Part shown: piece after piece, positions 1 to 64,000 of the stretch
How positions within the stretch are numbered: position 1 is the stretch's first letter
Layout of the letters: each line of letters begins with the position of its first letter
Source: Gibbula magus
Lineage: Eukaryota > Mollusca > Gastropoda > Trochida > Trochidae
Direction of reading: 5' to 3'
Assembly (NCBI GenBank): GCA_936450465.1
Contig: OW388303.1
Location: forward strand, 10,819,021-10,883,020
DNA: 64,000 nucleotides
Position numbers and translations under genes: made by a program
Notes under the pieces: model-generated
What the model saw: the letters and a program-made list of their open reading frames with translations, nothing else
Told to the model about the DNA's origin: nothing
Database searches by the model: none

Positions 1-1354
1 TCTAAAAGCAATTTTGGCTTATTTTATGACGTCTTACAGTAATGATGCGCCAACAAATTTTAAAAGGTTGTTTATGTCGACGACATCCTTTGTTAATTAA
101 ATTTCTACTTTTAAAAACAATTTAACCTTTAACATTGTGTCCAAAAATCTCAAGAAAGAAAAGCGATATCAGCATCCAAAGTGTATTAAAACAGATCGAA
201 AAATAAAAGCACGATACATAAATATTTAGTTTGTACTCTGTTGAAAATATGGTGACGTTTCTTTTGTTCTTCAGTATATCTACTAAGATGACTAGAAAAT
301 GTATATTATGAATAAAAAAAAATTTCTCCAGAATTTCAAAACAAACATCATCAAACTTAAACTTTCATTCTTAAACGTCGTATCAAAACTGTTTATATCA
401 AAATATTGATCCGAAGAGAATATTTAAACGAATGCTCATGTGACAAGTGGACACATTATTAAAAAGTCTCATTCAAGAATAGGTGAATCAGTTACAAACT
501 TGACCAAAGTCAGCAACACTAAACATATTCTGCGCTTTCGAGGAAACATGTCACAAGACTTCAGAGAGAACAAAAACCCATCATCGACATGTATCATCGT
601 GAGGAACTGAACAAAACCAATTTGCTATATATCAGAACGTATATGACGAGAGTAATACATTTACTATGACTGATTCATTAAACACGTGAAGAGTTTCAGG
701 GGTGCATATTGTCGACGGCACTTTTTACAATGAACTTGTCAACTCTTATTGAGACCCGATACTACGGCAGTTACTGAGGACATTCTGCAGTAAAAAATTC
801 TTTACTGTTTTTCGCAAATGATTAAGCAATATTTGCAGAAACTTTTTCGAATCTTTAGAGCAAAATGAATATTCCTGTGACATAATGTATGGGAAATTGA
901 AATAACTAATGAATTTCAAGAATACGAATTAAAATTGTGGTATTCCAAAGTTCTGGAAGCCTGTTACAAAACGAGGAATGGCAAGGACAAATATTAAAAA
1001 TTACATCAAAGGTCTTTCCTGCAGCATAAAACATGCGAGACCATATCTCACCAGATCGTAAAAGTAAAATTAACAGCAATCAAACTTTTCACGAATAAAT
1101 TAAAGCAATTGCCTATTAATTCAAGCTGTATGTTAGGCAAATTGATCTGTTACACGACATAAACTTAATTACGGGGTTGACGAACTCGTGAACAACCTGA
1201 AAAGGTCCACACAAACATTTATAAACATGTTCCTAAAGTTGGCTCCAGAGGTAAAGCAAGGCTATCTGGATGCGGACGACAAACCTTTTATTTTATGTCA
1301 TGTCAGAGTACCTTTTTAATGAAGATACTTTGCAAGCCACTTTCTAGATACACA
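1..1354. other. intergenic, no gene seen
   Basis: AT-rich DNA without a convincing open frame or paired splice and poly(A) signals. Nothing beyond short chance frames is seen here. Confidence 0.5.
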
Positions 1355-1555
1355 AGGGCCGCGTTCAAGAGAGATTTAAAAGTAATCGTTCAATGATTGC
1401 TCAATGTAGCGCTACGTAGCAAAACGAGAAACCTCGTGGAATGCACAGTGCCGTTCAGGAGAGAATGAGCATGTAGAAAGTAGAAGAGAATGTAGCGCTC
1501 AATGTAGCGTTCAATGAGCGATTATGAGCGCTCACTGTTATGGAACAGAGCCCTG
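1355..1555. repeat. MITE-like dispersed repeat, copy 1
   Basis: About 200 bp starting with AGGGCCGCGTTCAAGAGAG and ending in GTTATGGAACAGAGCCCT. The two ends are imperfect inverted repeats of the form AGGGCYCYGTTC. The interior is rich in self-complementary GAGCGNT/ATGTAGCGCT words. Related copies lie at 4676-4842 and 15091-15303, which establishes it as a dispersed family. No coding capacity. The superfamily is not identified. Confidence 0.65.
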
Positions 1556-2537
1556 GTGTGCTTTGAATGTTAAAAGATGTGACGAATCAGGTGCTAAAAA
1601 CAGGGTTTCTAAAGACTGATTTGAGTAATGCAGTAACTGTTTTACATAGATCTCTCCCTTTAATGAAAACACAGATCATGGTTCAGCAACGATGTGAATA
1701 TGTATTTCTATTAGGTTGAGCTAGGTTATATCCATGTCAAGGTCGCTTAAAGTGTATTCTATGTAGATTGCATTCTCTCCTGAACAATCTTCTCCATCCA
1801 AAATATAGGTTTAAGGAGATGTCGAAAATACGTTGAAATAAATTTTACTAAGAATTCTTAAACATATTATAAACGCCCGATACAAAATGTGTATGTGTAT
1901 GTATACACTAATATAGATGATGAGCTTTGATTATTATAAGCTAATTAAACTTCGTATTTTCATTGATGAGATGTAACTTGATCGTGTCACCGACGCAGAA
2001 ATATGATGTTTAATATTTTTACACATGTTGAACCATTTATAAGATATATTCTATTGCGATAATGGTGACAAAACAAAAATTCACTTTTACAGTTGACGAG
2101 TTCAAATTAGAAATGGGAGTTGAAATAATACGACCGTCAGTGACCGCTGCGATTAATACTTCTTTGTTTATCATCACATCATTTTCACCGCGATGACATT
2201 TACTAAAATTGTCTAAATATATATGAAATGACCGGTCAACCACTGGTCAAGAAATGACCTTAGCAAAGAAGAAAACAATCTACTCTAAAATGATGTTTTA
2301 TTGCTTTAGAAAACAATTTGGTTTGAGCGAGGTGTTAAGCTTATTGTAAAGTAACTGATGTCGTTTATTTGAAAGTGACAGCTTAAATGGGAGAGTCTAT
2401 GTCGAAACAAATAATTTGTCTTAAAGAAGTTGCAATAAAAATTGTCTTCCATAAATAACGTTCCTTATTGGCCTTCTCACTTTTAAAATGACACTCGAAA
2501 AACGTTGATGAGCTTGTTTTTGTTGTTGTTAAACGCC
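1556..2537. other. intergenic, upstream of the Met/Gly-rich gene
   Basis: No gene is seen. It leads directly into the TATA box at 2538. Short minus-strand frames around 2037-2243 and 2529-2873 have no splice or signal context and are treated as noise. Confidence 0.4.
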
Positions 2538-2545
2538 TATATATA
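2538..2545 (+). promoter_or_regulatory. TATA box of the Met/Gly-rich secreted protein gene
   Basis: TATATATA lies about 30 bp upstream of the start of a short exon that ends in a textbook donor (TATCAG|GTAAGTTAA at 2621/2622). The spacing predicts a transcription start near 2568-2570. Confidence 0.65.
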
Positions 2546-2568
2546 CCGAGTGAAAAGCGGTGGAGGTA

Positions 2569-2621
2569 TAACTGAAATCAAACACCTTGTAGTACACCAC
2601 TTGGAAGTTTCGCTTTATCAG
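2569..2621 (+). other. non-coding exon 1 (5' UTR) of the Met/Gly-rich gene
   Basis: The end is fixed by the consensus donor CAG|GTAAGT. The start is inferred from TATA spacing. No start codon is used here. The following intron (2622-3101) ends in TATATTGCAG just before the coding exon. The minus-strand genes at 31 and 37 kb show the same plan: UTR exon, single coding exon, UTR exon. Confidence 0.6.
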
Positions 2622-3109
2622 GTAAGTTAATCTTCCTGTTTGCATCTTCACCGTTGCTGCTTTTAGACTTGCTATAAATGTTGATAAAACAATGGTTGTA
2701 ATTTGATGATTTAGAATTGTGTAATAATTACCTTGTGGTTTGTCATGTCGTTTCATACTAAAACTGTATGCAATTGTTACAATGACAAGATACAACACAC
2801 AACAAACGGAGGGAAGGACAACCTTTATTTTAATGTGGACAAATTTATAGTAATAGTTGATATATATCACCATGGAGAGCCAGTTGTTTAGGTCTTCCGG
2901 ACCTTAGCAGCATGATATGTGTGGAACATGGTTGGGCTTTCAGCTATGCCAAGATTATGGTTTAAGAGTTAACACATTTTTGTGTTATATATATATATAT
3001 ATTAGGTGTATATTGAATGTTAAGTTGAGTATACTTCTGTTTCTAGATTCCAAATTTCATATAAACTATATTCAATCTAAAAGTGGATGTTTATATTGCA
3101 GTCTCCACA

Positions 3110-3361
3110 ATGACGAATATGAAGATTGCCCTGGTCGTTGTCTCCATGGTCACTATGAGTCTTGCGATGTCAATACAAATGCCGGGTAGCATGATGAACA
3201 TGGGAATGGCAGGAATGTCTGGGATGTCAGGAATGGGAGGTTTTCCAAGAATAGGCGGATTTCCAGGAATGAGCGGATTTCCAGGAATGGGCGGATTTCC
3301 AGGAATGTTCCGTTTTCCTTGGATGTTTGACATGGATTTTGGTTACGACTTTGGCTTTTAA
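3110..3361 (+). CDS. small secreted Met/Gly/Phe-rich protein (shell-matrix-like)
   Basis: The protein has 83 residues. The start ATG (3110) lies 9 bases after the acceptor TATATTGCAG at 3101; a second ATG (3119) would remove only three residues. Residues 1-20 form a classical signal peptide (MKIALVVVSMVTMSLAM core), so secretion is expected. The rest is low complexity: about one residue in five is Met. Residues 44-66 hold repeats of the type (G/S)GFPGM, and the tail is acidic-aromatic (FDMDFGYDFGF). There is no cysteine and no enzymatic domain. Met/Gly-rich secreted proteins of this kind are known among molluscan shell-matrix proteins, so that role is a reasonable guess, but I recognise no specific orthologue. 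The whole protein is in one exon (3102-3364), with a TATA box and 5' UTR exon upstream and a 3' UTR exon downstream, which makes this a real gene and not a chance frame. Confidence 0.8.
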   Translation: MTNMKIALVVVSMVTMSLAMSIQMPGSMMNMGMAGMSGMSGMGGFPRIGGFPGMSGFPGMGGFPGMFRFPWMFDMDFGYDFGF

Positions 3362-3812
3362 AAGGTTTGTTTATGAATTATTTTTATTATCAACATTCAA
3401 GCTTGGCAATTTATGCAGATGTCATTTTAGTTTGAACTAAAGGTTTTATTAATACGTTTTTATCTGATATGAATGGCAATTTCGTATTTGAACAATGAAT
3501 GCCGCAGGAATTTGTCATTTTCCATTTGTCATTTTCAATTTGTCATTTTCAATTTGGACTTCAGTTATGGAAGCGTATCGTTATAAAAAGTTACTGTAAA
3601 TTATCGCATCAAATTTGCATATTCTGGCTACTTACTGGTTGATATATATCCTTTACGATAGGGACTTTGAATTTTAACAAGGTTTTTCTCAAATAAGCAG
3701 TAACAGTAAACAGTAACAGTAAATTAGGTTTCATTACATATATTTTATCAATATCAAGACACATATTGCTTATATTATAATATTAATGCATATATTTTCA
3801 TTTCATTTTCAG

Positions 3813-3872
3813 TTCTCTCAATCTCTGATGGCTCTTCATGAGGTTTCAATAAAACTATTTGAAAAATCAACG
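3813..3872 (+). other. non-coding exon 3 (3' UTR) of the Met/Gly-rich gene
   Basis: A donor AAAG|GTTTGT follows the stop codon by 3 bases (exon 2 ends at about 3364). The acceptor TTTCATTTTCAG ends at 3812. The short exon then carries AATAAA at 3848-3853. The cleavage position is inferred. Confidence 0.55.
3848..3853 (+). terminator. poly(A) signal AATAAA
   Basis: Canonical hexamer 35 bases into the predicted last exon of the Met/Gly-rich gene, with cleavage expected 10-25 bases later. Confidence 0.6.
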
Positions 3873-4675
3873 TGATATATTTGTGTTATGCATTTTTTGT
3901 ATGAAAAGGTAATTACTACAGACATCACAATGATTTGATATTCTTGCAAAATGATACAGAGTATAATAACGACATGTTATCGACAATACAACAGTCTCTC
4001 CCCAGTTGTATTAATAAATTATCAATGTATGGTATTTAAACAGTATTCACGGCCTTGATCTTATGGTTGGGCAACTCGGCCAACACAGGAAAACACGACC
4101 AATATGAAACAAACAGTGCGAGTATCAGAATGCGCAGAAAACCAAACAGTGAAAGTCATTGCTTTAAACCTTTCAACAGTTATATGCGTTGACCAACCTC
4201 CTTATTAATTTTGATTCCGGCGAAATGAAGACTTTACTGTGGTCAAAATAAAGAGGATTATAACGGAATGGTAATACTATTAATTACTTAGTCCTGTATT
4301 TAGCGAGTTACAGGTGCCAGGTGCGTTGTATTAGCCCCTGCACATTGTCTGGTGCCTGAATGACGAACCTCGGGCCTGTGACTAGGCGAATACCGAAATA
4401 CTTAACTGATAACACCATAATACAAACCTTAAATGTTGTAACAACGTAACATGTGATATGAATAGTAAAACGTGATACAAATTGCAAAAGTGACGCACAT
4501 AACTGCTACAGGAATTACACATAGAATGTAACACTGCAGATGAAGATAAGTGGCTTTATTTTCATTGAGACAGTTGTATTTGTTATTAAGAACTCGATCT
4601 TTGAGACGTCTGCGACACTAGACAGACGATACAGTGAACGTATTGTATGTAAGTCCCAAGATCGAGCCCACCTGT
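3873..4675. other. intergenic, no gene seen
   Basis: No supported open frame, RNA gene or recognisable repeat. Confidence 0.4.
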
Positions 4676-4842
4676 GACCTCTCTTGAACGCGATTGCTCA
4701 ATGTAGCGCTACGGAGCAAAGCGGGCAAACCTCGAGGAATCGCACCGTGTCGTTCAAGAGAGAATGAGCGCCACATTGAGCGCTAGATTGAGCGCTCAGT
4801 GAGCGATTATAAGCCTCGCTGTTATGGAACGGAGCCCTGGTG
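4676..4842. repeat. MITE-like dispersed repeat, copy 2
   Basis: Shares the block CTCTCTTGAACGCGATTGCT, the ATGTAGCGCTACG core and the terminal GTTATGGAACGGAGCCCTGG with the copies at 1355 and 15091. The left end is diverged. Confidence 0.6.
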
Positions 4843-5502
4843 CACGTATGAGAAACCGGAAGCTGATTAGATGGTTGTCATATGAACACGTGCTGTTGCC
4901 AAGTGCAGTAGGGCAGCACAAACATGTTCAGCCTCACCGTGAACCATGGGGTGTATTCGAACCTGATGGTCATTATTCAGTTGTGTGAATGCGGGACAAA
5001 TGGTACACAATGTACATAGTTACAATCCCAAATGCAAAGGATATCGACAGCAGATAATTAGAGTAACTAACGGCCCGTATTACGGTAGGATTTGTAGTTA
5101 TGACTTGTATAATTCAAATCTAGTTGCACCGTGAGAACATGCTGATCGTATCGCCTCTACAACAACTGAAGTACAAGTAACAAAGTCGACTCTACGGGTT
5201 ATAACTGCAAGTTGTAACAATAGATCTCAAGTAGCCTGATCATTTCTGTACCTTTGAGTCCGTTAAATTCGGTTACTACTCCCTGCCACAACTAGGTTGT
5301 CGGGGGATATAGATATGATCTCCGTCCGTCTGTCTGTGCGTCCTTGTTTCGTTTCCGGGACGGAACTAAAATACCGTAAGGCACAGCGGAGAACATAATC
5401 ATGTAGGTGTGAATTATGGGATTTTCAACTTCTCTGGAATTATATATTATATTATATATTCATGGAAACATAACCAACAATTTTGTTTCCGGATATTTTC
5501 GA

Positions 5503-5579
5503 AGCTCTCTTAGCGCTAAGATAGTCGTAAGTGCCATACATTAACATTGGTTTACGACTATCTTAGCACTAAGACAGCT
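5503..5579. repeat. foldback (hairpin) element remnant
   Basis: Two arms of about 28 bp (AGCTCTCTTAGCGCTAAGAT and onward, against its complement ending AAGACAGCT) flank a loop of about 20 bp. Only a few positions mismatch. The left arm also contains the smaller palindrome CTTAGCGCTAAG. Upstream (5270-5460) is a CCGTCCGTCTGTCTG-type low-complexity stretch that probably belongs to the same dispersed repeat. No coding capacity. Confidence 0.6.
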
Positions 5580-5806
5580 TATAAAATATGGACCCAGAAC
5601 TAAAATTGTTTAAGGCATAGCCATATCCATGTAGAAACATCTTCATCTTGATTCCGTAGCAAAACTCAAAATGCAGTTTACAATTTCGCTTCCAGAACAG
5701 ATTTTGAAAACTGTAAGACAGAGATTAATACAAATTGTGTTACTCAGCATGTCTGTATCCATCTTCCCGGGACAATGTGAAAACGTATCGAGATAAACTC
5801 TATATA

Positions 5807-6172
5807 TTAAAGGGGCAGTAGCACGTTTTTTTCGATCAAATAAGTTAATTAAATGTATTTGAAAAACAATGTCACTAAAAGTAAAACACCCTTCTCTCTT
5901 CGGAAAATCAAGTTAAAGAATTAGTGTACATGGTTCCGTAAAGACATGATAATCGTTTTTGTTATTCCAAATAAAAAAAATGTGTTCACGATAAAATGGC
6001 CGCCATGCAATTTTTGCTTTATACGCAACACCGTTATTACCACTACGGATAATTGGTTTGTGTTATAAGATATTTTACCCCCTGAAGTAAATATAAATGA
6101 CATAAACTATCATTATAAATGGGAAATTTGAAAAAAAAAAAGAGTTGGAAACACGTGTTACTGCCCCTTTAA
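5807..6172. mobile_element. MITE with TTAA target duplication (piggyBac-type)
   Basis: The element proper spans 5811-6168 (358 bp). It begins AGGGGCAGTAGCACGT and ends with the complement of AGGGGCAGTAACACGT, giving 16-bp terminal inverted repeats with one mismatch. It is flanked on both sides by TTAA (5807-5810 and 6169-6172). TTAA duplication is the hallmark of piggyBac transposases. There is no transposase frame inside, so it is non-autonomous. A decayed relative is visible around 34480-34670. Confidence 0.7.
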
Positions 6173-9100
6173 AAGTTGGAAATCTTTTCGTTAAGGCCGT
6201 GACCTTGTGAAGATGGTTTGTATCGTATTGGCCCATTTTTCCCTGTAGTTGGTGGAGTTACCGACCCATACAATCAATCAGTCAATAGTGTATACATGCC
6301 ATGCGTGTGGTAGTTAATGAATAAAGAGCTATACGAATGCACCAAATGCACCAATTGTCACGGTTTCAGGTCTTGTATCGCCGGGATGAATAAGAAGACG
6401 GTGAATATGAATATTCAATTATGAATTCTCATTTCATGTACTCAAATAAAACACAATAGTCCCGATTTGCAGATTATTGGATTTTTTACAAAATGTGTTC
6501 TGTTTAAAACATAAATTAAGGTGTTAACCATTTATTTGACATCTACATAGTAATGTGATATGTGTGTACCTTACTGATTGGCATTACAGTTATATGGTGA
6601 TTTTACAGCCGCTTCTCTGAATGCATTCATAAGGTGTGTTGGATTATTCTTAGTTACTTTGTATGAAATGTACACTTGTAATTTGAAAAATATCATCCTG
6701 CTTGTTATGATTAAACCATTTATACCAAAGGAATACTAGAGTTTATAAGCAACATTTATCTTCTGTCCATCACAAGGACTATGACATTATTTACGAGTTT
6801 TGTAAATCATTGGTGGTATATGACTATATAAAATGTCAATTTAACAGCCATACATACCTTCTCTACTTAAATGCATACCGTGGGTTGTACATGTATGTTG
6901 TTATTTGAATTTATTTGAATTATATCCCCCATCCCCCATCCCACCACCCTCCCTATTGCCCATGTCAATAACAATGAAACAGGTTCACACAAGTAGTGCT
7001 AATGAATCATTGTTACATAAAAGACAAGATATGTCACCCAGCCTAGATTTGTACCCACCTAGCGTGTTAGATGGCCGAAAGGCATACTGATTAAACGCTT
7101 TATTGCATAACAAATTATCATACGAATGACACGACAGAGACGTATATATGATGTTGGATTCATTATAATTATGAGGAATACACTTTATCCGTGTGATTTA
7201 CTCTATGAATTATAAAACTGTTACCAATTATGAGATCATCAGAACATTGGTTTGATAATAATCGTTATAAATATTATCAATTATATAATAATTTTGTCAA
7301 AGTTTGACAAATATCTGTCGGTTTATCATAGAGAGCACGCTGTGCCTCTTGTTGCCATTTCAATCTTGATGAATAAATGTCAACTGAAGCTTTTGAAGCG
7401 GATTTAGAAGTGGAATACATAACAAAAGGAAATTATGAATGACAACTTCTGTATTATGAGAAAACGTTATGTTTCGAAGTGTGTGCGTGAGTGTTCATTA
7501 CGTTTAATATGCAAACAACGACTCCCTTAACTCCTCAATCAAATAAAGCGAACAAGGGACTTAACTCCCCTTATCTTCATCACTCATGAAACCAGAATAG
7601 CCGTTAATCACGATCGCCTTTCTGATTGGCGTGCAGCTGTATACCGGAATGTTGTTAACATCCTTAATTATGGTCGTTTAGGTACACATTTCAAGGAGTT
7701 TTACACTGCCTAAGCTGACCTGTTTGTTTTATTCGTTTCAAAAGGGAAATTCAAAAAGTTATGTTACACCTCACTGTATAACAATTTGGACAGCTCTGTA
7801 ACTGTAATTTAAATTAGTGAATCAAACAATACTTATATTGTATTAAATCTAATATTCATTTAATGGTCGTGAATACTGAAATCGTTAATTCAGTTCCGTA
7901 CACATGACATATTATATTGAAAACAATGCAGTTTTGTTGACCAAACTCTAAGCAAATGCAAATAAGACCAGGATAGTTTGAGAAATCTACGTTGTGCTTC
8001 TCATTCCCTATTTAACTATCAAACACTGATGAAAGATCGCGACATAACATATATGCATGGAGATACAGCGTACAGTTCAAGCTGAAACACATGTGTGCTT
8101 CAAACAAATGTGAAATTCAATGATCAGTTTTAAACATAATAACTGTTTGTGTGAATGTGTACGTCCAACCAAAGCAAAACCTAATCTTATCTTATTAACA
8201 GTTTTGAAGACAACGTACACATTTCGTTGATATTTTACATTTTTTGTAAAAAGAAATGTTGGTATTTTTTTAAATAAAAATATCCCGTTGTACGTCGAAA
8301 TACATCATTTTATTTTTTTATTGAAAACTTATTGAAAAGACTTCTGTTTAAGAAACAAAGCCAGGAGACGAAAAAAAAACCCAACGAGTATTAAAACATT
8401 GATAGCTGTTGAACAAACTTATTGGATGCACATGCATATGAATCTAAGGGACAGTATTACATGAAGGTTATCGAGTGTTCGAACTCCCAAACACCTCCTC
8501 TCCCCCCCCCCCCCCCCCCCAAATAGCATTGAAAAGGATATGTGACATATGTCTGTATTCCCTGTAGCATAATGGTGATGGTGATTTGGACAACGAAGGT
8601 ATCAAAATGGCATAAATGACGAGCTTCAAACCACAGAGTTTCTTTAATGTAGATAATGGAAGAGACTTATCGGTTAAGTGAAACTTACCTTTGATCAACC
8701 ACAGAGATGTATATATCACAGACACGATACCATCTAACATCAGCTCCTCTTAGAGGGAACATAGACATATACATATATGTCCTTTTAATTAATATTACTA
8801 ATGTGAAGCTCTAAATGATGAAAGGAGACCCACTGTTACCAGAAGCTGTAGTTCATATAGCTAAACTTTGAGTGTTTCCTTCATAAGCTTAAAATGCGAA
8901 GAGATATTCATCTCGCCCGTGGCAGTGTCTTAGAAGTTAACATATAATTTAGATCACTAGATTGGTTTTTCGTTGGTCCTTCTCCAATCCCATATCCTTA
9001 AACCCGGGCAGAGCGCTATTTCTAATTTGACTACTCCTTACAAACCAACATAAAACTAATAAATTTGATTCTATGCCTTAGCGAAGTTTTCCCCACGCGC

Positions 9101-10332
9101 AGCGCCGATGAATGGATTCAGTTCTCATTGTTTTTTTCTTTCAACAAATATGCGTTTATATTTGTCAAGTTACGAAATATAAACTAAACTATTACCTTTG
9201 TTAATATCTTTTAATTTGACTTTGTTTTAATGATGTGTTAATATCATATATATGTAAGTTACATGTATATGTGTAACGTTTCAATCGGTGACTAACTGTT
9301 TTTATCGCAGATGTCGACTTTCCAACAAGTCTCGAATGGAGTTAGTTCTAAATGCCGTAAGAGGGAAATCACTTTACTTGGGCGGATTTGAGCATGCGCA
9401 GATAGGTATAACAACTTATAGACTAGGGCAGATTATGGATAAGATGAAAGCAAGAGGCATTTTTTTAGAAGTATTTGGTACCCAGTCTATCTTACACATT
9501 TAAAGGTTGCTGATTACGAAAATATAGGATACCAAGCCGAAAAAAGTGTTTTTGAACCTCAAAATTGAAAAACAAATTTCACAAAAAATGGCAGGTGATC
9601 ACATTGTTTTCGTATATTACTGAATCTCTATATGTTAAAATTTGTAATAAGTGTATTATGAGAAACGATATGCTTTTTAAAAAGATTTAAAATGAAATTT
9701 TCCTTGGTTGGCTTTCTGGAACTAAAACGATTGTGTTTTTATCAATGTTAAACTGGTTTGCAAATTTGATATTCAGATATTCAAATGTCCGTTTGCGATA
9801 TTTTCATATTTCACAAAAAATCTTGAAACTACTTATTACATCTGAAAAGTTACATGAGGCTAATACGTGATGATGATGTATTGCACTTCCTTCGTTCGTT
9901 GTGGAGCATAACACCGCCAATTTGCAAAGGGCATTACCTATTTTGATCGTTCTAAGCGTGTAGTTCAGTGCGGTTCGGAACATGGGATTAAAGGCTTCAT
10001 GTTGCATAATCAATGTTTGTGTCATTAGAACACAAAATACAAACACTCAATAGATATTTTTCAACAGATGTTATCGTTTTCTCTTACGTTTCCTTTTGGG
10101 GATAGTATAAGCTAGGAGTTGATGATGCAATACCACAACTCTGCTATCAAGGGGAAGACAGCTCTTCGGTCACGGCAAGAAGTTGAAGGGAGCTACTCTG
10201 ATAGGTAATTGGAACCGATCAGCGAGCAGAATCCACGGCTTTCCAATCGTATTATCTCTAAGCTGCTGTACGCCAGTTGTCAGTTGTTGGACTATCGGGT
10301 AACACCGGTCGGACGTGCTTCCAATGCAATAA
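6173..10332. other. intergenic, no gene seen
   Basis: AT-rich DNA. A run of 20-odd C residues sits at 8502-8520. A frame at 9288-9503 follows an acceptor-like TTTTTATCGCAG but lacks a partner donor or poly(A) signal, so it is not called. Confidence 0.4.
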
Positions 10333-10755
10333 TTGAGCCAATTCTCTTGATGCTTTATATCGTATGAACATGTGTACAGATATACAGGAGATCAGTAGCC
10401 AATTTCTATCAAATAAGAATAAATTATTGTGTCAATTCTCTTGGTGCATTATATCGTATGAACATGTGTACAGATATACAGGATATCAGTAGCCAATTTC
10501 TATCAAATAAGAATAAATGATTGAGTCAATTCTCTTGATGCTTTATATCGTATGAACATGTGTACAGATATACAGGCTATCAGTAGCAAGTTTCTATCAA
10601 ATAAGAAGAAATGATAGAGTCAATTCTCTTGATGCTTTATATCGTATGAACATGTGTACATATATACAGGATATCAGTAGCCAGTTTCTATCAAATAAGA
10701 ATAAATGATAGAGTCAATTCTCTTGATGCATTATATCGTATGAACATGTGTACAT
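10333..10755. repeat. 94-bp tandem minisatellite, about 4.5 copies
   Basis: The unit beginning CAATTCTCTTGATGC recurs at 10339, 10433, 10527, 10621 and 10715, an exact 94-bp period with roughly 95% identity between units. The last copy is partial and stops after ATGAACATGTGTACAT. No open frame crosses the units. Confidence 0.9.
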
Positions 10756-11364
10756 AAACGTCGTGTATTTTCACATTAAAGAAGTTGTTATCCAGAAAAT
10801 CTTCCTGTTCTTATCCAATTCTTGGTATTAAGAAAGAATGGTGGATAAATTCATTTAAAAAACAGAGCAAAGATTTATAAATGACGGTCAACTTACGATT
10901 GGATCGGACATTGCATGGATTCTTTGACAAACTTGGCGTATATGTTGACATATATGTTTCTAAAATGAAACACGTTCGTAAATGGCGTTCATTTTATGAA
11001 TAGAGAATCTTAATCGGCTCGTTTGATCTCATTTCATCATACTCGTGTTTCTTCTAACATAACATGTAATTAACTCATATTAAGCTTTTATTTGAAATAA
11101 TATATACCGCCAACCGCCAATAAATTTGATATCTTTACCAATGCAAACGACGATCATACACGTAGAATAATGACCTTTAAGGTCGATGGTAAGAACAGGT
11201 ATTATGAAGCTTAGACATTCCCTTTAAGACTTCTGGCTGTTAATTCTTCTTCCTACTATCTGAATAGACGGTTTGATGCAGTGTTATATGTTCACTGACA
11301 CTATATACAGATCTCAAATGAAGAAGAAACCTCCCTAGGGACTCTGCAGTGCAGTACAGTTTAG
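10756..11364. other. intergenic, no gene seen
   Basis: Nothing recognisable. Confidence 0.4.
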
Positions 11365-11558
11365 CTGAAATGCTACACTGGAAATCAGTACAGTACCACC
11401 CATGGGTCGCTAGATCAAGCCGATGTTCGCAAGTTTCACGGCAAAACATAGCCACGTGCCTTGACGGTGCAGGCTCTCGCCTTGCAATAATGCTAGCAGC
11501 CGAGACATAGGTGAAATACTCTTAAAAACGGCTTTAAACCACAACTCACCTCACCTCA
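11365..11558 (+). mobile_element. 5'-truncated tRNA-SINE, CTCAC-tailed family
   Basis: Aligns with the 3' two thirds of the SINE at 12746-13059. Shared blocks include ATGCTACACTG, CCGATG.TCGCA.GTTTCAC, ATAATGCTAGCAGCCG and GTGAAATACTCTT, and it ends in the same tail (AACTCACCTCACCTC). The tRNA-like head is absent. Confidence 0.7.
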
Positions 11559-11585
11559 AATGAAGAACACTATTTAAACAGCCTG

Positions 11586-12737
11586 TTGGTTGTTATATGT
11601 TACTTAACAACAGCGAGTACAGGGTATTGTATATATACAAATCCTTCACTTCATCGCAGTTTATACGTTCATATATTGATATCTATATTTAAGAGAACAA
11701 GAGACTTACTAATTCACGTATATGTGTTCACTGACACGGGAGTAATAAACAGGCCTATTACAAAGCTGTCTACTGGTTGCTTCAGTAATCTGGCACCGCT
11801 ATCACTGACGGCACTGGCTCCACGGATGCGGCTCAATATGTCATCACTCAGGATGGATCCCGAATCTCTGAGTGCTGAATCGTGACTTGAATTACACCAT
11901 GTTTCTTAGAGCAAATGGGCGAAAGAATAACTTAGTATTAACGCAAATATTGTTTTCCTTTTGTTTTGTTAAATGCTTGATATGCGATTGGACTCTCGAT
12001 GTGCAGAATGATAGATTCATGTTTATTTATTGCACAATTAACTAGAGTAAGATAACTATGCCTTATCCTAGGTCGCCTCTTAGAACTGTTTGTGATTTAA
12101 GATATGGGAATGCTTGATTACTAAATAATTGCAAGTTGCATTTGAATATCAACGTTGCTTTACCAGTATACATTCGTTTTTTCAATCTGATGTGTAATAA
12201 ATCTAGTTTTGAAACAATTGCCAAATTTAAGATCTAAACAATCTACAAAAGTCTAAGTTTATGGTATACTGTTATATATTTTAAAATAAAATGCCAATGA
12301 TCATCTTTGGTTTTCATTGAAGCAAGAAGACATCATTGGCAGTTTTAAAAGATGGACCAATATCGGAATATATTTCAGAAATACATTTATTAATGTTCAT
12401 CTGTGAGTGTCAAGGGAGCAAGGAGACTCCACTCACAGGTTTCAGTGAGCAATCGGATGATAACGACGATGTGATTCTGTGGGCAGAAATCCCTATAGAT
12501 CTGTCGCTGTCTGGGAAAGAATGTGCCGTTGACAGTGGTTGATTGCTTTTAGACAAGTGTCTCCCACCACTGGACGTCTCAGTATGGTTCCTGTCGTTGC
12601 TGTGTTACAGTTATTATTAAGCCAACAAATAGACTAGAAACAGGGTGAACGTCCAGCTTGATAGACACTCATTGATTTACTTTGCAGTTTCTTCACATTC
12701 TCCTCTGAATGGCGCTACGGAAAGTGGAAGCCAGAAG
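11586..12737. other. intergenic, no gene seen
   Basis: Two short frames (11586-11885 and 12336-12542) have no supporting splice, promoter or signal-peptide context. Confidence 0.4.
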
Positions 12738-12745
12738 AATAACGT

Positions 12746-13059
12746 GAGGTGAGGTGAGGTGAGTTGGAGTTTAACGCCGCTTTCAAGAGTATTTCACTTA
12801 CATCGCGGCTGCTAGTATTATGGCAGGAAGAAAGCCCGCAACGCCATGCCTTGCGGTGAAACCTGCGAGCATCGGCTGGAACTAGTGAACCATGGTTGGT
12901 ACTACGCTAAAAATCAGTGTAGCATTGCACCCAAACCTTACTGCGTGTAGAACAGCTCGCTACTACAGACAAAGTGGCCGTGACCCTGGCGGGATTCGAA
13001 CTCGGGACCTCTTGATCCAAAGCCGAACGCGCTAACCACTGCGCTATCCCGCCCCTATT
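12746..13059 (-). mobile_element. tRNA-derived SINE, full length, with 8-bp target duplication
   Basis: On the minus strand, a tRNA-like head (about 13056 to 12985) has box A (TAGCGCAGTGGTTAGCGC) and box B (AGTTCGAATCC). A body of about 240 bp follows, then a tail of CTCAC repeats at 12746-12766. AATAACGT flanks both sides (12738-12745 and 13060-13067), the mark of LINE-mediated retroposition. Two more copies (11365-11558 and 34870-35136) confirm the family. It is transcribed by RNA polymerase III and has no protein product. Confidence 0.85.
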
Positions 13060-13067
13060 AATAACGT

Positions 13068-14215
13068 CGTCTTTAGTGTGGCAGCCAGATCCTACCTGCC
13101 TGACACCAGAATATGCATGTCAGAAGAAATTGTCATTAATAATGTGTGTCCATTTTGATAGTATCCCTTTGCATTTACATACGTTTGAGAACATATCTGT
13201 AGTATACACCTTTGTACCAAATATCAACCAACGTCAACGTACATAAAGGGAAAACTTGAGATATCTCAGTGGGCCCTATATATTCATATATATTTATATA
13301 TTCAAATACAGCCAAAATTTTAAGTTGATTTAATCAATATTCTGGAAAAAGACAATGTACATGTAAGCAATGTTGATGGCCGTCAACAGTGAAGTCACGT
13401 TTACTTGCGTTATGACGTCACGAACGATGAAATGAGCGATTCCGTGTTGAAACAATGGTTGATCAACACAAATAATTATCAAACCTTTTTTTCTTAATGC
13501 TGAAGAATCGTAACAAAAGGGAAAGTAGATGAATAATGTGGAAGGTAGCAACTATCTATACAGTTTGATGAGAACAATCGTGGATTCACATGGTCGGACG
13601 TTTAGCCGGCAGAGGGCGCTATGTCAAGTACACGATGTTATCATCACTTGCTGCAAACTCTGCCATGTTATCACTTTCACCAATGCTTTTCTTGCTTTCG
13701 ATTTTAACATTTTTGTACAGATAATGTTTTTACCTCATAAATATTACATGTATTATATTGCGTGTGTAAGATTGAAATGACACGTTTCACATAAATAAAC
13801 ATTTACTTCTAGCGTTTTGAAATTCCAGAACAAACGAATCTAGATCATTCTTGTCTGGAGAGAGTGAAAACATCCAATTAATATTTAAATAGTCAAAGGA
13901 CATTAATTCAAAAATGAATATCTAATGTCTGAAATGTATTTGCGAAACAACGTCCCTCGATCATTTCAGCAAAAGACATAATTTTGAAAGAACCAAATTA
14001 CAAACCCATTACAAGTCACTTTCAGTTTATAATGTGTGATTACAGAGAACAACCGACCTCAATTGAATATGTCACGTGTCTGCTTAAGAGATAAATTGTT
14101 TTAAAGGTGTTTTTCCTGACAATAAAACGATATAAAATTGGGATTAGTGATAATTGATGAGAAGGCTTTATTCAATTCCATTTGCCTTGTTGTTATATAG
14201 TTCCGCTATGTATAG
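13068..14215. other. intergenic, no gene seen
   Basis: Only short overlapping frames; nothing recognisable. Confidence 0.4.
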
Positions 14216-14625
14216 GTGCTATGCAATGCAGTGATGTTATGCATTGTTGTCTTGCAATGCAGTGATGTTATGCATTGTTGTCTTGCAATGCAGTGATGTT
14301 ATGCATTGTTGTCTTGCAATGCAGTGATGTTATGCATTGTTGTTATGCCATGCAGCGGTTGTGTAGTACAGAGCTATTATGCACTCCCGTTACGCTCTGT
14401 TCTTGTTATACACTGCTGTTAAATACTGCTTTTACATCACGGCTGTTACATCACTGCACTGTTGTTACTGTTGTAATGCACTTTTCTTAAGAACTGTTGT
14501 AATGCACTTTTGTTATGCAGTGTTGTTATGCAGTGCTCTTATGCAGGGTTGTTATGCTGTGTTGTTATGCGCTGTTGTTATGCACTGTTGTAAACTGTTG
14601 TTGTACACTGTTGTGTAGAAATAAA
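14216..14625. repeat. 31-bp minisatellite grading into degenerate TGTTATGCA repeats
   Basis: Four near-perfect 31-bp units beginning GCAATGCAGTGATG occur from 14223 to 14346. They then decay into about 270 bp of TGTTATGCAGTG-like words. The Cys/Leu/Tyr-rich frames at 14275-14618 are products of this repeat and are not genes. Confidence 0.85.
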
Positions 14626-15090
14626 CTCGTTCAGAAAGATTGCTTTTTTTTATTGCACTCTTGTTTAGGAACGAAAAGATAGACAAGCAATCATTTTATA
14701 CAAAGGATAGCGTTTAATTCATATTACTCCAGTAAATACCTTGCATCATCGGTCTACACAACGACTGTATACATGCATACATACATGTATGATACAGGGC
14801 TTCTTGAAAATGAAGTGGTTACATTTTCCATTACACCGACAAGGAAATTTAAATGATTCTGGTTCAGTGTTTAGAATGATCTGGCTGGCATACAGTATTA
14901 TCATTGTAAACTAATACAGCATTTAATAATAGACGTGCGTTAAACCGGCAGGTGATCAGATGCTTTTAAGGTATTATCATATACTTGTTTATAACTACGA
15001 AGATTCTGCATGTATGAGAGACGCTCATAAAGCACTATGTATCAGCCCGGCGGGCAGATAACCTCATCTGCCCGTCGTCAATTGAAAAAC
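14626..15090. other. intergenic, no gene seen
   Basis: Nothing recognisable. Confidence 0.4.
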
Positions 15091-15303
15091 CAGGGCCGTG
15101 TTCAAGAGAGGTTTCAAAGTAATCGCTCAATTAGCTATTACTTTTAAACCTCTCTTGAACGCGATTGCTCAATGAAACACTACGTAGCAAGGCGAGCAAA
15201 CTTCGAGGAATTTGCACTGTGTCGTTCAAGAGAGAATGAGCGCTACTTTGAGCAATCAATGGGCGATTATAAGTGCTCGCTGTTATGGAACGGAGTCATG
15301 GTG
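15091..15303. repeat. MITE-like dispersed repeat, copy 3
   Basis: Starts CAGGGCCGTGTTCAAGAGAG and ends GTTATGGAACGGAGTCATGG. The first 70 bp form their own hairpin (TTCAAGAGAGGTTTC against its complement ending CTCTTGAA). The remainder matches copies 1 and 2. Confidence 0.65.
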
Positions 15304-16081
15304 TCAGCCCGGGATTTGAACCTCGAACCCAAGGTAACGTAAGAGATAAATAGAGGAAATTAGGACTGTCTCCCTTTCTACAGCGTACGTTCAACATGGC
15401 GGACCGCTGAAAACGCTGCAGTGATTTGCAGTTCGGTTTTGTGGCTTGACACAATCATTGAATCGACAGTTGCCGTAGAAAATGAGCTGAACTTTGAAAC
15501 AAGTGAAATGGGCACAAATAAAATGCGAAACTAAAACACGGCCATCATATTTTTTAAATTTAAAAGTTGTCGAGTTAGCAATATTACTTATAAGATTACT
15601 TAAATACAATGTACACCCGTTTCGGTCCTATTGATAAGAATTCTGCTTCTAAAAATGAAACGAATGATCAGAAATAAAGGGAATGATTGAATTCAGAGGT
15701 ATTTAGGAAATTTCTGATAGCGTGATGACATATCTACAAATCATTGCAAAAGAAAGCACATATTGCTTATAAATGAGGCGACAAAAGCTCTTCAATCAGG
15801 GAGGATATCTGATGGGAGTTGATCAACCACCTGGAATAATAAGATTCCCGCACAGAAGTGTGAGAGCGACATTTGATATCATTAACTGTCATACACAATG
15901 ATATAAGAGAAAATATGTGCATAAATGGATTGTGATATCATTTCGTTAAAGTTTTGTTTAAATGTTTTTCACTGGATGGCGGGTCTTAACTTTTGTTTTT
16001 TGTTTATGCCAAACAAAATTACACGTTAAAAGAATATATTAAATAGATGAAATAAAATAATAAAAAAATATAATAAAGTAG
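15304..16081. other. intergenic, no gene seen
   Basis: Nothing recognisable. A 72-codon minus frame at 15391-15609 has no supporting signals. Confidence 0.4.
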
Positions 16082-16240
16082 AATAAACAAAATAAAAATA
16101 AAATAAAATAAAATAAAATAAAATAAAATAAAATAAAATAAAATAAAATAAAATAAAATAAAATAAAATAAAATAAAATAAAATAAAATAAAATAAAATG
16201 AATGAATGAACGAACGAACGAATGAATGAATGAATGATTG
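16082..16240. repeat. (AAAAT)n microsatellite followed by (GAAT/GAAC)n
   Basis: About 23 AAAAT units to 16199, then about 10 units of GAAT or GAAC. It abuts the SINE at 16259. The Phe/Ile/Leu-rich minus frame across it is an artefact of the repeat. Confidence 0.95.
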
Positions 16241-16258
16241 TTTGAAAGGTTTGCTCAA

Positions 16259-16479
16259 ATGGACGTAGCTCAGTTGGTAGACCGTCTGCTCATCACCCGG
16301 TAGGTCAGGGTTCGATTCCCGGCCGCGTCATACCAAAAGCATTAAAAGATGGGAGTTGTTGCTTCCTTTCTTGGCGCTCAGCATTATAAGGATAGAACAA
16401 CGCTTGAACTGGCGCTGCACTGTGGCAGCCGGGTGTAAAAGGCACAATCCAAATTTCCTATGTACTTTGTATTGCGGAC

Positions 16480-16547
<68 letters not shown>

Positions 16548-16552
16548 TAACT
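16259..16552 (+). mobile_element. tRNA-derived SINE with (TTA)n tail, second family
   Basis: The head at 16259-16330 has a perfect box A (TAGCTCAGTTGGTAGA) and box B (GGTTCGATTCC). The acceptor stem is shifted by an extra G, so a working tRNA is unlikely. The body (16331-16494) ends in AATAAAGTG and runs into (TTA)n at 16491-16548. The head-body-microsatellite plan is typical of SINEs with a simple-repeat tail. No clear target duplication is visible. Confidence 0.75.
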
Positions 16553-17654
16553 ATTCCAATCTCCAACTGAAATGAAACCAGTCTTAAAGTATGCCGGCAT
16601 AAACTTGTTGTACGTGAAACATTTGTTAAACCGAAACATAAAAATAAAAATAATACGTGCACTAATATATATGATTTAAGTACAGGTTAGTGTATATGTT
16701 ATGCGCAGTAATTATTGTAAATGTAATTTTATACGGTTGTTATGAAAAATGACATTTCATGAAATGACATTAGTAACATTACATACTGAACAAACGTTTT
16801 ACGCATATTACATAAATAAGTGAAGATATATGAACTAGATCCTCTTTCCATTGTATTTCCTAAGAACTTGACTGAACATTCAATGAATACTGACATATTC
16901 TACATATACAAAGAGACGTTAGGCATATGCCAAACCATTCATGAATAGCCGATTACAATAACTATTTGAAATTTCTACGATTCAAACTGCATCCTGAAAG
17001 TTGGTTTCATCTTCTGACGATGACGATATGTCGAACTACAATAGCGTGGGGGGATTACATCTGTGTATGCACATCGTCGGCAATAGATGGTAAATGGTGC
17101 AGTCTATACGGCGACTCTGTACACATAGCTCGCAGCATTCACGAATGTATATATCACTATTAGCATTGTCTACCTTCATATGTTACTCATGCAGTAAGAA
17201 AGTGGGTTGATTATTCAAATATGGAGCATTTTGTGATGATTTACATACACGAAGACATTGTGGGCAGTAGTCATTCCATTCATAAAAACTGGTCTTAATA
17301 TTATCATTGCAATTGCTTCCTTACTGATGGCCTAAAGTCTTGCACATGCATCAGAACATAACCCATACAGCATTATGATGGATTGACCATTTAGAGTTTA
17401 AACATCATTAAATGAGTCAAAGGATACGGTATCGGTAATATCAGTGACCCCAATTATGCATTCACATGTGTATATACATGCATCCAAATTATAATCTTTA
17501 ATGTTTTTGTGGTATTAACTCTCTGAATATGTACTTTGAAAACTGCAAAATCTACTGTTTCATGCATAAGTATCTTCAATTTTGAAGGAAATAAGATATT
17601 TATTCATATATTAAATATCTATCATCCGTTTCTTCATTTGCAATAACTGCAATA

Positions 17655-17691
<37 letters not shown>

Positions 17692-18621
17692 AACTGAGTA
17701 GTATAAGCAATGTCTACTTTCCCCTGGACTTCAGTCATACAATACACAAGTTGGTTAATTATTCACATTTTGAAATGATGCAACATTCAATGAGACAGTG
17801 TGACAGATCACCATCTAAGAATAGATAATATCAGTATTAACATTACCTACTTCCCGAAGTGCTTAAGTCATTCAACAATAAAGTGGGTTGATTATTCACA
17901 ATATTTGCCCTGATCCACTAACAAGTACTGTCTACAAACTCCCAAAGCTGTTTAGTAAGTAGCACATTTGGAGTAAATCTTGAACTCTGCCTGCCTGGAG
18001 CTCGATGGCAAGATAGTGAGCTCATTATTCTAAGTTAGGACAGCTAAATCGTAGCAACTGATCCTTTACAGTAAATAACCTGAGGCGACTCGTTTTCTCA
18101 ATGGACATTACTGATATTGGGTAATTGCCTTGAGATTTGTCGTAGGAAGACGGGGCATAGTAATAACCCACATAGCAGAGACATTGTACGATTAAGTGCG
18201 ACTTCCACGTGCTTTGGTTAAACTGAAGAGTTACTGTAGAGCTTTGATTTATAAAATGTTCTTAAGAAATGGCGTGGTTCTCTTATAAGTAGGATAATAA
18301 GCTTATTATTCATCATTTGTATTCAATTTGTCTGTAATTGAAATGAAGATCCTCCCGAGGTAAAACAAAATATTCCCAGAAGAAGAAATAGAATATTCAG
18401 ATCTTAAGACGAATATGAGTTTCGATCAATTTACCTTATTTTCCGTGTGAAATTGTATGATTAAACCGTTTGCCTAGCAGTCAATGTTTCAGCGCGACTT
18501 CTCCCGTAATTCATCGTCTGTGACGTCATGAACTAACTCGAACATGCCTTTGAAAGAAAAGTAGACCATTTCTGACTACTTTTACGCGATTCAAATCGAA
18601 TAGAATGGGTAAAACACCTGA
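16553..18621. other. intergenic with a (GAT)n microsatellite
   Basis: No gene is seen. A (GAT)n tract of about 11 units lies at 17656-17688. Confidence 0.5.
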
Positions 18622-18726
18622 AAGTGTGTCATATGACTTCTACGAAACTCTGGCAAATGTGTATTTAACCATCGCTCGGTCAATACAAAAGTTTACACTT
18701 GTTTCGTAAAAGTCATATGGCACACT
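18622..18726. repeat. 105-bp foldback element
   Basis: The arms AGTGTGTCATATGACTTCTA (and onward) and the complement of AGTGTGCCATATGACTTTTA are about 26 bp and differ at two or three positions. The loop is about 53 bp. It lies just outside the Penelope-like palindrome and next to TA tracts at 18731-18751 and 18775-18797. Confidence 0.6.
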
Positions 18727-18839
18727 TCTCTATACATATATATATATATAGAAAAGAGTAAACATCAGATGTCATTATATATATATATATATATATAGAA
18801 AAAATAAAATGTTCGAAGAAATTACGATGATTTAATCAG

Positions 18840-18884
18840 ATTCACAAGCATGCTTTCGACCATTACGGGTCTCATCAGGTGAAT
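18840..18884 (-). ncRNA. hammerhead ribozyme (type I, minimal) of the left PLE copy
   Basis: Mirror image of the ribozyme at 23363-23407, with identical sequence on the minus strand. Stem I is ATTCAC/GTGAAT, the core is CTGATGA and GAAA, stem II is GACC/GGTC, and stem III is AGC/GCT with a 2-nt loop, followed by the cleavage-site T. Hammerheads of this form are established components of Penelope-like elements. Confidence 0.85.
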
Positions 18885-18993
18885 GACGTTGAGTCGGTTG
18901 ATGCGTCATAAAGTGTATTATGACGTCACAATACATTGCATAGATACATTGTTAGATACAATGCATAGAAACAGATGTACATTGAGAATGAAA

Positions 18994-21135
18994 TTACATT
19001 TTAGAATTGAGTCTTGGCTTATATTTATTAATAAACAATAATTCTTTTTCTGCCAAGCAATTAGATTCAGTTGAATCAACTTTGTATATTGGAAAAACAG
19101 AATATTTATTTTTTCCACATAGTTCAAGATGTGCACTAAGAGGGATAGTACGATTGTGTTTTTGTTTAATTTGAGAACGATGAAGATTCATTCTTCTTTT
19201 TAATTTTAATTCTGTTTTCCCGATGTATATTTCTTGACATCCATGACAAACAATCATATAAACAACATTTTTTGAATCACATGTCATGTTTCTTTTTACA
19301 AAAAACATTTTATTTGGTGGGATACTAACCGATGTGCCCTCAATCAAAATGTTACATGTCGCGCATCGTTTATCACCACATTTTCTAACCTGGGGGGTTT
19401 CTGTAATGGAGTCAAATTTGGAATTAGTCAACATTTTCCTTAAATTTCGGGGTTGCCTTTGACTATTAATAATCCGATAATTTTTCAAAATTCGTGCCAT
19501 CTTTTGGCTTTGATATAAAACAGGCATATGTTGATTAACCAATTTCATCGCATTATTATGACTTGGATTAAACGTAGTGATCAATGGGAGACAACTCTTA
19601 TCTGAAATTGGAATTTCAGTTTCACTGGTTCCTGGATTGGGAGCGTTTGCGCTATTGTTAGCAGGAGAACTGTCTCGTTTATTATCAGCGGCTTCTCTTA
19701 GTTTTATTTGGTCTAGACTCAGTGCCCTAGTAATACTGTCATCTATTAAGTTAATTGGATAGTTTTGATTGGTCAAAAACACCTTTAACTCCTTAAGACG
19801 CTGTTCTTTGATGTTATTTTCTGAGACTATAGTACAGATTCTCCTTGCTAAACAATATGGAATATTACGTTTAGTATGTCGGGGATGGCAAGATCTAAAA
19901 TCCAAATATTGATGTGTATCAGTACTTTTGTAAAATATATCAGTATTTACAATGCCTTCAGAATCTAATTTGACTTTAACATCAAGAAAATTGATTTCAC
20001 ACTTACTTTTTTCCATAGTAAATGTAAGGGAAGGATTAAGAGAGTTAAGGATATTGTGAATGTCATGTAGATTTTCTGCCGAGACATTCAATATTGCAAA
20101 ACAATCATCTAAAAATCTTTTCCACATATTTTCTACGTGTTCTTTTGTTTCCTGTCCAAGTTTATTACCCACTTTTTCATAAAATAACTTTTCTAGATAT
20201 CCCAGAACTAAGGTTGCATAAGTAGGCGCAACTTTGGTACCCATGGCAACTCCCTTTTCTTGTGAAAAATAGCAACCATCAAAGTAGAAAACATTATTGT
20301 TCAGAATTAACTTTAAAGCATCTATTATAAAGTTTTCTGAAAATCTATCCAATACGTCCTGTCTAAATTCTTTTATCCAATATGTAATGGCTTCAATGCC
20401 AAGTGAAGTATCAATGTTGCTGTATAAACTAACTACATCAAAACTGACTATAGTAGAATCTTTGGCTACTTGTGTTGGTAGATTACATAGGAAATCTATA
20501 TCATCTCTGAGGTAACTTTTGACATGTTTGCACAAAGGTTTAAGAATTATATCTAAATAATTGCTTAGACGTTGAGTACAACTTTCGGGTCCCCCAACTA
20601 TCGGCCTAAATGTTAAATCTTCTGGATTAACAATATTTATTACTTCTTTGTTTTCACTTAATACTTTTTCTTGAATAAGTTTACTTTTGTGTACCTTGGG
20701 TAGCCCGTAAAAGTTAGCAGTTTTGGATTCAAAATTGGTTAAGTAATCCTTTTCCTTATCTAAAATTTCATTAGAGTAATGTTCAATTAACTTCTTAACT
20801 TTGTTACAAACAGCCTTTTCTTTAGTTGCAGATGATTTTTGATAATATTCTGTATTATTCAAAATGGACATGACTTTGTCGCAATAATAAGGACTGTTCA
20901 TTATAACTATAGCCCCTCCTTTATCCGCTTCCTTAATTATAATATCTGTATTATTAGAAAGGTCGCGGAGAGCTTTCAATTCCCCTTTAGTTAAATTAGA
21001 ATTCTTTTTGTTAACATGAACAGGATTGTTTTCAATCCTTTGACAAAATTCATCTAGATATTTATCTCTGTTGTAAGGCGGGTTAAATTTAGATTTATTT
21101 CTGACTAAATTTTCATCCCTTATATTGCAATCTTT
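18994..21135 (-). CDS. Penelope-like reverse transcriptase with GIY-YIG endonuclease (5' partial)
   Basis: About 714 codons stay open on the minus strand with no initiating ATG at the 5' end, because the element is truncated there. Numbering from the TTG at 20979: DKGG box at 19-22, YGLPKVHK at 91-98, RPIV at 125-128. RT motif A is FDVVSLYSNID (catalytic Asp181), motif B is GVAMGTKVAPTYA (243-255), and motif C is FLDDCF (Asp291, Asp292). THQYLDF (355-361) and a Cys cluster (C534, C539, C542) come next. A C-terminal GIY-YIG nuclease has VYMI (573-576), YIGKT (585-589), a basic helix around R595-R596, and Glu644-646. The expected activity is target-primed reverse transcription with DNA nicking by the GIY-YIG domain. 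The frame has no stop or frameshift, so it is young. Lacking its N-terminus and 5' region, it is probably not autonomous. Confidence 0.9.
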   Translation of the reverse strand, partial: KDCNIRDENLVRNKSKFNPPYNRDKYLDEFCQRIENNPVHVNKKNSNLTKGELKALRDLSNNTDIIIKEADKGGAIVIMNSPYYCDKVMSILNNTEYYQKSSATKEKAVCNKVKKLIEHYSNEILDKEKDYLTNFESKTANFYGLPKVHKSKLIQEKVLSENKEVINIVNPEDLTFRPIVGGPESCTQRLSNYLDIILKPLCKHVKSYLRDDIDFLCNLPTQVAKDSTIVSFDVVSLYSNIDTSLGIEAITYWIKEFRQDVLDRFSENFIIDALKLILNNNVFYFDGCYFSQEKGVAMGTKVAPTYATLVLGYLEKLFYEKVGNKLGQETKEHVENMWKRFLDDCFAILNVSAENLHDIHNILNSLNPSLTFTMEKSKCEINFLDVKVKLDSEGIVNTDIFYKSTDTHQYLDFRSCHPRHTKRNIPYCLARRICTIVSENNIKEQRLKELKVFLTNQNYPINLIDDSITRALSLDQIKLREAADNKRDSSPANNSANAPNPGTSETEIPISDKSCLPLITTFNPSHNNAMKLVNQHMPVLYQSQKMARILKNYRIINSQRQPRNLRKMLTNSKFDSITETPQVRKCGDKRCATCNILIEGTSVSIPPNKMFFVKRNMTCDSKNVVYMIVCHGCQEIYIGKTELKLKRRMNLHRSQIKQKHNRTIPLSAHLELCGKNKYSVFPIYKVDSTESNCLAEKELLFINKYKPRLNSKM

Positions 21136-21136
21136 T
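21111..21136. other. 26-bp non-palindromic spacer at the palindrome centre
   Basis: The only sequence between the two 2,318-bp arms. On the minus strand it continues the coding frame of the left element. It looks like the loop left by foldback of a single cDNA. Confidence 0.8.
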
Positions 21137-21138
21137 AT

Positions 21139-23253
21139 TTAGTCAGAAATAAATCTAAATTTAACCCGCCTTACAACAGAGATAAATATCTAGATGAATT
21201 TTGTCAAAGGATTGAAAACAATCCTGTTCATGTTAACAAAAAGAATTCTAATTTAACTAAAGGGGAATTGAAAGCTCTCCGCGACCTTTCTAATAATACA
21301 GATATTATAATTAAGGAAGCGGATAAAGGAGGGGCTATAGTTATAATGAACAGTCCTTATTATTGCGACAAAGTCATGTCCATTTTGAATAATACAGAAT
21401 ATTATCAAAAATCATCTGCAACTAAAGAAAAGGCTGTTTGTAACAAAGTTAAGAAGTTAATTGAACATTACTCTAATGAAATTTTAGATAAGGAAAAGGA
21501 TTACTTAACCAATTTTGAATCCAAAACTGCTAACTTTTACGGGCTACCCAAGGTACACAAAAGTAAACTTATTCAAGAAAAAGTATTAAGTGAAAACAAA
21601 GAAGTAATAAATATTGTTAATCCAGAAGATTTAACATTTAGGCCGATAGTTGGGGGACCCGAAAGTTGTACTCAACGTCTAAGCAATTATTTAGATATAA
21701 TTCTTAAACCTTTGTGCAAACATGTCAAAAGTTACCTCAGAGATGATATAGATTTCCTATGTAATCTACCAACACAAGTAGCCAAAGATTCTACTATAGT
21801 CAGTTTTGATGTAGTTAGTTTATACAGCAACATTGATACTTCACTTGGCATTGAAGCCATTACATATTGGATAAAAGAATTTAGACAGGACGTATTGGAT
21901 AGATTTTCAGAAAACTTTATAATAGATGCTTTAAAGTTAATTCTGAACAATAATGTTTTCTACTTTGATGGTTGCTATTTTTCACAAGAAAAGGGAGTTG
22001 CCATGGGTACCAAAGTTGCGCCTACTTATGCAACCTTAGTTCTGGGATATCTAGAAAAGTTATTTTATGAAAAAGTGGGTAATAAACTTGGACAGGAAAC
22101 AAAAGAACACGTAGAAAATATGTGGAAAAGATTTTTAGATGATTGTTTTGCAATATTGAATGTCTCGGCAGAAAATCTACATGACATTCACAATATCCTT
22201 AACTCTCTTAATCCTTCCCTTACATTTACTATGGAAAAAAGTAAGTGTGAAATCAATTTTCTTGATGTTAAAGTCAAATTAGATTCTGAAGGCATTGTAA
22301 ATACTGATATATTTTACAAAAGTACTGATACACATCAATATTTGGATTTTAGATCTTGCCATCCCCGACATACTAAACGTAATATTCCATATTGTTTAGC
22401 AAGGAGAATCTGTACTATAGTCTCAGAAAATAACATCAAAGAACAGCGTCTTAAGGAGTTAAAGGTGTTTTTGACCAATCAAAACTATCCAATTAACTTA
22501 ATAGATGACAGTATTACTAGGGCACTGAGTCTAGACCAAATAAAACTAAGAGAAGCCGCTGATAATAAACGAGACAGTTCTCCTGCTAACAATAGCGCAA
22601 ACGCTCCCAATCCAGGAACCAGTGAAACTGAAATTCCAATTTCAGATAAGAGTTGTCTCCCATTGATCACTACGTTTAATCCAAGTCATAATAATGCGAT
22701 GAAATTGGTTAATCAACATATGCCTGTTTTATATCAAAGCCAAAAGATGGCACGAATTTTGAAAAATTATCGGATTATTAATAGTCAAAGGCAACCCCGA
22801 AATTTAAGGAAAATGTTGACTAATTCCAAATTTGACTCCATTACAGAAACCCCCCAGGTTAGAAAATGTGGTGATAAACGATGCGCGACATGTAACATTT
22901 TGATTGAGGGCACATCGGTTAGTATCCCACCAAATAAAATGTTTTTTGTAAAAAGAAACATGACATGTGATTCAAAAAATGTTGTTTATATGATTGTTTG
23001 TCATGGATGTCAAGAAATATACATCGGGAAAACAGAATTAAAATTAAAAAGAAGAATGAATCTTCATCGTTCTCAAATTAAACAAAAACACAATCGTACT
23101 ATCCCTCTTAGTGCACATCTTGAACTATGTGGAAAAAATAAATATTCTGTTTTTCCAATATACAAAGTTGATTCAACTGAATCTAATTGCTTGGCAGAAA
23201 AAGAATTATTGTTTATTAATAAATATAAGCCAAGACTCAATTCTAAAATGTAA
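21139..23253 (+). CDS. Penelope-like reverse transcriptase with GIY-YIG endonuclease (5' partial), second copy
   Basis: The protein is identical to the minus-strand copy over all 661 residues from the TTG at 21268. The native frame extends upstream to 21139. It carries the same RT motifs (FDVVSLYSNID, GVAMGTKVAP, FLDDCF), Cys cluster and GIY-YIG domain. It ends KPRLNSKM, with the TAA at 23251. The open frame upstream of 21139 runs into the spacer and is not native. There is no ATG near the truncated start, so translation is doubtful. Confidence 0.9.
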   Translation, partial: LVRNKSKFNPPYNRDKYLDEFCQRIENNPVHVNKKNSNLTKGELKALRDLSNNTDIIIKEADKGGAIVIMNSPYYCDKVMSILNNTEYYQKSSATKEKAVCNKVKKLIEHYSNEILDKEKDYLTNFESKTANFYGLPKVHKSKLIQEKVLSENKEVINIVNPEDLTFRPIVGGPESCTQRLSNYLDIILKPLCKHVKSYLRDDIDFLCNLPTQVAKDSTIVSFDVVSLYSNIDTSLGIEAITYWIKEFRQDVLDRFSENFIIDALKLILNNNVFYFDGCYFSQEKGVAMGTKVAPTYATLVLGYLEKLFYEKVGNKLGQETKEHVENMWKRFLDDCFAILNVSAENLHDIHNILNSLNPSLTFTMEKSKCEINFLDVKVKLDSEGIVNTDIFYKSTDTHQYLDFRSCHPRHTKRNIPYCLARRICTIVSENNIKEQRLKELKVFLTNQNYPINLIDDSITRALSLDQIKLREAADNKRDSSPANNSANAPNPGTSETEIPISDKSCLPLITTFNPSHNNAMKLVNQHMPVLYQSQKMARILKNYRIINSQRQPRNLRKMLTNSKFDSITETPQVRKCGDKRCATCNILIEGTSVSIPPNKMFFVKRNMTCDSKNVVYMIVCHGCQEIYIGKTELKLKRRMNLHRSQIKQKHNRTIPLSAHLELCGKNKYSVFPIYKVDSTESNCLAEKELLFINKYKPRLNSKM

Positions 23254-23362
23254 TTTCATTCTCAATGTACATCTGTTTCTATGCATTGTATCTAACAATG
23301 TATCTATGCAATGTATTGTGACGTCATAATACACTTTATGACGCATCAACCGACTCAACGTC

Positions 23363-23407
23363 ATTCACCTGATGAGACCCGTAATGGTCGAAAGCATGCT
23401 TGTGAAT
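23363..23407 (+). ncRNA. hammerhead ribozyme (type I, minimal) of the right PLE copy
   Basis: Stem I 5' strand is ATTCAC (23363-23368), then CTGATGA (23369-23375). Stem II is GACC/GGTC around a CGTAAT loop. GAAA lies at 23390-23393. Stem III is AGC/GCT with a 2-nt loop (23393-23400). The unpaired T at the cleavage site is 23401, and the stem I 3' strand GTGAAT is 23402-23407. All invariant core positions are present. It lies 110 bp downstream of the stop codon, in the region that corresponds to the pseudo-LTR of Penelope-like elements. Confidence 0.88.
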
Positions 23408-23489
23408 CTGATTAAATCATCGTAATTTCTTCGAACATTTTATTTTTTCTATATGAGACCTGGGAGTTGGAAGATGTTTTAAACTGTTT

Positions 23490-23493
<4 letters not shown>

Positions 23494-23577
<84 letters not shown>
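23494..23577. repeat. (TA)n microsatellite
   Basis: About 42 uninterrupted TA units, immediately distal to the Penelope-like palindrome. A shorter TA tract flanks the left arm (18775-18797), which suggests insertion into TA-rich DNA. Confidence 0.97.
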
Positions 23578-23579
<2 letters not shown>

Positions 23580-23718
23580 CTATGTTATCTCATCGAGATT
23601 TCCATGTTGTGACGGCCTCTTGGGAAACCTCGACGGTACTGTAATAGTATTACGTCAGAAGATAATTCGTTACTACAGACCACTGGACTTAACCTTTGAG
23701 TACGGATATATATCAATC

Positions 23719-23724
23719 TTTATT
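23719..23724 (-). terminator. poly(A) signal AATAAA of the decayed paralogue
   Basis: AATAAA on the minus strand, 18 bases beyond the stop of the third frame. Confidence 0.5.
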
Positions 23725-23741
23725 TCGGTACTTAGAAGTAC

Positions 23742-23967
23742 TTAGAAGTCAGTTCTTCCTCCTCGTGTCTGTCTGTTTCCGGTCCTCTGTCCTCTGTTGT
23801 ATGCTCTGCGCATCATGTACATACATGTATACATTGGGTCCTCCATATGATGGGGGTGTCATAGTCTTGTCCATAATAAGCCATCTTCCCCAAGTAGTAG
23901 ATCCAGTGTTGGCGCTGGAGACGACCACAGTGACGACAAACAGGGCGATGACAATCTTCAGATTCAT
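23742..23967 (-). pseudogene. frameshifted paralogue of the secreted MNLKIVIAL family
   Basis: Starts MNLKIVIALFVVTVVVSSANT, almost the signal peptide of the genes at 31187 and 36864, and is preceded by an acceptor (TCACCAG at 23985). Homology then moves to a second frame (YYLGKMAYYGQDYDTP against NYLRSMSPFGLDYDVP) after a net 10-base loss. It moves to a third frame (MEDPMYTCMYMMRRAYNRGQ, stop at 23742) after a 1-base loss. The original frame runs to a TGA at 23749, giving an unrelated 72-residue tail. AATAAA follows at once (23724-23719), so the 3' UTR intron seen in the paralogues is missing. Most likely a decayed copy. A secreted product with a new tail, or sequencing indels, cannot be excluded. 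Confidence 0.7.
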
Positions 23968-23985
23968 GGTGGGAGATTGCTGACC

Positions 23986-26900
23986 TGGTGATAAAATAAT
24001 AACAACGAAAGTGCATCAAAAGAATTATGTATGTTTGACATGTTACATGCCGTAAGTCAGAAGTCGCTACAATTTCAATCACTGACTAATTCAAACCTTG
24101 CTACAGTTCATGAACTTTACAGTGCTAGTCTAGCAACCTGAACTTCACAGTGCGCGCTGCTTGTATATCACAGAAAGGTTACTACGAGTTATGGATTGAG
24201 GAGGAAGTTTGTTTTACTGGACACATCCTGCAGGCGGTTCAGCTACCCTACTTGATTTGGAGAACTCATCCACATGCCGTAATGTTTGGGTGAAACGTTG
24301 CGTTGACACACAGTGAAGTGTCATGAATGGCTCCATAGCAACCATTGTTTGCAAGACTTAGTTACTCTACAATACAATAAAATCGTTTTGCAGGTTTTCT
24401 CCCTGCAATAATTCTAACAACCGTGACATATGAACAATACATGTATCATGGTATGTCTCTCACGTAACCTTAATTATAACACCAAAAAGCTGTGGCTATG
24501 GTAACCTAACGAGCAAGGCAATAATCGATTTTGCAAAGCGAAAATAAAACTTACTCTGAGGGGCTACTGGCGGACCAACCGATGACATCAATACATCAAA
24601 ACGTTACATAGATCAGGCGGCAGTGTCAATTGCAGACAAGCTAGTCAAAATAGCACAGCACATTCATTAGCTGATTACAGAAGGACTTGCAACAACAAGC
24701 CTGTAATGTTACGGGTTTGATTTATCCATTCACCTGTTGATACAGTTGAAGTAAGGCGAATTGGTTGAGATATATGAAATGTTATGAAAACAGGTATTTG
24801 TATTACGAATCTAAATGCAGAAAGTTAAATGTGTAAGGTAACTTTGAAGAAGTTGTAATTGATGTATACCTGGTGCAGAGACGTCAATATTCGTTCCCAT
24901 TGATTGCGACAAAACAAATGTGACTGTGACATAATATCTGTTCATATCTTTTCCCCTATCTGTTGGCATATATGCAGTTATGTAGCATCGACTGTCTAAT
25001 TAGTCTATCATGGCTTCTGGTACTGTCGGCCTATGTACCAGATATCTTATCAGATATCGTAAAGACTATAATGAACAGTTTAGCAATATTACAGTATTTT
25101 GAAGTTGCACCGTTTTTGCATAATATATTTAAATTTCAGAAGTTGTCATGTCCAAAAGAATGGCGATTGTTGAAATGAGACAACAGAAATTGTTCAATTT
25201 TCGCTCAGTACTTGTACAGTAAAACATTTGAAACATACGTTATACAACCACATGCGACAGTTAGGCACACATGTGCATTAAAGTGATGGATGACGCTGCA
25301 TATGTACGTGGTTATGGTGCGCAAGTGAATTCGAATCAACCGGAAATAGCAGTCTTCATTGGGCGTGGTTTTCATGAAAGTTATTGACTCGAGTGACAGT
25401 TTTCCCACGATTTCAATTGACATTCATATTTATTATTGTTTCAGCATAACGTGGAAACCACCATTAATTATATTTCAGAAATTATTTCATCTTTCATTTT
25501 AAGGAAAATCAAGTAGGCGTTTCTTTTGGCCGACAGTGTAGAAGCATTAGTGTGAGAGAAAACTGCAATACACTATGAGACACCTTCATATACTTTGAAC
25601 TGGACTTCATTACAGATTTATACAGCAATCAACTATGCCTACTGATTCGAACCCCTGACAGTGTACTACATGCATGTATCTTGTTCAAATAAATAAACAT
25701 TGATAACAGTTTTAGTTTTATTTATTTGAAACTTATATTAATCATGAGACTAATGTACATTAATCTATACCAAAACAGAAATAATTCCACCGTCGATTAC
25801 ATTACGTCATTTTATCATTATTTACCTTTAACAGTGAGTTTTGATATTAACCACATCGAATTCAATTCTTAAGAGCACTCGACGATCAAGCTATTATACA
25901 ATAATAAATAAATGTCTTTTAAAATAGCGTAAGGGGTTTGATCCTCGACTTTCTAGTCCCATTATGTCGACAATACATGTATGTACCTAACCTGTTACTG
26001 TGTATGATACCGTGACAACATGCACATTTGGGAAAACCACTAATTACGTTTTTCACAAGATATTATTTGTATAAGGCATTTTGTGTCAGACACATATTAT
26101 TACTAGCAGAGATACCATAATTGCCTATCACCAAGCTTGATAAGTGTTTTGTAAGTGGCATTGTGTGTCAGACGCATATTGTTTCTGACAGAGACACAAT
26201 AATTTAAGCTTGATAAAGTACAATCATTGCTTTCAGAAAAATATCCCAGCTCCACGAAAAACATTTAGCAAGTAAATGTATATCCTTTCATGCATTTCAT
26301 GATGGGAAGGTTATCAAGATCAGATCAATCGAATCAATGATACCCACCCTTCGTTTAAGTCTGACAAAGCTTTATGCTATTCAGAACTTGATTCAAGCTT
26401 TTGGCCTGAACGCTTTAGAGAGTACATTTATATGCTACGGATAAGTATAATGATGAAACATGATATGGTTTACATATGAAAGTATTTTGCAACGCGTTTA
26501 TCAAATAGTCCCATCGTAAGTGAAAACGACAATTCTCTTCCAAATAATCCCCGATAATGGAGTTCCCTCAATCTGGTCGGATGATGTTACATGTGACTTC
26601 CGGTTACACAGGAAGTCGTCCAGTTGCGACATCACGGCCTCATTATGACCTGCACAAACCTAAACAACATCCAACTTCCTGTCAGCCTTCGTGCATAATG
26701 TTACTAAAATCTTCCCTCTTATCATAAACTAATCATTGTTTTCCGAGATGAGTCACGGCAGATTTGTTAACAGTGGATTAGTCTGTCGTCAAAACATTGA
26801 ATCACTAATATATATAATAAATAGAGAAGTTTTAGAAGTTAAGAATATGTTTGTTATTCTAAAGTGTGTCATCTCCTTGTCTAATATTCTTAAATATGTA

Positions 26901-27107
26901 TCTACACTCAAGTTTTCTGAAAGGAATGCTGAACTTATTATTAATCATATTTTGGTATCAGAGTAAACTAACATTATTATGTACAAATTAGACACCTGTT
27001 CTGATAGATGTGTTCCTGTTGAACCAAGAGCTATTTTTTTTATTGAAACATCGCTTAAACATCGACAATGAAGACGAGGCTTTACGAGTTGTTTCTAGAA
27101 ACAATTC
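23986..27107. other. intergenic, one short direct duplication
   Basis: No gene is seen. About 26078-26145 and 26160-26220 are imperfect direct copies sharing TGTGTCAGACRCATATT, CAGAGA and AGCTTGATAA. Frames at 24963-25178 and 26736-26966 lack support. No TATA box or 5' exon comparable to those of the paralogues was found for the decayed gene. Confidence 0.4.
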
Positions 27108-28048
27108 ACAAACAGAATATTTTTTTTTTAAATTTTTGTTTTATTTCCATATTTTTTTATACAGGCATGCCATCAATACAATCTGCTGATAGCACATAAA
27201 TAAGAGGAAATATACACTTCATATATATTGTACAGCACATGTCTAATGATAAACACAAATATACATGTACATGATAAGTAGGTCGAAACCATTACAAAAA
27301 GAAGACCGACAAAAATATGATTGACACAAGCCCCTTATAAAAGTGTTGGAAATCATAGAAGTTTTAAATATACAAGTTTGGAATATACACTGGAATTATT
27401 CAGTCGAGTTTATATATGATTAAAGATATTATAGATCACGTTATCGGAAAAGTAGATGAAGTGTTGACCAAAATTTTATAAATTTATCTTCATTTTGATC
27501 GGTGAAGTAAATACATTTTGTGATATTGTAGTATTTAATTGATTTCCTTTTTGATATAAGTAATGGATGAAGTAAAGCCTTTTTTGCTGCTTGCTTTTTA
27601 TTTGTTTAGTCAGTAAGATTATGGCATTTAAAGGGTTATTGTTTTTACCTTTGATGCCAAGTATAACCTTTTCAATAGTAAGATTGATAGGAATCTGTAC
27701 AGAATGTAGCCATGCTTCTAAACCCTTCCATAAGTTTAAAATAATATCACATTTCCAAAACAGATGATCTAACGTTTCAACTTCACTTTTGCAAAAACAA
27801 CAAAATGGCGATTCTATATAGCTTAACTTATGTAGAAATTGTTTCGTAGGCAGAATGTTATGAATAATCTTAAATTGGAACCATTTAAGGTCTGTGCAAG
27901 GAGTGCATTTATTACTAATAATGTTAAATATTTTCCATTCCGATTCAGTGAATTGACAATTTAAAATTCTTTCCCATTTTGAGTAGCAGGGTAGGTGAAC
28001 AAACGTGGAGTAATGTAGAATATATACAAATATATACAAACAGAATAT
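27108..28048 (-). mobile_element. 5'-truncated LINE (L1/Tx1-like) insertion with 13-bp target duplication
   Basis: The insertion spans 27121-28035. The 13-bp word ACAAACAGAATAT occurs exactly at 27108-27120 and 28036-28048. A T-run at 27120-27129 on + is the element's poly(A) end, so it lies on the minus strand and has lost all but its last 0.9 kb, as is usual for LINE copies. Confidence 0.92.
27476..28035 (-). CDS. C-terminal fragment of LINE reverse transcriptase (zf-RVT region)
   Basis: About 186 codons open from the truncation point. The LRWFQ-type box (DLKWFQFKIIHNILPTK) followed by CCFC..E.ETLDHLFWKC matches the Cys/His zinc-binding region found at the C-terminus of L1/Tx1-like LINE ORF2 proteins. 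The polymerase and endonuclease domains are absent, so no activity is expected. The stop at 27476 is followed by about 350 bp of 3' UTR to the poly(A). No frameshift is seen, which suggests a fairly recent insertion. Confidence 0.85.
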
Positions 28049-30499
28049 TGGTCCCCTCTGTGGAGGAATGAAAGATACTCAGCTTAGTCAGAGAGAAGAC
28101 ATTTTAGAATTTTCACCAGCGTATATACCTGTGCACTTTAGCTATTAAGAGATGGAAACAACGTCTTTGTCGTGCAGATACGCGACGTTTCGGAGTATAT
28201 GCTCACTCCTTCATCAGGTGGAACAGGGACATTGTTAAAGCAAGTTGATAACCTCTCCGATCTGATGATGTATTATTCAAATTAACGTTCGCTACAGCAA
28301 ATGTCATACAACATTTACAAGAATGGTATTCAGTATTTTTTTTAATGGACGTTTAATAATTCAATTAAGCAAATAACGATAGTTTGGAGACGATGATGCA
28401 ATGACCTTGTTTCACAGCGTACAGTTTGAATCACTTATATAGAACTAACTAGACTCCCCTATCGCAGAGACATGTGTTTGAAAATGGTTGCTGCTATAAT
28501 TGACATTAACCACATCAGCCACATAAGAAAAATACGTTCATTGATTTCTGCATTTAGCAAACCGAATTCTTATCAAGGACTTGATGTAATGGGATTATTG
28601 TGTATAGCTCACTTAACATTCAAATGATGTTGATCATCGATTGGCGTGGTGTATCAGCGGATGAACATTTGAAAGTATTGTTATCATCACATATCGTTAT
28701 GGATTAATATCTAAATGTGTATTTTAACAAATATAAATCCGCACAATACGCTTCAATGTGTAGATTATAGGTGGGGTTGTGCCATTGTATCGTCAACTCT
28801 GACCATCTAAGTGTGACGCTTTTCAAACATTAATCAACTTACGATAATTGTAATACCATTATACAAGAGACACATTTATTTTTCATGTTCATAGTAAGTT
28901 GTTCTTCAATCTATTGCAGTAAAATGGGTCTATTAATCACTATTAAATTAAAATAGTTGGTTGAGATTGTCACACAACCAACTCAATGTGAACTCCTTGA
29001 TGACAAGTCATACTTCATGCATCGATACATTACCATGAACACATTATGTGCTATGTAGAGTGTATTGTACAAGTATATGTCAGAAAGTCTTGAAGTGGCG
29101 AAATCTAGGTTGATTATTCACATTAACCGATTTAAAGGAAGAGATTCTTAAGTTATTCAATGCAGACCATGTTGAAAACAGATGGAGTCAGATCGGTCGC
29201 CATACAACTCGTGCTTGTATTACAGAGGATGAAGGAATTAGTTAAGAATTAGAAAAGAGCCTGATTGAAGACGAAGAATTACCCCGTATATATTATGAGA
29301 TTTGTTCACCCTTCACACAGAACGATTACTCTTTCAATGGTAAAGAGTTGCCGATTTGGTATGACATTGATCAATTCAAGTGATAGTCGTCAACTATCTT
29401 CTCTGCCGCCTTAAATCTTATTGAAATGGTAATGAAATTATTTTTTTAGAAAAATGTAATCGATTTACATATATTCCTATTAACAAACATATTTTATTCT
29501 TGCTTGTCAAAATGTCGCCATGTTTTTAATTAATTAAATTTTTAGAAAAATGTAATCGATTTTCATATATTCCTATGAACAATCATATTTCATTATTGCT
29601 TGTCATAATTTCACCATGTTCAAACTAGTAAATGTCATATGCATAAGATGGTTAACTTGCAGATAGACGTATTCAATTAATATTCCATTAGTCGTTAATA
29701 AGCGAATTTCACAGGAAGGAACTATTACAATCACATTGCTCTAAGGGAACCTGGCTTCATCAGTATCTGTTTTACCAGAAACATATTCTTATATGTATAT
29801 CGTAAAATAACGTTGATGTTTTCCTGATTACGATTGAAACAAATTAATTCCTTGTTTTGTTAAAGTAAATATCTAACACGTTAACTTGATGGATGTTGTT
29901 CACTTAGTCAGTCCGCTTCAATATTTGATAATTCTGTTCCTCTTTCACTCGTGGCTTTATATCTCATAGGTGTCCCAACCATGTAGTACACTGTATCTTC
30001 ATGGACAACCCGTTGCTTTCAACAGCATGCAGCTTAAAAGGATGAAACAGTTTCAAGTGCCTCACTTTGATCGAATTTACGTTCCCCTTTTATTAAGCCA
30101 ATTCTGTTTTCATGAAACATCAAAACCGTCAACCAATTTTACGTACGTAATGGCAGTTTTAGACGTTTGTTCTAAGAGAATCTGCATGTTTGATGATATA
30201 TACATGTTTTCCTTCTTTTGAAAGGTCACGTGACTATCGCAGGAGTTCATAGCCATATGTGCTGCTCTTCTGTATTGCTTAAATTTCTAATAAAGAAAAC
30301 AAATATTTCAAGATGTGTTGACCACAATATATTTCTATAAAACTTGGTATAAACTCATTGTTCTCTCCAGACAGACACGCAAAGAAGAGTTAAAACTCTT
30401 GATAACTAACCATTACGGTAGGATACATGCGTTTGAAATATGTTTTTTCATTCTTCGTTCTAGCGTTTAATTTCTCTGTGTTACGTAGTGGATAATACA
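28049..30499. other. intergenic with small duplications
   Basis: A single unit related to the 66-bp tandem array of 35.4-35.9 kb lies at 28600-28651. A two-copy direct repeat of about 96 bp starts at 29443 and 29539 (TTTTTAGAAAAATGTAATCG). At 30230-30290 an acceptor-like GACTATCGCAG followed by CTAATAAAG could be a last exon, but no coding exon for it was found. Confidence 0.4.
28183..28225 (-). repeat. short dispersed repeat resembling a decayed hammerhead core, copy 1
   Basis: Minus strand reads CCACCTGATGAAGGAGT, then ATACTCCGAAACG. CTGATGA, a GGAGT/ACTCC stem and GAAA are present, but an extra A sits between core and stem II and no stem I partner is visible. A close copy is at 37972-38014. 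Confidence 0.45.
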
Positions 30500-30629
30500 C
30501 TAGCTTTGTGGATGTTGATCGATAATGGCATTTACACAACATTTTTTTGTTATCTTCTTTGTGTTCTTATATCAAAAAGCCATTATTGAACGTATATGTC
30601 AGGACACGAGAATGTAAAACAGACTTTTG

Positions 30630-30715
30630 TTAAACTGTGGAGAATTTTTTTTAATTCAAATAAAATAGATAGAAATGGGAAATATACAAGTAATGGATTG
30701 ATGTATTCGATCCGT
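30630..30715 (-). other. non-coding exon 3 (3' UTR) of secreted-protein gene, paralogue 1
   Basis: The acceptor TTTTTTTTTCAG ends at 30716 and the exon starts ACGGATCGAATACATC, matching exon 3 of paralogue 2 (36367 downward). The poly(A) signal is the variant ATTAAA (30655-30650). The cleavage position is inferred. Confidence 0.6.
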
Positions 30716-30902
30716 CTGAAAAAAAAAGAAAACAAATGTTTATATACTTCGCAAAGTATTATTTTTTTAAAGTATGTTATTAATTTATATTTTTTTTAAA
30801 ATTTTTTTTATGAAGATATTGTGAAAGTGCAATATAAATCTCATATCACCATAAAATAACCCAAAATAAAAGTCAGTATACTTACAATATCTTACATCTC
30901 GA

Positions 30903-31187
30903 TTAAACATAGTCCATAGCTTCCAGAAATGCGTATCTCTGGTAGTTTTTCATCCAGTTTGGTGTCCTCTGTCCTCGGCTGTGTCTGTTCCCTGTCCTCT
31001 GTCCTCTGTTGTATCCTCCTCTCTGCATCATGTACATGAACATCGGATCCTCCATGTACTCAGGTACGTCGTAGTCGAGACCAAAGGGAGACATGCTCCT
31101 CAGGTAGTTGTTCCTGAAGCCGTAAGTGTTGGCGTTGGTGACGGCGACAGTGACGACAAATAGAGCGATGACAATCTTCAGATTCAT
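30903..31187 (-). CDS. secreted 94-residue protein, MNLKIVIAL family, paralogue 1
   Basis: The start ATG at 31187 lies 17 bases after the acceptor TACTTTCAG (exon begins 31204); the upstream in-frame codons are intronic. Residues 1-19 are a signal peptide with likely cleavage after NAN or ANT. Residues 20-48 are a Tyr/Asp/Glu-rich segment (FGLDYDVPEYMEDP). A Met-rich stretch (PMFMYMMQ) follows, then a strongly basic Arg/Gly tract from residue 56 (RGGYNRGQRTGNRHSRGQR, with two RGQRT words), and an aromatic C-terminus (MDYV). There is no cysteine. Signal, acidic spacer and cationic tail is the usual build of secreted peptide precursors and of some shell-matrix proteins; I recognise no known family. 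Gene layout: TATA 31602, 5' UTR exon to 31530, coding exon 31204-30886, 3' UTR exon. It differs from paralogue 2 at about ten residues. Confidence 0.85.
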   Translation of the reverse strand: MNLKIVIALFVVTVAVTNANTYGFRNNYLRSMSPFGLDYDVPEYMEDPMFMYMMQRGGYNRGQRTGNRHSRGQRTPNWMKNYQRYAFLEAMDYV

Positions 31188-31529
31188 TTTGAGCCGTTTT
31201 GTGACTGAAAGTAGAAGTAAATAATGGATACAAATTTTCAAGGATTGTACGAAGTAAGCTTGAAAAGCAGCCAGTTCGAAAGTGTTACTTCGTAAAGTTT
31301 AAATGTAAAATTAAGAAAACCTCAAAAAGTTACAAGTCCGCACCAAAAGCGCATAGGCCCCGGTCTGGCCTTATTTCATACACTCAAGTCCTTTTCACAT
31401 CTCAAAATGAAAGAAATTTAAGGGGAAAAAAACTTTTAGAAAGTTCCACTTTCCCTTTCAAGATTTCGACGGTAACGTAAATTCTAAGTAATATCTTGTT
31501 CAAGGTTGGTGTGTGAGCACTATTCTTAC

Positions 31530-31571
31530 CTTGAAACTGCTGCAAATGCTTCTATAGTCTAGAGGACAATG
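31530..31571 (-). other. non-coding exon 1 (5' UTR), paralogue 1
   Basis: Ends in GCAGTTTCAAG|GTAAGAAT (donor after 31530) and starts about 30 bases after the TATA box. GAAGCATTTGCAGCAGTTTC is identical in paralogue 2. Confidence 0.65.
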
Positions 31572-31594
31572 TTTAACCATTGTTAAGAGGTTTT

Positions 31595-31602
31595 CTTTTA
31601 TA
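31595..31602 (-). promoter_or_regulatory. TATA box, paralogue 1, within a conserved promoter
   Basis: CTCTATAAAAGAAAACC is shared exactly with paralogue 2. Upstream, 31605-31760 stays alignable with 37495-37640, including CGCTGATTAGCTAATCATT, so the promoter was duplicated with the gene. Confidence 0.75.
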
Positions 31603-31760
31603 GAGATTTCGTTTGCTACATGCATCTAAGTCTGACATAAGAGTGACAGGAGTGTCAATCACTTACAGGTAAGTTCAGGTAACAATACACTTGTTCACGC
31701 TGATTAGCTAATCATTGCAACATGTCACTCAACCATGACTTGGACTCTACGGATCAGTGT

Positions 31761-32114
31761 TATAACTTGACAAATCTCGCAATGTAGGTGACGCTGGATT
31801 GTGATGTTTAACACTCATGCAGATGCTTTGACCACTTTCTATTAACCAGAAGATACGTTTCAATTATTCAATTTAATTTTAATTACATTTAGCAATTGAC
31901 ATTCGTTTTACGAAAATCTTATATCTCTTGTCGAATTAGAAGGCTTAAGGCTAGTATAATTTTGGAAGAGTCGGTCAGCTTTTTAGCTAGGCTGTCCCTT
32001 CACGGAAACTGGAGGTGGCTGCTAAATAGGATTAAAATCGTTTGGATTTTCAATACATGTATTTAGGTAACTTGAACATTCATATAGTTTGTTTATTTTG
32101 TATATTATCTGAGG
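31761..32114. other. intergenic, distal end of duplicated block
   Basis: Similarity to the region upstream of paralogue 2 continues to about 31900 and then fades. No gene is seen. Confidence 0.4.
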
Positions 32115-32236
32115 AACTTTCCCTTTCATATCAAGTGTATGTCCCTCGTGATATAATTTTGCTTTGTCTCTAGCTTTGGCGAGAGACAGATCAAACTTAT
32201 TTCACGAGGGACATAAACTTGATATGAAAGGGGAAC
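32115..32236. repeat. 122-bp foldback element
   Basis: Arms of about 55 bp, beginning CTTTCATATCAAG and ending in the complement of the same (CTTGATATGAAAG), close on a loop of about 7 bases (TTTGGCG). The match is nearly continuous. It could be a small MITE or a transcribed hairpin. No coding capacity. Confidence 0.7.
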
Positions 32237-32454
32237 GAGTTACGTATCCTATTTATCACCAACTTCTATTTCACTTGTATTTATTGTGGTTTAAAATATA
32301 TTTGTGTTGTCCCTATGAAGGAATGGAACTGCGGATTGATATAAACCCTGTCACAGCAACCTCCTTAAATGTAAGTTTTAGATTAACATCGCTGTTGAAA
32401 TCACTTTCCTTTCTACGGAAGCGTATTAGTGTCACGATGAAACAAATTGTGATA

Positions 32455-32605
32455 CTATCTCCTACGTAGGACATGGTATCTCCTACGTAGGAGTTAGTAT
32501 CTCCTACGTAGGACATAGTATCTCCTACGTAGGAGATAGTATCTTCTTCGTAGGACTTAGTATCTCCTACGTAGGAGATAGTATCTCGTACGTAGGAGAT
32601 AACTT
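32455..32605. repeat. 21-bp palindromic tandem repeat, 7 units
   Basis: Units of TATCTCCTACGTAGGA plus a 5-base variable end (CATGG, GTTAG, CATAG or GATAG). Each unit contains the dyad CTACGTAG, extending to CTCCTACGTAGGAG in several units. Confidence 0.9.
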
Positions 32606-32700
32606 CTATAAAGCCTGGACCACTTTTTCACATCTAGCGTTTTTCACAATTGTATTAAACACATGTATCCGCGTATAGTGTATGTAAACTCTCGTGTATA

Positions 32701-32811
32701 TGAAGAATGAAGAACAATTTTATGGATACCCAACTTATTTATTCCATGTAGGAGACGTTTCGACATAGAATAAAGACGTTGTGTATGCCTAAAATTGTTC
32801 TTCATTCTTCA
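32701..32811. repeat. element with perfect 22-bp inverted ends
   Basis: TGAAGAATGAAGAACAATTT (plus TA) at 32701-32722 and its exact complement at 32790-32811 enclose 67 bp that include GGAGACGTTTCGACATAG. Confidence 0.7.
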
Positions 32812-34869
32812 TCACCCCACTTTCTAGAATGCCCATAAAAAATATTGTGTATATGATATGATGTATAAGTATATGGTAGTATAAAAAGCTTTAAAGACGA
32901 TGTAGCTGTATTTTGTTTTCTCAAATTTGCCATATACTTTACAATTTAAACAATATATTATTATGTTAGAGGGTAAGACATCGCGTTACACGATCCGATA
33001 AGCCTGCATCCATAGAAAAAAGTTATCCCTATTGAAATAAAATGGTGCGACGTATAAAGCGACAGTGGTGTGGAACTCTTCAGTGTGATGGGTAGATTTG
33101 TAGGTCATTTGAGAGTTAAGACAATAAGATAATTGACCATTCTATCATGGTTCCATATTCAAAACTCTACTTTGAGTGCTTAGGTATCGCTACAGCCGAT
33201 GGCCACTCGAAGGGAAATGGACTCGCATGGCTCAACCGAAAAATGTACATTCGTTATAGAACTCTTTTTATTGATTCGGAGGTATTATTTAGCCATTGGT
33301 AAGACTTATTTACCTTTTCGTGAGATCAATTGTTTCATTAAGAAAAACGTGCTAGAGCGCCTTTAAGTACTTTATATATTGGTATATCTATAGAAGTAGA
33401 ATTGATTGAGCCATCATGTGTTATGCAATCCAGTATAGTTTTGCACTGAACGATTATATTTAATAAACTGATATTAATTCAATAGTTCACAGTAGATCTC
33501 TACATTGTTGCAAAACACGATATGATTGCGGTTTCCATATTTATGTTTTGGAATATCAGTTTTAAACTCCTTCAATAATTCAAGTACAGTCAATATTTCC
33601 GTGAAATGAAAATCCACGGTCATTGCCAATACAAGCGACATAATTACACTTTGAACGTGTTGTTGGACATTTGTTACACGACGCCACTCATAACATTACT
33701 CAACAATAAAGGATCTCAGCTTCCATAATTGATTACCGTTAATGAATTTCTGTACTCTTGATGTTATGAATGTACTGGAGAAGAATAAATTGCGATAAAT
33801 GTAAAAAAAATTAATTTTGAATTTTTTTATATTGATTTATTTGCACATTTACACACTGAATTAATATCAATAATAAACTTCCAATATACCTAACCTATTT
33901 TGACAAGTATATTTACCATATGGGTAAATTAACCATCTGAAGTGACGAATTTTAAAATCTACCTCAGTTGTTAAGTGTTCTTATTGTCATTTATAGCATG
34001 TCGTCATTAGAACGACAGTAGAACTAATGCTGATATGAGGTGTATACATCTAATTACATATAACTTATTTGAGTGGTATTTTGTAGGTTTGAAGTGAAAT
34101 AAGAAAAATTAATTTTCAATAAATGAGGTTGTTTATCCAACTTATTTGACTTTCATTTAATTACATATAATTCCAATCAAATTTTTAATGAAGTGAAATG
34201 AAGTAAGACTTCTAAATAAGAACTTCGTAAATGTGAACAGGAATGGCGACTCGACTCGTAGTATTTGCTTTCTCCTTTCCGTCTGAAATATATGCTTATT
34301 CGATTTCAAAGCAAACTTTTTGTAAAACAATCTGAGACAAAGTACACAAGACAAATAAACATATCAAATAGATAAGAATGTGCCTCATTTAAGCAAAAAA
34401 TATAACTTTTGTCATATGTTCAATCCTATGCCAGGACCCCTTTCAATGCCTAACAAAGTTTTATGTTGTCAGTTGACACCTACAAATCTATCTCTCACAC
34501 TAAAGAGTTCCATAAAATGTTCCCTTTATACGTCGCCCCATTTTCTACCAATACGGATAACCGTTTTCTATACATGCGGTCGGGTCGTGTAATAGGATGT
34601 TTTACCCTCTAACGTAACACAATATTGTACAATCTTTAATAATAAATGGCAAATCTATTAAAAAAATAATGTGCAAATGATTATAATAATTTGAAACTAA
34701 CGGTAACAGTATATTCGTAAACTATCACTAACGAAATGGCAACTAAGGGAGCAGTAACGGAAAGACAATATTCCCTCCATAACATTTCAAGTGAACAATA
34801 CTTATTAAAGATGAAATATTGAACCAATGTTTATAACCTTTCAGAGTTGATAATGCAGTATTCAAAATG
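32812..34869. other. intergenic; decayed MITE copy near 34480-34670
   Basis: No gene is seen. Around 34540-34620, ATACGGATAACCG and ATGTTTTACCCTCTAACGTAA recall ACTACGGATAATTGG and ATATTTTACCCCCTGAAGTAA inside the TTAA MITE at 5811-6168, so this is probably a diverged relative. Confidence 0.4.
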
Positions 34870-35136
34870 AGATGAGGTGATTTGGGGTTGAACGCCGCTT
34901 TCAAGAGTAGTTCAGTTATATCAGGTATTAGTACTATGGCAGTGAGAAAGCCAGCAATGCCAATATGGCTATGCATTGCTGTGAAACCTGCCATCGCCTG
35001 GAACTAGCGAACAATGGTGGTACTATGCAGAAATTCACTGAACCATTTCACCCAAACCTTACTACGTGTTGAACATTTCCCTACTGCAGACACGTTTGCC
35101 GTATATGTGGTAGGACTCGCACCCGGACAAAATTGG
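34870..35136 (-). mobile_element. tRNA-SINE, CTCAC-tailed family, diverged copy
   Basis: On the plus strand it begins GAGATGAGGTGATTTGG (degenerate tail). The body then matches the copy at 12746-13059 (AACGCCGCTTTCAAGAGTA, TAGTACTATGGCAG, CACCCAAACCTTACT). The tRNA head near 35110-35136 is badly eroded. Confidence 0.7.
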
Positions 35137-35366
35137 TGCTCAGTTGTTGTTATATTGACGTGTATTAGCTCAGGTGAAGTCGATGATGCAATGCTTTCAA
35201 AATACCCACTTGCACAGGAACTAAGTTGACTTGACTCCCTATCACAGAAGCAGGTATGCTTGCTACTGTAGGGTCTCATCTGTCAAATAATATACAGGTA
35301 TTTATGATATCTGCATTTTGCAAACCAAATTCTCTCTTCAAAGATTGATTAGGCAACGGAATGGCA

Positions 35367-35935
35367 GAATGTTATTGTGTACAGTTCACTTGACCCTGAT
35401 GATGTTGATCAACGATTGGCGTGGTGTCATGATGTTATTTTGTATAACTAAAATTCACCTTGATAATGTTGATCAACGATTGACGTGGTGGCTTGGGGTT
35501 ATTTCGTATAGCTACATTGACCTTGATGATGTTGATCAACGATTGGCGTGGTGGCTTGAGGTTATTGTGTATACATGTAGCTCACTCGACCTTCAGATGA
35601 TGTTGTTCAGCGATTGGCGTGGTGTCATGACGTAATTGTATGTAGCTGAGTTGACGATCAGATAATGTTAATAAACGATTGGCGTGGTTGTTTGAGGTTA
35701 TTGTGTATAGCTCATTTGAGTCTCAGATGATGTTGTTCAATGACTGGCGTGGTGTCATGTAGATATTTTGTATAGCTCATTTGAGTTTCAGATGATGTTG
35801 TTCAATGACTGGCACACTGGCATGATCTTATTGTGTATGGCTAACTTGACCTTCATATGATGCTGATCAACGATTGACGTGGTGTAGTGATGTACATGTT
35901 GTAGCTCATTCGGCCTTCAAATAATGTTGACCATG
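35367..35935. repeat. tandem repeat of about 66 bp, 8 units
   Basis: The phrase GATCAACGATTGGCGTGGTG recurs at 64-68-bp steps (about 35411, 35476, 35538, 35610, 35676, 35741, 35808, 35870), with TTGTGTATAGCTCA and GATGATGTTG in between. Units differ by 10-20%. The Trp/Val-rich frame across it is an artefact. Confidence 0.85.
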
Positions 35936-36279
35936 GTAAAATATATATTTTGACCTTATAACATTACAACAGTTGGCGTATAAACTTAGGACTTAGAACT
36001 CCGTGATCCAATCCTAAGTTGTACCGACCGACATTATATGTATTCTTATATCAATTGACTAACCAACCATCATGTCACAGGTTTTTTTTTCTTTCAATTT
36101 TTCATAGATTCAGTTTTCCAGGTTTTTATTTCTCACTCTAAAGTCGTTGATTTTAAATACAATGTGTGGGTGTCGATCCATAATGACATATACAAAGCAG
36201 ATATGTGTCTTCTTGATATATTGATACAAAGTAGCTCTTAAGGAAAACGTATTCAGCAGTACACGAGAATGAAAGACAG
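35936..36279. other. intergenic, 3' flank of paralogue 2
   Basis: No gene is seen. From about 36160 the sequence aligns with 30500 onward (GTGGGTGTCGATCCATAATG against GTGGATGTTGATCGATAATG), marking the 3' edge of the duplicated block. Confidence 0.4.
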
Positions 36280-36367
36280 ACTTTTCTTGAAAGTAAAACT
36301 TTTTATTTCAAGTTAAATAAATAGAAATGGGAAATGTACAAGTAATGGGTTGATGTATTCGATCCGT
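36280..36367 (-). other. non-coding exon 3 (3' UTR), paralogue 2
   Basis: The acceptor CTTTTCTTTCAG ends at 36368, the exon starts ACGGATCGAATACATC, and AATAAA lies at 36307-36302. The cleavage site is inferred. Confidence 0.6.
36302..36307 (-). terminator. poly(A) signal AATAAA, paralogue 2
   Basis: Canonical AATAAA in the aligned position of the ATTAAA of paralogue 1. Confidence 0.6.
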
Positions 36368-36579
36368 CTGAAAGAAAAGAGAAATTAAGCGTAATTTTGT
36401 AATCTCTTGCACAAAATATTGTTTCTTCAATAAGATATATTTAATTTAAAGACTAGTCTGTAAAACATATTTTCACAGTGCAAATATAATTTGATCAAGT
36501 TGACAAAAGATATTTTTTAAATACGATAACATTTTTTTTTATTGAATTGTAAATATACTTACAATAGATAGTGCTTGTA

Positions 36580-36864
36580 TTACACGTAGTCCATAGCTTC
36601 CAGAACAGCGTATCTCTGGTAGTTTCTCATCCAGTTTGGTGTCTTCTGTCCTCGGCTGTGTCTGTTCCCTGTCCTCTGTCCTCTGTTGTTTCCTCCTCTC
36701 TGCATCATGTACATGAACATCGGATCCTCCATGTACTCAGGTACATCGAAGTCGAGACCAAAGGGAGACACACTTCTCAGGTAGTTGTTCCTGAAGCCGT
36801 AAGTGTTGGCGTTGGAGGCGGCGACAGTGACGACAAGCAGGGCGATGACAATCTTCAGATTCAT
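36580..36864 (-). CDS. secreted 94-residue protein, MNLKIVIAL family, paralogue 2
   Basis: Same length and layout as paralogue 1: signal peptide (1-19), acidic/aromatic segment (FGLDFDVPEYMEDP), Met-rich stretch, basic Arg/Gly tract (RGGNNRGQRTGNRHSRGQK) and the MDYV end. Substitutions are mostly conservative (S/M, F/Y, K/R), which suggests selection for the protein. The acceptor CTTTCAG lies at 36882 and ATG follows 17 bases into the exon. The stop at 36580 is followed by a 3' UTR donor (TATT|GTAAGTATA, exon end 36563), exactly as in paralogue 1. Function unknown; see paralogue 1 for candidate roles. Confidence 0.85.
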   Translation of the reverse strand: MNLKIVIALLVVTVAASNANTYGFRNNYLRSVSPFGLDFDVPEYMEDPMFMYMMQRGGNNRGQRTGNRHSRGQKTPNWMRNYQRYAVLEAMDYV

Positions 36865-36978
36865 TGTGAGATTAGGTGTTCCTGAAAGCGAAGTAAATAT
36901 TAATAATATCATTACATATACAAGTTAAGCCTTTTAACTTTGAATGTCTGCTTATGATATGTCACTAGTTTCACAATA

Positions 36979-37111
36979 TTGAACAAGATACAACATATTG
37001 AACAAGATACAACATATTGAACAAGATACAACATATTGAACAAGATACAACATATTAAACAAGATACAACATATTGAACAAGATACAACATATTGAACAA
37101 GATACAACATG
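36979..37111. repeat. 19-bp tandem repeat in intron 1 of paralogue 2, 7 units
   Basis: TTGAACAAGATACAACATA is repeated seven times with one or two substitutions, inside the 5' UTR intron (36882-37414). Paralogue 1 lacks it, so it expanded after the duplication. Confidence 0.9.
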
Positions 37112-37414
37112 TTGAAGTAGATATAAGGTTCAAGCAGTGTACGAATAAACTGAACAAGTAGTCATACAAAAATGTTATTTTGATTGTAAAAAAACTTAAA
37201 AATTACAAGCCTTGACTAAAAGTTCCCAGGTTCCGGTCGGGTCTTATTTCATCCACTGATTCATGTCTTTTTTAACATCTAAAGACGAAAGAAATCTAAG
37301 GGCAAAAACCTTTTAGAAACTGTATTCCACTTCCGGATCACCTTTCAAGATTTCAACGGTGTTATATACACTATTAATGTCTTATCTTAAGTATTATCTG
37401 ACATCTATAGTTAC

Positions 37415-37456
37415 CTTGAAACTGCTGCAAATGCTTCTATGCTATAGAGAACAATG
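37415..37456 (-). other. non-coding exon 1 (5' UTR), paralogue 2
   Basis: Ends GCAGTTTCAAG|GTAACTATAG (exon end 37415). The start is inferred from the TATA box at 37487. Confidence 0.65.
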
Positions 37457-37479
37457 TTTAACCATTACGATGAGGTTTT

Positions 37480-37487
37480 CTTTTATA
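37480..37487 (-). promoter_or_regulatory. TATA box, paralogue 2
   Basis: TATAAAAG on the minus strand, in the same context as paralogue 1. The promoter block to about 37800 aligns with 31605-31900. Confidence 0.75.
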
Positions 37488-37800
37488 GAGATTCCGTTTG
37501 CCTCTTGCATCAAAGTCTGACACTAGTGTCAGTCACTTACACCTGTACAGGTAAGTTAAGGTAACGAGGCACTTGTTAACGCTGATTAGCTAATCATTTC
37601 AACAGGTCACCCAACCGTGACTTTTGACTTAATGGATCAGTGTTGCAACCTTACAGACCTGTCAATGTAAGTAACGTTGAATTGTGATGTTTAACATTTA
37701 GGAAAGGGCTTTGTACATTTTCTATAAATCAGTAGATATGAATAGACGTTTCCATAACTGTTAGTAATTTAAATGTAATTCAAATCCCATTAAGCAATTA

Positions 37801-40800
37801 TTGCTGTTTCAATTTACATCGATGCATGATGTAATAGCATTCTTGTTACATGCACAATGAGACACCAAGCTCAGAGCAAAGTTTTGAAGATAGATCTTTG
37901 AAGGGCATTTAGAAGTGGTATACATAAGAACAGGAATATGTTCTGGATAACAACTTCTTACTGTGAAAAACACGACGTTTTGCAGTATATGCTCACTCCT
38001 TCATCAGGTGGAATGTGTGACCAGAAATCGAGATCACCAAGATCAACCATCTTTTGAATATTGCAGTGTTATTTCCTCTGTAAATGACAATAGGAGTCAT
38101 AAGTATATTGGTTATCATAATAATAATCAACAGTTGCGAAGATTTACGGATTATCTGTCTTGAGTTAATTAGTGTGATACTACGAGTTTTAGCAAAGAGT
38201 TTGAAATAATAATTCACGAGGGAAAGACAATTCGCCATTCCGAGGAAATAGTTGGTTATTTTCTTTCTTACCCAAGTTCATTTAAATGCATAAATTAAAA
38301 AAAAAACAAGACGCGACATCACCATCTTAGATCAGACTGTAAAATACCAATTATATATTCATATGCCATTCATAACTTTCTCACACCTTCAAGATGCACG
38401 CATCCAATAGTTGGCTACTAACTCTTTTTTCTTCAGTACTGAACTTTATTCCCCAAAGGAATTTCTGACATAATAAACAACTCTTTTTAAATGTAAATAT
38501 TATCGCAGAAAGAGAGAAATTAGTCAAACATGAACTAGAAAACGCTCAGTTGCAATGCAAAATAGGAATGTAATGACGTCTTGGTTAATGAGGTCACAAC
38601 GCCTTGACGTCCCGGCAGTCAAGCCGGCTACTGCATGCTGCTACATCTTGCAAATTGAGTACTGTAATTGCAGTCGCGGAAACATAGATTGAATATAATT
38701 TTCTATGTTTTACTGACAAGTGACTTTGAATAGGTATACTCGAAGTTGTTTATCTAAGTAAGCTTGGGTAATAATATTTCCTTAGGTGTGTTAGTCCTTA
38801 CATAAAGCCTGCAATGTGGTTTGAACACATAATTGTTGAAACGTATAATTGCAATACATTGTCTTTGTTTATCATCAAAATAGTAATTATGCATCTCCTA
38901 TCAATACATACATTTTAGAAAATGTTAAAAAGGGGTTACGCTGATCACCTTTTATATTTCACTTGGGCTTGCAGTTTGCATTTCAACAGTAGATAATTAA
39001 ATCACTTAATAAATAACTAATAATACAACAGGCTCCTTTGACTTGATTAATGATACTTATGTTGTATTGGTGTAAAATAATGATTATTATGGTATATAAA
39101 TGGTGACATATTGTTTTCAAACAAGTATTACACGTCTGAATACATGCCTTATTCTGATTTAAAATATACACTTAAAAAACGCACACATTTGAATTTATTG
39201 TAAAAAGGATTAATTGTCAATGAATGTAAGTCAGTCTAATTGTAATACATTGTAAATAGGTGAAAGAGAATATATTGATTCATGTAATTATAAGTTTTGC
39301 AATTTACCCATTGTGTCATCTTCTTGCAAATGGATAACCATGTGTAAAACCATGCCTCAAGCAAATAGATATACATCTGTTTCTTTTTAATTGGCATCTC
39401 CTGTATAATCGTTCTGTGGCTAATTAACTTCGAATTCTAATCTGCTTACGATAATAAACACCCTCGATCTACCGAAATCCCCATCTGCTTGAGATATAAT
39501 TATGCGTTCATTGGTGCCGTTCTCTTTGACCTTGAACGCAATTCCCCGTAAACAATGTCCGACAAAGCTATGGGATTTTATCACCTCATAAAAGCAGACG
39601 TGGTGTCCAAATGAAAATATGAATTCCTTTTTCACTATTTTATGCACATACGTTATGTGTATGTACTCTTAAATGTATACATGTACTCTGGTGTCTTTGA
39701 AATTGAAAGGCACATCGTTGCATGAAAAATACTATTATTCATATGATAGTCTTTCGTGAATCGGCTCTTAAGAGAGCGTTGTTAGATAGTTCATTAGAAT
39801 TCCATTAGGTCAAGAGACCAATTTTAAATTGGGTACTTTTGACTTTTGACTAGAAAGGTTTGGGATTTCTTATTTCAGATTTTGGTAAATGAAAGCAATG
39901 ATAGAAATAATATGCCGTACGTAAAGGGTTCTTGTTGCTATTTACTGAAATAATGTCTGTAACAGTCAAGACCAAACAGTTTCACTTTCAGCTTTATATA
40001 GAGAGTTTTAAATTTCTCTTTCAGTTTTATTTACCATCATTTAGTTCTCTGCTTGTACTTTTAAAGTTTTATGTGTTGTGTGTGTCAAATAAATCAAAGA
40101 TTACAATGGTCAATGACTCTAATCATCAAATAAACTGTCTAAAATTATTCCGTAGAGGATTTACATATGTTTGGATTATATGCGTATTTTATGCAAATAT
40201 CGCTGTTTAAGCCACATGTGGCATGGAACATTTAACAACAACGACATAATGTTGTTATACATAGAAATGTCCTCATTTGTGTCAAATGTAAGTTGAATGT
40301 TGAATACAGGATGAATTTGATTTTTTACTCGTATTTTTACTCTATTCATACGTTTCCATCAGAATTGAAATAGAAACAAATTTTAACAACAACAAATGTA
40401 CAATATTGAAAGCTGTTGCAATCTTTCTGAAACGCAACCTGCCTGTATGAAATGGAATACTACAATTGTATAACATCCTTCCATCCTAAAATGTTTTTTA
40501 AAAATAATTGTTCTTTTGGCCATGAGGCCTTAAATGATGAATAAACAACTACTAAAATATGCTTTTAAAAACGGTATGCCTCTGATACACAATCGTGTCA
40601 GCACTTCAAAAGTCCAGAAATTTTGAACTATAATTGACACTTAACGTGGCATCTAATCTTATCTTTGCATATTAATATTATCAATCATATTTGTTTCTTC
40701 AAATCATTTCTCTGTATTTGATTCCTTTATATAAAAATGGAAGATACAATTGAACCCCTATCACAATACAAATGTACATAAAACCCCAAACCTCTTACAG

Positions 40801-41267
40801 TAAATATTGCTTGAGTGACATTAGTATCAGAAAGTAAACTTGAACCACCTTTGATAGTTATATGCTGACATAGATAATATACTATCAGCTTAAGTGTTAC
40901 TTCAGAGAGGTAGAATTCAGGCGATACGCTTGAAATTTAGGCACTTAAATTCATTCTTGTTGGTAATTCCATGATTAATCCCAAAAAATTCACCATAATA
41001 AATAATGATCTAGATTATAAATAATAATTATGATTGTATTAGGAAGTCCACCTGCAGCCAGAATTGATAAAATGCCATAAATTCATTGTGTACATTGTAT
41101 ATAAAATATAGAAATAAGAAATACAGATATGAACTATGAATGAGCATCAACCTTATCTTATAGCAGATATATCAAATGTGACACCATTGCATAACCTACT
41201 ATGTTGATAGCTCATCATCTTTGATGTGAACAGGTGATACTACCTCGTATTACCTGTTACTTACCAG
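37801..41267. other. intergenic, no gene seen
   Basis: Contains the second copy of the hammerhead-like short repeat (37972-38014). A 31-bp word at 39054-39084 recurs at 41268-41298, and a TATATAAA lies just after it (39093-39100). Frames at 38983-39171, 39420-39647 and 39932-40210 lack start context, splice partners or recognisable domains. Confidence 0.4.
37972..38014 (-). repeat. short dispersed repeat resembling a decayed hammerhead core, copy 2
   Basis: Shares AGTATATGCTCACTCCTTCA and TCAGGTGGAA with 28183-28225. The GAAA core is altered to GCAAAA, so it cannot be an active ribozyme. Confidence 0.45.
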
Positions 41268-41319
41268 TACTTATGTTGTATTGGTGTAAAATAATGATGT
41301 AATGCCCAAACCAGGCGAC

Positions 41320-41329
41320 TATATATACT
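41320..41329 (+). promoter_or_regulatory. TATA box of an otherwise unseen gene
   Basis: CTATATATACTATA sits 65-73 bases upstream of a consensus splice donor, the same arrangement as in the 3-kb gene. Confidence 0.5.
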
Positions 41330-41349
41330 ATAGCACACACATCTGTATC

Positions 41350-41393
41350 TCAACATCATCTCCGAGTCACATCACAGTCCACAGAAACCTTCT
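41350..41393 (+). other. putative first exon with strong donor
   Basis: About 44 bases ending ACCTTCT|GTAAGTATAG (donor after 41393). It contains no ATG and would be 5' UTR. The presumed intron runs straight into the (AAT)n tract and the repeat array, and no downstream coding exon is seen in the window. Confidence 0.45.
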
Positions 41394-41437
41394 GTAAGTA
41401 TAGAGTTTGGTTTCTATTTTAATATTTGAATAATATT

Positions 41438-41438
41438 C

Positions 41439-41497
<59 letters not shown>
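41438..41497. repeat. (AAT)n microsatellite at the left edge of the array
   Basis: About 20 AAT units directly followed by ACTAGGACTGCC of the first module. Shorter AAT tracts occur at every later module junction. Confidence 0.97.
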
Positions 41498-41500
<3 letters not shown>

Positions 41501-43554
41501 AGGACTGCCGCGGCAGTACTTAGGTCTTCAGACTTCTGCTTGACCTTCACCTCCATGTTTGATCGAAGAATGTCACTTATACTATTCTGTCAAAACTACT
41601 GATGTTACATGTATCCCCCCTCATACCAGCAAAACTTTGAAAATTCCCAACTTATATTATTAATCAAAATATCAAGAAAACCACGTGACCTTCATATTTG
41701 CAATGATTTACTTCTTGTTTTTATTTGTACTGTGCATCTTTAAAAAAATTAAGTCTCTAGGTTGATATTTAAAATTTGCCCTTTCCAACGAATTTATCAG
41801 CTTTATGTTTTTATAGAACCAGTATACTGTCAATCTTTTACAACAAGTTGGTAATCTGTAAGTGGAATTTAGAAAATAATACTATACAATAAGACAGTCT
41901 CTAGTTCCATTTGGAAATTTTACCCTTGTTTAAAATAAAAAATTTGTTTTAAAATCTTTCACCGATGCCTGCAGTGTCCTAAGAAGAAATTACAATTTCC
42001 GCAAGCTCCTGCCAAGGTGCATGCAGCCATAAGCAGACCAAGCGTCAAAAGGAAGGAAATGTTGAATTTTAAATATTTGTAAACTACTACGAATACATCA
42101 GCATTATTTATTTGCATGAAATACTATTGTGATTCTTTTAAAACAAGTTGCATGTCTTTAAGTAGATATTTAGAAACAATACGATGACAATTACACTAAA
42201 TAGATAAGATGCCAGGTTCCCGCAACCTCTTGCCAATGAGCATGCTGCCAAAGGCATGGCCTCGAAGTGAAATGATGATAATACATTAAAATAAAGAAAT
42301 TATAAATAGTGGATGAACCATATGAGCAACGAATTCGCCCTGATTTACAATTTTGATCACAGCGATATTAGCTATCTTTAAATTAAATTACAAGTCTCTT
42401 GTTCTTTTTTTAAAATTGAAATTCGGTTAAAGAGAAGACTCTTCCACAAGCTCCTGCCAAGGTGCATGCTGCCATAAGCAAACCAGGCGTCAAAATGAAG
42501 GAAATATTGAATTTTAATTATTTGTGAACTACAACGAACATATCAGCTTTATTTATTTGCAATGAGCTTCATTTTGATTCCTTTAAAACAAGTTGCAAGT
42601 CTGAAAGTAGATATTTAGAAATAATACAATGACAATAACACTCATGAGATGAGATGCCAGTTTCCCGCAACCTCTTGCCAAGGAGCATCCAAAGGCAGGG
42701 CTTCCAAGTTAACCGATGAAAAAACATTATAATACAGAAAATGTAAATGGCGGCTAAACCATGTGAGCTACGAAGTCGTCATGATTTACAATTTTGGTCA
42801 CAACGATATAACCTATCGTTTAAATGGAGTTGCAAGTCTCTAGGTCTATTTTGAAATTTTTGCCCATGTTAAATTTTAAATTTTGAAAAATGTAATTTTT
42901 TTCAAAATTCCTACAGACCGGAAATGACTGTTCGCACGCCATTTTATTATTGATTCTTGTACACGACATATGTATCTTCCTTCCCTGAAAAAGTCATAAC
43001 GTTCCCGTCATAGGTCTTTTAGTTATATGCCCTTGAAGTTGGCCATTTTCCACTTTTTTCCGATTTCAGACAAATTTGAAAGCTCACTGTGAAAAAAGTA
43101 TAAAGATTTCGCAAATTCTGATTCGTATCGTTTTGAGTACAATGCATCAGCTACTTTGTGTGAAAGTTTCAGATCTGTAGTGCCAGAATCTTCAGAGGAG
43201 AAGATTTTTGAAGATGGGTGGGGTCAAAAACGCTGAAAATTCACTAAAAACGAAATGACGTCTAATTCATTTGACCCACGACTTCGTCATGATTTACTTT
43301 TTTGTTCCCAATCTTATTGCGCATCTTTTAGAAAAAGTTTCAAGTCTCTAGATGCATTTTGAAAAAATTTCCCATGTTAAAATTCGAATTTTCGAAGGGC
43401 CGTAACTCAGAAACCGGAACCGGAAGTCGGGATTTTTTTTCATCTGTATCAATTTCAGCCCAGAGGCTAACATCCCTGTTAATTTCATGAAAATCGGGTC
43501 ACCCGTTTTTTCAGTACAGCTGTCACAAAAATCTCGGAAATAATAATAATAATA
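41498..43554 (+). repeat. array module 1 (long type, about 2.06 kb)
   Basis: Starts ACTAGG plus the palindrome ACTGCCGCGGCAGT (41504-41517), then ACTTAGGTCTTCAGACTTCT. The body has internally repeated boxes (AAGTTGCAAGTCTCTAAGT, CCCATGTTAAAA, ACGA.TTCGTCATGATTTAC). It ends TCTCGGAAATAATAATAATA. There is no long frame. The plus orientation is assigned only because (AAT)n behaves like a 3' tail. Confidence 0.85.
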
Positions 43555-45613
43555 ACTAGGACTGCCGCGGCAGTACTTAGGTCTTCAGACTTCTGCTTGA
43601 CCTTCACCTCCATGTTTGATCGAAGAATGTCACTTATACTATTCTGTCAAAACTACTAATGTTACATGTATCCCCCCTCATACAAGCAAAACTTTGAAAA
43701 TTCCCAACTTATATATTAATCAAAATATCAAGAAAACCACGTGACCTTCATATTTGCCATGATTTACTTTTTGTTTTTATTTGTACTGTGCATCTTAAAA
43801 AAAATTAAGTCTCTAGGTTGATATTTAAAATTTGCCCTTTCCAACGAATTTATCAGCTTTATGTTTTTATAGAACCGGTATACTGTCAATCTTTTACAAC
43901 AAGTTGGTAATCTGTAAGTGGATTTAAAAAAATAATACTATACAATAAGACAGTCTCTAATTCCATTTGGAAATTTTACCCTTGTTTAAAATAAAAAATT
44001 TGTTTTAAAATCTTTCACCGATGCCTGCAGTGTCCTAAGAAGAAATTACAATTTCCGCAAGCTCCTGCCAAGGTGCATGCAGCCATAAGCAGACCAAGCG
44101 TCAAAAGGAAGGAAATGTTGAATTTTAAATATTTGTAAACTACTACGAATACATCAGCATTATTTATTTGCATGACATACTATTGTGATTCTTTTAAAAC
44201 AAGTTGCATGTCTTTAAGTAGATATTTAGAAACAATACGATGACAATTACACTAAATAGATAAGATGCCAGGTTCCCGCAACCTCTTGCCAATGAGCATG
44301 CTGCCAAAGGCATGGCCTCGAAGTGAAATGATGATAATACATTAAAATAAAGAAATTATAAATAGTGGCTGAACCATATGAGCAACGAATTCGCTCTGAT
44401 TTACAATTTTGATCTCAGCGATATTAGCTATCTTTAAATTAAATTACAAGTCTCTTGTTCTTTTTTGAAAATTGAAATTCGGTTGAAGAGAAGACTCTTC
44501 CACAAGCTCCTGCCAAGGTGCATGCTGCCATAAGCAAACCAGGCGTCAAAATGAAGGAAATATTGAATTTTAATTATTTGTGAACTACAACGAACATATC
44601 AGCTTTATTTATTTGCAATGAACTTCATTTTGATTCCTTTAAAACAAGTTGCAAGTCTGAAAGTAGATATTTAGAAATAATACAATGACAATAACACTCA
44701 TGAGATGAGATGCCAGTTTCCCGCAACCTCTTGCCAAGGAGCATCCAAAGGCAGGGCTTCCAAGTTAACCGATGAAAAAACATTATAATACAGAAAATGT
44801 AAATGGCGGCTAAACCATGTGAGCTACGAAGTCGTCATGATTTACAATTTTGGTCACAACGATATAACCTATCGTTTAAATGGAGTCGCAAGTCTCTAGG
44901 TCTATTTTGAAATTTTTGCCCATGTTAAAATTTAAATTTTGAAAAATGTCATTTTTTTCAAAATTCCTACAGACCGGAAATGACTGTTCGCACGCCATTT
45001 TATTATTGATTCTTGTACACGACATATGTATCTTACTTCCCTGAAAAAATCATAACGTTCCCGTCCTAGGTCTTTTAGTTATATGCCCTTGAAGTTGGCC
45101 ATTTTTCACTTTTTTCCGATTTCAGACAAATTTGAAAGCTCACTGTGGAAAAAGTATAAAGATTTCGCAAATTCTGATTCGTATCGTTTTGAGTACAATG
45201 CATCAGCTACTTTGTGTGAAAGTTTCAGATCTGTAGTGCCAGAATGTTCAGAGGAGAAGATTTTTTAAGATGGGTGGGGTCAAAAACGCTGAAAATTCAC
45301 TAAAAACGAAATGACGTCTAAGTCATTTGACCCACGACTTCGTCATGATTTACTTTTTTGTTCACAATCTTATTGCGCATCTTTGAGAAAAAGTTTTAAG
45401 TCTCTAGATGCATTTTGAAAAAATTTCCCATGTTAAAATTCGAATTTTCGAAGGGCCGTAACTCAGAAACCGGAACCGGAAGTCGGGATTTTTTTTCATC
45501 TGTATCAATTTCAGCCCAGAGGCTAACATCCCTGTTAATTTCATGAAAATCGGGTCGCCCGTTTTTTCAGTACAGCTGTCACAAAAATCTCGGAAATAAT
45601 AATAATAATAATA
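43555..45613 (+). repeat. array module 2 (long type, near-identical to module 1)
   Basis: Differs from module 1 by scattered single changes and 1-2-base indels, perhaps 1-2%, over 2.05 kb. The head palindrome is at 43561-43574. A 61-codon frame at 45083-45268 is repeat sequence and not a gene. Confidence 0.88.
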
Positions 45614-45660
45614 ATCAGGATAATAACAGTAGGTCTTCCAGACTTTCGTCTGAAGACCTA
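45614..45660 (+). repeat. hairpin cassette (CAGGATAATAACAG type)
   Basis: A short cassette ending in the hairpin AGGTCTTCCAGAC/GTCTGAAGACCT (45631-45659), immediately followed by the head of module 3. Confidence 0.85.
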
Positions 45661-46868
45661 ACTAGGACTGCCATGGCAGTACTGACGGTCTTCAGACTGC
45701 TGCATTGTAGCCAGAGCAATCTTTCCTTCTAGTCCACGTTTTACATAATGTTGAAGAGATCAGATATTTCCGCTAGCTCCTGACAAGGTGCATGTCGCCA
45801 AAAGCAGACCAGGCTGTAGAACGATGGAAATGTTGAAAAATAAAAATGTTACCCCTGCAAAGAATATTATAAGCTTTATTTATTTGTAGGCAAGGTCATT
45901 GTGTATCTTTTAAAACAAGTTGCATGTCTCTAAGTTGATATTTAGAAAAGATACAATGAAAATAGTGAAAAGATGCAAGGTTCCTGCAACCTCTTGCCAA
46001 GGAGCATGCCGCCAAAAGCAGACCTTCGAAGGGAAACAAAGGAAATGCGTTATACTATAGAAACCATGTGACCTACGATTTCGTCATGATTTACTTTTTT
46101 TGTCACAAGGACATAAGCTATCGTTTGAGAAAAATTGCAAGTCGCTAGTTCTATTTTGAAAATTTTGCCCATGTTAAAAATCTATTTTGTGAAAAATTAC
46201 GATTTTTCGACATTTCTACAGACCGGAAATGACTGTACGCATGCTATTTTATTATTGATTCTTGTACACGACATATGTATCTTCGATCCCTGAAAGAATC
46301 ATAAAGTTCCCGTCTTAAATGTCTGAGTAATCTGCCCTTGAAGTTTGCACTTTTGAACTTTTTTTCATTTTCAGACATTTTTGAATGGGCACTGTGAAAT
46401 AAATAGATCGATTTTGCAAAATCTGGCTCGTATCGTTTGAAGTACAATGCATCAGCTACATTCTGTAAAAGTTTCGGCTTTGTAGTACCAGTATGTTCAG
46501 AGGAGAAGATTTTTTAAGATTGGTAGTGTCGGAAAGGCTGAAAATGCACAAATATGCACTAAAATCAAAATGGCGTCTAAGCCACGTGACGTACGACTTT
46601 TTCATGATTTACTCTTTTGCTTGAAAGATGATTGTGCATCTTTTGCAAAAAGTTGTAAGTCTCTAAGTGCATTTTGAAAAAAATTCCCATGTTAAAAATC
46701 GAAAGTTAAAGGGCCTGTAGAACAAGAACGGAAGCCGGAAATGAGGATTTGTTTTCTTCTGTATCAACTTCAGCCCAGAGCCTATGATCTCTGAAAGTGT
46801 CATGGAATTGGCGTAAGTAGTTTAGGCTGTGCAGCTGCCACAAAATCGGTACAAATAATAATAATAAG
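45661..46868 (+). repeat. array module 3 (short type, about 1.2 kb)
   Basis: Head palindrome ACTGCCATGGCAGT (45667-45680), then ACTGACGGTCTTCAGACTGC. Three AAGTTGCAAGTCTCTAAG boxes lie near 45917, 46134 and 46650. It ends GGTACAAATAATAATAATAA. The CATGATTTACT box recurs within the module about 520 bp apart, so the module itself grew by duplication. Confidence 0.85.
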
Positions 46869-46966
46869 TATAATAATAAGGAAAACTCGGGTAATAACAA
46901 TAGGTCTTTCAGACTAAAGTCTGAAGACCTAATAATCAGGATAATAACAGTAGGTCTTCCAGACTT
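46869..46966 (+). repeat. two hairpin cassettes, the second cut in half
   Basis: A complete hairpin at 46902-46930 (AGGTCTTTCAGACT/AGTCTGAAGACCT). The second cassette stops after its 5' arm (46952-46966), where it is fused to the middle of a module. Confidence 0.85.
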
Positions 46967-47622
46967 TTTTCAAAATTCCTACAGACCGGAAATGACTGTT
47001 CGCACGCCATTTTATTATTGATTCTTGTACACGACATATGTATCTTCCTTCCCTGAAAAAGTCATAACGTTCCCGTCATAGGTCTTTTAGTTATATGCCC
47101 TTGAAGTTGGCCATTTTCCACTTTTTTCCGATTTCAGACAAATTTGAAAGCTCACTGTGAAAAAAGTATAAAGATTTCGCAAATTCTGATTCGTATCGTT
47201 TTGAGTACAATGCATCAGCTACTTTGTGTGAAAGTTTCAGATCTGTAGTGCCAGAATCTTCAGAGGAGAAGATTTTTGAAGATGGGTGGGGTCAAAAACG
47301 CTGAAAATTCACTAAAAACGAAATGACGTCTAATTCATTTGATCCACGACTTCGTCATGATTTACTTTTTTGTTCCCAATCTTATTGCGCATCTTTTAGA
47401 AAAAGTTTCAAGTCTCTAGATGCATTTTGAAAAAATTTCCCATGTTAAAATTCGAATTTTCGAAGGGCCGTAACTCAGAAACCGGAACCGGAAGTCGGGA
47501 TTTTTTTTCATCTGTATCAATTTCAGCCCAGAGGCTAACATCCCTGTTAATTTCATGAAAATCGGGTCACCCGTTTTTTCAGTACAGCTGTCACAAAAAT
47601 CTCGGAAATAATAATAATAATA
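46967..47622 (+). repeat. array module 4 (5'-truncated long type)
   Basis: Matches the last 650 bp of module 1 (from 42899) almost base for base and shares module-1-specific variants (CCAGAATCTTCAGAGG, GTCTAATTCATTTGA), so it derives from module 1 or a sibling. Confidence 0.85.
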
Positions 47623-47940
47623 ACTAGGACTGCCAGGGCAGTACTGACGGTCTTCAGACTGCTGCATTGTAGCCAGAGCAATCTTTCATGGCTGATCAAA
47701 AAAAATGTCACTGATACTGTTCTGTCAAAACTACCAATGTAACATGTATCTCTCATATCAACAAAACTGAAAATCCCGAAAATTCATTGTAAATAAAAAA
47801 AACTACTCAAGCAGGTGACCTTACACTTCACCATGATTAACTTGTTTGTTTGTATTACTATTGCACATCTTTTTGAAAATGTTTGAAGTGTCCATGTTGA
47901 TTTTGAATTTTTCCCCATGTTAAAAATAATTTTTCAGCCT
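47623..47940 (+). repeat. array module 5 (hybrid head, 3'-truncated)
   Basis: Head of the short type (ACTGCCAGGGCAGT, GACGGTCTTCAGACTGC) followed by the second block of the long type (AATGTCAC.GATACT.TTCTG). Similarity ends near 47940. Confidence 0.7.
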
Positions 47941-48816
47941 GCTGTACAGTTGACACAGCAACCTGTTCTTACTGTACTTAGCTCGGTGAAGGTTTTGTGA
48001 AATTGACTTCCTAGTTTTTCCGAGATAATGAGATTTCAATTTTTAACTTGTTGGACAGAAATCTCATGAAAGAAGTTGAAAATTCAAAATCGGCCGATGT
48101 CATAGACTAAGTTTGTAAACAGGCTAACGCACCTGAAAGATTCATGACATCAGCTTATTGGTTACATGTAAAGAAATATACAAAGAATTTAACTGAAAAA
48201 AGAAACCAGCACACTAATCTGGACAATGTTGCCAATATGAATTTTTTAGACGAACAAAAGCGAAAACAGAAATGAAATAAAGTTTAACATACAAAACAAA
48301 TTAAACTTAGAACATTGAAAATACAAAAAATTTCCTCATATGGATTTGAACTCAAGCTGCCGGATTTGTAGTCCAAGACGTTAACCACTACACCAGCGAA
48401 TCCTCTCATTTCAATCAGTCAATTTAGTGATAATATTTGATACATCTTTAAGACGTGCAACCACTGCTTTGTTTCGATAATATTTATGGAAATTAAAGGA
48501 ATAAATGTAACACTTGTTGCTATTTTGTCCCTAACCACTTCTTTGCTCTTGGATGAAGTATTATCTATTGATGCAATTACGTCAACATACAGTGAAAAGC
48601 AACTGTGTAGGTTATTTCAGCATGAGGTATTCAGCGTAGGAAAAAAGCTAATGCGGATTCATAATTTCAGTGAGGTGAAGAGGCCAACAGTTCCAAGGTT
48701 ATAAATGGGGGCCAAAGAGTCCCTTTTTCTGATCGCCGTTAGACAACTTTTAATACTTAATATAGAGAGACGTCGTTAGGCTCCCTGTAAAGAGAGCTTC
48801 CAGTTGTCTGTTTCGT
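47941..48816. other. non-module insert within the array, with a tRNA-like stretch
   Basis: About 880 bp without module sequence. On the minus strand, 48408-48336 has box A-like TGGTGTAGTGGTTAACGTC and box B-like AGTTCAAATCC, but the acceptor and T stems do not pair, so it is at best a tRNA relic or SINE head. A 72-codon frame at 48486-48704 has a hydrophobic start but no supporting signals. Confidence 0.4.
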
Positions 48817-49089
48817 AAAGGTTGCAAGTCTCTAAGTGCATTTTGAAGAATTTTCCCATGTTAAAAATCGAAATTTAAAGGAGCTGTAGCATAAGAACGG
48901 AAGCCGGAAGTCAGGATTTTTTGTGATATGTATCAATTTCAGACCACAGGCTATCACTCCTGAAAGTTTCATGTAATTAGCATACGTAGTTTAGACTGTG
49001 CAGGTGACACAAAATTACCGAAAATAATAATAAGGAAAATCGGATAATAACAATAGGTCTTTCAGACTAAAGTCTGAAGACCTAATAAT
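48817..49089 (+). repeat. 3' module fragment with hairpin, first copy of a 273-bp direct duplication
   Basis: Identical to 49702-49974 as far as I can compare, including the hairpin at 49055-49083. The offset is 885 bp. Confidence 0.85.
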
Positions 49090-49969
49090 GTGGGTAAACC
49101 ACTAACAATACGAAGTCATCATCGATTACTTTTTTTGTCACAATGACATAACCTATCATTTGGAACTATTTTCAAGTCTCTAGGTGCACTTTGATTAATT
49201 GACCTCATTTTAAAATTTACTTATTTAACAGAATTTCAAAATGCTGGCTAATTTGAAAATTGACAATTCTACATACTTTCTACAGACAGGAAATGACTGT
49301 TCAGGAGCGATGTTATTATTGATTCCTGTATATGACATATGTGTCTTCCTTCCCTGAAAAACTGATAAAGTTCCCTGGGTAGGCATTAGAGTTATCTGAC
49401 CTTGAAGTTTGCTTTTTTTCATATTTTCTCATTTTCAGGAAACTTTGAATGCTCACCGTGAAAAAAGTTTAAAGATTTTGCATTGTCTGATCAATATCAT
49501 TTTTAGCACAATGCATCAGCTACATCTTGTGAAAGTTTCAGCTCTGTAGTACCAGTATGTTCAGAGGAGAAGATTTTTTAAGATGGGTAGGGTCGAAAAC
49601 GTTGAAAATGCACTAAAAGCAAAATGGCGCCTAAGTCACGTGAGTTATAAGTTTTTCATGATTTACTTTTTTGCTTGGAAGATGATTGTGCATCTTTTGC
49701 AAAAGGTTGCAAGTCTCTAAGTGCATTTTGAAGAATTTTCCCATGTTAAAAATCGAAATTTAAAGGAGCTGTAGCATAAGAACGGAAGCCGGAAGTCAGG
49801 ATTTTTTGTGATATGTATCAATTTCAGACCACAGGCTATCACTCCTGAAAGTTTCATGTAATTAGCATACGTAGTTTAGACTGTGCAGGTGACACAAAAT
49901 TACCGAAAATAATAATAAGGAAAATCGGATAATAACAATAGGTCTTTCAGACTAAAGTCTGAAGACCTA
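49090..49969 (+). repeat. array module fragment (5'-truncated, diverged)
   Basis: Begins mid-module (AAACCACTAACAATACGAAG) and runs to ACAAAATTACCGAAAATAAT and a hairpin at 49940-49968. It is more diverged than its neighbours. Confidence 0.75.
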
Positions 49970-50181
49970 ATAATCAGGATAATAACAGTAGGTCTTCCAG
50001 ACTTTCGTCTGAAGACCTAATAATAATCAGGATAATAACAATAGGTCTCCCAGACTTTCGTCTGAAGACCTAATAATCAGGATAATAACAGTAGGTCTTC
50101 CAGACTTTCGTCTGAAGACCTAATAAGGAAAAAATCAGGATAAAAACAATAGGTCTTCACGACATACGTCTTGAAGACCTA
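49970..50181 (+). repeat. cluster of four hairpin cassettes
   Basis: Hairpins at 49990-50018, 50043-50071, 50093-50121 and 50151-50180. The first three have the TTTCG loop type. The last is a variant (AGGTCTTCACGAC/GTCTTGAAGACCT) that matches the variant head of module 6 directly after it. Confidence 0.88.
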
Positions 50182-51510
50182 ACTAGGATTGACGCGTCAA
50201 TACTTAGGTCTTCAAGACTTCTGCTTGACCTAGAACTCCATGTTGGACTCAGGGTTATTCGTCTGTTTCTCCGCTTTAAAATGAGCTATCAAACATATCT
50301 CTATCTTCAGTAGTTTTTTTACAAAAATTCTCCAAAGAAGGTACCCCTCTGAAAACGGAAAAATCACATATTAATGGACCCCTACATTACATTTTTCACG
50401 ATTAAGACAAAATGGTTAATATATCCATACTAAGGTGCAACATAGAAAATGCTGTGCTTTAATTTCCACTTAAGAAGATGTAATCATCATTTAGATTGCA
50501 AAGATAATTAATGCGTTATGCTGTGCTGAACATTAAAGAAAATACTCAAAAATGCTTAAATTAGGACCCCTAGACATCATTTGCGATGTTCGAGGCTTAA
50601 CTATCAACTTTTTGATGAAAGTGGTCAACATAAAAGTTGTTCTTCTCGAATTTATGCATAGGCAGGTGTATGTAAAAAAAACATTATAATACAGAAAATG
50701 TAAATGGCGGCTAAACCATGTGAGCTACGAAGTCGTCATGATTTACAATTTTGGTCACAACGATATAACCTATCGTTTAAATGGAGTTGCAAGTCTCTAG
50801 GTCTATTTTGAAATTTTTGCCCATGTTAAAATTTAAATTTTGAAAAATGTAATTTATTCAAAATTCCTACAGACCGGAAATGACTGTTCGCACGCCATTT
50901 TATTATTGATTCTTGTACACGACATATGTATCTTACTTCCCTGAAAAAATCATAACGTTCCCGTCCTAGGTCTTTTAGTTATATGCCCTTGAAGTTGGCC
51001 ATTTTTCACTTTTTTCCGATTTCAGACAAATTTGAAAGCTCACTGTGGAAAAAGTATAAAGATTTCGCAAATTCTGATTCGTATCGTTTTGAGTACAATG
51101 CATCAGCTACTTTGTGTGAAAGTTTCAGATCTGTAGTGCCAGAATGTTCAGAGGAGAAGATTTTTGAAGATGGGTGGGGTCAAAAACGCTGAAAATTCAC
51201 TAAAAACGAAATGACGTCTAAGTCATTTGACCCACGACTTCGTCATGATTTACTTTTTTGTTCACAATCTTATTGCGCATCTTTTGGAAAAAGTTTAAAG
51301 TCTCTAGATGCATTTTGAAAAAATTTCCCATGTTAAAATTCGAATTTTCGAAGGGCCGTAACTCAGAAACCGGAACCGGAAGTCGGGATTTTTTTTCATC
51401 TGTATCAACTTCAGCCCAGAGGCTAACATCCCTGTTAATTTCATGAAAATCGGGTGGCCCGTTTTTTCAGTACAGCTGTCACAAAAATCTCGGAAATAAT
51501 AATAATAATA
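50182..51510 (+). repeat. array module 6 (divergent head, chimeric body)
   Basis: The head palindrome is ATTGACGCGTCAAT (50188-50201) in place of ACTGCCGCGGCAGT, followed by AGGTCTTCAAGACTTCTGC. 50230-50665 is not shared with other modules. From about 50668 (AAAACATTATAATACAG) it continues as the 3' part of a long module, ending with GGAAATAATAATAATAATA. Confidence 0.8.
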
Positions 51511-52783
51511 ACTAGGACTGCCATGGCAGTACTGACGGTCTTCAGACTGCTGCATTGTAGCCAGAGCAATCTTTCCTTCTAGTCCACCTTTTACATAATG
51601 TTGAAGAAATCAGATATTTCCGCTAGCTCCTGACAAGGTGCATGTCGCCAAAAGCAGACCAGGCTGTAGAACGGTGGAAATGTTGAAAAATAAAAATGTT
51701 ACCCCTGCAAAGAATATTATAAGCTTTATTTATTTGTAGGCAAGGTCATTGTTTATCTTTTAAAACAAGTTGCAAGTCTCTAAGTTGATATTTAGAAAAG
51801 ATACAATGAAAATAGTGAAAAGATGCAAGGTTCCTGCAACCTCTTGCCAAGGAGCATGCCGCCAAAAGCAGACCTTCGAAGGGAAACAAAGGAAATGCGT
51901 TATACTATAGAAACCAAGTGACCTACGATTTCGTCATGATTTACTTTTTTTGTCACAAGGACATAAGCTATCGTTTGAACAAAATTGCAAGTCGCTAGTT
52001 CTATTTTGAAAATTTTGCCCATGTTAAAAATCTATTCTGTGAAAAATGACGATTTTTCGACATTTCTACAGACCGGAAATGAGTGTACGCATGCTATTTT
52101 ATTATTGATTCTTGTACACGACATATGTATCTTCGATCCCTGAAAGAATCATAAAGTTCCCGTCTTAAATGTCTGAGTAATCTGCCCTTGAAGTTTGCAC
52201 TTTGTAACTTTTTTTCATTTTCAGACATTTTTGAATGGGCACTGTGAAATAAATCGATCGATTTTGCAAAATCTGTTTCATATCGTTTTTAGTACAATGC
52301 ACCAGCTACATTATGTGAAAGTTTCAGCTCTGTAGTACCAGTATGTTCAGAGGAGAAGATTTGTTAAGATCGGTAGTGTCGGAAAGGCTGAAAATGCACA
52401 AATATGCACTAAAATCAAAATGGCGGCTTAGTCACGTGCTGTACAAGTTTTTCATGATTGACTTTTTTTCTTGATAGATGATTGTGCATCTTTTGGAACA
52501 AGTTGCAAGTCTCTAAGTACATTTGAAAAAAATTTCCCATGTTAAAAATCGAAATTTAAAGGAGCTGTAGCATACAATTGAAAGCCGGAAGTCAGATTTT
52601 TTTGTGATATGTATCAATTTCAGCCCAGAGGCTATCATGCCTGAAAGTTTCATGTAATTAGCGTAAGTAGTTTAGGCTGTACAGTGGCCACAAAATTAAC
52701 ACAAATAAAAAGTATAATAATAATAATAATAAGGAAAATCGGATAATAACAATAGGTCTTTCAGACTAAAGTCTGAAGACCTA
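51511..52783 (+). repeat. array module 7 (short type) plus one hairpin cassette
   Basis: Close copy of module 3 (same CTTCTAGTCCAC and CAGACCGGAAATGA variants). Palindrome ACTGCCATGGCAGT at 51517-51530. Hairpin at 52754-52782 directly abuts the next head. Confidence 0.85.
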
Positions 52784-54149
52784 ACTAGGACTGCCAGGGC
52801 AGTACTGACGGTCTTCAGACTGCTGCATTGTAGCTAGAGCAAACTTTCCTTCTTGTCCACGTTTTACATAATGTTGAAGAGATCAGAGCTTCCCGCTAGC
52901 TCCTGACAAGGTGCATGTCGCCAAAAGCAGACCAGGCTGTAGAACGGTGGAAATGTTGAATTATAAAATAATTACTCCTGCTACACATATTGTAAGCTTT
53001 ATTTATTTGCAGGCAAGGTTATTGTGTACCTTTTAAAACAAGTTGCAAGTTTCTAAGTGGATATTTAGAAAAGATACAATGAAAATAGTGAAAAGATGCA
53101 TTGTTCCCGCAACCGCTTGCTAAGGAGCATGCCGCCAAAAGCAGACCTTCAAAGGGAAAAAAAGGAAATGCATTATACTATAGAAACCACGTGACCTACG
53201 ATTTCGTCTTGATTTACTTTTTTTGTCACAAGGACACTAGCTATCGTTTAAACTAAGTTGCAAGTCGCTAGTTCTATTTTGAAAATTTTGCCCATGTTAA
53301 AAATTTAAATTTCGAAAAATGACAATCTTTCGACATTTCTACCAACGATAAATGACTGTACGCAAGAAATTTTATTATTGATTATTGTACATGACATATG
53401 TGGCCTCCTTCTCTGAAAAACTGATAAAGTTCGCTTGGTAAAGATTCGAATTATCTGCCCTTGAAGTTTGCGATTTTTCATATTTTCGCATTTTCAGACA
53501 AATTTCAATGGGCACTGTGCCAAAAGTATTAACATTACACATTTGCTTTTCAGTATCGTTTTTAGTTCAATGCATCCGCTACATTCTGTGAAAGTTTCAG
53601 CTTTGTAGTACCAGTATGTTCAGAGAAGAAGATTTTTTAAGATCGGTACGATCGGAAAGGCTGAGAATGCTAAAAAATGCACTAAAATCAAAATGGCGTC
53701 TAAGTCACGTGACATACGACTTTCTCATGATTTACTTTTTTGCTTAGAGGATGATTGCGCATCTTTTAGAAAAAGTTGCAAGTCTCTAAGTGCATTTTGA
53801 AAAAAAATCCCATGTTAAAATTCGAAATTTAAAGGGGCCGTAACACCAAAACCGAAGCCGGAAGTCAAGATTTTTTGTGATATGTATTAATTTCAGCGCA
53901 GAGGCTATCATTCCTGAAAGTGTCACGGAATTTGCATGAGTAGTTTAGGCTGTACAGGCGTAACAAAATCGGTCAGAAAAAGTATAATAATAATAATAAT
54001 AAGGAAAATCGGATAATAACAATAGGTCTTTCAGACTAAAGTCTGAAGACCTAATAATAATAATAAGGAAAATCGGATAATAACAATAGGTCTTTCAGAC
54101 TAAAGTCTGAAGACCTAATAATGAGGATATACAGCAGTTCTTCAAGACT
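52784..54149 (+). repeat. array module 8 (short type) plus two hairpin cassettes
   Basis: Head ACTGCCAGGGCAGT at 52790. Hairpins at 54024-54052 and 54088-54116. Confidence 0.85.
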
Positions 54150-55442
54150 ACTAGGACTGCCGCGGCAGTACTTAGGTCTTCAGTTTCCGGCTTTTGACCT
54201 TGGAGCATTGGACCTATGCTAACTACGTTTTTGGACTTTGCACTTGTCAGTAACAACTACGGGAACCGATTTGTAGCAATTTGTCCAAAAAGCGAAAAAA
54301 ACATTTTTTGGACTCCAAAATTTGTTTGGGCTCAAGCCATAATTTTTCGGTGTAACATGGTGGTAGAGACATGGCAATAGAGGAAAACGCGTTTCTGGAG
54401 TTTGTACCTCTCAATAAGAACTAAGGAAACAGTTTTGGAATTTTTTTTAACACCAGGAAAAAAAAACCGCGTTTTGCTCCGATTGGGTTCAAACCAAGAT
54501 TTTTGGGATCCTTGCGGTATTAGAAAGTTGAGAAATCCAGGTTGCGCTTTGGACTCTAAAAAAAAAAAAAAAAAAAAAAAAAAATAAAAAGACTCCCATA
54601 TATATATGGCTTTATGAAGGCTCAAGTTGTTAGTCTGCTTGTTTGTACTGAATTAATCAGCTGGTCAGCTTTAATATTAGCTATCAAACTTGATTTATCT
54701 TCAGTAGTTTCCGAGCAAAAATTCTACACAGAAAATACCCCTTCTCAAAAAGCCTGATTTTCGGCATGTGTCAGCCTTACTTGTGACCGGAAATTACTGT
54801 TCACGAGCGGTTTTATTATTGATACCTGTACATGACATATGTGTCTTCCTTTCCTGAAAAACTAATAAAGTTCGCTTGGTAAATAGTCGAATTATCTGCC
54901 CTTGAAGTTTGCGATTTTTCATATGTTCGCATTTTCAGACAACTTTCAATGGCCACTGTGACAAAAGTATTAACATTTCACATTTGCTGTTCAGTATCGT
55001 TTTTAGTTCAATGCATCAGCTGCATTCTGTGAAAGTTTCAGCTTTGTAGTACCAGTATGTTCAGAGGAGAAGATTTTTTAAGATCGGTACGATCGGAGAG
55101 GCTGAAAATGGAAAAAAATGCACTAAAATCAAAATGGCGTCTAAGTCACGTGACATACCACTTTTTCATGATTTACTTTTTTGGTAAGTAGATGATTGCG
55201 CATCTTTTAGAAAAAGTTGCAAGTCTCTAAGTGCATTTTGAAAAAAATTCCCATGTTAAAATTCGAAACTTAAAGGGGCTGTAACACAGAAACAGAAGCC
55301 GGAAGTCAGGATTTTTTGTGATATGTATAAATTTCAGACCAGAGGCTATAGTCCCTGAAAGTTTCATGGAATTTGCATGAGTAGTTTAGGCTGTACTGTT
55401 GACACAAAATTGGTACAAATAATAATAATAATAATAATAATA
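54150..55442 (+). repeat. array module 9 (third type, with internal poly(A))
   Basis: Head ACTGCCGCGGCAGT at 54156-54169. About 54180-54780 is found only here and in module 12 and includes an A-run at 54557-54583, after which the usual 3' half resumes. The 97-codon minus frame spanning the A-run (poly-Phe) is not credible as a gene. Confidence 0.85.
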
Positions 55443-56782
55443 ACTAGGACTGCCATGGCAGTACTGACGGTCTTCAGACTGCTGCATTGTAGCCTGAGCA
55501 ATCTTTCCTTCTTGTCCACGTTTTACATAATGTTGAAGATATCAGAGATTTCCGCTAGCTCCTGACAAGGTGCATGTCGCCAAAAGCAGACCAGGCTGTA
55601 GAACGATGGAAATGTTGAATTATAAAATTTTTACCAATGCTACGAATATCATAAGCTTTATTTATTTGCAGGCAAGGTTATTGTGAATCTTTTAAAACAA
55701 GTTGCAAGTCTCTAAGTGGATATTTAAAAAAGATACAATGAAAATAGTGAAAAGATGCAAGGTTCCCGCAACCTCTTGCCAAGGAGCATGCCGCCAAAAG
55801 CAGACCTTTGAAGGGAAACATAGGAAATGCATTATAATATAGAAACCACGTGACCTACGATTTCGTCTTGATTTACTTTTTTTGTCAGAAGGACATTAGC
55901 TATCGTTTAAACTAAGTTGCAAGTCGCTAGTTCTATTTTGAAAATTTTGCCCATGTTAAAAATATAAATTTCGAAAAATGACAATTTTTCGACATTTCTA
56001 CAGACCGTAAATGACTGTACGCAAGAAATATTATTATTGATTTCTGTACATGACATATGTGTCCTCCTTCCCTGAAAAACTGATAAAGTTTGCTTGTTAA
56101 GTATTCGAATTATCTGCCCTTGAAGTTTGCGATTTTTCATATATTCGTATTTTCAGACAAATTTCAATGGGCAGAGTGACACAAGTATTAATATTACACA
56201 TTTGCTTTTCAGTATCGTTTTTAGATCAATGCATCAGCTACATGCTGTGAAAGTTTCAGCTTTATAGTACCAGTATGTTCAGAGGAGAAGATTTTTTAAG
56301 ATTGGTACTATCGGAGAGGCTGAAAATGCTTAAAAATGCACTAAAATCACAATGGCGTCTAAGTCACGTGACATACGACTTTCTCATGATTTACTTTTTT
56401 GCTCAGAGGATGATTGCGCATCTTTTAGAAAAAGTTGCAAGTCTCTGAGTGCATTTTGAAAAAAAATCCCATGTTAAAATTCGAAATTTAAAGCGGCTGT
56501 AGCACAAAAAGAGAAGCCGGAAGTCAGGATTTTTTGTGATATGTATAGATTTCAGCCCAGAGGCTATCATCCCTGAAAGTTTCATGGAATTTGCATAAGT
56601 AGTTTAGGCTGTACCTTTGACACAAAATTGGTACAAATAATAATAAAAAGTATAAGGAAAATCGGATAATAACAATAGGTCTTTCAGACTAAAGTCTGAA
56701 GACCTAATAATAATAAAAAGAAGTATAATAAGGAAAATCGGATAATAACAATAGGTCTTTCAGACTAAAGTCTGAAGACCTA
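55443..56782 (+). repeat. array module 10 (short type) plus two hairpin cassettes
   Basis: Head ACTGCCATGGCAGT at 55449-55462. Hairpins at 56677-56705 and 56753-56781. Nearest relative is module 14 (shared GTAGCCTGAGCAATC, GAAGATATCAGAGATTTCC). Confidence 0.85.
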
Positions 56783-58123
56783 ACTAGGACTGCCAGGGCA
56801 GTACTGACGGTCTTCAGACTGCTGCATTGTAGCCATAGCAATCTTTCCTTCTTGTCCACGCGATCAGAGCTTTCCACTGGCTCCTGATAAGGTGCATGTC
56901 GCCAAAAGCAGACCAGGCTGTAGAACGATGGAAATGTTGAATTATAAGTTTTTTTTACCCCTGCTACGAATATTAAAAGCTTTATTCATTTACAGGCAAG
57001 GTTATTGTGCATCTTTTAAAACAAGTTGCAAGTCTCTAAGTGGATATTTAGAAAAGATACAATGAAAATAGTGAAAAGATGCAAGGTTCCCGCAACCTCT
57101 TGCTAAGGAGCATGCCGCCAAAAGCAGACCTTCGAAGGGAAACAAAGGAAATGCGTTATACTATAGAAACCATGTGACCTACGATTTCGTCTTGATTTAC
57201 TTTTTGTGTCACAAGGACATTAGCTATCGTTTAAACGAAGTTGCAAGTCTCTAGTTCTATTTTGAAAATTTTGTCCATGTTAAAAATTTAAATTTCGAAA
57301 AATGACCATTTTTCGACATTTCTACAGACCATAAATGACTGTACGCAAGAAATGTTATTATTGATTATTGTACATGACATATGTGTCCTCCTTCCCTACA
57401 AAACTGATAATGTTCGCTTTTTAAATATTCGAATTATCTGCCCTTGAAGTTTGCGATTTTTCATATTTTCGCATTTTCAGACAAATTTCAATGGGCACTG
57501 TGAGAAAAGTATTAACATTAAACATTTGCTTTTCAGTATCATTTTTAGTTCAATGCATCCGCTACATTCTGTGAAAGTTTCAGCTATGTAGTACCAGTAT
57601 GTTCAGAGGAGAAGATTTTTTAAGATTGGTACTATCGGAGAGGCTGAAAATGCTTAAAAATGCACTAAAATCACAATGGCGTCTAAGTCACGTGACATAC
57701 GACTTTCTCATGATTTACTTTATTGCTCAAAGGATGATTGCGCATCTTTTAGAAAAAGTTGCAAGTCTCTGAGTGCATTATGAAAAAAATTCCCATGTTA
57801 AAATTCGAAATTTAAAGGGGCTGTTGCACTAAAACAGAAGCCGCAAGTCAGGATTTTTTGTGATATGTATAGATTTCAGCCCAGAAGCTATCATCCCTGA
57901 AAGTTTCATGGAATTTGCATAAGTAGTTTAGGCTGTACCTTTGACACAAAATTGGTACAAATAATAATAATAAAAAGTATAATAAGGAAAATCGGATAAT
58001 AACAATAGGTCTTTCAGACTAAAGTCTGAAGACCTAATAAGGAAAATCGGATAATAACAATAGGTCTTTCAGACTAAAGTCTGAAGACCTAATAATGAGG
58101 ATATACAGCAGTTCTTCAAGACT
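56783..58123 (+). repeat. array module 11 (short type) plus two hairpin cassettes
   Basis: Head ACTGCCAGGGCAGT. It lacks about 20 bp of the TTTTACATAATGTTGAAG block, as does module 15. Hairpins at 58007-58035 and 58062-58090. Confidence 0.85.
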
Positions 58124-59410
58124 ACTAGGACTGCCGCGGCAGTACTTAGGTCTTCAGTTTCCGGCTTTTGACCTTGGAGCATTGGACCTATGCTAACTAC
58201 GTTTTTGGACTTTGCACTTGTCAGTAACAACTACGGGAACCGATTTGTAGCAATTTGTCCAAAAAGCGAAAAAAACATTTTTTGGACTCCAAAATTTGTT
58301 TGGGCTCAAGCCATAATTTTTCGGTGTAACATGGTGGTAGAGACATGGCAATAGAGGAAAACGCGTTTCTGGAGTTTGTACCTCTCAATAAGAACTAAGG
58401 AAACAGTTTTGGAATTTTTTTTAACACCAGGAAAAAAAAAACGCGTTTTGCTCCGATTGGGTTCAAACCAAGATTTTTGGGATCCTTGCGGTATTAGAAA
58501 GTTGAGAAATCCAGGTTGCGCTTTGGACTCTAAAAAAAAAAAAAAAAAAAAAAAAAAGAAGTAAAAAGACTCCCATATATATATGGCTTTATGAAGGCTC
58601 AAGTTGTTAGTCTGCTTGTTTGTACTGAATTAATCAGCTGGTCAGCTTTAATATTAGCTATCAAACTTGATTTATCTTCAGTAGTTTCCGAGCAAAAATT
58701 CTACACAGAAAATACCCCTTCTCAAAAAGCCTGATTTTCGGCATGTGTCAGCCTTACTTGTGACCGGAAATTACTGTTCACGAGCGGTTTTATTATTGAT
58801 ACCTGTACATGACATATGTGTCTTCCTTTCCTGAAAAACTAATAAAGTTCGCTTGGTAAATAGTCGAATTATCTGCCCTTGAAGTTTGCGATTTTTCATA
58901 TGTTCGCATTTTCAGACAACTTTCAATGGCCACTGTGACAAAAGTATTAACATTTCACATTTGCTGTTCAGTATCGTTTTTAGTTCAATGCATCAGCTGC
59001 ATTCTGTGAAAGTTTCAGCTTTGTAGTACCAGTATGTTCAGAGGAGAAGATTTTTTAAGATCGGTACGATCGGAGAGGCTGAAAATGGAAAAAAATGCAC
59101 TAAAATCAAAATGGCGTCTAAGTCACGTGACATACCACTTTTTCATGATTTACTTTTTTGGTAAGTAGATGATTGCGCATCTTTTAGAAAAAGTTGCAAG
59201 TCTCTAAGTGCATTTTGAAAAAAATTCCCATGTTAAAATTCGAAACTTAAAGGGGCTGTAACACAGAAACAGAAGCCGGAAGTCAGGATTTTTTGTGATA
59301 TGTATAAATTTCAGACCAGAGGCTATAGTCCCTGAAAGTTTCATGGAATTTGCATGAGTAGTTTAGGCTGTACTGTTGACACAAAATTGGTACAAATAAT
59401 AATAATAATA
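58124..59410 (+). repeat. array module 12 (near-identical copy of module 9)
   Basis: Matches 54150-55442 with differences only in A-run and AAT-tract length and isolated bases. Head palindrome at 58130-58143. The matching 3.97-kb offset shows that a multi-module block was duplicated. Confidence 0.88.
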
Positions 59411-60868
59411 ACTAGGACTGCCAGGTCAGTACTGACGGTCTTCAGACTGCTGCATTGTAGCCAGAGCAATATTTCCTCCTTGTCCACGTTCTACATAATG
59501 TTGAAGAGATCAGAGCTTTCCGCTAGCTCCTGACAAGGTGCATGTCGCCAAAAGCAGACCAGACTGTAGAACGATGGAAATGTTGAATTGTACAAATTTT
59601 ATCCCTGCAACGAATACTATAAGCATTAAGCAGGCAAGGTTATTGTGCATCTTTGAAAACAAGTTGCAAGTCTGTAAGTGGATATTTAAAAAAGATACAA
59701 TGAAAATAGTGAAAAGATGCAAGTTTCCTGCAACCTCTTGCTAAGGAGCATGCCGCCAAAAGCAGACCTTCAAAGGGAAACAAAGGAAATGCGTTATACT
59801 ATAGAAACCATGTGACCTACGATTTCGTCTTGATTTACTTTTTTTGTCACAAGGACATTAGCTATCGTTTAAACTAAGTTGCAAGTCTCTAGTTGTATTT
59901 TGAAAATTTAGCCCATGTTAAAATTTTAAATTGTGAAAAATGACGATTTTACGACATTTCTACAGACAAAGAATGACTGTACGCAAGCACTTTTATTACT
60001 GATACCTGTACATGGCATATGTGTCCTCCTGACCTGAAAAACTGATAAAGTTCCCTTGGTAGGTATTCGAGTTATCTGACCTTGAAGTTTGCGATGTTTC
60101 ATGTTTTTCAATTTTCGGACAAATTTGAATGGGCACTGTCCAAAAAGTAAAAACAAATCGCAATTTCTGTTTCGATACATTTTCAGTACAATGCATCAGC
60201 TACGTTCTGTGAAAGTTTCAGCTCTGTAGTACCAGTATGTTCAGAGAAGAAGATTTTTTAAGATCGGCAGTGTCGGAAAGGCTGAAAATGCCAAAAAATG
60301 CACTAAAATCCAAATGGCGTCTAAATTAAGTGACGTACGACTTTTTCATGATTTACTTTTTTGCTTGGAAGATGATTATGCATCTTTTGCAAAAAGTTGC
60401 AAGCCTCTAAGTGCATTTTGAAAAAAATTGCCATGTTAAAAATCGAAATTTAAAGGGCCTGTAGCACAATAAAGGAAGCCGGAAGTCAGGATTTTTTGTG
60501 ATATGTATCAATTTCAGACCAAAGGCTATTACCCCTGAAAGTTTCATGTAATAAGCATGCGTAGTTTAGACTGCACAGTTGACACAAAATTACCGAAAAT
60601 AATAATAATAATAATAAGGAAAATCGGATAATAACAATAGGTCTTTCAGACTAAAGTCTGAAGACCTAATAAGGAAAATCGGATAATAACAATAGGTCTT
60701 TCAGACTAAAGTCTGAAGACCTAATAATAATAATAAGGAAAATCGGGTAATAACAATAGGTCTTTCAGACTAAAGTCTGAAGACCTAATAATAAAAAAAA
60801 GTATAATAAGGAAAATCGGATAATAACAATAGGTCTTTCAGACTAAAGTCTGAAAGTCTGAAGACCTA
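59411..60868 (+). repeat. array module 13 (short type) plus four hairpin cassettes
   Basis: Head ACTGCCAGGTCAGT (one unpaired change). Hairpins at 60639-60667, 60694-60722, 60758-60786 and 60831-60867. The last has a duplicated 3' arm word (TGAAAGTCTGAAGACCT). Confidence 0.85.
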
Positions 60869-62755
60869 ACTAGGACTGCCATGGCAGTACTGACGGTCTT
60901 CAGACTGCTGCATTGTAGCCTGAGCAATCTTTCCTTCTTGTCCACGTTTTACATAATGTTGAAGATATCAGAGATTTCCGCTAGCTCCTGACAAGGTGCA
61001 TGTCGCCAAAAGCAGACCAGGCTGTAGAACGATGAAAATTTTGAATTATACAAATTTTACCAATGCTACGAATATCATAAGCTTTATTTATTTGCAGGCA
61101 AGGTTATTGTGAATCTTTTAAAACAAGTTGCAAGTCTCTAAGTGGATATTTAAAAAAGATACAATGAAAATAGTGAAAAGATGCAAGGTTCCCGCAACCT
61201 CTTGCCAAGGAGCATGCCGCCAAAAGCAGACCTTTGAAGGGAAACATAGGAAATGCATTATAATAAAGAAACCACGTGACCTACGATTTCGTCTTGATTT
61301 ACTTTTTTTGTCAGAAGGACATTAGCTATCGTTTAAACTAAGTTGCAAGTCGCTAGTTCTATTTTGAAAATTTTGCCCATGTTAAAAATATAAATTTCGA
61401 AAAATGACAATTTTACGACATTTCAACAGACCGTTAATGACTGTACGCAAGAATTTTTTTTATTTATTTCTGTACATGACATATGTGTCCTCCTTCCCTG
61501 AAAAACTGATAAAGTTTGCTTGTTAAGTATTCGAATAATCTGCCCTTGAAGTTTGCGATTTTTCATATATTCGTATTTTCAGACAACTTTCAATGGGCAG
61601 AATGACACAAGTATTAATATTACACATTTGCTTTTCAGTATCGTTTTTAGATCAATGCATCAGCTACATGCTGTGAAAGTTTCAGCTTTATAGTACCAGT
61701 AAGTTCAGAGGAGAAGATTTTTTAAGATTGGTACTACCGGAGAGGCTGAAAATGCTTAAAAATGCACTAAAATCACAATGGCGTCTAAGTCACGTGACAT
61801 ACGACTTTCTCATGATTTACTTTATTGCTCAAAGGATACAATGAAAATAGTGAAAAGATGCAAGGTTCCCGCAACCTCTTGCCAAGGAGCATGCCGCCAA
61901 AAGCAGACCTTTGAAGGGAAACATAGGAAATGCATTATAATAAAGAAACCACGTGACCTACGATTTCGTCTTGATTTACTTTTTTTGTCAGAAGGACATT
62001 AGCTATCGTTTAAACTAAGTTGCAAGTCGCTAGTTCTATTTTGAAAATTTTGCCCATGTTAAAAATATAAATTTCGAAAAATGACAATTTTACGACATTT
62101 CAACAGACCGTAAATGACTGTACGCAAGAATTTTTTTTATTTATTTCTGTACATGACATATGTGTCCTCCTTCCCTGAAAAACTGATAAAGTTTGCTTGT
62201 TAAGTATTCGAATAATCTGCCCTTGAAGTTTGCGATTTTTCATATATTCGTATTTTCAGACAACTTTCAATGGGCAGAATGACACAAGTATTAATATTAC
62301 ACATTTGCTTTTCAGTATCGTTTTTAGATCAATGCATCAGCTACATGCTGTGAAAGTTTCAGCTTTATAGTACCAGTAAGTTCAGAGGAGAAGATTTTTT
62401 AAGATTGGTACTACCGGAGAGGCTGAAAATGCTTAAAAATGCACTAAAATCACAATGGCGTCTAAGTCACGTGACATACGACTTTCTCATGATTTACTTT
62501 ATTGCTCAAAGGATGATTGCGCATCTTTTAGAAAAAGTTGCAAGTCTCTGAGTGCATTATGAAAAAAATTCCCATGTTAAAAATTCGAAATTTAAAGGGG
62601 CTGTTGCACTAAAACAGAAGCCGCAAGTCAGGATTTTTTGTGATATGTATAGATTTCAGCCCAGAAGCTATCATCCCTGAAAGTTTCATGGAATTTGTAT
62701 AAGTAGTTTAGGCTGTACCTTTGACACAAAATTGGTACAAATAATAATAATAATA
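60869..62755 (+). repeat. array module 14 (short type with internal 675-bp duplication)
   Basis: Head ACTGCCATGGCAGT at 60875-60888. The stretch from ATACAATGAAAATAGTG (61160) to CTTTATTGCTCAAAGGAT (61836) is repeated directly from 61837, giving an about 1.89-kb module. Confidence 0.85.
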
Positions 62756-63930
62756 ACTAGGACTGCCAGGGCAGTACTGACGGTCTTCAGACTGCTGCAT
62801 TGTAGCCAGAGCAATCTTTCCTTCTTGTCCACGCGATCAGAGCTTTCCACTAGCTCCTGATAAGGTGCATGTCGCCAAAAGCAGACCAGGCTGTAGGACT
62901 ATGGAAATGTTGAATTATAATTGTTTTACCCCTGCTACGAATATTATAAGCTTTATTCATTTACAGGCAAGGTTATTGTCCATCTTTTAAAACAAGTTGC
63001 AAGTCTCTAAATGGATATTTAGAAAAGATACAATGAAAATAGTGAAAAGATGCAAGGTTCCCGCAACCTCTTGCTAAGGAGCATGCCGCCAAAATCAGAC
63101 CTTCGAATGGAAAAAAAGGAAATGCATTATACTATAGAAACCACGTGACCTACGATTTCGTCTTGATTTACTTTTTTTGTCACAAGGACATTAGCTATCG
63201 TTTAAACTAAGTTGCAAGTCGCTAGTTCTATTTTGAAAATTTTGCCCATGTTAAAAATATAAATTTCGAAAAATGACAATTTTACGACATTTCGACAGAC
63301 CGTAAATTACTGTACGCAAGAAATTTTATTATTGATTTCTGTACATGACATATGTGTCCTCCTTCCCTGAAAAACTGATAAAGTTTGCTTGTTAAGTATT
63401 CGAATAATCTGCCCTTGAAGTTTGCGATTTTTCATATATTCGTATTTTCAGACAACTTTCAATGGGCAGAATGACACAAGTATTAATATTACACATTTGC
63501 TTTTCAGTATCGTTTTTAGATCAATGCATCAGCTACATGCTGTGAAAGTTTCAGCTTTATAGTACCAGTAAGTTCAGAGGAGAAGATTTTTTAAGATTGG
63601 TACTATCGGAGAGGCTGAAAATGCTTAAAAATGCACTAAAATCACAATGGCGTCTAAGTCACGTGACATACGACTTTCTCATCATTTACTTTATTGCTCA
63701 AAGGATGATTGCGCATCTTTTAGAAAAAGTTGCAAGTCTCTGAGTGCATTATGAAAAAAATTCCCATGTTAAAATTCGAAATTTAAAGGGGCTGTTGCAC
63801 TAAAACAGAAGCCGCAAGTCAGGATTTTTTGTGATATGTATAGATTTCAGCCCAGAAGCTATCATCCCTGAAAGTTTCATGGAATTTGCATAAGTAGTTT
63901 AGGCTGTACCTTTGACACAAAATTGGTACA

Positions 63931-63960
<30 letters not shown>
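62756..63960 (+). repeat. array module 15 (short type)
   Basis: Head ACTGCCAGGGCAGT. Close to module 11 (CCACGCGATCAGAGCTTTCC). Ends in (AAT)n at 63930-63955. Confidence 0.85.
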
Positions 63961-63962
<2 letters not shown>

Positions 63963-64000
63963 GTATAATAAGGAAAATCGGATAATAACAATAGGTCTTT
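63961..64000 (+). repeat. hairpin cassette cut by the window end
   Basis: AAGTATAATAAGGAAAATCG (and onward) followed by AGGTCTTT at the last base, so the array continues beyond the window. Confidence 0.85.

Follow-up and report, generated by a model that had tools for sequence, protein, structure and literature searches.

A probable stack of gene-less Helentrons, nested in their own microsatellites, in the turban top shell Gibbula magus

HINE/DINE-1-like elements, and Cg_HINE of Crassostrea gigas especially, are portrayed in those portions of two accounts that deal with their structure (PMC7492417, PMC4067079) as non-coding elements with a 5' subterminal inverted repeat (subTIR) and a complementary inverted repeat, a microsatellite in the left module, a repeat-bearing core, and a 3' subTIR followed by a palindrome, placed in T-rich targets with no clear target duplication. 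We found this layout again in the window, a 64,000-nucleotide stretch of chromosome 15 of Gibbula magus, where the array at 41498-64000 is confirmed as real. In all likelihood it is a stack of gene-less non-autonomous Helentrons (HINEs) on the minus strand, grown mainly by nested self-insertion, a single joint judgment that takes in HINE identity, target preference, nested growth, and later tandem duplication. The element type is already known; what is unusual is the self-stacking.

On the minus strand every unit opens with a 5' subTIR and inverted repeat; (ATT)n lies just inside this 5' hairpin, the body follows, and 3' subTIR, palindrome, and CTAG close the unit, which has T flanks. The original prediction had taken the 5' subTIR and inverted repeat for a hairpin cassette and the 3' subTIR, palindrome, and CTAG for a head, and held that the ends did not fit Helentron-type elements cleanly; on the minus strand they do fit the HINE layout. 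Its (AAT)n "end" is internal or flanking, the constant termini being the hairpin and the CTAG head. The 5' end reads TTAGGTCTTCA(A)GAC, a loop, and the complement, and the 3' end GTCT(T)GAAGACC..ACTGCCNNGGCAGTCCTAG, with ATTGAC/GTCAAT and ATTGCC/GGCAAT as covarying alternatives; the two ends carry complementary subterminal inverted repeats (5' AGGTCTTCA(A)GAC vs 3' GTCT(T)GAAGACC). The short inverted repeat complementary to the 5' subTIR is present, and the 5' hairpin folds as single-stranded DNA with a z of about -5.5 (two variants folded). The 3' palindrome, 5 bp from the CTAG end, shows compensatory variants in the 121 heads (a few with a mismatch); taken by itself, its folding energy gives a weak signal (z -0.3 and -2.9). 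T follows CTAG in 121/121 cases and TT in 115, while TT precedes AGGTC in 130/131, and these AA/TT edges are compatible with a 2-bp target duplication or none. A bodies hold diverged repeats (423 bp at 83% and 140-bp modules at 74%). As to the originally proposed comparison of solitary copies with empty sites, simple A copies at L019 and L033 run from one terminus to the other; the loci examined yielded no paralogous empty site. Introns of neighboring paralogous genes, considered as an empty site, were ruled out as too diverged. In the hairpin-side flank of L019 a further short AATAATAAT lies some 9 nt off, which we counted against the HINE reading, and one flank piece of L013 resembles a LINE endonuclease.

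Fourteen heads (CTAGG and palindrome) lie across 41499-62757, and the claims that the modules all point the same way and carry no protein frame both hold: 14/14 heads are on the plus strand as read, and no stop-to-stop frame of at least 120 aa is listed in 41498-64000. An Rfam scan of 41000-64000 gave nothing near gathering score. Most heads and bodies are of type B, with type A at 41499 and 43556, type D at 54151 and 58125, and a single C head at 50183. The right edge falls outside the window as foreseen, in locus L029, where the final hairpin arm (L029:3985-3996) is followed by non-family sequence; the array therefore measures about 26.5 kb, to a window-equivalent position of about 67,998. 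Its features, read as putative HINEs, are as follows.

41430..41498, no strand: (AAT)n bounding the array on the left; (ATT)n when read on the minus strand, at the 3' flank of the outermost insertion
41499..43555, minus: outermost A-type HINE; 3' terminus at 41499-41535 (CTAG, palindrome, 3' subTIR), then body; internal (ATT)n at about 43538-43555, broken by nested insertions
43556..45661, minus: complete A-type HINE, 2106 bp, inside the outermost A-type HINE; 5' hairpin at right end
45662..46932, minus: complete B-type HINE; 5' hairpin arm 46919-46930
46933..47623, minus: chimera; a-type hairpin left arm (as printed, plus) fused at about 46965 to a partial A body, terminating in (AAT)n ahead of the next head
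47624..49085, minus: B-headed element with partly different body; hairpin arm 49072-49083
49923..50182, minus: five hairpins in a row (b, a, a-variant, a, c)
50183..51511, minus: C-type 3' terminus, then (as printed) part of an A-like body
51512..52784, minus: complete B-type HINE; hairpin arm 52771-52782
52785..54054, minus: complete B-type HINE; hairpin arm 54041-54052
54151..55443, minus: D-type body, 3' terminus with shortened arm; hosts the next B element
55444..56707, minus: B-type HINE; hairpin arm 56694-56705
56784..58037, minus: B-type HINE; hairpin arm 58024-58035
58125..59411, minus: second D-type body, 99.5% identity to 54151-55443
59412..60669, minus: B-type HINE; hairpin arm 60656-60667, then three further hairpins up to 60869
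60870..62756, minus: B-headed element with 684-bp internal direct repeat; (AAT)n end before the next head
62757..64000, minus: B-type HINE severed by the window edge; hairpin starts near 63991, and the array continues to L029:3998

The last feature of the array, an A-type 5' hairpin at L029:3985-3998, would be the 5' end of the outermost A-type HINE at 41499, judging from its type and the outer flanks; a simple stack parser instead paired head 41499 with the a-hairpin at 50007. The row of hairpins at 49923..50182 represents 5' ends that close earlier hosts, orphan 5'-end cassettes, or both. Nineteen complete hairpin right arms lie in 41000-64000, with one more hairpin severed by the window edge. 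The view of the hairpin cassettes as separate from the modules survives in part, since many form the opposite ends of the elements that bear the heads, but hairpins exceed heads (25 vs 17 plus one truncated start in the window and L029; 132 vs 122 overall in the loci parsed for pairing).

Heads and hairpins pair by type as brackets do. Innermost pairs matched in 58/61 cases, against shuffle means of 20.7 (global) and 37.7 (within locus), with 0/2000 shuffles as high in each. Enclosing pairs matched in 15/22 (global mean 7.0, 2/2000 as high; within-locus mean 10.9, 46/2000), three of the seven mismatched ones lying in the window array. Some strings are fully balanced, for example A(A(B(b)a)a), C(A(B(b)a)c), and C(C(C(A(a)c)c)c). 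Guests usually sit at one position of the host microsatellite, with 14 nt on the head side in 34/41 recognized hosts and in 21/21 of the A hosts whose guests are A, B, or C, which supports the proposal that (AAT)n is a preferred target; the A microsatellite, uninterrupted in L033 (17 nt), equals the interrupted 14+3 as read by eye. Part of this constancy could come from composite copies that spread as whole units. The array looks mainly like a nested stack: the family does build strings of itself, as had been suggested, but not chiefly as a head-to-tail chain. Tandem duplication also builds arrays: the repeat period in L030 is 2162 bp, and two copies there are identical.

In the whole-genome search that had been proposed, covering 1.47 Gb, exact 38-base heads number 891+890 for type C and 108+103 for type A, while a 35-place pattern of the B head is matched 236+499 times; chance is excluded given these high counts and reversed-pattern controls of 0. 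Loci L009-L035 and the window contain no heads facing opposite to the others of their own stretch, and 165 of 166 neighboring heads less than 10 kb apart, among those listed, share a strand. Head and hairpin patterns had no matches in viral contigs, nor the head pattern in a collection of genome contigs. Among the titles and abstract openings surveyed, none described the Gibbula family or HINEs that insert, nested, into the microsatellite they themselves carry.

No frame of at least 130 aa resembling a transposition gene was seen in the first 20 loci (judged by eye). The G. magus genome encodes Helentron genes (Rep, PIF1 helicase, and endonuclease), with 151 matches to the PF14214 profile. Locus L036 has PF14214 (Helitron_like_N) in one frame and PF05970 (PIF1) with PF03372 (Exo_endo_phos) in the next, the last barely passing at 24.7 bits against a cut-off of 24.5; the gene frames of this copy are broken into pieces. 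In five cases, three from listed heads and two from directly examined locus sequence, the Rep domain is followed 6.6-7.5 kb downstream by an end of type A, B, or C in the expected orientation, with Rep-to-CTAG distances of 6585 bp (A), 6969, 7484, and 7484 bp (B), and 7046 bp (C). Both 7484-bp cases have 2313-aa open frames and sit among B heads spread over 123 kb. Ten of the 40 scored head places lie less than 70 kb from one of 150 Rep places (0.57 expected), and 10/10 of these are on the opposite strand. The last 167 bp of a gene-bearing C-type Helentron (L027:8428) match the window unit 50183..51511 at 82% identity, the aligned part of that unit being its first 157 bp, and a gene-bearing element shares 63 bp at 89% with a B unit. 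For most Rep genes no tie to A/B/C ends is seen: a listed exact head is nearest and at most 9 kb downstream at 3/87 Rep places on C1-C9, and at 0/8 on C1, where the three head lists are complete. No gene-bearing Helentron yielded a 5' hairpin, either in the sequence upstream of the L036 frames as far as the end of L037 or in L038. Gene-less units alongside Helentron genes with the same 3' ends agree with the original suggestion of a non-autonomous family mobilized in trans; likewise the HINE layout and these Rep genes sustain its Helentron/pearl lead, although the host is a gastropod and not a bivalve.

The units could be Helentron-derived and yet have been strung head to tail mainly by rolling-circle read-through (missed termination) or unequal crossing-over, which we consider unlikely. 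The excess of hairpins over heads in the window array would suit this, as would copies 99.8-100% identical at the 2162-bp period of L030, the repeated unit of about 761 bp in L020, and C heads spaced about 1 kb apart at C1:76.86-76.89 Mb; tandem arrays of bat and silkworm Helitrons are thought, in the part of PMC4067079 that treats them, to come from terminator bypass. A single template would not, however, be expected to yield A, B, and C types mixed in one array, type-matched enclosing pairs and balanced strings four deep, or different guest types at the same host position.

Two further origins were weighed. SINE/LINE-like retroposons with an (AAT)n tail, entering (AAT)n microsatellites by TPRT, might account for the (AAT)n before many heads (AATAATAA precedes 56/121) and for common body parts with differing remainders, but termini are constant at both ends and the same 3' ends adjoin Rep-helicase genes. 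This origin is very improbable and was rejected at six outer edges (L013, L019, L022, L024, L029, and L033), where the supposed tail side closes with hairpin and TAA and almost or entirely lacks (AAT)n, and (AAT)n runs lie on the side opposite the hairpin. A eukaryotic integron-like array, in which circles are joined at the palindromic head by site-specific recombination, would resemble the locus in its same-orientation non-coding cassettes and structured, covarying palindromes at junctions; it is hardly credible, given that types match in nested fashion, that simple copies occur outside arrays flanked by nothing but T, and that Helentron genes have these 3' ends too. A Replitron lead had no supporting literature match.

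On the preferred reading of nested HINEs, Helentron proteins would mobilize the elements by rolling-circle (HUH) nicking, replication, and insertion, and new copies would preferentially enter (ATT)n runs at their 5' border, among them the run near each copy's own 5' end. As every copy carries such a run, each would be a preferred target for the next in fixed orientation; stacks would grow by nested self-insertion, and tandem duplication would later enlarge some of them. Whether this extends to a Helentron lineage that carries its own (ATT)n target, each copy a landing pad for the next at mostly the same position and orientation, in bracket-readable stacks of more than 100 kb into which even autonomous elements insert, we regard as an even question. 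Use of the family's microsatellite as its own insertion site would be a concrete, testable answer to why HINEs regularly carry microsatellites, and long same-orientation arrays that resemble tandem repeats could arise through ordered insertion, with the order legible from the brackets.

The probable HINE assignment rests on the published layout and on same-genome gene-bearing Helentrons with the same 3' ends. Unlike Cg_HINE, the Gibbula elements have a gastropod host, and the (ATT)n microsatellite is itself the main insertion site, with deep nested stacks. From 3' subTIR to end they measure about 24 bp vs 38-60 bp in mite HINEs, and their palindrome ends 5 bp from the terminus vs 8-35 bp. Autonomous Helentrons (Rep-helicase-endonuclease) are represented here by gene-bearing copies with the same 3' ends, whereas the window units have no genes. 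Canonical Helitrons, as far as the Helraiser account (PMC5876387) sets out their ends, share the 3' palindrome followed by CTAG and membership of the rolling-circle family, but the Gibbula units have subTIRs and T on both sides, not A^T; in place of the canonical 5' TC and A^T target, their 5' ends read (TT)AGGTC or (TT)AAGGATTC. MuTAnT (TA)n MULEs (PMC4486113) likewise prefer a microsatellite target, but are Mutator-like and belong to another transposase class.

Searching the 1.47-Gb Gibbula magus assembly (140 contigs) for the heads of the array units, as the original prediction had proposed, returned 1,781 exact C heads, 211 exact A heads and 735 matches to the B-head pattern, with 0 genome-wide matches to the reversed-pattern controls for A, B and C. 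The array of same-direction units predicted in the window was confirmed, all 14 heads at window 41499-62757 pointing one way; the window itself is G000:C15:10819021-10883020 of the assembly. The same head organization recurs in 27 further genome stretches (L009-L035, mostly chosen for a close A head and hence not a random sample), giving 121 heads with the window included, and no counter-directed head was found in any of the 27. Of 166 head neighbors within 10 kb of each other, drawn from the first 100 places listed for each pattern, 165 share a strand. The array extends past the window edge, as anticipated, and terminates at L029:3998 in the window's continuation.

Genome-wide, the B-head pattern is strand-skewed (236 forward vs 499 reverse), presumably owing to a few giant arrays. 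Same-orientation B heads span at least 123 kb at G000:C2:90106528-90230076, with two long Helentron frames embedded, and a one-strand run of 20 C heads, many approximately 1 kb apart and probably tandemly duplicated, occupies G000:C1:76862867-76889062.

Exact ends were to be sought in solitary copies, and the unit boundaries are defined by simple A copies in L019 (2098 bp) and L033 (2166 bp), both spanning CTAGG to the TAA of the hairpin. The prediction that (AAT)n forms the unit's end did not hold. At outer edges (AAT)n lies on the head side in the window, L011, L012, L014, L017, L026 and L033, being absent there in L019 and L024, and at six edges (L013, L019, L022, L024, L029 and L033) the hairpin-TAA almost directly borders outside sequence; (AAT)n is therefore not a tail of the unit. 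The hairpin-side edge of L019 has two AAT repeats and another AATAATAAT approximately 9 nt further. In L017 (~4783-4855), a 73-bp self-complementary stretch (95.9%) lies immediately left of the (AAT)n flank.

Read on the minus strand, the unit begins after a TT flank with AGGTCTTCA(A)GAC, a loop and the complement, together forming the hairpin, then a short block and (ATT)n; after the body it ends in GTCT(T)GAAGACC, the palindrome and CCTAG, followed by a T flank. T is the first base of the 3' flank in 121 of 121 cases, and TT closes the 5' flank in 130 of 131. Palindrome variants are compensatory (ACTGCC/GGCAGT, ATTGCC/GGCAAT, ATTGAC/GTCAAT), and C-type subTIRs carry their extra letter at both termini. 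At window ~46965 a hairpin arm runs directly into internal sequence of an A body, a fusion that looks like a template switch or a deletion at the hairpin loop. Another form of the hairpin, AAGGATTCAGC...GCTGAATCCTT, occurs at L010:8405, L022:8333, L024:6521 (reverse) and L034:3528; incidental reading of the sampled stretches revealed no head with a matching arm, and these hairpins may be a further family's 5' ends or orphan cassettes.

Copies would enter the (AAT)n of earlier copies, in which case heads and hairpins should pair as type-matched brackets. Three stretches read as follows (capitals, heads; lower case, hairpins):

L010: A(A(B(b)a)a)
L013: C(A(B(b)a)c)
L025: C(C(C(A(a)c)c)c)

Innermost head-hairpin pairs were type-matched in 58 of 61 cases (shuffle means 20.7 globally and 37.7 within locus), a value reached by 0 of 2000 shuffles of either kind. 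Enclosing pairs matched in 15 of 22 (means 7.0 and 10.9), reached in 2 of 2000 global and 46 of 2000 within-locus shuffles. Scoring left out untyped hairpins and closing hairpins that had no opening head in the stretch; D heads were entered beforehand as B, and one truncated window start as an A head. The window's own brackets are imperfect, with 25 hairpins against 17 heads plus the truncated start, and it holds three of the seven mismatched enclosing pairs, including the C head at 50183.

In A hosts, A, B and C guests all follow exactly 14 nt of (AAT)n (21/21), and this insertion point recurs in 34 of 41 recognized hosts, two with variant sequence. These counts, like those of the brackets, are inflated to some degree because composite copies share ancestry. 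Read on the minus strand, the insertion point falls close to the 5' edge of the (ATT)n run, like the outer sites, and the orientation is fixed because (AAT)n is asymmetrical. Nested self-insertion is a well-supported model; L030 shows that tandem duplication is also at work. Intact A copies from different chromosomes share 97.8-99.9% identity, so activity was recent.

The array seems to sit within an intron. By eye, a TATA-like stretch, short leader and GTAAGT donor lie immediately to its left (window 41320-41399), and an acceptor-like CTCTCAG with a coding exon for a small secreted-looking protein immediately to its right (L029 ~4080-4110); similar sequence occurs on the minus strand at window 23750-23974, 30902-31193 and 36589-36893. 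At window 18994-23253, two oppositely oriented 714-aa frames, both matching RVT_1 and GIY-YIG and overlapping at 21109-21138, are a Penelope-like element pair in inverted-repeat arrangement.

Gene-bearing Helentron partners were sought through Helitron_like_N (PF14214, hereafter Rep), which has 151 genome matches, many within open frames of 1,800-2,900 aa. Three adjoining frames at C2:90.88 Mb are encoded on the other strand from the heads:

One frame: Helitron_like_N
Next frame: PIF1 and Exo_endo_phos
Third frame, L036:8097-8744: 216 aa, beside the Rep frame, Herpes_teg_N (E 9.5e-10), which we take to be a protease-type domain

The first two listed carry the Helentron combination. Downstream, past a minisatellite of approximately 83 bp, lies a B head (L035:4756), and between the C head L027:8428 and sequence translating to the same endonuclease C-terminus (GDFNDNIRTSSS...) there is a related minisatellite. 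Rep-to-CTAG distances are 6585 bp for A, 6969, 7484 and 7484 bp for B and 7046 bp for C; both 7484-bp cases have 2313-aa frames and lie amid one-strand B heads across at least 123 kb of C2. The last 167 bp of the C partner match the window C element at 82%, and the B partner has 63 bp in common at 89%. Within 70 kb of a Rep are 10 of 40 scored head places (0.57 expected under uniform placement), all 10 on the opposite strand and involving seven distinct Reps; within 200 kb there are 11, 10 of them opposite. Across C1-C9, 3 of 87 Rep places have a listed exact head within 9 kb downstream, and no same-strand head occurs in that range; on C1, where head lists are complete, the figure is 0 of 8. 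Most Helitron-type genes of this genome are therefore members of families whose ends are different or have diverged. The main gap is the partner's 5' end, which was not found in the surrounding sequence examined.

The suspected Helentron relationship proved correct. In published accounts (PMC7492417, PMC4067079), nonautonomous Helentrons (HINEs) have a 5' subTIR, inverted repeat and microsatellite at one end, a 3' subTIR with a palindrome at the other, and a preference for TT without clear duplication. The minus-strand Gibbula unit matches this layout, and membership of the HINE/Helentron class is strongly supported. There is precedent for microsatellite insertion in itself: a Helitron-like family disrupting (GAAA)n in Lepidoptera appears among the titles cited in PMC4067079. 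The literature searches turned up no account of a self-carried landing site; as they covered neither subscription papers nor Repbase, this is weak evidence of absence. The class is already known; the unusual part seems to be that each copy carries the preferred landing site of the next.
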